Virus record (IMG/VR): IMGVR_UViG_3300042463_000051
Location: 1-23,859 of that record
DNA from: a virus
Strand: one strand, 5' to 3'
DNA: 23,859 nt
In this document: piece after piece, positions 1 to 23,859 of the stretch
Layout: the number at the start of each line of letters is the position of its first letter
How positions within the stretch are numbered: position 1 is the stretch's first letter
Translations under genes and position numbers: made by a program
Notes under the pieces: model-generated
Databases searched by the model: none
What the model was told of the DNA's origin: nothing
The model's input: the letters and a program-made list of their open reading frames with translations, nothing else

Positions 1-256
1 GAATATACAGAAAACTATCGCCAGATAAGTGTGTTGCTAATTCTTCACCTTCAGTGTTCAAATCATAAAGGGACTCAAATGCGATTCCCTCAAGATAAAG
101 TATTTTACGAATCTTTGCGATACCCGATTCTGGTGTCAAGACAGGCTGAGTTAGCTCAACCATCAACAACAGATTGAGTTTACCCTGCGTTACTGAGTCA
201 ATGGAGACTTCATCTCCACCATCCATTGACTCCGTGATGAATTCTTTGAAATTCAT
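1..256 (-). CDS. Conserved phage protein with capsid-targeting-like N-terminus (partial, 3' end outside window)
   Basis: The first 85 codons of a minus-strand gene run off the left edge. Its ATG overlaps the stop of the preceding gene as TAATG, so the two are probably translationally coupled. The N-terminus reads MNFKEFITES, followed by an acidic stretch and then a segment with hydrophobic beta-like runs (LNLLLMVEL). The first ten residues match the leader seen on several other proteins here and resemble the T4 internal-protein capsid-targeting sequence, which the prohead protease gp21 cuts after an [LI]-x-E. I do not recognise the rest of the protein. A virion or internal-head role is inferred from the leader and from the structural neighbours. 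Confidence 0.7.
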   Translation of the reverse strand, partial: MNFKEFITESMDGGDEVSIDSVTQGKLNLLLMVELTQPVLTPESGIAKIRKILYLEGIAFESLYDLNTEGEELATHLSGDSFLYI

Positions 257-816
257 TAGCTGTCTGCAAACACTGTGTCATCGGAAGCGTCAGCAACACC
301 TGCTTGACCGATGCTGCCCATAGCAACAAGAGTCTCTGTGTGTTCGCGCCCGACACGACCACCCATGGTGATTGTAATTGATACGTTAGAGTTTGGCACC
401 GCGCCGATTGTTGGTGCAGCCAAGTAGTTACCACCAGTTGTCAGTGTAATACCAGTAATCAACTTTGCACCGTTTGTAACGATACGTGCGTTAGCGGAAG
501 TGTTACCTGTGCCACCGCCAGTGAATGTCAAGAATACGTTACCGTCAGGTGAGTATGAACTTGCATTCGCTGTAAGTGTTGCAACAGGACCTGTGCCTTG
601 CTTTACAACAACCCAACCTGCGTGTGCTCCTTTTGGATTAGCCGCAACGCCCTGTTCAGTACTGTCAACACCGAAAATGCCAACAGCTTGTCTAGGTGTG
701 AATGCACCGATAGTTGTGCTACCAAACAGTGTTGCTCCGTTTGCATTGTTAGTAGCTGCAACGCCTGCGTGTTTTGGTGCCGCGTTGCTTGAATCTGATT
801 TTGCCCATAGTGTCAT
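256..816 (-). CDS. Probable virion structural protein (186 aa)
   Basis: This complete gene has a strong Shine-Dalgarno (AAAAGGAG, 823-830) six bases before the ATG and a late-type promoter motif just upstream at 840-847. The protein is rich in Gly, Ala, Thr, Val and Asn and has almost no charged helical stretches, as expected of a beta-rich capsid-surface or tail protein. The C-terminal part carries GGRVGREHTETLVAMGS followed by an acidic tail ending DDTVFADS. That ending resembles conserved small structural proteins of marine T4-like phages. No signal peptide or membrane segment is visible. A structural role is inferred from composition, context and this resemblance, and I cannot place it more precisely in the head, neck or tail. 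Confidence 0.7.
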   Translation of the reverse strand: MTLWAKSDSSNAAPKHAGVAATNNANGATLFGSTTIGAFTPRQAVGIFGVDSTEQGVAANPKGAHAGWVVVKQGTGPVATLTANASSYSPDGNVFLTFTGGGTGNTSANARIVTNGAKLITGITLTTGGNYLAAPTIGAVPNSNVSITITMGGRVGREHTETLVAMGSIGQAGVADASDDTVFADS

Positions 817-839
817 TTATGACTCCTTTTGTTATTGTT

Positions 840-847
840 TATTTATG
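840..847 (-). promoter_or_regulatory. Candidate T4-type late promoter (CATAAATA)
   Basis: The minus strand reads CATAAATA. It differs from the T4 late consensus TATAAATA only at the first base and fits the relaxed NATAAATA form described for cyanophage late promoters. It overlaps the TAA of the upstream gene and lies about 24 bases before the ATG of the 186-residue structural protein, leaving room for a short leader with its AAAAGGAG ribosome binding site. Motif and position are seen directly; late use is inferred. Confidence 0.5.
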
Positions 848-2510
848 TTTTGATGATCTGTGATGATAGCTCAGGTTCAGCTTGGAATGTATCAGCTTTT
901 TCTTTGCTAGATGACTTAGAATTCTTAGCCAAATCTTTTACGATGCCAGCAGTCTTAGACAGTGAACGTTTCGCAGGTGTGCTTGTTTTCTCAAAAGAAT
1001 CTTCCGGCTCTTGCTCTTCTTTTAGACCTGCTTGTTTACGTGCAGCAGTCTTTGCGAGGTGCTTAACTCTAGACATTGCTGTGTGTTTTGCGCCAGATTT
1101 GTCTGTTGTCACTTTTGTTGTATTTTTGGTATAAGGACCATCAAATGGAACCTCATAACGCTCTTTACCCAAGTCTGTTGCAGTTTGTTCAGCAGTAATG
1201 ATAGGTGTAGGCTTCGCAGGCTTCTTAGCTGGTCCGGATGTGAAACGACCAGCGTCCGGATTCTCGTTGGAGTTGCTAGTTTGACCAACTTCTTCCGCCA
1301 CAACACTCTCAGCTTTGTACTTCTTAAACATATCAGTACCTTTTCTTGGTGCAAGACCTTGTGTGCGATATGCAGCAGCAGAAACAGCAGCGTATCGTTT
1401 TGTCTTCTTACTCGCCTCAGCGTTTGTGCCGGTGCCAGGCAATTCTCTTGCGCTGTCCATTGCTTTATTGACATAGGAGCCAAGAGTTTTCTTTGACAAC
1501 TCATCAATCTGCTCAACTTCTTCCTTCATCCCTGTACGGCGAGACTCACCTTCAATGTATGAGTGTAGTGATTCTACATCACTTTGAACTTTAGATAGTT
1601 TGTTCTGATACCACTCTTCAATTTCACCACCCATCTCAATGAACTCAAGAATTTCTTCAGCGGCATACTTGATGAAGTGTAGTTGCGTTTGGGCCATCTC
1701 AGTTTTTTCGGTGGTATCCGATTCAGCTTGCTCATTGATTTCAGCTTGTTTCAGAATACCTTTGACCAATGGTGCCTTTAATTGACGATGACGTGGAACT
1801 GGAATGTGGTGCTTTGCTTCTGGATGTGTGTATACATCGTGGCTACCTGATGTGCGCGAAAGTTTCCAACCACGCTTCTTCAGATGTTGATGCACAGCAC
1901 GGGTATCCATGTTAGCACCAGGCATTTCATCTAGTTGCTCAACATCAACAGACTCATCCCACTGCTTACCACGTGCCGCATTTCTAGCCGCAGATTTTGC
2001 ACCATAGTTTTGTTGCAGTCTCTCAGCATCATACTTATGTACTGTAGCGCCTTTGACTTTCTTTGCAACGTTCTCGGCATGAGACTTGGTATCAAATGTT
2101 TTCCAGTGACGACCATTGACATGTACTGAGTGATAGTCTTTGGCGTCAGCTTCGGCCAGTTCAACCTCTTCATTAGTCTGTGAGTTTTTCAAATCCTTCT
2201 CGGATGGTGCACCCTCTGAGCCAGGCTTACGCATACGTTCACCTGAACCTTTTTTGATTCTTTCACGCTTGGCATGAATGTTGTCCCACAGACCAGCTTC
2301 TTCAATGGTTTCTTCTTCTTTGATGGATTTGCCAGCAGATTTATCACCATAAGTTGCCTGACGTTTTTTAGCAAGGTCGAGCTTATCTTTGACAGCTTTT
2401 CCCAACTTCGGATCAGCCTTCAGCATCCATCCTGTTCCAAGAGACTTTTTACCCTCTTCCAAAATGTCCTCACCGCGGACAAGACTTGCAATCTGCTTGA
2501 AACTTCTCAT
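843..2510 (-). CDS. Multidomain internal/virion protein with embedded HicA-like domain (555 aa)
   Basis: I chose the ATG at 2510 (MRSFKQIASL) because GGGAG lies about six bases upstream and the preceding gene stops one base before it. An upstream in-frame start would overlap that gene heavily. The protein is a string of charged modules separated by acidic linkers. Residues about 125-165 form a small domain with YHSVHVNGRHWKTF. Residues about 202-258 resemble the HicA mRNA interferase fold, including a GSH motif at 222-224. Residues about 278-323 are a helical module (FIEMGGEIEEWYQNKLSKV). Residues 331-350 carry one copy of the EQIDELSKKTLGSYVNKA unit that the next gene upstream repeats five times. 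The C-terminal third is Lys/Ser/Thr-rich. LDE and IDE triplets before modules fit the T4 gp21 protease rule [LI]-x-E. It is likely a packaged internal protein or precursor; the family is not recognised. Confidence 0.75.
   Translation of the reverse strand: MRSFKQIASLVRGEDILEEGKKSLGTGWMLKADPKLGKAVKDKLDLAKKRQATYGDKSAGKSIKEEETIEEAGLWDNIHAKRERIKKGSGERMRKPGSEGAPSEKDLKNSQTNEEVELAEADAKDYHSVHVNGRHWKTFDTKSHAENVAKKVKGATVHKYDAERLQQNYGAKSAARNAARGKQWDESVDVEQLDEMPGANMDTRAVHQHLKKRGWKLSRTSGSHDVYTHPEAKHHIPVPRHRQLKAPLVKGILKQAEINEQAESDTTEKTEMAQTQLHFIKYAAEEILEFIEMGGEIEEWYQNKLSKVQSDVESLHSYIEGESRRTGMKEEVEQIDELSKKTLGSYVNKAMDSARELPGTGTNAEASKKTKRYAAVSAAAYRTQGLAPRKGTDMFKKYKAESVVAEEVGQTSNSNENPDAGRFTSGPAKKPAKPTPIITAEQTATDLGKERYEVPFDGPYTKNTTKVTTDKSGAKHTAMSRVKHLAKTAARKQAGLKEEQEPEDSFEKTSTPAKRSLSKTAGIVKDLAKNSKSSSKEKADTFQAEPELSSQIIKT
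1737..1907 (-). other. HicA (YcfA)-like toxin domain inside the 555-aa protein
   Basis: Residues 202-258 of the host protein show the HicA pattern: an N-terminal helix (MDTRAVHQHLKKRGWKL), then SRTSGSHDVYTHP with the conserved Gly-Ser-His, then HIPVPRHRQLKAPLVKGIL-KQAEI, which matches the usual beta strand, basic loop and final helix. HicA proteins are small double-stranded-RNA-binding-fold mRNA interferases whose His is catalytic, normally made with a HicB antitoxin. No HicB-like gene is seen in this window. The domain is preceded by LDEM, a possible prohead-protease cut site. Fold and His are seen; RNase activity is inference. Confidence 0.65.
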
Positions 2511-2511
2511 A

Positions 2512-4305
2512 TTACTCTCCCTTGGCTTGCTTGGTGGCCGTAGCGTACATAACAGACTTAGCATCTTTGCCATAACGCTCTTTGAAGCCAGCAATGTTCT
2601 TCTTCATGCCTTTGACATTCTTTTCCAATGCAGCCTTTTCAGCGGTGGTCAATGAACGCTCTTCAATTTGCTCAACTTCTTCCTTAGCTAAACGATCAAC
2701 AGCTTTGCCCATGTTTTCGCGGCGCTTCCAAGACTTAGCAAAAGTTTTATCTGCTTTCTCCATGCTCTTTCTAGCATCATTGTAGCGTGAATCTTTACGT
2801 GCAGCTTCTGAATCATTAGCATGTTGACGAGTCAATGCGCCCTTGTGTGCAACATCATGAGATGCTTTCTTGACATAGGATGCTAGTGTAGACTTCTTTA
2901 GTTCATCTAGTTGTTCAAATTCTTCAGTTTGCATGAAGTTTTCAACATCTTCAACAGTAAATTCAAGTTCATCTAAGTTTTCATATTCTTCTCTAGTCAA
3001 ACGTTTAACAGCTTTTTTAACGCCGCGGTCTCGCTTTTTAATCACACGCTGATCTGCTTTCATTTCGCGGGCGTTACGAACCTGATCAGCTTTTTTTTCA
3101 GGTTGGGCACCATACGCCACGCTTGCAATATTATGCTCTCTATCTGCTTGACTTCTTACAGCTTTATTGATGTATGAACCGAGTGTCTTCTTACTTAACT
3201 CATCAATTTGTTCAACTTCTTCTTTAGTCAAACGATCTACCGCTCTTTGTATACCAGTAGTTGAATTTTTAAGTCTACGGAAGTTTCCTGGCGTCCTACG
3301 ATTTCGTTCCAGTGTAGTAAGATGATGACCTACCTCGTGTGCGGCATACCTCACCCTGCCTTGGGCTTTATTGATATATTTACCAAGAGTCTTCTTGCTC
3401 AGTTCATCTAGTTGTTCAAATTCTTCAGTTTGCATGAAGTTTTCAACATCTTCAACAGTAAATTCAAGTTCATCTAAGTTTTCATATTCTTCTCTAGTCA
3501 AACGTTTAACAGCGCGATCAACGCCGCGATTTCGCTTTTTAATCACACGTTCATCTTTTTTTATTTCGCGGGCTTGCTGTTTCACATCAGCTTTTTTTTC
3601 AGGTTGGTCGCCAAAGTGCAGACGTCCAATATTATAATCTTTATTTGCTACACTGCTTACAGCTTTATTGATGTATGAACCGAGTGTCTTCTTACTTAAC
3701 TCATCAATTTGTTCAACTTCTTCTTTAGTCAAACGATCTACCGCTCTTTGTATACCAGTAGTTGAATTTTTAACTTTACGGACATGTTGTGGGGACGGTT
3801 TAAGTTTAGAAACATCACGTCCTATCATGTATGATCTATTTCTCACATTATCTCGGGCAGCCTTAATATATTTACCAAGAGTCTTCTTGCTCAGTTCATC
3901 TAGTTGTTCAACAGATTCTTGCTTGACAGCTTGCACAGCAGGCTTTGCAACTTCAGCTTTGCTCTTGCCAATGGACTTGTCTTGTGCTATCTTGATCTCT
4001 TTGTTGAACTCTTCTTGAGATGCTTCTTCTTTTGTATACTTCTTAGTGTACACAGTGCCTGTGGAGATTTTCTTAGCATCGTGGCCAGTCTTCTCACCTT
4101 TTTCAGCAGTTTGGCGTGGAGTATTCTTCCAGTCAAATGGGCTAGCAGGCTTCTTGGCTTCCTCTTTGCGCAACAACTTGAAGTCGTGTGCATCAACTTT
4201 GCCGTTTTTGTTTTTATCGATCTTGTGTTGATCGCCTTTCAGTGCTTCGTCCACAACAGCTTTCACTGCTTCGGCCACTGATTTTAGAATTTTATCGTTG
4301 AACAT
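2512..4305 (-). CDS. Repeat-containing internal/virion protein with EF-hand-like loop (597 aa)
   Basis: The ATG at 4305 is preceded by AAAAAGGA. Residues 30-41 form an EF-hand or dockerin-like calcium loop (DKNKNGKVDAHD). Five copies of a unit with core [LI]DELSKKTLGxYIxKA (the last copy is LDELKKSTLASYVKKA) start near residues 133, 197, 297, 365 and 465. The stretch between copies usually ends in RAVDRLTKEE or KAVKRLTREE, and an acidic block (NLDELEFTVEDVENF) occurs twice. The protein is very rich in Lys, Glu, Arg and Ala and predicted to be mostly helical. Each unit follows an LDE or IDE, the T4 gp21 consensus, so it may be a precursor cut into basic DNA-contacting peptides during head maturation. 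Near-identical DNA repeats show recent internal duplication. It stops one base before the next gene. No enzymatic motif is visible. Confidence 0.75.
   Translation of the reverse strand: MFNDKILKSVAEAVKAVVDEALKGDQHKIDKNKNGKVDAHDFKLLRKEEAKKPASPFDWKNTPRQTAEKGEKTGHDAKKISTGTVYTKKYTKEEASQEEFNKEIKIAQDKSIGKSKAEVAKPAVQAVKQESVEQLDELSKKTLGKYIKAARDNVRNRSYMIGRDVSKLKPSPQHVRKVKNSTTGIQRAVDRLTKEEVEQIDELSKKTLGSYINKAVSSVANKDYNIGRLHFGDQPEKKADVKQQAREIKKDERVIKKRNRGVDRAVKRLTREEYENLDELEFTVEDVENFMQTEEFEQLDELSKKTLGKYINKAQGRVRYAAHEVGHHLTTLERNRRTPGNFRRLKNSTTGIQRAVDRLTKEEVEQIDELSKKTLGSYINKAVRSQADREHNIASVAYGAQPEKKADQVRNAREMKADQRVIKKRDRGVKKAVKRLTREEYENLDELEFTVEDVENFMQTEEFEQLDELKKSTLASYVKKASHDVAHKGALTRQHANDSEAARKDSRYNDARKSMEKADKTFAKSWKRRENMGKAVDRLAKEEVEQIEERSLTTAEKAALEKNVKGMKKNIAGFKERYGKDAKSVMYATATKQAKGE
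2901..3012. repeat. 112-bp direct repeat, copy 1 (pair at 3402-3513)
   Basis: The 112 bases here are identical to 3402-3513, a spacing of 501 bases (167 codons). They encode the C-terminal half of one acidic block and the start of a LDELSKKTLG-type unit in the 597-residue protein. Together with the 3155/3656 pair they show an in-frame 501-base duplication. Confidence 0.9.
3155..3272. repeat. 118-bp direct repeat, copy 1 (pair at 3656-3773)
   Basis: These 118 bases are identical to 3656-3773, again 501 bases apart. They encode the STTGIQRAVDRLTKEE linker and the following IDELSKKTLGSYINKAV unit. The bases between the identical blocks have diverged much more, so the units appear homogenised or selected while the segments between them vary. 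Confidence 0.9.
3402..3513. repeat. 112-bp direct repeat, copy 2
   Basis: This is the second identical copy of 2901-3012 and lies within the coding region of the 597-residue repetitive protein. Confidence 0.9.
3656..3773. repeat. 118-bp direct repeat, copy 2
   Basis: This is the second identical copy of 3155-3272 and lies in frame within the 597-residue repetitive protein. Confidence 0.9.
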
Positions 4306-4331
4306 GGTTTTTCCTTTTTGTTTTATGTTAA

Positions 4332-5984
4332 TTAGTTATGTTCCTGCCAGTTTACAATGCCCACAGCATCATCGTTGTTGGTAGTGGCTATTGCTGCCAA
4401 ACACCATATGTCTGATACACCTGCTATAGTTCTACCTAACTGTTGACTAAAGTCTATTTCGTTGCTAGTAACTTGAGCGGATCCGCCCTTATTAGATCCT
4501 ACAAATACACCTTGCGTTATTACTTTGCCGCCAGATAATGCTGTAGCAGAGATGTCATACTCTACTGTACTGTCTGTGTCAGCACTGGTCCAATTAGCAT
4601 CAGTCAATGTGGGATTGAGAATAATGCGATATGAAAAGGCTGCTTGTTGTAGTCCAAATACATCGAACGCAGTGGGCACTACAATAGAGTCCGGGGCTGT
4701 TGACTTCATGCGTAAACAGACTAATGGTCTGTACACGGTATTGCTGAGGTCCTTACCAGTTAGTGCTGTTCCTATGGCACGGGTAAAACTGCGATTACTA
4801 TAACCGCCTTCCGACATAACTGTACTACAGATTGCTCTCATTGAGGCTGCGGGTCCAGTGCTGATCAATTCATATCGTAGGGGTAACGTAGCACTGGTCA
4901 TATAGACCTTGTTTAATATGTTGGCATGATGAAAACTGTGACAAACGATGAACTGTCCGTTAATCACAAATCCACAACGAACTGTCCCTACACCTAACCA
5001 TTCTATGTCTGTCCAGAAGATTTGTGCTTTGGTTACATCTAATGTTATTCCGCTGGCTCCAGTTCCATCTAATTTATCACCATTCCACAAACTTTGAGGG
5101 AATTTTTCCGTAGTGTCATCTACTGAACCAGAAGTGTATTTTCTAATAACTAGATTTTTTGTGGTGTCTGCTACTTCAAAGTAGATGCCGTTCTGTGCTC
5201 CGAAATAGCCTGCTCGTTGTGTAACGCCAGCGGTAGGAGCGTTCATAACAAAGGTCAACAGAACCAATAGACTCTTACCAGGCTGGTAGGAAAATACCTG
5301 TTTAGTCTGACGAATGGCCGATCCTGCTCCTGTAGCGCTCATTAGAATAGAACTTTCGTTAGGTAAGAAAGAGGAAGTGACAGAGCCTGTGTCCACTTGG
5401 TCCCACTTGTATGTATTGTCAAAGTAACGCAGACCACCATCGAACAGTGTATATGGATTACTTACACGCAACCGTCCAAACGCATCAGTGGCCGCTGCCC
5501 CCAAAGTTACAGCACTGGTGCCAGTTAGGGTAGCATTTACATTACCACTAATAGGTATAGGATTGCCGCTGTCGTTTTTAATCTCTACCTCAGGCATAGT
5601 GCCAATGTTAACTGTAGGAGTGCCGCTGATAGTAACTGTGGTATTTTCCAATGCTGACAATGTGTTTGCCGATAAACTAACGATGCCGTCTGTGCCAATG
5701 TTAACATTTCCGCCTATTGGCATATAAGATACAGTCAATAAACCACTTGTGCCAACTTCCGTAATGTGTGTATGAACTGGGTTTTCTGGCGAACTTGCGA
5801 CATTAACCGTATCCACAAAATTCACGTTTCCAGTAATTGTGATATTTTCTGAACCAAGAGTTACTGGTAAAGGATTTGAGAGAGAAACGATATCACCATT
5901 AGCGTTATTAGCCAACATCATCACCTCATATCGAGATGAAATCTTCGGATCTAGCGCACCAATATCTTTATTAAATTGTGCCAC
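4332..5984 (-). CDS. Large virion structural protein (550 aa)
   Basis: The gene begins with GTG at 5984, directly after the TAA of the preceding gene (TAAGTG). A weak GGAA lies about eight bases before the start. The N-terminal third (residues about 25-165) is Thr/Val/Asn-rich with repeated beta-strand patterns such as ITITGNVNF, GGNVNIGTDG and ISGNVNATLTG. Next comes DAFGRLRVSNPYTLFDGGLR, a motif I associate with large structural proteins of marine T4-like phages. A globular C-terminal domain with many aromatic residues follows (NESSILMSATGAGS, SYQPGKSLLVLL). It has no signal peptide, membrane segment or catalytic motif. The most likely role is a head-decoration, baseplate or fibre-associated protein. 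It lacks the short capsid-targeting-like leader of its neighbours, consistent with an external rather than internal location. Confidence 0.7.
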   Translation of the reverse strand: MAQFNKDIGALDPKISSRYEVMMLANNANGDIVSLSNPLPVTLGSENITITGNVNFVDTVNVASSPENPVHTHITEVGTSGLLTVSYMPIGGNVNIGTDGIVSLSANTLSALENTTVTISGTPTVNIGTMPEVEIKNDSGNPIPISGNVNATLTGTSAVTLGAAATDAFGRLRVSNPYTLFDGGLRYFDNTYKWDQVDTGSVTSSFLPNESSILMSATGAGSAIRQTKQVFSYQPGKSLLVLLTFVMNAPTAGVTQRAGYFGAQNGIYFEVADTTKNLVIRKYTSGSVDDTTEKFPQSLWNGDKLDGTGASGITLDVTKAQIFWTDIEWLGVGTVRCGFVINGQFIVCHSFHHANILNKVYMTSATLPLRYELISTGPAASMRAICSTVMSEGGYSNRSFTRAIGTALTGKDLSNTVYRPLVCLRMKSTAPDSIVVPTAFDVFGLQQAAFSYRIILNPTLTDANWTSADTDSTVEYDISATALSGGKVITQGVFVGSNKGGSAQVTSNEIDFSQQLGRTIAGVSDIWCLAAIATTNNDDAVGIVNWQEHN

Positions 5985-6362
5985 TTAGCAATTCCATTTT
6001 CTTAGTGCGAGAGCTTTACGGGACGGCTCTCCGTTAGGTTTCTTCATCGGACCTTCCACTCCACCCATTCTAGCACAGAATGACTTGCGACGGTTAGCAG
6101 CTTTACTGCCCGGTGTCAATTTTGATGGTGGTGTTGTAACCGGTGCTTTTAGATTGCCGCCATCTTTTCTGTTGTAGTAGTCACGACCCTTTTGAGTTAG
6201 ACCACCAGTAGAGCTTTTTAGTCCTTTAGCATCAACTGCGGCTTCCACTACAGTTTCTTCTTTCATACAAGAATCGGGTGAGTATGCTTTCTTACCTGGA
6301 ACAGGTTTATAGCCTTTCCAGCAGCGCCCAGCTTCAGTGACAAAATCTTTATAGTTTTTCAT
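5985..6362 (-). CDS. Small conserved phage protein, DUF6321-like (125 aa)
   Basis: The ATG at 6362 overlaps the previous stop as ATGA, with AGAGGAAAG about ten bases upstream. The N-terminus, MKNYKDFVTEA, matches the capsid-targeting-like leader found elsewhere here. The rest holds GGLTQKGRDYYNRKDGGNLK, then SFCARMGGVEGPMKK, and ends RKALALRKWNC. This cysteine/arginine-rich pattern is shared by a small domain in many aquatic phages, which I believe is DUF6321, though I could not check that. Four cysteines (two N-terminal, two C-terminal) might bind metal. The function is unknown; the leader suggests it may be packaged. Confidence 0.75.
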   Translation of the reverse strand: MKNYKDFVTEAGRCWKGYKPVPGKKAYSPDSCMKEETVVEAAVDAKGLKSSTGGLTQKGRDYYNRKDGGNLKAPVTTPPSKLTPGSKAANRRKSFCARMGGVEGPMKKPNGEPSRKALALRKWNC

Positions 6363-8890
6363 AGGTAATTCTTTCCTCTGAACGTGCTAAGTGATATGCC
6401 ATGTTTAGCCAGTTCATCTTGTTTTTGTGCACCAATTGACGCTGTGGTTGAATCCCCACCCATTTCAGCAACAGGTTTCTTTTTCAGAGGATTCACTTTG
6501 CCATTCTTGTCATTGATTTCGCCCATGTCACGCCCAATGCCTTCGCCACCAGCAGCCATGGACATGCCAGTTTCTATGCCTTTGTCGATGGCTTCTTTGA
6601 ACGTGTTTTTGGCTTGCGAGAGGGTGAGCTTGCCTTTAAAGCGGCTGGCTTCGTGGATGTTTTTGGTGCTGGCTTCGGCACTGGCACTGGCACTTGTTCC
6701 TGCACTGTTACCACTGGAACTTCCACTTCCACTTTCGGTAATGGCTCTGGTACTACTACGACCGGAACTTCCACTTTCGGCAATGGTTGTGGCTCCGGTG
6801 CTGACTCCGGCACTACGGCTGGTGCTTCCACTTTCGGCAATGGTTGTGGCTCCGGTTCCACTGGCGGTTTGCTCTTCACAAAGAAACTTTTCACGAATTT
6901 CAACATTTACATTCTCCTTTAATTTAACTATGTAACCTTTGTCTGTCTTAACGACTTCACCACCTTTGGTGTGTGCGTCTTTAGCAGCATTGTTTCGTAT
7001 TGCATATACTTTAGGCTTGTTGCCTGATGCAATATATGTAGCTCCATCTTTTACGGCAGTTCTTTCACCACTGATACTTTCGGAGACAAACATGGATTTT
7101 CCGAGCGTCAATAGATTGTATGCACCAGAATCAGACATTTCTGTGTGGTCCACGTGCTCCTCAACTTCCTGCTCTTCCACTTCTGCATCTCCATTGCCAG
7201 TCAGCATCTTCATTGCTTTTTGTAGCTCTTCTGGGGTATCAGCTTTGAAAGTAACTGAAACGGCCTCAAAAAGATTCTGAAAATCTTCGTTGATAGACTC
7301 TTTGACTGGTTTCTTGGGCACAGGCTTTTGGCTACTAGCTCCACTCATAGGAACTTCAGCAGTTTTCTTAATCATCTTTTGCTGTTCAGCGTGTGTTGGA
7401 TCCTGCACCAAAGTTCCGTGAACTGTGTGATGTGTGACTTTACCATTCTTACCATATCGGCCATAGCCATAGTATTGTAGCCCAAGGCGTCTAGCTTCAT
7501 CAGTTGCTTTGTTTTCGCCCTCAGCGGAGTGTGGAATAGACAGTTCCGTGCCTTTCTTAGGAACAGGCAAGGTGTCTTTCTTCTGTAGTTCACCAGCAAC
7601 CCAAGCCTTAGCTTGCTCATTCTTAGGTGGTGCTTGAACAAACTTTTGGACAGTCTTGAAGATGTTGTTCATCTCTTCTTTCTTGGCTTTGACCACTTCT
7701 GGTGCTGCGGTGCGCAAGTCTTCAGAGTTATCAAATTCAATATAGCTGTTGCCAAACAACTTAGCCATCTCTGGGCGTGAATTGTTTACTGCGTCCCACT
7801 TTTCTTTACGAATATTCTCAGGAACTGTACGACCACCTCTTTGCCCACGCTCAACGTTTCTCTGTGCAGAAATTTCATCGCGTGTAACAACGGCAACCAT
7901 AGAAGTTTCATAGCCAATTTCTTCTAAGTTTTTCTTTATCTTGGCATACTTTGCGGGATCATCGCCTGTGCCATTGATAATGATGCCGTTGCGACCCAAC
8001 AGCGCCAGCTTCTGCTTCAACTCTGTCATGTCTTTTGCTTTACCGCGAACAAGTGTCCGTGCATCAGCTTCAGTCTCTGGCATTTTCTTGTCCAGATTAT
8101 TCTTGTCCATCAGAAACTCAAGTGCTTTGTCTGAGTTGATTTCAATCAAGCCATGACCAGCAAGTGTGTTATCCAACACATAGTCTTTACCTGAGCCTGG
8201 ACCGCCCGATAGAAACACAGCCTTGAAGATGCCTTTATCGTGGACACCCTCAGATAGGATCATCTGAATTTGTGATCGGAAATCTTCTTTGACTTGCATT
8301 CCCTTGCGCACATCATTATACAATTCTTTAGCGTGTTCTGGCGCTACGTGACTTGGAATGCCTTTTTTGAATTCTTTGAAGTTGCCTTTTGATGCATGGC
8401 TACGCATCTTGGATGCAGACATACCAGATACACCCTCAGCATCAGGATCACGCTCACCAGCGGAGTGTACGTGAATACCACGAAACTTGAAGTATCCATG
8501 CGTACCTTTTACGCCATTGTATTTGTGTAAAATCTTCTCATACTCACCAGTTCTATCGGATCCTGCAACCATGTGCAAATGTGTAGCGCCAGCTTTGTGG
8601 AGTTTTGATGCTTGAGCCAGAAAGTTTGGATGTTCTTTACTGGAGGTTGTGATATTCGTGTCAGGAAAATATCGTTGTGCGTGTTTGACTTTTTGCTCAC
8701 CTGAGAGTGGATTCTTCTCAGCGTCCTGTGAATGCGATAGAACCACGTGGTGTGTTCCTCTCACAGACTTAGCAACATCTTTGACTTTATCAACCAGTTT
8801 TGCATGACCGGTTGTTGGTGGATTCATGCGTCCGAACGCAAGGACCGCATGTTTTTCTGTTGTTTCTTCTAAATATTGTCTGAACTTCAT
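6359..8890 (-). CDS. Bifunctional nucleotidylyltransferase / P-loop kinase-like protein (843 aa)
   Basis: The ATG at 8890 has GGAG five bases upstream. Residues 1-10 (MKFRQYLEET) form a capsid-targeting-like leader. Residues 14-165 show a cytidylyltransferase/NMN-adenylyltransferase-type domain: GRMNPPTTGH at 20-29 (the [HT]xGH site) and SGMSASKMR at 155-163, like the ISSTxxR signature. Residues 222-400 are a P-loop kinase-like domain with Walker A GGPGSGKD at 229-236, in the style of polynucleotide or zeta-type kinases. Residues about 530-670 are unfamiliar charged segments. Residues 676-742 are a Ser/Gly/Thr-rich low-complexity tract with repeated ATTIAESGS. A conserved-looking tail follows, ending GISLSTFRGKNYL. 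It may take part in NAD or nucleic-acid end metabolism, possibly inside the virion. Substrates are unknown. Another gene is nested in the low-complexity region. Confidence 0.8.
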   Translation of the reverse strand: MKFRQYLEETTEKHAVLAFGRMNPPTTGHAKLVDKVKDVAKSVRGTHHVVLSHSQDAEKNPLSGEQKVKHAQRYFPDTNITTSSKEHPNFLAQASKLHKAGATHLHMVAGSDRTGEYEKILHKYNGVKGTHGYFKFRGIHVHSAGERDPDAEGVSGMSASKMRSHASKGNFKEFKKGIPSHVAPEHAKELYNDVRKGMQVKEDFRSQIQMILSEGVHDKGIFKAVFLSGGPGSGKDYVLDNTLAGHGLIEINSDKALEFLMDKNNLDKKMPETEADARTLVRGKAKDMTELKQKLALLGRNGIIINGTGDDPAKYAKIKKNLEEIGYETSMVAVVTRDEISAQRNVERGQRGGRTVPENIRKEKWDAVNNSRPEMAKLFGNSYIEFDNSEDLRTAAPEVVKAKKEEMNNIFKTVQKFVQAPPKNEQAKAWVAGELQKKDTLPVPKKGTELSIPHSAEGENKATDEARRLGLQYYGYGRYGKNGKVTHHTVHGTLVQDPTHAEQQKMIKKTAEVPMSGASSQKPVPKKPVKESINEDFQNLFEAVSVTFKADTPEELQKAMKMLTGNGDAEVEEQEVEEHVDHTEMSDSGAYNLLTLGKSMFVSESISGERTAVKDGATYIASGNKPKVYAIRNNAAKDAHTKGGEVVKTDKGYIVKLKENVNVEIREKFLCEEQTASGTGATTIAESGSTSRSAGVSTGATTIAESGSSGRSSTRAITESGSGSSSGNSAGTSASASAEASTKNIHEASRFKGKLTLSQAKNTFKEAIDKGIETGMSMAAGGEGIGRDMGEINDKNGKVNPLKKKPVAEMGGDSTTASIGAQKQDELAKHGISLSTFRGKNYL
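6574..6906 (-). CDS. Nested overlapping gene: proline/valine-rich repeat protein (110 aa)
   Basis: This reading frame lies wholly inside the 843-residue gene, on the same strand but in another frame. It starts at an ATG with a near-perfect ribosome binding site (AAGGAG, 6914-6919) seven bases upstream and ends with TAG. The product begins MLKFVKSFFVKSKPP and continues with three degenerate copies of a PEPQPLPKVE unit separated by Val/Pro runs. It ends in a basic Ser/Lys/Arg tail (SRKPKTRSKKPSTKA). Such Pro-Val-Glu/Lys linkers occur in periplasm-spanning or rod-like proteins such as TonB, but no membrane helix is present. The strong ribosome site inside another gene favours true expression. 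The low-complexity repeats leave several frames open, so chance remains possible. Confidence 0.5.
   Translation of the reverse strand: MLKFVKSFFVKSKPPVEPEPQPLPKVEAPAVVPESAPEPQPLPKVEVPVVVVPEPLPKVEVEVPVVTVQEQVPVPVPKPAPKTSTKPAALKASSPSRKPKTRSKKPSTKA
6726..6856. repeat. Three imperfect direct repeats within the low-complexity dual-coding tract
   Basis: A 32-base unit beginning CTTCCACTTTCGGcAATGG (plus-strand reading) occurs at 6726-6757 (diverged), 6768-6799 and 6825-6856, the last two being identical. Spacings are 42 and 57 bases, both multiples of three, so both the 843-residue frame and the nested 110-residue frame stay open. In one frame the unit encodes ATTIAESGS-like repeats and in the other PEPQPLPKVE. 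Confidence 0.85.
6914..6919 (-). promoter_or_regulatory. Strong ribosome binding site for the nested gene
   Basis: The minus strand reads AAGGAG, then seven bases, then ATG at 6906. It lies within the coding sequence of the 843-residue gene, where it encodes only a KLKEN segment, and it is better than the ribosome sites of several undisputed genes here. Confidence 0.6.
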
Positions 8891-8915
8891 TTACTCCGCC
8901 TCTACAGCAAGTTTC

Positions 8916-8948
8916 ATTATAGTCTATTTAGCAAAAAACAATTGTCAA
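8916..8948 (-). promoter_or_regulatory. Possible promoter in the 54-base gap before the 843-aa gene
   Basis: The minus strand carries a perfect -10 hexamer TATAAT (8916-8921) and a TTGACA (8943-8948), but 21 bases apart instead of the usual 17, with a T-run between. The gap separates the sugar cassette from the left-end block, a sensible place for a new transcript. Either the -10 works with a weak -35 or a phage activator is needed. There is no TATAAATA late motif here. Confidence 0.4.
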
Positions 8949-9604
8949 TCTCTGACTAATTCTCCAGTCCTGGCGATCATTCCTGTGCAATACACACGGT
9001 CAACCTCAACCAGCTTATCTTTTGGAATGTGCAAAAAATGCACATGTTCTGTGTCCAATTGTCCAAGAATATTGAGATTTTTCTGTAATATTTCAAAATA
9101 ATCATCAGCTAGACTGGAGCACAGTGAGAACAGTCTTGTGTCCAAGCAATGTGTTGCACCAGAAACAACAGGATTCATCCATGTTTCATTGCGGCGCTTA
9201 AACACATAATGTCCTTGCTTGTCTGTATAATATGAAATGTCAAAGCCATCATCAAGGACATATCTACCAGACAACTTGAATATTCTATCACACACGATTC
9301 CTTGCCTCTTTATGAAATTCAGCATTTCCATAAGAATGACTGTTTCACCATGACTCTTCATGCCATGAGTTGAAAACATCTTGACTGCATGATGATCATT
9401 GAAACTCACAACCTTACAATATTCTTGCAGTTCATCTATCATTCCACCAAGTGGCGCAACTGAGATATCAGCGAGAAAGATCATAGCTGTTGGATCTTTC
9501 TCACGAATAGATTTCAGTGTGTCCAGTGTGTCGTTGAACCTCTGTATTGTATTGAAAACGCCAGCTTGTGTGAGCAAAGCGGAAGTTACGATGAATACAT
9601 TCAT
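8945..9604 (-). CDS. Glycosyltransferase-like protein, WavE-like (219 aa)
   Basis: The start at 9604 (MNVFIVTSAL) overlaps the upstream stop as ATGA. A start further upstream would add residues overlapping the preceding gene. The N-terminus has a beta-strand pattern typical of a Rossmann-like or GT-A domain. KLSGRYVLDDGFD at 110-122 is the 'sGRY' signature of WavE-like lipopolysaccharide-synthesis and related phage glycosyltransferases. Later residues (GHYVFKRRNETW, HFLHIPKDKLVEVDRVYCTG) fit a sugar-transfer fold, but I see no classic DxD. It is the last gene of a five-gene sugar cassette in overlapping arrangement. Its acceptor could be the host surface polysaccharide, a virion protein or DNA. 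The family call is moderate and the substrate unknown. Confidence 0.6.
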   Translation of the reverse strand: MNVFIVTSALLTQAGVFNTIQRFNDTLDTLKSIREKDPTAMIFLADISVAPLGGMIDELQEYCKVVSFNDHHAVKMFSTHGMKSHGETVILMEMLNFIKRQGIVCDRIFKLSGRYVLDDGFDISYYTDKQGHYVFKRRNETWMNPVVSGATHCLDTRLFSLCSSLADDYFEILQKNLNILGQLDTEHVHFLHIPKDKLVEVDRVYCTGMIARTGELVRD

Positions 9605-10398
9605 GTGTGATTGAAGTCTCTGAATATGACAAACCAATAGTCAGGATTGACATAATTGATTTTGAAGTCGTGCGGTGACATTTTGTATGACATGAGCAAC
9701 ATGGACTGATCATCATCAATCAAATCCACTTCAATGTAGTTCATTATTGCCCGTGTCATGAGTGTTGCCATTTGCTTCCACTTTTCAACTGGTGCAACGA
9801 TGTGACAGCCTTGGACGTACACATTATTTGTCTTGACGATATTGAATATAGGTTCAGCTTCGTCAGGGTTGGAGAAACAGAACAGATTGATTAGATTCTG
9901 TGTGTTGAACTTCCATTCCATTCCAGCAGGACAGAATGTATCTTCACGCACATATCCAAAGTCTAACCAAGCAGCCGTGCCTGTTGACACATGACCCATC
10001 TTAATTGCTGTATTGACAAACAAAGATTTGGCGTAATTTATGAACACATAATGTGGCGACCAATACTCAGGCATCGTTGGTTGATTCAGATGCGCAATAA
10101 ACTCAGGGCGTCTTTGAATGTGTGCGATACGACTCAGTAGCTGGTTGTTGTCTTCAAAAATGTTATCAGCAACAACACAGATGATATCGTCACGATAACT
10201 CTTGATGGTGTCAATGAATTTGCTTTCGGTGAAAACAACGATAGGATTCTTTAGCTCAGTTAGTCGCTTGAATCTGTCCAGATATGTCTGTGTGTCACGC
10301 TTTAGGTAGTGTGGCAGTTGCTGACCATTTAGAGTACCTTCCCAATTTGACCTACCAATGTCAAAGAACGCAGTTACAATTGTGACAGTCTCACTCAT
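9601..10398 (-). CDS. HtrL/YibB-like protein (265 aa)
   Basis: The ATG at 10398 overlaps the methyltransferase stop as ATGA, so I prefer it to an in-frame start at 10431 inside that gene. The N-terminus, ETVTIVTAFFDIGRSNW, is characteristic of the HtrL/YibB family, as are NPIVVFTESKF around residues 60-72 and WLDFGYVRED near the middle. In enterobacteria these genes sit in lipopolysaccharide-core loci and are thought to be glycosyltransferase-like, but their reaction is not firmly established. The phage copy lies inside a run of glycosyltransferases and a methyltransferase with short overlaps, supporting a role in building or altering a glycan. No signal peptide is seen. Confidence 0.75.
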   Translation of the reverse strand: MSETVTIVTAFFDIGRSNWEGTLNGQQLPHYLKRDTQTYLDRFKRLTELKNPIVVFTESKFIDTIKSYRDDIICVVADNIFEDNNQLLSRIAHIQRRPEFIAHLNQPTMPEYWSPHYVFINYAKSLFVNTAIKMGHVSTGTAAWLDFGYVREDTFCPAGMEWKFNTQNLINLFCFSNPDEAEPIFNIVKTNNVYVQGCHIVAPVEKWKQMATLMTRAIMNYIEVDLIDDDQSMLLMSYKMSPHDFKINYVNPDYWFVIFRDFNHT

Positions 10399-10949
10399 TT
10401 CTTGATCCAGTACCATACATCGTTTGCACAAGTTTGTACTTCTGCGCCGTGCTTGGCTGCAAATTCATTTACCGCACGATTTACACCTTCGATGACATTG
10501 TAATCGTGACCTGCAAAAACACCACCAGATTTTACTTTACTGAAGTAATTCTCACAGTCAATCGTGACTTGTTCGTATGTGTGTATTCCATCAATAAATA
10601 TGAAATCGAGTGAGTCATCTTCAAAATGATTGACCATATTATCCGAGAAATCACGATGCATGACGAATCTATCACCGAACTCAGCACAGTAATCCAGAAT
10701 CTGTTTGTGCATGTCAACACGATCTGTCAGGAATCTACCATTCCAGTCTTCATAGTTGACATACGGATCAATACCATGCAACACCAACTCAGGTAAGTTT
10801 TTCAGCAAATAGTGTGTTGTGTGGCCTTCAGCACAGCCGATCTCCAAACCAACCTGTGGTCCCTTATCACGCAATAGTAGCAGAAGTCCTTTACCTGAAC
10901 AAATCCACTCATTGGCAGGATTAGTATTCATTACAATGTAATCGCTCAT
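10395..10949 (-). CDS. Class I SAM-dependent methyltransferase (184 aa)
   Basis: GLEIGCAEGHTT at 34-45 is the glycine-rich SAM-binding motif I, followed by the acidic HGIDPY (D61). DFIFIDGIHTYEQV is the motif II/post-II region, and GGVFAGHDY gives the later strand and loop. The pattern is that of the Methyltransf_24 (TylF/cephalosporin-hydroxylase-like) group, often found in sugar or small-molecule O-methylation clusters. Upstream AAAGAA is only a weak ribosome site, and the gene follows the previous stop by nine bases. Its position between glycosyltransferases suggests it methylates a sugar. DNA methylation is unlikely because no DPPY or PC motif is present. Confidence 0.8.
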   Translation of the reverse strand: MSDYIVMNTNPANEWICSGKGLLLLLRDKGPQVGLEIGCAEGHTTHYLLKNLPELVLHGIDPYVNYEDWNGRFLTDRVDMHKQILDYCAEFGDRFVMHRDFSDNMVNHFEDDSLDFIFIDGIHTYEQVTIDCENYFSKVKSGGVFAGHDYNVIEGVNRAVNEFAAKHGAEVQTCANDVWYWIKK

Positions 10950-10958
10950 AATATTCTT

Positions 10959-11843
10959 TCATGTAGTAATAGTAAAATACTTAGGAGATGACCCAGTATC
11001 AGTTTCAGTTGTAATCTTCACATCATACTTATCATAGAAGTATTTTGTCCACTCAGGCACTCGGTCGTACTGATGCACAATAACGAAAGGCTCACCATCG
11101 GCGTTCTTAACAACACCATCTTCCATGTATGGACGATCCTCAAGTAAATATGGACCAAACTCGTCCATCTGGTCTGGTTTATTTGTCACATGTGCATTCA
11201 ATGCCCAGCCATCCATCAGTGGAAGACATGTCGCCACCTCGTTCCATGGCTTGAAACTCAGCAACATATTATATGCAGCTTGATCAGCAACCCAGTCGGG
11301 ACGATTACTAGACATTTGAAATAGTGCAAAGCACAGGTCCTTGATGTATTCTGTTGTGCCCGCTAGGATGCCCACGTTGAATACTTCATGTTCTTTGATA
11401 TCCTCATAGAAGTATTGACCAAAGTTTTTGATGATGTTTTCACGATTCCATCGCTCATGCTGAATCTGGATTGCTTCCGATTGTGCTACGATACCTTTGT
11501 AGCTACCATATAGATTGTGTAGATACAAGCTAGGATTGCTCTGAAATATCACATCACGAACATCTGTAGTGATGACATAGCGATATTTGTTATGGTACTT
11601 TTTCAGGAAATCGTAGATGTATAGGAAGCGCATCATGTGAATCATCATGTTGCCTTGCTTTGGATGCTCAACAACAGTCACACCAGCGTCTTCAATCTCT
11701 AACACAATACTTTTCGGTGCATCAATTGCAATCAGTACAATATCACCATCGAAGCCAGTTTCTTTGATGGAATGAATCCACGGCTTGACAACGTTGAAGT
11801 CGCTGTAGTTACTAAATGCACCAATTATTAAATCTTTCGCCAT
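10959..11843 (-). CDS. GT-A type glycosyltransferase (294 aa)
   Basis: The N-terminal domain starts DLIIGAFSNY and contains YVITTDVRDVIFQSNP (D94 and D97), the metal/nucleotide-sugar DxxD-type signature of GT-A enzymes that begin with a short acceptor-tracking domain. WVADQAAYNMLL and PLMDGWALNAH follow, as in similar sugar transferases, and VIHQYDRVPEW sits near the C-terminus. The ATG at 11843 has AAAGGAAA nine bases upstream, and the gene overlaps the previous one by 16 bases. The sugar and acceptor are unknown. It belongs to the 12556-8945 sugar cassette. Confidence 0.7.
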   Translation of the reverse strand: MAKDLIIGAFSNYSDFNVVKPWIHSIKETGFDGDIVLIAIDAPKSIVLEIEDAGVTVVEHPKQGNMMIHMMRFLYIYDFLKKYHNKYRYVITTDVRDVIFQSNPSLYLHNLYGSYKGIVAQSEAIQIQHERWNRENIIKNFGQYFYEDIKEHEVFNVGILAGTTEYIKDLCFALFQMSSNRPDWVADQAAYNMLLSFKPWNEVATCLPLMDGWALNAHVTNKPDQMDEFGPYLLEDRPYMEDGVVKNADGEPFVIVHQYDRVPEWTKYFYDKYDVKITTETDTGSSPKYFTITT

Positions 11844-12556
11844 GGATAGTTTCCTTTCAAATGCTGTTGCATCGCATTATTACCGCGAATAAAGAATGAG
11901 TCCTGTACAGAGTCTGCGCGACTCGCCACCCTATAGTTTACAGTATATTGACCATTCGTGTCAAATGTTTTCGACTTGGCCATCATAAATGCCGAAAGAA
12001 TTCTATCAACTTCAGGTTGATCGTTAGGATGTCTAGCTCTACGATACCAATATGGAGCAAATTCTAGTGCGGCCATCTTCGGTATCATGAAACAGTTCAC
12101 ATCAACAAAATTGTCACCGATCACCGATTGCCACTTACCAAGTGATTCACAGTCATCATTACAAATGTAGTTGCCATCCTGATCAACGATTTTGCGTAAT
12201 GAGTATGCCCAATCATTACCTCTTGTGAGTTGGTTAACTAGCGATTCAATGTGATTATCATCGTACCAATTGTCTTGGTCTAGAAAGCACAGGTATTCGC
12301 CCTCAGCAATAAATGTCATAGCACCATAGATACGATGACCATTGTATTGGCTATGACCTGTGTTATATGGTAATGTGAGTATACTAGCATATCGTGATCC
12401 GACAATGGAATCTAGTGCATTTTCATAATGCTCAACTCCATCAACAACGATTAGATGCTGTATGTTCTTGTATGTTTGATTATCAACAGACCGAACTGCG
12501 TCAGCTAATTGAGCAGTTCCTGTTGTTGGTGTAATTACTGTGATCAATGGGTTCAT
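11828..12556 (-). CDS. Family 2 glycosyltransferase (242 aa)
   Basis: The sequence opens ITVITPTTGTAQLADAVRSV, the standard GT2 N-terminal strand and helix with nucleotide-binding loop, and continues with QTYKNIQHLIVVDG. The DxD-type motif is FLDQDNWYDDNH (D93, D95), and later residues fit the acceptor domain. The protein is short, without membrane helices, so it is probably cytoplasmic. The ribosome binding site is weak, and the gene starts 16 bases after the previous stop. It is the first gene of the sugar cassette. Glycosylation of a surface glycan or virion protein is the most natural inference. Confidence 0.85.
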   Translation of the reverse strand: MNPLITVITPTTGTAQLADAVRSVDNQTYKNIQHLIVVDGVEHYENALDSIVGSRYASILTLPYNTGHSQYNGHRIYGAMTFIAEGEYLCFLDQDNWYDDNHIESLVNQLTRGNDWAYSLRKIVDQDGNYICNDDCESLGKWQSVIGDNFVDVNCFMIPKMAALEFAPYWYRRARHPNDQPEVDRILSAFMMAKSKTFDTNGQYTVNYRVASRADSVQDSFFIRGNNAMQQHLKGNYPWRKI

Positions 12557-12572
12557 AATATAATTGAGTTAG

Positions 12573-12878
12573 TTACTGACCTGGAGTATCTCGTTTGTAT
12601 CGCTTGACTAGCAAGTCTGTGCCCTCTTGCCCTGCGCCAGCTGGTGGCAGAATGTCTGGATTAGGAGACTTCTTTTCTTCATGCACACTTTTATGTAGCT
12701 GAACTCCAGTGACTTTCTGGACCATATCCCAAGCATCCTTTGTTCGCTTGTTCTTCACATGATCATCAAATTTCTTTTTCTGTTCAGGTGTAGCTTTTTG
12801 CTTGAATTTGATAAGTTCCATAATGCCGATGTTACCAGCATAAGATGCTTCTTTCACCAGTTCTTTGAATGACTGCAT
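12573..12878 (-). CDS. Small conserved phage protein with capsid-targeting-like leader (101 aa)
   Basis: I chose ATG 12878 because it overlaps the previous stop as TAATG and yields the leader MQSFKELVKEA, the same pattern as other genes here. The middle (GNIGIMELIKFKQKATPEQ, then KNKRTKDAWDMVQKVTGV) is a short helical module common in T4-like marine phages. The tail, PPAGAGQEGTDLLVKRYKRD, also looks conserved. The gene directly follows the ligase-like gene, which has the same leader, so the two are probably translationally coupled and possibly co-packaged. The function is unknown. Confidence 0.7.
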   Translation of the reverse strand: MQSFKELVKEASYAGNIGIMELIKFKQKATPEQKKKFDDHVKNKRTKDAWDMVQKVTGVQLHKSVHEEKKSPNPDILPPAGAGQEGTDLLVKRYKRDTPGQ

Positions 12879-14110
12879 TATTTGTCCCACGCTTTCTGTG
12901 CGGTGAAGTTTGCATGACTGAATTCAAGTCTATCAACCAACTTGACGGCATTACCTTTTAGTCGATCAACAGCAACAAAGCCTTCTGGATTCGTGACCTT
13001 AAATCCATCATCTGTACGTAAGAATGCACCAGTAACTTGACGCATCTGTTGTAACTTTTTGATAATGATATTCTTGGAATCAACGATCATATTCATGATA
13101 TCAAAAATCTTAACAAGCTCGGCAAAGTTGCTTCGATAGAATCGCATGATTTCATTCTTTTCAGCTTGACGCTTGAGTTTAGTGTCTTCTCTTTTAGCGG
13201 CAATAATCTCTTTGTTCAGCTTGTCTTCAATCCATTTCAACAGTCCTTTCGCATGTTCCGTTGTATCTTTGATGTGTTCACCGGAACGAACTTTCGTGTT
13301 GTTGTATGTTTTGATCTGAACATTGAATATCTCAGAGGTAGCAATACGATTCAGGGTCATGCTACTGGTTCTTTGGAACAGGGATCCTGCTTGAGATAAA
13401 ATAGCTGTGATTTCTTTAGTCTCTTTTTCGGTAAATGTGACTGTACCAGATGCGTCAACGAAATATGCATCACGGAACCAAACATCCTTAGTTGCTTTCA
13501 TTCTACCAATATCGATGTTGAATGAAGACTTCAAATCTGCGATTGTCTTTCCTGTGTATGCCGTATGAAACACAATACCCATTTGTGCTGTCAACATGGA
13601 CTTAGCTAGTGCAGAATCTTCAGGAACCGCATACACGATTGTGTTTGGTTGAAATGTCACATACTTGACACCATCAATCGTTGCTTTCTTGATATCACCT
13701 TTAGCAAACATCATGTCGCCTTGCAGAATGCCATCGATACCAATCTTAGGCAAGTATGCTAGTGCAACCTTCAGTTTCTTATTCAGGCCTTCACCTGGAT
13801 GATTTCTGTCAATATCTTCATCGGTGTAGTTCAGCTTTGCATCTTTGTTGAAGATGCCTTTTGTGGCTACAAAGAACTTACCATTCTCTGGATTAGTGCC
13901 AGCAAATACAGCAGGTGCACCGTCCCATTTTGTGGTAATGTTTACCTTGCCGTCTGAATTGCCAGCAAGCATGTCTCTGAGTGATCGCAAAAAGTTGATT
14001 GCATCTCTCGTACCAGCTACACCGCGATTTAGAACTTCTTCCTCGATATGCTCTAGGTGAACGTTCTTGCCTTCTTTTGAGGACTCTGTTAGGAATTCTT
14101 TGAATTTCAT
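12878..14110 (-). CDS. Ligase-type nucleotidyltransferase-like protein (410 aa)
   Basis: The ATG at 14110 overlaps the nuclease stop as TAATG, with AGGGTG about ten bases upstream. The leader MKFKEFLTES is the best match here to the T4 capsid-targeting sequence. TTKWDGAPAVF (K61) matches ligase motif I (KxDG), where the lysine becomes adenylated. ILQGDMMF fits the acidic motif III region, PEGFVAVD (E376) fits motif IV, and GNAVKLVDR fits motif V. A long helical insertion, roughly residues 240-355, separates motifs III and IV, which is unusual. The motifs suggest an RNA or DNA ligase-like covalent nucleotidyltransferase. It follows a nuclease-like gene, so end-processing followed by sealing is a natural guess. 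Activity is inferred. Confidence 0.7.
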   Translation of the reverse strand: MKFKEFLTESSKEGKNVHLEHIEEEVLNRGVAGTRDAINFLRSLRDMLAGNSDGKVNITTKWDGAPAVFAGTNPENGKFFVATKGIFNKDAKLNYTDEDIDRNHPGEGLNKKLKVALAYLPKIGIDGILQGDMMFAKGDIKKATIDGVKYVTFQPNTIVYAVPEDSALAKSMLTAQMGIVFHTAYTGKTIADLKSSFNIDIGRMKATKDVWFRDAYFVDASGTVTFTEKETKEITAILSQAGSLFQRTSSMTLNRIATSEIFNVQIKTYNNTKVRSGEHIKDTTEHAKGLLKWIEDKLNKEIIAAKREDTKLKRQAEKNEIMRFYRSNFAELVKIFDIMNMIVDSKNIIIKKLQQMRQVTGAFLRTDDGFKVTNPEGFVAVDRLKGNAVKLVDRLEFSHANFTAQKAWDK

Positions 14111-14859
14111 TACGTAAAACACCCTAAACTTAAATCTTTTTTGATAATTGTGACACTTTTGCCATCAACTGGAGCAATGTTGAATGGTGATTTTTTGCTT
14201 GATGGTATAGAAAATTGCATTTCAAAAGTGAACTGATAATTGCCGCTACCTTTATATTGAACCCTGGCTCTATAAGTTGCTTTTGCAGAAGTACCGAAGC
14301 GAGGAACGTCTTTCAGCTTTAAGGGATTTTTTGAGCCCATTAAGTAGAAACCGTGAGTGCCAACATTTACATAGTAAGTATCTTTTTTGTTGTAATAATC
14401 TTCAATTTCTTTTGCACTAATCTCACCACGAATATCTTGAAAAGTATCTCTATCCCTTTCATATCTCTTTTGAGGAGATAGTTTACCTGCAGTGGCTTCC
14501 CATAATGGATCTTTATCTCTCTTGAAAGGAATTTCTTTCCACTCAGCTTTAAGTCTTTTGAATAATCCAACTTCTTCAGCTAGATTCTTAATAAAGAACT
14601 TTTCAGCATCATCTTCACTGACATTGCCAAATTTCCAGGGACTTTTTTTATCTTTCGCATCATATTTCAAAACAAGGGAACCAGCGGACGCTGCCGTGAT
14701 TTTCAATTCACAACCAGCTTTGTCTTTCTTATGTTCAAGCATCAAATCTGGTTGATCATGTCCTGCTCCCGCTGGCTTAAAACTTTTAGGCACAAGACCC
14801 ATAGGTTTCAAGACATTAGCGGCATTTATTTCGTATTGGAAGCCTTGTTGAGCGGCCAT
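14110..14859 (-). CDS. PD-(D/E)XK nuclease-like protein (249 aa)
   Basis: I chose ATG 14859 because TGGAG (14866-14870) lies six bases upstream; the earlier ATG at 14871 would leave the late promoter almost no leader. HDQPDLMLEHK followed by CELK (D38, E51, K53) is the PD-(D/E)XK catalytic pattern of restriction-type and resolvase-type nucleases. The N-terminus (FQYEINAANVL) fits the helix before the core. The C-terminal 100 residues are beta-rich (YVNVGTHGFYLMG, YRARVQYKGSGNYQF) and may bind nucleic acid. This is the first gene after the late promoter motif and is coupled to the ligase-like gene. It could be a repair, recombination or anti-host nuclease. The family assignment is moderate. 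Confidence 0.65.
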   Translation of the reverse strand: MAAQQGFQYEINAANVLKPMGLVPKSFKPAGAGHDQPDLMLEHKKDKAGCELKITAASAGSLVLKYDAKDKKSPWKFGNVSEDDAEKFFIKNLAEEVGLFKRLKAEWKEIPFKRDKDPLWEATAGKLSPQKRYERDRDTFQDIRGEISAKEIEDYYNKKDTYYVNVGTHGFYLMGSKNPLKLKDVPRFGTSAKATYRARVQYKGSGNYQFTFEMQFSIPSSKKSPFNIAPVDGKSVTIIKKDLSLGCFT

Positions 14860-14879
14860 AAAAATCTCCATTTATTGGA

Positions 14880-14887
14880 TATTTATA
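14880..14887 (-). promoter_or_regulatory. T4-type late promoter (TATAAATA)
   Basis: The minus strand holds a perfect TATAAATA, the T4 late promoter core recognised by the gp55 sigma factor with the gp45 clamp as activator. It overlaps the TAA stop of gp41. Transcription would begin around 14873, giving a leader of about 15 bases that includes the TGGAG ribosome site of the nuclease gene. I found no second perfect copy on the minus strand in this window. Confidence 0.65.
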
Positions 14888-16280
14888 CACGAACACCTTC
14901 GAACTTTGAGTTGAATTTACGCTCACGATTACCAAAGGTATTGATAGGCTTGTCATCAACTTGACCAGAATCTATGATGTTCTGTGCAATATCCTCAACA
15001 TCATACAGCCTCATCTTGGATTTGTCAACACCAATCACGAATTTCTTATTCTCGTTAGGATCACTGTATCGATTCTTGAGTTGTTTCACCATGATTTGAT
15101 TCAGTTGGTGCAATTCTTCTGTACTGATCAATGCGAACATAAAGTCAGCAGTTGCAGGCAAACCAAATGATTCTGAGGTATCTTCAAGGCCAACGTCTGA
15201 GTTGCTGAAACCACTTCGTGTTGTCTGTGTTGCAGAAACGATAGGCACGTTGAATTCAACTGCAAGGCCGCGCAACTCTTCAGCAATAGCTTTGATGTAT
15301 GTGTATGAGTTTACACTTGCACCCATCTTCATTCTAGAGGAACAGCAGATGTTCAGATAGTCGATAAAGATGATCTTTGGTCGAAAGTTCTTTTTCAGGT
15401 GCAATTCGTTCAACAGTGAACGGAAGTGCATTGATCCAGCAGCCGCAGTTGGATACTCTTTGATGACTAACTTACCTTGTGCTTTGTTCTGAACAGCTTT
15501 GAATCTGCGAACATATTCATCTTTACTGATAACGTGGAGATCATTGATTGCAATATTCAACAGATTCGCATCGATTCGTTCTGCAATCTTTTCCTCAGAC
15601 ATTTCCATGGTGATGTACAACACATCGGTGCCAGCCGAGATACAACCAGCAGCAACGTGACACATGAACAAACTCTTACCAACACCGGTACCAGCAAGTG
15701 CAATATTCAGTGTCTTGTTAGGCAAACCACCCTTGGTGATTTTGTTGAAGTAATCCAGATCAAACGGAACACGTTCTTCTTTCCTGTGATAGAATTCAAA
15801 ACGACTTTCATAATCACTGATGTAGTCATGACCAACGTTCTGGTCAAATGATACACCCAATGCATCAGCAAGAATCTTGGGAATCTCACCTTTGCCTTTG
15901 GTGCTTTTCTTATCATCAAGAATCGTTACAGATTCCATGATAGCATTGTAGATTGCTTTGTCCTGACAAAACTTTTCTGTCTGGTCAGTCAACCAATCAA
16001 TGTTGGTTTCTTCATTACGTTGCTCATGAATTTCATTCAGTAACTCAATGGCGCCACGAACCTGCTCTTCGGTATGATTCTTACCCTCAGTGAGATTAAT
16101 AATCAATGCTTCATGTGTCGGCAAATTCTTGTATTTGTCCAGAAACTCACGAACTTCATTGAATACAAGTTTCTCTACGTTATCAGAGAAGTATTCCTCT
16201 TGAATGAAAGGTATTGTTTTTCTGGTAAAGTCTTCATTATAAATCAGACTCTTCAGAATAGATTTTTCTAGGCGATTCAA
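14883..16280 (-). CDS. 41: Replicative DNA helicase, gp41-type DnaB family (465 aa)
   Basis: The enzyme is a hexameric 5'-3' helicase that unwinds the fork and works with primase. Residues 1-110 form the helical N-terminal domain (KSILKSLIYNEDF). Walker A is AGTGVGKS at 196-203, with ITMEMSEEKIAERI near 223-236, Walker B IIFIDYLN at 303-310, SATQTTR as motif H3-like, and an arginine/lysine finger region around QLKNRYSDPNENKKF. Length is close to T4 gp41 (475). The start is TTG at 16280, with GGAA about eight bases upstream. No ATG or GTG falls before the conserved N-terminal helix, so the unusual start seems real. The gene overlaps the 122-residue gene by 44 bases. Confidence 0.95.
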   Translation of the reverse strand: MNRLEKSILKSLIYNEDFTRKTIPFIQEEYFSDNVEKLVFNEVREFLDKYKNLPTHEALIINLTEGKNHTEEQVRGAIELLNEIHEQRNEETNIDWLTDQTEKFCQDKAIYNAIMESVTILDDKKSTKGKGEIPKILADALGVSFDQNVGHDYISDYESRFEFYHRKEERVPFDLDYFNKITKGGLPNKTLNIALAGTGVGKSLFMCHVAAGCISAGTDVLYITMEMSEEKIAERIDANLLNIAINDLHVISKDEYVRRFKAVQNKAQGKLVIKEYPTAAAGSMHFRSLLNELHLKKNFRPKIIFIDYLNICCSSRMKMGASVNSYTYIKAIAEELRGLAVEFNVPIVSATQTTRSGFSNSDVGLEDTSESFGLPATADFMFALISTEELHQLNQIMVKQLKNRYSDPNENKKFVIGVDKSKMRLYDVEDIAQNIIDSGQVDDKPINTFGNRERKFNSKFEGVRV

Positions 16281-16605
16281 TTTGTGTTTCCGTTAAAATA
16301 ATTTGAGAGAGGATGTCACCTATCATTGTAACAAATTCCTCACTATTTTCTAAGTCTTTTTTGTTGTGATTACCAGGTTTGACAACTTGATAACCAAACT
16401 TGAGTCTTGCGCCCATGCCAACTTCTTCTATGCTGGCATTAGTATAATAATAAATGACACCCTCATACTCTGGTCGGAGTATGAGGATACCAGTCAAATC
16501 ACTATCTTCAAAGTCGTGGAAGGAAAAGTCCTTCCCGACCTCAATTGACTTCGGCGCTCTCCAGAACAGGAGTTTCTGCCAAAAGGCTTCCGTAAGCAAT
16601 CCCAT
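16237..16605 (-). CDS. Conserved hypothetical protein between uvsX and gp41 (122 aa)
   Basis: The start at 16605 has AAAGG six bases upstream (AAAGGTAAATATG). The gene overlaps uvsX by 65 bases and gp41 by 44 bases, so both ends are dual-coding. The protein begins with an amphipathic helix (LTEAFWQKLLFWR). A compact alpha/beta segment follows with ILILRPEYEGVIYYYTNA, then ARLKFGYQVV and EEFVTMIGDILSQII. T4 places gene 40, of similar size, at this same position between uvsX and 41, but I see no sequence evidence of homology. A perfect hairpin lies within the gene at 16461-16486. The function is unknown. Confidence 0.75.
   Translation of the reverse strand: MGLLTEAFWQKLLFWRAPKSIEVGKDFSFHDFEDSDLTGILILRPEYEGVIYYYTNASIEEVGMGARLKFGYQVVKPGNHNKKDLENSEEFVTMIGDILSQIILTETQIESPRKIYSEESDL
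16461..16486. repeat. Perfect 10-bp inverted repeat within the 122-aa gene
   Basis: The arms CCTCATACTC (16461-16470) and GAGTATGAGG (16477-16486) are exact complements around a six-base loop. In the minus-strand RNA the stem can extend a few pairs further with G-U wobbles. It encodes part of LRPEYEGV. No U-run follows, so it is not a standard terminator. Confidence 0.8.
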
Positions 16606-17596
16606 ATTTACCTTTCACATAATCTTTGAATTTAGCATCAGCTAACAGTGGTTCCCAATACTCTGCATTATCCGTGTCTGCCAAACGCTTTTTATCACCT
16701 AATTCACCAGTCTCTTGGTCAACCTTTGCATACCATCCATTGCTTGGCTTCTGCACAAAGTTACCTTCAAGTGCAATATCCATCAAGCCTGAATATTTCT
16801 GAATACCACCCTCAAAAGTGACTAAGAAAGGAAATTTAGATTTTTCACGGACGAATCTAGACTTTTCAATGTTGATAGTAAAATTATATCCTACCAAATC
16901 TGATCCTTCTTTCTCTTGCGCTTTACCGATAATGAATACCTGATTAGCGGAATACATTCCACCAGTGCCACCACTCATAACAGATTTGGAATACAATTCC
17001 ATAGTTTGGTATGTGTGATTTACAGCAATACAAGGAATGTCTTTAGTTGTCAGATGCGGAGTAACAATTCTCCATAATGATTTCATCACACGGGCCCGAG
17101 TCATGTCAGCCACTGATTTACCATCAAGAGCATCTTCAACCTCTTTTTTGGATGCCAGGTTACCAACAGAATCTATAAAGATAACAACTTTATCGCCCCG
17201 CTCAAGTGCTTCAAGTCGCTTTGATAAATCAAACTTCAGGTGTTCAAGGTGTTCAATTGGTATATGTAACACCCGTTCAGTGTCTATACCATTGGTTTTG
17301 ATATATTCTGGTGTGATTCCGAACTCAGAATCATAAAATAAACATATAGAATCCTTGTGATGATCCATATATGCTTTTACCATCACTAATCCCAAAAGCG
17401 ACTTGAAGTGACGAGATGGACCAGCTAAAAAAGTTAGACCAGAACTTAGACCACCGTCAACTTCAGAAGATAGTGCGATGTTGATAATGGGAACACTTGT
17501 TGCGACACATTCTTTTTTATTGAAAAAAGAAGACTCACTTAGCAGTTCCGTATTTTTCAACGAATTGATTTTTTTCATTTTCTCAAGCAAACTCAT
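16541..17596 (-). CDS. uvsX: UvsX/RecA-like recombinase (351 aa)
   Basis: The protein forms filaments on single-stranded DNA and drives strand exchange for repair and recombination-dependent replication. Walker A is AGPSRHFKS at 58-66, the T4-like GPSxxFKS form. ICLFYDSEFGI and VVIFIDSVGNLASK (Walker B, D142) follow. CIAVNHTYQTMELYS and GGTGGMYSANQVFIIGK correspond to the L1/L2 DNA-binding region. The length is near T4 UvsX (391) but shorter at the C-terminus. CGGAG lies about seven bases before the ATG. An 82-base gap with a small hairpin precedes the gene, and its end overlaps the next gene by 65 bases. Confidence 0.95.
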   Translation of the reverse strand: MSLLEKMKKINSLKNTELLSESSFFNKKECVATSVPIINIALSSEVDGGLSSGLTFLAGPSRHFKSLLGLVMVKAYMDHHKDSICLFYDSEFGITPEYIKTNGIDTERVLHIPIEHLEHLKFDLSKRLEALERGDKVVIFIDSVGNLASKKEVEDALDGKSVADMTRARVMKSLWRIVTPHLTTKDIPCIAVNHTYQTMELYSKSVMSGGTGGMYSANQVFIIGKAQEKEGSDLVGYNFTINIEKSRFVREKSKFPFLVTFEGGIQKYSGLMDIALEGNFVQKPSNGWYAKVDQETGELGDKKRLADTDNAEYWEPLLADAKFKDYVKGKYGIAYGSLLAETPVLESAEVN

Positions 17597-17636
17597 ATTT
17601 ACTCCGTTTCGTTTGTTATATTGTTGATTATTTTAT

Positions 17637-17655
17637 AGAGGGAAACTATCCCTCT
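17637..17655. repeat. Small hairpin in the 82-base gp43-uvsX gap
   Basis: AGAGGG (17637-17642) and CCCTCT (17650-17655) form a 6-bp stem with a 7-base loop. On the minus strand it is followed by ATAAAATAATC rather than a T-run, so it is not a convincing intrinsic terminator. It may shape the uvsX leader RNA. The rest of the 17597-17678 gap is A/T-rich. Confidence 0.5.
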
Positions 17656-17661
17656 TATCAT

Positions 17662-17669
17662 TATTTATT
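17662..17669 (-). promoter_or_regulatory. Weak late-type promoter motif (AATAAATA) before uvsX
   Basis: The minus strand reads AATAAATA, one base from the T4 late core, 66 bases before the uvsX ATG. A nearby CTGACA has no well-spaced -10 partner. UvsX is an early/middle gene in T4, so late use would be unexpected, and A/T-rich sequence could produce this motif by chance. Confidence 0.25.
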
Positions 17670-17678
17670 GTCAGCACA

Positions 17679-20228
17679 TCAGCCAAAGAAGCTCTCAAGT
17701 GAATTTGTTTTCTCTGGCTTCCAATCAATGCAATCAAGAATGATTTTAATTGGATCCAAATATGCTTTCTGGAATTGTACATCATAATCTACGTAGTTGT
17801 CAAGTCTAAACTCAGTAGGCAGTCTAGATGGATAAGAGATTACCGTATCGTTGATTGGGTTCGGCTGACGTAGATATGTAAATTTCAGCTTTTCACCTTC
17901 TTGAATTACCTGATACTTTTTGGTCAGATCATGCTTTTTCAAAAGGTAATTGTAGAGTAGCGCACCCTTGACATGAATTGGTGTACCCTTAGTATATATC
18001 TGGCTACTGTCTGAGTATGTGTTTAGACCATTCACAGAACGAGGAAATGATATCTCTTCAGGCGGTAATTGACCAAACTCATTTCGGAATTCCTCAATGA
18101 ATTTCTGCACAGTATCTTCATCAGTGGTAACAATCAACTTGATCGTTTGCTTCATCTTTTCACGGATAGCTGATGGAGTTGATGACTTGACCATTTCCAA
18201 ACCCATAACTTTCATATGTGGTTCAGCATACTGGACACCTTCGTTGTTGTACACGTTCAGAATATATCGCTTCTTAGCAGTCCAGATACCTTTATCAGAC
18301 AAGCCTTCACGCTTCATTTGCATCTTCTGTGCAAATGCTTTTACATACGTAGCAAGGTCAAGATAAGACTTATCAATAAACGGTTGAATTTTATCTTCAC
18401 ATACACGGTCCATGAATTCGATGACTTTTGCTGGAGGTAGCGATAGTTTATCTGGCGCACCATACACCTTTGTAACAAGCTCATTAAGCCTGAGATATAT
18501 CGAGTCCGTATCCGATGCAATAACATAATCAGTTCCATTCGTTTTCAGTAGGCTATTCATGTAGCCATTGAGTTTATTTTCAATCCAGCGAATCGACAAC
18601 TGACCAGCAAGAGTAACGGCTAACGCAATTCTCAAGTCATAAAAACGGAAGTACTGTGAACCCATAGCACCATATGCAGAGTTCAATGAAACTTTCTTAG
18701 CAAGTTGCAGATTATTATATCTAGCAATTTTATTTTCCAATTCTGTGCGTTTAACAGGATCTTTTTCATTCTCGTATTCCTGTTGCGCACCCAACATCAT
18801 CTTCTTGAATTTCTTACGATCATTGTACATGTCCTCAAGCATCTTAGGCACAAAGCCTTGGATATCTGTGCGAAAGAATTGTGCATTCGGCGTCAATGTA
18901 GCATTATCAAGATCAGCGAAATCAATCTCCTGATTCAACAGGCGTTCAACGTCAACACTGGAAGATAAAATCTTGCGCATAGCAGGAGTATAATCTTTTG
19001 GATCAATCAGAGTTTCTGGCGAGATGTTGTATTGCATCATCAAATGCGGGTACAGCGAATTCAAGTCAAAAGATGCGACCCACTTATGTAGGCCAATCTG
19101 TGGTTCTTTGACATATGCACCCTCAAAAGCACCATCTTTCTTAGTGCTACCTTTAGGAGGAACAATGATATTGCGTTCCAGTAGATAGTTGTGCATGATT
19201 GCATCCCACATGCGAGTCTGTGTGAATACATCTTCAAAATTAGACTTGGTATCAAACGCAAGAGTCAGCGACAACTCCAGCAACTTCAACTTGTCTTCAA
19301 GCTCTTCAATCAGCAAAACGTCAACGATGTTGTATTCAATGAACTTTTGATAGTTCATCTTATACAGTTGGTGCAGACTGTCAAATTCATCATATGACAG
19401 CTTGCTCTTACCCAACTCAACGTTGGCGATGTTGTCTAGACGATATGACTCTTGTGACTTACCGCCTGGCGCAAACCATTTGTACAATTCAATGTAGTCC
19501 AGCGATGCAACACCTTTGATTTCATACGCGGTCATATCACGACCATTCACAACAGCCTTACGCTCATGAATCATGTTCCATGGTGAAAGGCGCTTGGTTT
19601 GCTCTTCACCAAGAATCTTCATGAATCGGTTGTACAGATATGGAATATCAAAGAACTTGGTGTTCCAACCAGTTATGATATCTGGGCAGTCATGAAACCA
19701 ATCTTCAACGAATCTCTTACACAAATCATATTCATCACGACACTTTAGATATGTGACGTTATCATTATAGTTGTTGAAATTACCGCAACCATACACTTTC
19801 ATGTGCCCACCGATTCGCTTCACTGCGATAGCAGTGATAGGCTCATTGGCTTTATATGGATCAGGAAAACCATTCTCTGAGCCAACTTCAATATCGATGA
19901 TATCAATAGCAATGTTTTCTTGCTTCCAATCGACCATACCCTTATGTTCGTCCGCAATAAATGCGTACTCATACTTGGTCATGCCAAAAATCTTGAAGTT
20001 CTGAACACCGTCATACTTTTCGATGAAATCTCGGCACTCACGAATGGACCCAGGCTTGATTTCATCAAGGTACTCACCTTGAAGATTCTTCCATTGTGTT
20101 TGTTTATTGGTAGTCAAAAACAGTGACGGCGAGTAAGCAATTTTCATCTTTACTCGCCGCCCGTTTTCTACACCACGATAAAGAATATTGTTGCCAATAC
20201 TGATTACGTTTGTGTAAAAGTTGCTCAT
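17679..20228 (-). CDS. 43: Family B DNA polymerase, gp43-type (849 aa)
   Basis: This is the replicative polymerase with 3'-5' proofreading. Exonuclease motifs are DIEV (D112, E114), ITGWNTKFFDIPYLYNR at 185-201, and YNIVD near 299-303. Polymerase motifs are A SFDLNSLYPHLM (D388), B KKVSLNSAYGAMGS (K511, N517), and C ASDTDSIYL (D573, D575). The KKRY motif WTAKKRYIL comes later. The C-terminus ends SLESFFG, like the T4 gp43 tail that docks on the sliding clamp gp45. Length is close to T4 (898). The ATG at 20228 follows directly after the TAA of the upstream gene. It appears complete, without an intein or the split seen in some T4-like polymerases. Confidence 0.97.
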   Translation of the reverse strand: MSNFYTNVISIGNNILYRGVENGRRVKMKIAYSPSLFLTTNKQTQWKNLQGEYLDEIKPGSIRECRDFIEKYDGVQNFKIFGMTKYEYAFIADEHKGMVDWKQENIAIDIIDIEVGSENGFPDPYKANEPITAIAVKRIGGHMKVYGCGNFNNYNDNVTYLKCRDEYDLCKRFVEDWFHDCPDIITGWNTKFFDIPYLYNRFMKILGEEQTKRLSPWNMIHERKAVVNGRDMTAYEIKGVASLDYIELYKWFAPGGKSQESYRLDNIANVELGKSKLSYDEFDSLHQLYKMNYQKFIEYNIVDVLLIEELEDKLKLLELSLTLAFDTKSNFEDVFTQTRMWDAIMHNYLLERNIIVPPKGSTKKDGAFEGAYVKEPQIGLHKWVASFDLNSLYPHLMMQYNISPETLIDPKDYTPAMRKILSSSVDVERLLNQEIDFADLDNATLTPNAQFFRTDIQGFVPKMLEDMYNDRKKFKKMMLGAQQEYENEKDPVKRTELENKIARYNNLQLAKKVSLNSAYGAMGSQYFRFYDLRIALAVTLAGQLSIRWIENKLNGYMNSLLKTNGTDYVIASDTDSIYLRLNELVTKVYGAPDKLSLPPAKVIEFMDRVCEDKIQPFIDKSYLDLATYVKAFAQKMQMKREGLSDKGIWTAKKRYILNVYNNEGVQYAEPHMKVMGLEMVKSSTPSAIREKMKQTIKLIVTTDEDTVQKFIEEFRNEFGQLPPEEISFPRSVNGLNTYSDSSQIYTKGTPIHVKGALLYNYLLKKHDLTKKYQVIQEGEKLKFTYLRQPNPINDTVISYPSRLPTEFRLDNYVDYDVQFQKAYLDPIKIILDCIDWKPEKTNSLESFFG

Positions 20229-20531
20229 TTAATATTTTGGAATTGTTGATGCAATCTGGATGCCTGATCCGAACATTGTATTATACTGATTTTCTAGCTC
20301 ACGCACAGGTGAATTGATGGTAAGAATGTCACTGCGATAGATTGTGATGCCAGTTTCAAACTCTTGTGCATATTCTAGGTATGGAATAAATCCAAGCATT
20401 GGACCATCTTTGGTTACTTGAGTTGCGACTTGGACAGGCTTCTTGATAACAATCAAGTCGCCAGCATACTCTTGCTCAACATCACCAAGAACCGTCTGAT
20501 TGGTTTTGAAGGTAACAAGTTTCAATGTCAT
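20229..20531 (-). CDS. Small conserved phage protein upstream of gp43, possibly Sm-like (100 aa)
   Basis: The ATG at 20531 overlaps the upstream stop as ATGA. The N-terminal 40 residues (LKLVTFKTNQTVLGDVEQEY, then LIVIKKPVQVATQV) alternate strand and turn as in Sm/LSm-like barrels. The rest, GPMLGFIPYLEYAQEF and ITIYRSDILTI, also looks beta-rich, and a short polar tail follows. I have an impression that similar proteins sit near DNA polymerase in marine T4-like phages, but cannot confirm it. The gene runs straight into gp43 (TAAATG), so it is probably co-translated with the polymerase. An RNA-binding regulator is possible but unproven. Confidence 0.7.
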   Translation of the reverse strand: MTLKLVTFKTNQTVLGDVEQEYAGDLIVIKKPVQVATQVTKDGPMLGFIPYLEYAQEFETGITIYRSDILTINSPVRELENQYNTMFGSGIQIASTIPKY

Positions 20532-20776
20532 CGTGCTGGCTCCAGCAACTTGTTGACATTAGCTTCACCGAAAAATGTTTTCAGTGTTACCCACTTCTTG
20601 GGAAACAACATTTCACGACCGCGGAAGTCATTGATGTTCAATGTTGGATCATTGACCAGACCAACAAGCTCGACCATGTTGTCAAACTCACGCAGAAACA
20701 AGTCATACTTGTATGCTTGCAGATTATTTGCTACAGCCAATTTATAGGCTAGCTTCGATGTATCGATATTATTCAA
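20528..20776 (-). CDS. Small hypothetical phage protein (82 aa, start uncertain)
   Basis: There is no ATG in a sensible place. I favour TTG at 20776 (NNIDTSKLAYKL), which overlaps the end of the MazG-like gene by eight bases and has GGAG eleven bases upstream. A TTG at 20827 would give 99 residues but a 59-base overlap. The body contains LAYKLAVANNLQAYKYDLFL and FRGREMLFPKKWVTLKTFFG, suggesting a compact helical protein with an aromatic/basic C-terminal part. I do not recognise the family. Its position among nucleotide-metabolism and replication genes suggests an early function. Confidence 0.6.
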   Translation of the reverse strand: MNNIDTSKLAYKLAVANNLQAYKYDLFLREFDNMVELVGLVNDPTLNINDFRGREMLFPKKWVTLKTFFGEANVNKLLEPAR

Positions 20777-21047
20777 TTTCGATGTTACTCCATTGTTTAA
20801 GTTTTTCAAATTTATATTGTTTAGCAAGCATTAGTCCTTTCCATTCTACACCAACATCTTTTTTCACAAGCAAATCAATCATGGCTAACAGATCACCCAA
20901 TTCTTCTTGGAGCATCTGGATATTCGTACAATCTTTACCAGGTTTTATCTGGTCAGGACCGAAACGAAAGCACTTACTGATTGCTTGAGTTACCTCTGCA
21001 CATTCTTCTTGGAGAATCAGCAGTATCTCTCTGGTATCTTCGTTCAT
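20769..21047 (-). CDS. MazG-like nucleotide pyrophosphohydrolase (92 aa)
   Basis: The protein carries the MazG/all-alpha NTP pyrophosphatase metal motif: EECAE (E14, E15, E18) and, after a spacer, EELGD (E49, D52). The length fits a single-domain enzyme. It would hydrolyse NTPs or dNTPs to the monophosphate, or (as proposed for cyanophage MazG) alter the host (p)ppGpp or nucleotide pool. The upstream ribosome site is weak, and the gene starts four bases after the stop of another MazG-type gene. Two adjacent pyrophosphohydrolases suggest distinct substrates. No signal peptide is seen. Confidence 0.8.
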   Translation of the reverse strand: MNEDTREILLILQEECAEVTQAISKCFRFGPDQIKPGKDCTNIQMLQEELGDLLAMIDLLVKKDVGVEWKGLMLAKQYKFEKLKQWSNIEIE

Positions 21048-21051
21048 TATA

Positions 21052-21591
21052 TCAGGCTTTCACGAAAGGTGCAAGCTCTGGAGCAGTCCAACCCTCAGGT
21101 TTTAGAACTTTACCATCCGCACGTTTGATAACTTTACCAGTTACCAAATCAATTTTGGCTAAGTTACTTCGCGCAACCTCAGCCCATGCTCCATCAACAT
21201 CGTAACCTTTCATCTTGCAGTAACCCAAGATAACCCAGATCATGTCCATGCAAGCATCAAGTTGTTCAACCTCATCATTGGCTTTCATTGCGTCTTGAAA
21301 TTCCCAATACTCTTCATTGATCAGATTACGATACAAGCTAACATTTTCTTTGCTAGGCAGTTGGTCACATGCATCAATGAATGTATTCACGTCCTGATTC
21401 ATGTCGGTGTTCAGTTTTTTCAAAATAATTGCTCCATTTTCCATACTAATATTTAATCTGGTACCTTCGTACCAACCCATGTCTTGCACCAAATCATCAG
21501 GCAACTGTAGAATGGCATCACCATTATCCAGAATCTCCACGATTTCAGCACTATAAGTTTTATCCTTCAATTGACACCCTCTTCCATTCAT
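21052..21591 (-). CDS. AbrB-like domain fused to MazG-like pyrophosphohydrolase (179 aa)
   Basis: Residues about 14-60 (AEIVEILDNGDAILQLPDDL, MGWYEGTRLNIS, GAIILKK) match the SpoVT/AbrB swapped-hairpin DNA-binding domain found in antitoxins and transition regulators. Residues about 68-145 match an all-alpha NTP pyrophosphohydrolase: NEEYWE (E93, E94, E97) then EQLDACMD (E109, D112, D116). The tail has KVIKRADGKVLKPEGW, which I associate with phage MazG-like proteins. The start is uncertain: ATG 21591 overlaps the upstream gene by 32 bases, while TTG 21570, with AGAGGG six bases before it, overlaps by 11 and keeps both domains. The fusion could link a nucleotide-pool enzyme to DNA binding or simply to dimerisation. 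Confidence 0.75.
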   Translation of the reverse strand: MNGRGCQLKDKTYSAEIVEILDNGDAILQLPDDLVQDMGWYEGTRLNISMENGAIILKKLNTDMNQDVNTFIDACDQLPSKENVSLYRNLINEEYWEFQDAMKANDEVEQLDACMDMIWVILGYCKMKGYDVDGAWAEVARSNLAKIDLVTGKVIKRADGKVLKPEGWTAPELAPFVKA

Positions 21592-21874
21592 CACCAATTT
21601 TCATCCACAATCTGTCATCTTTTCCCACAGCCATTGCAACAGAGTTTGTCACACGCGGATTAGAATGAAATTGAATTCCATAAGGACTAGCTGGAGCTTT
21701 TGGTTCATCATATGATCCAGTAAGTTGTAGCGTGTAAGCAGTTTTCGGTGGTGCAAGATGTGTAATATCACGATTGGCTTCTCCAATCTCTTTTACTTGC
21801 CTATAAGATGCTGCACCCACAGCGAATGCACCGATGATGCCTGCACCTTTTAAAAAATTTCTTCGCATGTTCAT
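21560..21874 (-). CDS. Small exported protein with twin-arginine signal (104 aa)
   Basis: The N-terminus, MNMRRNFLKGAG, carries a Tat-type twin-arginine motif (RRxFLK). It is followed by a hydrophobic stretch (IIGAFAVGAASY) of 15 to 18 residues without a clear AxA cleavage site, so it could be a Tat signal anchor. The remaining 70 residues form a small hydrophilic domain (PPKTAYTLQLTGSYDEP, AMAVGKDDRLWMKIGDEWKR) that would face the periplasm. ATG 21874 overlaps the dCMP deaminase stop as ATGA, with a weak GGAA upstream. I do not recognise the mature domain. Export of a phage early protein to the periplasm could serve superinfection exclusion or envelope changes. Confidence 0.75.
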   Translation of the reverse strand: MNMRRNFLKGAGIIGAFAVGAASYRQVKEIGEANRDITHLAPPKTAYTLQLTGSYDEPKAPASPYGIQFHSNPRVTNSVAMAVGKDDRLWMKIGDEWKRVSIEG

Positions 21875-22299
21875 AATTTTTCCACTTTCACTCCGGCTCT
21901 CTCCAAGAACTGAACGCCATCAGCATTACGATAATGATTACGATAATACACAGAAGAGATACCACTTTGAAAAACAAGTTTGGCGCAATCAATACAAGGG
22001 GCATGAGTGATAAACATAGTAGCACCGTCGCCAGACTCGGTACTTTTTGCCAGTTTTGCAATTGCGTTGGTTTCTGCATGTAATACCTCTGGTTTTGTTT
22101 TTAGTACGGGTGCACCCTTATCATAACCAACAATATTCTCACATGTATTGTCCCAGCCAGATGGCATGCCGTTATATCCGATGGATATAATTCTATCATC
22201 TTTTACAACGATAGCACCGACCTGCAATCTAACTGCGGTTGAACAGTTAGCAAATGTTTCAGCAGTCGTCATGAATGCTTCAATGTGCTTTGTCTTCAT
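21871..22299 (-). CDS. cd: dCMP deaminase (142 aa)
   Basis: Converts dCMP to dUMP for thymidylate synthesis. The zinc-dependent cytidine/deoxycytidylate deaminase core is visible: HAE at 74-76 (zinc ligand and catalytic glutamate) and PCIDC at 101-105 (C102, C105). The substrate-side segment GYNGMPSGWDN at 41-51 is typical of dCMP deaminases. The C-terminal YYRNHYRNADGVQFLERAGV fits the family ending. At 142 residues it is shorter than T4 Cd (193). A 30-base gap precedes the gene. It belongs to the nucleotide-pool set with the MazG-like proteins. Confidence 0.93.
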   Translation of the reverse strand: MKTKHIEAFMTTAETFANCSTAVRLQVGAIVVKDDRIISIGYNGMPSGWDNTCENIVGYDKGAPVLKTKPEVLHAETNAIAKLAKSTESGDGATMFITHAPCIDCAKLVFQSGISSVYYRNHYRNADGVQFLERAGVKVEKL

Positions 22300-22329
22300 A
22301 GCAATTATGTATGTTAGTTGAACATGCAG

Positions 22330-22725
22330 TCATTTTGTTTTCTCCGCAATTTGTTTATAACCTGAAGTGGTAGGATGAACGCCATCTTTACTCAATCCTG
22401 TAATTGGAAGAACGGTGTCACCATACTCTTTTGACACATCTTGGATCATCATCTGAATGTCTGGTTTTATTGCAGGTAAAATCCAAAAAACTCTAGCTGT
22501 TCCAACTTTCTCACGAATACGTTGAAGCTCTGCTTTAGTTCTAATGCCATTATGATCATTGCTACCTAAACTAATGATCACAGTCTTTGCAGATAAATCA
22601 TTTTTTAGATAGTTACGATTCCACTGCATACTGTTCCAACCAGTTTTTGCATGTACAACACACTCCGGTCTAGCCATGTGTGTTCCTACTGCAATACTGT
22701 CACCAAGAATTAAGCAATCAATCAT
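22330..22725 (-). CDS. Small SGNH/GDSL-type hydrolase (131 aa)
   Basis: The SGNH-fold blocks are in order: LILGDSIAVGT (nucleophile S10), the Gly/Asn block SLGSNDHNG at 53-60 (N56), and SKDGVHPTTSGY with D114 and H117 of the catalytic triad. At 131 residues it is short for the family but keeps all catalytic residues and looks intact. No signal peptide is seen, so it is probably cytoplasmic. Phage SGNH proteins may remove acyl or acetyl groups from glycans or lipids; the substrate here is unknown. The ATG overlaps the phosphoesterase stop as ATGA. Confidence 0.85.
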   Translation of the reverse strand: MIDCLILGDSIAVGTHMARPECVVHAKTGWNSMQWNRNYLKNDLSAKTVIISLGSNDHNGIRTKAELQRIREKVGTARVFWILPAIKPDIQMMIQDVSKEYGDTVLPITGLSKDGVHPTTSGYKQIAEKTK

Positions 22726-23639
22726 ATGTCAAGGTATTGAAGTTCAAAACGATCAGCGCAATCTTCATAATTGATGTATCCGCGTGGATTACATACAATG
22801 CGAGTTGAGCCGATCATGTAGTCAAAACGATCATGTGTATGACCGTGTGTCCATAGTTTGATCTGTGGATGATCAAGAATAAACTCTGACAAGTCAGAAG
22901 AGTATGCACCATTCATCATCACATCGTTTTGATATTGTGGCTTTGTTGACAATTTACATGGAGCGTGGTGACCCACAACTACAAATTTTTCATCAAACAT
23001 TCCCTCAATAACATGGCGAATATATTCCTTCATGGCTACATGATCCGCATATGCATCTTCTGGGCTGAATGACGCAATATCTTCTTTGAATTTGAATCCA
23101 TCAGGAATCGCCATTCCTTTTTCATCAAGTACGTATTGGCCATCATCGCCACGTTTGTATACAGGAACTTTACGAGTGACTACGCGCTTGCTATTTTTAA
23201 CAATGCGGAAATCGTTCATCATGCTACGAACATGGTATAATGTTAGTGCATCACCATTGTTCATATCTGTCCACAAAGTGCCGCCAATAAATGTCACACC
23301 ATTTACTGTAACATATTCACGGTCTAGAATGTGTAGATTTTTCAGATATCCAAGTTTCTCTTTGAGTCTGGGAAGAGACAGTGCATAATCACCATGATAG
23401 TGTTCATGGTTGCCAGCAACATACAAGACTGTAGGAAATCGCTCGGAGCATTCTTGGAAGAATGTGTGATATCGATTAGACTTGTCGGATGCGCCCAACA
23501 GATTATGGACATCCTGGTCGTTCAACTCATTGGCTAAGCAAATGTCACCTGAAAGAATCAGAACATCGGCGTTTTCTGTGTTTTGGAGGGAGATTGTTCC
23601 GAATTCTAGGTGTAGATCGGATGCGAGTGCAATTTTCAT
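22722..23639 (-). CDS. Calcineurin-like metallophosphoesterase (305 aa)
   Basis: The metal-binding motifs appear in order: SDLHLE (D8, H10), LSGD (D32), GNHEHY (N77, H78), GHH at 223-225 and HGHTHD at 265-270. This is a complete two-metal phosphoesterase site. The central region, about residues 130-200, is a charged insertion (VPVYKRGDDGQY) rather than part of the core. Substrates may be nucleotides, nucleic-acid ends or phosphoproteins. It is the first gene after a near-consensus sigma70 promoter and so probably among the earliest expressed. An AAAGG lies about twelve bases before the ATG, which is rather far. It is followed by the SGNH hydrolase. Confidence 0.9.
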   Translation of the reverse strand: MKIALASDLHLEFGTISLQNTENADVLILSGDICLANELNDQDVHNLLGASDKSNRYHTFFQECSERFPTVLYVAGNHEHYHGDYALSLPRLKEKLGYLKNLHILDREYVTVNGVTFIGGTLWTDMNNGDALTLYHVRSMMNDFRIVKNSKRVVTRKVPVYKRGDDGQYVLDEKGMAIPDGFKFKEDIASFSPEDAYADHVAMKEYIRHVIEGMFDEKFVVVGHHAPCKLSTKPQYQNDVMMNGAYSSDLSEFILDHPQIKLWTHGHTHDRFDYMIGSTRIVCNPRGYINYEDCADRFELQYLDI

Positions 23640-23649
23640 AATATAAGAT

Positions 23650-23683
23650 GCCTTTCTATGCTGTTAGTATAGCACAGAAAGGC
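23650..23683. repeat. Inverted repeat spanning the promoter -10 region
   Basis: GCCTTTCT (23650-23657) and AGAAAGGC (23676-23683) are exact 8-base complements. Inside them, after one mismatch, TGCT and AGCA also pair, leaving an 8-base loop. The element covers the -10 hexamer and part of the spacer of the adjacent promoter, so it could be an operator for a dimeric repressor or a hairpin at the start of the transcript. Confidence 0.65.
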
Positions 23684-23694
23684 TTTCCTGTCAA
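23666..23694 (-). promoter_or_regulatory. Strong sigma70-type early promoter
   Basis: The minus strand has TTGACA (23689-23694), exactly 17 bases, then TATACT (23666-23671). The -35 is perfect and the -10 differs from consensus at one base. It lies just after the Hsp20 stop codon and drives the phosphoesterase gene and probably the whole early block. Host RNA polymerase should recognise it unaided, which fits early expression. Confidence 0.8.
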
Positions 23695-23697
23695 GTA

Positions 23698-23859
23698 TTA
23701 CTCTTGAAGAAGAGTTTTATTTTTGGTAGAAGTGAGTACTTTATCGTTACCACCAGAAGCGATTGGAATGCGTTTTGGCAGCTTTTCCTCAGGAATGACG
23801 TTCACTAGCTTGACGGTCAGAATACCGTTCTCCAGACCCGCTCCATCCACCTGAACCGT
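23698..23859 (-). CDS. Hsp20/alpha-crystallin small heat shock protein (partial, C-terminal 53 aa)
   Basis: The last 53 codons of a gene whose start lies beyond the right edge. The sequence VDGAGLENGILTVKLVNVIP matches the end of the alpha-crystallin domain (the conserved AxxxNGVLxxxxPK strand). KRIPIAS supplies the I-x-I tail motif that links dimers into larger oligomers. Small heat shock proteins hold unfolded proteins for refolding and are common in marine T4-like phages. TAA at 23698 ends the gene four bases before the early promoter. Confidence 0.88.
   Translation of the reverse strand, partial: TVQVDGAGLENGILTVKLVNVIPEEKLPKRIPIASGGNDKVLTSTKNKTLLQE

Follow-up and report, generated by a model that had tools for sequence, protein, structure and literature searches.

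Why should several proteins encoded on one stretch of viral DNA, with bodies that have little in common, begin with almost the same ten residues? The window analysed here, 23,859 nucleotides long, is the whole of IMG/VR record IMGVR_UViG_3300042463_000051 and represents a fragment of a genome. Its ORFs carry near-identical leaders on five minus-strand proteins, and all of these N-termini and their positions were found as reported in the initial annotation (Table 1): MNFKEFITES (256), MKNYKDFVTEA (6362), MKFRQYLEET (8890), MQSFKELVKEA (12878) and MKFKEFLTES (14110). The similarity is genuine, and chance does not account for it.

Table 1. Coordinates of leaders, genes and motifs in the window (slashes mark putative cuts)
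Feature	Position	Strand	Details
Leader MNFKEFITE	230..256	-	heads partial ORF 2-256, which runs off the window end; present in 9/12 orthologues
Leader MKNYKDFVTE	6333..6362	-	on DUF6321 protein; 20/28 orthologues
Leader MKFRQYLEE	8864..8890	-	on cytidylyltransferase-kinase; 22/45 orthologues
Leader MQSFKELVKE	12849..12878	-	on small basic protein; strict match in 3/21 orthologues
Leader MKFKEFLTE	14084..14110	-	on DUF6267 protein; 76/85 orthologues, inflated by seed peptides
Second NATAAATA	840..847	-	31 bases before gene 256-816
Likely cargo polyprotein A	843..2510	-	weak leader MRSFKQIASLVR; [LI]xE sites between several small modules
HicA piece, residues 196-260	1731..1925	-	bounded by EQLDE/ and EINE/; PF07927 E 2e-12
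Likely cargo polyprotein B	2512..4305	-	helical, basic modules with two acidic spacers of 22 residues
Virion structural protein phrog_1645	4332..5984	-	E 2e-110; no leader, same gene run
DUF6321 protein, CWKGY...C module	5985..6362	-	PF19846 E 1e-25
Cytidylyltransferase/NMNAT-like domain and zeta/AAA_33 kinase	6359..8890	-	Pfam, PHROG; homologues in three cyanophage virions
Small basic protein	12573..12878	-	no Pfam or PHROG match
DUF6267 protein, KWDGAP motif	12878..14110	-	PF19782 E 5e-111
NATAAATA	14880..14887	-	28 bases before likely gene-run start 14859

The leaders were captured by the pattern M.{1,2}[FY]..[FLYIM][LIVMA].E, which matches 5 of the 28 window ORFs, whereas of 1892 internal methionines taken from five sequences it matches 7; it was derived from the same five leaders, so other tests weigh more. 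The columns of both pattern and profile are fixed by the leaders themselves, and the shape of the profile is no evidence. A sixth possible leader, MRSFKQIASLVR, reading down from position 2510 on the minus strand, had a profile score near zero. In T4, used as a control, the pattern matched three of 256 ORFs (ipII, ipIII and 61.1) and did not recover ipI. The T4 leader MKTYQEFIAE had been given correctly in the initial annotation: it begins ipII and ipIII, and its function and the cut after L/I-x-E are described in PMC9026906. According to the same source, mutations assigned residues 4 and 7 of T4 IPIII to targeting and residues 8 and 10 to processing. At this spacing the leaders of the window show Phe/Tyr, Phe/Tyr/Leu, Leu/Ile/Val and Glu, two of them with Val instead of Leu/Ile before x-E. 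We consider it very probable that they are T4-type capsid-targeting propeptides, that the tagged cargo is packaged, cut and probably ejected, and that modular polyproteins are most likely cut within the prohead.

Conservation was evaluated in a table of orthologues with distinct first 60 residues, in which the window's own proteins were counted and 22 of the 27 called window genes were tested. The leader was present in 130 of 191 distinct orthologues of the five families, as against one of 350 for 17 other window families. The DUF6267 count is inflated since MKFKEFLT was among the six seed peptides used to fetch its loci; without this family the leader was found in 54 of 106 distinct orthologues. 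Most misses were near-variants that kept the x-E end, such as MNNFKEQAKINEA or MKKFLEKLHED, and some cytidylyltransferase orthologues had no leader at all. The family starting at 12878 was the weakest of the five, most of its non-strict orthologues being variants such as MNNFKEQAKINEA. Along related contigs, 211 of 2443 distinct ORFs matched the pattern compared with 0-14 for six altered patterns, a count inflated by loci partly picked for a leader-bearing gene. Single-linkage clustering of the leader proteins merged most families and was replaced by the orthologue table. The ORF-based census missed gp14 of S-CREM2 and omitted the open-ended window ORF, while annotated CDS were used for the mass spectrometry test described below. 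Against the targeting reading, the strict leader was absent from HTVC008M and Cr30, though both encode the prohead protease; one further relative (G013) had a single doubtful internal start, and another (G006) had no leader in the 58 of 64 kb examined.

The bodies behind the leaders gave Pfam and PHROG matches in families other than IPI-IPIII. The protein described initially as a nucleotidylyltransferase-kinase indeed matched a cytidylyltransferase/NMNAT-like domain and a zeta/AAA_33 kinase domain; ILSE/ stands at residue 214 between the two, and IAE, ITE and IHE sites follow in its tail. For the supposed ligase-like enzyme, the DUF6267 protein, the KWDGAP motif, which we take to be ligase-like, was recovered, but a relative in the PDB was not found by sequence (best E 0.82), so that the assignment stands for the motif and not beyond it. 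Of the leader proteins, the four that are complete are basic, and so are both likely polyprotein chains, all with pI values of 9.1-10.0. The octamer NATAAATA, presumably a T4-type late promoter motif, precedes window genes (Table 1). In two long relatives, G001 and G002, it lies 28 and 32 bases ahead of the gene next upstream of DUF6267, and 33 and 39 bases ahead of the gene that resembles 256-816 (MSLW...), which gives it a similar position in all three genomes. By a hand estimate its overall frequency does not exceed the expectation from base composition, and only its placement counts.

Published virion mass spectrometry of relatives, taken from the reports on S-CREM2 and S-SCSM1 (PMC10665884, PMC9602691) and S-SZBM1 (PMC9146016), bears on the destination of such proteins. 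When the 219 N-termini of S-CREM2 were ranked with a profile built without this phage, the top four, a cytidylyltransferase, a SAM hydrolase, an APH-like kinase and gp13, were all detected virion proteins. At a score cut-off of 5 or 6 this corresponds to 4/4 in the virion (hypergeometric p=0.0029), at 8 to 3/3 (p=0.013) and at 4 to 4/5 (p=0.012). Leader-bearing cytidylyltransferase/NMNAT proteins are listed for the virions of all three phages, and a DUF6321 region occurs in the S-CREM2 virion protein gp137 (E 1e-6). This evidence from leader-bearing homologues does not extend to DUF6267, the 12573-12878 protein or the partial ORF. In S-SCSM1, seven of genes 89-97 are flagged as virion proteins; six of the virion-flagged genes of this block have no leader, indicating that the leader is not the only route. 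The leaderless DUF6267 protein of S-SZBM1 does not appear in the virion list of that phage. The initial proposal of a common destination in the capsid gains support from these homologues in published virion proteomes.

It could be argued that the common start of these proteins serves translation or stability, or was inherited through gene fusion, with no role in targeting, and that abundant late proteins were simply co-purified. The authors of the proteomic studies raised possible co-purification instead of packaging, and in the list for S-SZBM1 the leader proteins 191 and 192 are missing among the 30 detected, leaving one of three leader proteins listed. Against this, the positions shared by the leaders are those mutated in T4 IPIII (PMC9026906), and while the four best leaders of S-CREM2 were all in the virion, the table for this phage represents DNA replication and metabolism by a single protein, the Cas9-like gp12, which has a leader-like stretch of its own (LRFASFMAEA). 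We regard an element devoid of targeting function as very improbable.

The gp21-type protease expected alongside such leaders in the initial annotation is absent from the 23.9 kb window, as are capsid genes, the window being the whole of a fragmentary record; it was recovered in the relatives. Prohead protease PF03420 (family S77) was found in 10 of 14 long relatives, among them G001 and G002, and in nine of ten named phage records including T4; the T7-like control P-GSP1 lacked it. By position, the putative gp23 cut site reads YLTE/A or YLNE/A in G001/G002 compared with FLTE/A in T4. In the same two genomes prohead core genes adjoining the protease start with MRLIDFIFE and MKFVELIAE. These similar starts would also fit leaders that mark prohead scaffold proteins only, whose role would lie in assembling the head and which would be lost as it matures, so that virion detection reflects a residue. 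A core gene of G002 (47400-48506) moreover contains the EEVEQIDE module also seen in the window, and in T4 the core proteins are cleaved by gp21 to pieces, most of which leave the head. Yet a scaffold needs no cytidylyltransferase, kinase, SAM hydrolase or HicA bodies, and HicA is present in only 5 of 19 records, which makes a purely scaffolding role clearly unlikely to our mind.

Two genes without a strict leader belong to the same question. Judged from their sequences, genes 843-2510 and 2512-4305 are likely cargo polyproteins (chains A and B) whose modules would be joined by gp21-type sites; both had been overlooked in the first reading. In chain B, every one of the eight [LI]xE sites coincides with a joint; they follow residues 137, 202, 279, 301, 369, 446, 468 and 549. 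A general excess of [LI]xE was unconvincing (z 2.8 and 0.9 for the two chains, 2.9 for the 8945 ORF and 2.5 for the cytidylyltransferase), and therefore weight is given to where the sites lie. Inside chain A, PF07927 and phrog_16028 were matched. Neither 843-2516 nor 2512-4305 matched a Pfam peptidase domain at E values up to 0.1, and a viral fold search with chain B returned nothing at E<=0.001. AlphaFold models of the two chains were poor (mean pLDDT 47 and 59, pTM 0.21 and 0.23); nothing but the HicA region of chain A was used from them. Clustering of the sequences behind strict joints depends on the threshold, with 54 groups at E 0.01 and almost complete merging at E 1, so that unrelated modules can be counted only approximately. 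Pfam searches of the proteins of ten relatives gave few matches, with HicA in one and DUF7443 and intein-splicing domains below the cut-offs.

The EEVEQ[IL]DE joints might instead be acidic linkers or binding motifs between the domains of a tail or head protein that stays whole, and not cut sites at all. A weak match to the tail family phrog_1346 inside chain B (E 6.5e-5) points in this direction, as does the distribution of the protease: among 31 joint-bearing records above 32 kb (of 120 fetched), 14 have it and 17 do not, one of the latter being 84.5 kb long. Against this, the protease is present in 8/8 joint-bearing records above 100 kb and in 11/12 above 79 kb, and a T4-like polymerase in at least five of 12 protease-less short records identifies these as fragments of such phages. 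A podovirus marker was not found in the 12 protease-less joint records, but the control was likewise silent, so this result carries no information. The joints themselves end in L/I-x-E, as the chain B sites illustrate, and the stand-alone kinase of HTVC008M starts MIPFILKE/G where the window fusion reads ILSE/G. Furthermore, [LI]xE directly precedes HicA in 18 of 19 distinct copies and [LIV]xE follows in 15; these loci were fetched by the HicA domain alone with the joint unused, whereas many strict-joint loci were fetched with peptides from the joint itself. We regard uncut linkers as unlikely, and the joints as putative cut sites.

By profile match and structural model, the module of chain A between two such sites is a HicA toxin domain, predicted to resemble RNA-cutting toxins. 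The PF07927 match reached 47.4 bits against a cut-off of 27. Residues 201-250 are the best-modelled part of the chain, and their best PDB matches are HicA proteins, with 6g26_E at probability 1.00, TM 0.81 by target length and E 1.4e-3. The GSH motif is present, and we take its His to be catalytic. In four relatives (L098, L099, L100 and L102) the leader stands at the start of the HicA protein itself. A HicB-like antitoxin (PF15919) was found in none of the 19 records, several of which are fragments.

Under capsid targeting, the tagged proteins would probably be made late, the aromatic residues of the leader would bind the prohead core, and the cargo would be enclosed as the shell forms. A gp21-type protease would then cut after [LIV]-x-E, leaving basic mature proteins among the packaged DNA, and the mature cargo would probably be ejected into the host along with it. 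Chains A and B, with joints such as EExEQ[IL]DE, would be cut apart inside the prohead, one of them releasing the HicA domain. For this phage itself the whole course, from packaging through each cut to ejection and any role in the host, is inferred. More tentatively, and with rather less than even confidence, T4-like aquatic phages may have a delivery system assembled with the head, in which interchangeable mini-proteins, an antitoxin-free HicA RNase among them, are linked into one inert polyprotein that the tag loads into the prohead and the head protease cuts free only in the closed capsid, so that the producing cell is spared and the next host receives active effectors with the DNA.

If read in this way, the leader offers a sequence rule that predicts head-carried proteins of an apparently common group of aquatic phages, and it would account for the metabolic enzymes that recur in the virions of cyanophages. 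Cleavage at the joints, if it occurs, would mean that the head protease matures modular injected effectors, including a toxin domain without antitoxin. In term searches of the S-CREM2 and S-SCSM1 papers, neither a leader nor a targeting sequence was found to be mentioned. Among the matches listed for the open-licence PMC literature, we found no paper linking a capsid targeting sequence to marine phage or cyanophage virion enzymes, and none on DUF6267, DUF6321 or VEQIDE.

Among known systems, the T4 capsid targeting sequence with the proteins IPI-IPIII and Alt is one close to the locus. Shared with it are an N-terminal tag of about ten residues, with aromatics at the positions for targeting and L/I-x-E at those for processing, as well as basic bodies and an S77 prohead protease in the window's relatives. 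In contrast, the window bodies are unrelated enzymes and modules, several of them large, two chains with many internal sites look polyprotein-like, and the phage clade differs, the nearest named relatives being filed under Kyanoviridae. The T4 core proteins gp22, gp67 and gp68 are cut into several fragments by gp21, and similar genes adjoin the protease in relatives; the window chains, however, are basic and modular and lie in another gene cluster. The virion NMNAT/cytidylyltransferases of S-CREM2, S-SZBM1 and S-SCSM1 belong to the same cytidylyltransferase family, were detected by mass spectrometry and carry the same kind of leader, whereas in the window protein a kinase and a long tail containing additional sites are fused on. 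Polyvalent proteins (PMC5512222) resemble the chains in combining several unrelated, partly enzymatic domains that are predicted to be packaged and injected. They often have a peptidase domain of their own, and the accessible part of that paper reports few of them in cyanobacteria and describes no T4-type signal; most window modules, by comparison, are small and putatively joined by head-protease sites, with no peptidase domain of their own matched. The HicA domain agrees with the toxin of HicAB in its PF07927 match and fold but sits between likely cut sites of a phage chain, unpaired with a PF15919 HicB. The leader is of a known kind, that of T4; the putatively cleavable polyprotein carrying HicA is a new variation on it.

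The initial annotation had claimed near-identical N-terminal leaders on five proteins of the window, and all five were read back as described. The pattern M.{1,2}[FY]..[FLYIM][LIVMA].E matched 5 of the 28 window ORFs vs 7 of 1892 internal methionines. Because this pattern was itself derived from the leaders, orthologues in related contigs and genomes were tested. The leader was present in 9/12 distinct orthologues of the partial protein at 256, 20/28 of the DUF6321 protein (6362), 22/45 of the cytidylyltransferase-kinase (8890), 3/21 of the small basic protein (12878) and 76/85 of the DUF6267 protein (14110), the last count being inflated by one seed peptide taken from the DUF6267 leader. Without DUF6267, the four remaining families carried it in 54 of 106 distinct orthologues; for the 17 further window families that were tested, the count was 1 of 350. 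Family members not matching the pattern mostly bear near-variants of the leader; some cytidylyltransferases lack it, the enzyme beginning at the N-terminus.

With its 23,859 bases, the window represents a fragment of a phage genome from the T4 superfamily, and all its called genes lie on the minus strand. In a DUF6267 comparison, the closest annotated relatives, sharing 50 to 42 per cent identity, were Methylophilales phage Melnitz, Stenotrophomonas phage DLP_6, phage C48C1 and Pelagibacter phage HTVC008M. The transferase-like genes stand between leader proteins, with the leader in 0/131 distinct orthologues. A small protein at 21560-21874 starts with MNMRRNFLKGAG, similar to a twin-arginine export signal. 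A small leader protein follows a conserved MxLW gene both in the window (2-256) and in the related long record G001 (90684-91070), and its orthologues have uncharacterised bodies.

Features of the window
Feature	Position	Strand	Basis
Block with DNA polymerase, recombinase-like and helicase-like gene	14883-23639	-	latter two by eye and neighbours
Gene run with four complete leader proteins, a partial fifth and the features listed below	14859 to left window edge	-	
Five sugar/methyl transferase-like genes	8945-12556	-	by eye
Virion structural protein	4332-5984	-	
Two long modular proteins	843-4305	-	
HicA domain	residues 196-260 of protein 843-2510	-	

According to PMC9026906, the first ten residues of T4 IPIII are enough for capsid entry, residues 4 and 7 serving mainly targeting and 8 and 10 processing. 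The window leaders place Phe/Tyr, Phe/Tyr/Leu, Leu/Ile/Val and Glu at equal spacing to these four residues. In a T4 control the pattern found ipII, ipIII and 61.1 among 256 ORFs. Besides its strict leader, 61.1 (NC_000866, 18966-19130) has a weaker stretch resembling, by eye, the post-cut-site segment of the major capsid protein. Among long relatives, 10 of 14 encode an S77 protease of the gp21 type; of 10 named records, 9 have it and the T7-like P-GSP1 does not. G001 and G002 carry the window genes in a similar order, G001 with the closest match; gp23 of both has LTE|A or LNE|A where the T4 protein is cut, and the core genes adjoining the protease start with similar leaders.

Published virion proteomes of cyanophages were compared with the leaders. 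For S-CREM2 (219 CDS), 52 virion proteins are given (PMC10665884, Table 3), including all three of its proteins with a strict leader: a SAM hydrolase, an APH-like kinase and the cytidylyltransferase. When its N-termini were ranked by a leader profile built without S-CREM2, each of the best four belonged to a virion protein (p=0.0029); gp175, in fifth place with a score of 4.9, is absent from the list. Among the 30 virion proteins of S-SZBM1 (PMC9146016) is the leader-bearing cytidylyltransferase, with 2 peptides; leader genes 191 and 192 and the leaderless DUF6267 neighbour are absent from that list. In the 50 kb examined of the 229-kb S-SCSM1 record, 7 of genes 89-97 are flagged virion, one being an NMNAT with the leader MKSFLQFLKEA and the other six having no leader. 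The authors of the mass spectrometry work caution that abundant proteins may co-purify.

Protein 194 of S-SZBM1 (123252-125375) has a leader-like stretch, FITYREFIAEGN, that is internal to its reading frame, not N-terminal. S-CREM2 gp160 (128342-129235) seems to mimic the gp23 segment just past the cut site (GFTGAAAPEGPVAGYDPLM vs GFTGAAAPGGPNAGFDPVM in S-CREM2 gp23), as does S-SCSM1 gene 97 (L339, 33121-33306) for the major capsid protein; both are listed by MS or flagged as virion proteins.

The two long modular proteins are probably polyproteins that serve as cargo. All eight gp21-type [LI]xE sites of protein 2512-4305 fall at joints between modules, e.g. EEVEQIDE, EEFEQLDE and EEYENLDE. 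Cutting there would yield an N-terminal piece of 137 residues, six basic pieces (48-81 residues) and two acidic 22-residue spacers. Across 5498 distinct ORFs from relatives, a looser joint pattern turned up in 134 proteins, 232 times in all, a frequency that is no measure because many loci were fetched by joint-derived peptides. The modules that follow it are highly diverse (71 groups at E 0.001); a stricter pattern gave 54 groups at E 0.01, almost all fusing at E 1. Three links tie joint-bearing chains to heads: a joint module occurs in one G002 gene within the prohead core cluster, an EEVENVDE joint lies in virion protein 89 of S-SCSM1, and S-CREM2 virion proteins gp137 and gp160 have a DUF6321 region (E 1e-6) together with what looks by eye like the window DUF6321 protein's CW-GY..C module. 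The window cytidylyltransferase-kinase fusion has ILSE|G between its domains, at the point that corresponds to the start of the stand-alone kinase of HTVC008M, MIPFILKE|G. The S77 protease was found in 14 of the 31 joint-bearing records >32 kb (all such among 120 fetched), in 11/12 >79 kb and in 8/8 >100 kb. At locus L407 (3-1364), a cytidylyltransferase is followed by an EEVEQIDE joint, a very basic module and, by eye, an HNH-like stretch, which suggests a nuclease as possible cargo.

Residues 201-250 of protein 843-2510, within the HicA domain, were modelled best in their chain (pLDDT 75-83 per ten-residue block; next block 67, flanks mostly <50), and in a PDB search with the model HicA structures matched best (TM 0.81 by target, E 1.4e-3). 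Among copies fetched via the domain alone, without using the joint, [LI]xE directly precedes HicA in 18 of 19 distinct sequences; the exception, at L487, appears to start at its own start codon. [LIV]xE follows in 15/19, seven being strict [LI]xE. Four loci (L098, L099, L100, L102) encode a single short protein of leader, HicA and DUF6321-like end (leader profile score 11-19), e.g. MKSFTQFINE|EVEILDE|HicA. Of 19 records, 5 encode HicA and none a HicB-like antitoxin (PF15919). A leader-like LLSFSQFIAE lies after HicA inside the L487 reading frame (near 3001-3240), and a 1431-residue chain with HicA and joints (L168, 5453-9748) shows a weak, sub-cut-off intein-splicing match.

The motif NATAAATA, the form of the T4 late promoter, stands ahead of the gene that directly precedes DUF6267, at a distance of 28 bases in the window, 28 in G001 and 32 in G002; in G001 and G002, not in the window, it also precedes the cytidylyltransferase. 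Computed pI values are 9.1-10.0 for the two modular chains and all four complete leader proteins, and 16 of 18 other window proteins computed are below 7.8, the two at 14110 and 22330 being basic.

Most likely, the prohead core would take up tagged proteins and chains, the protease would trim them and cut them apart, and the cargo would be ejected together with the DNA; for the window phage we infer every step from packaging onward. Hypothetically, if the chain frees HicA only inside the capsid, the producing cell would be spared. That T-even phages package diverse proteins via a conserved signal is already known (PMC3012670, PMC9026906). As far as literature searches show, three points are new: the leader extends to enzyme cargo in distantly related aquatic phages, it agrees with the virion proteomes of these phages, and there are polyproteins, joined by such sites, that include HicA.
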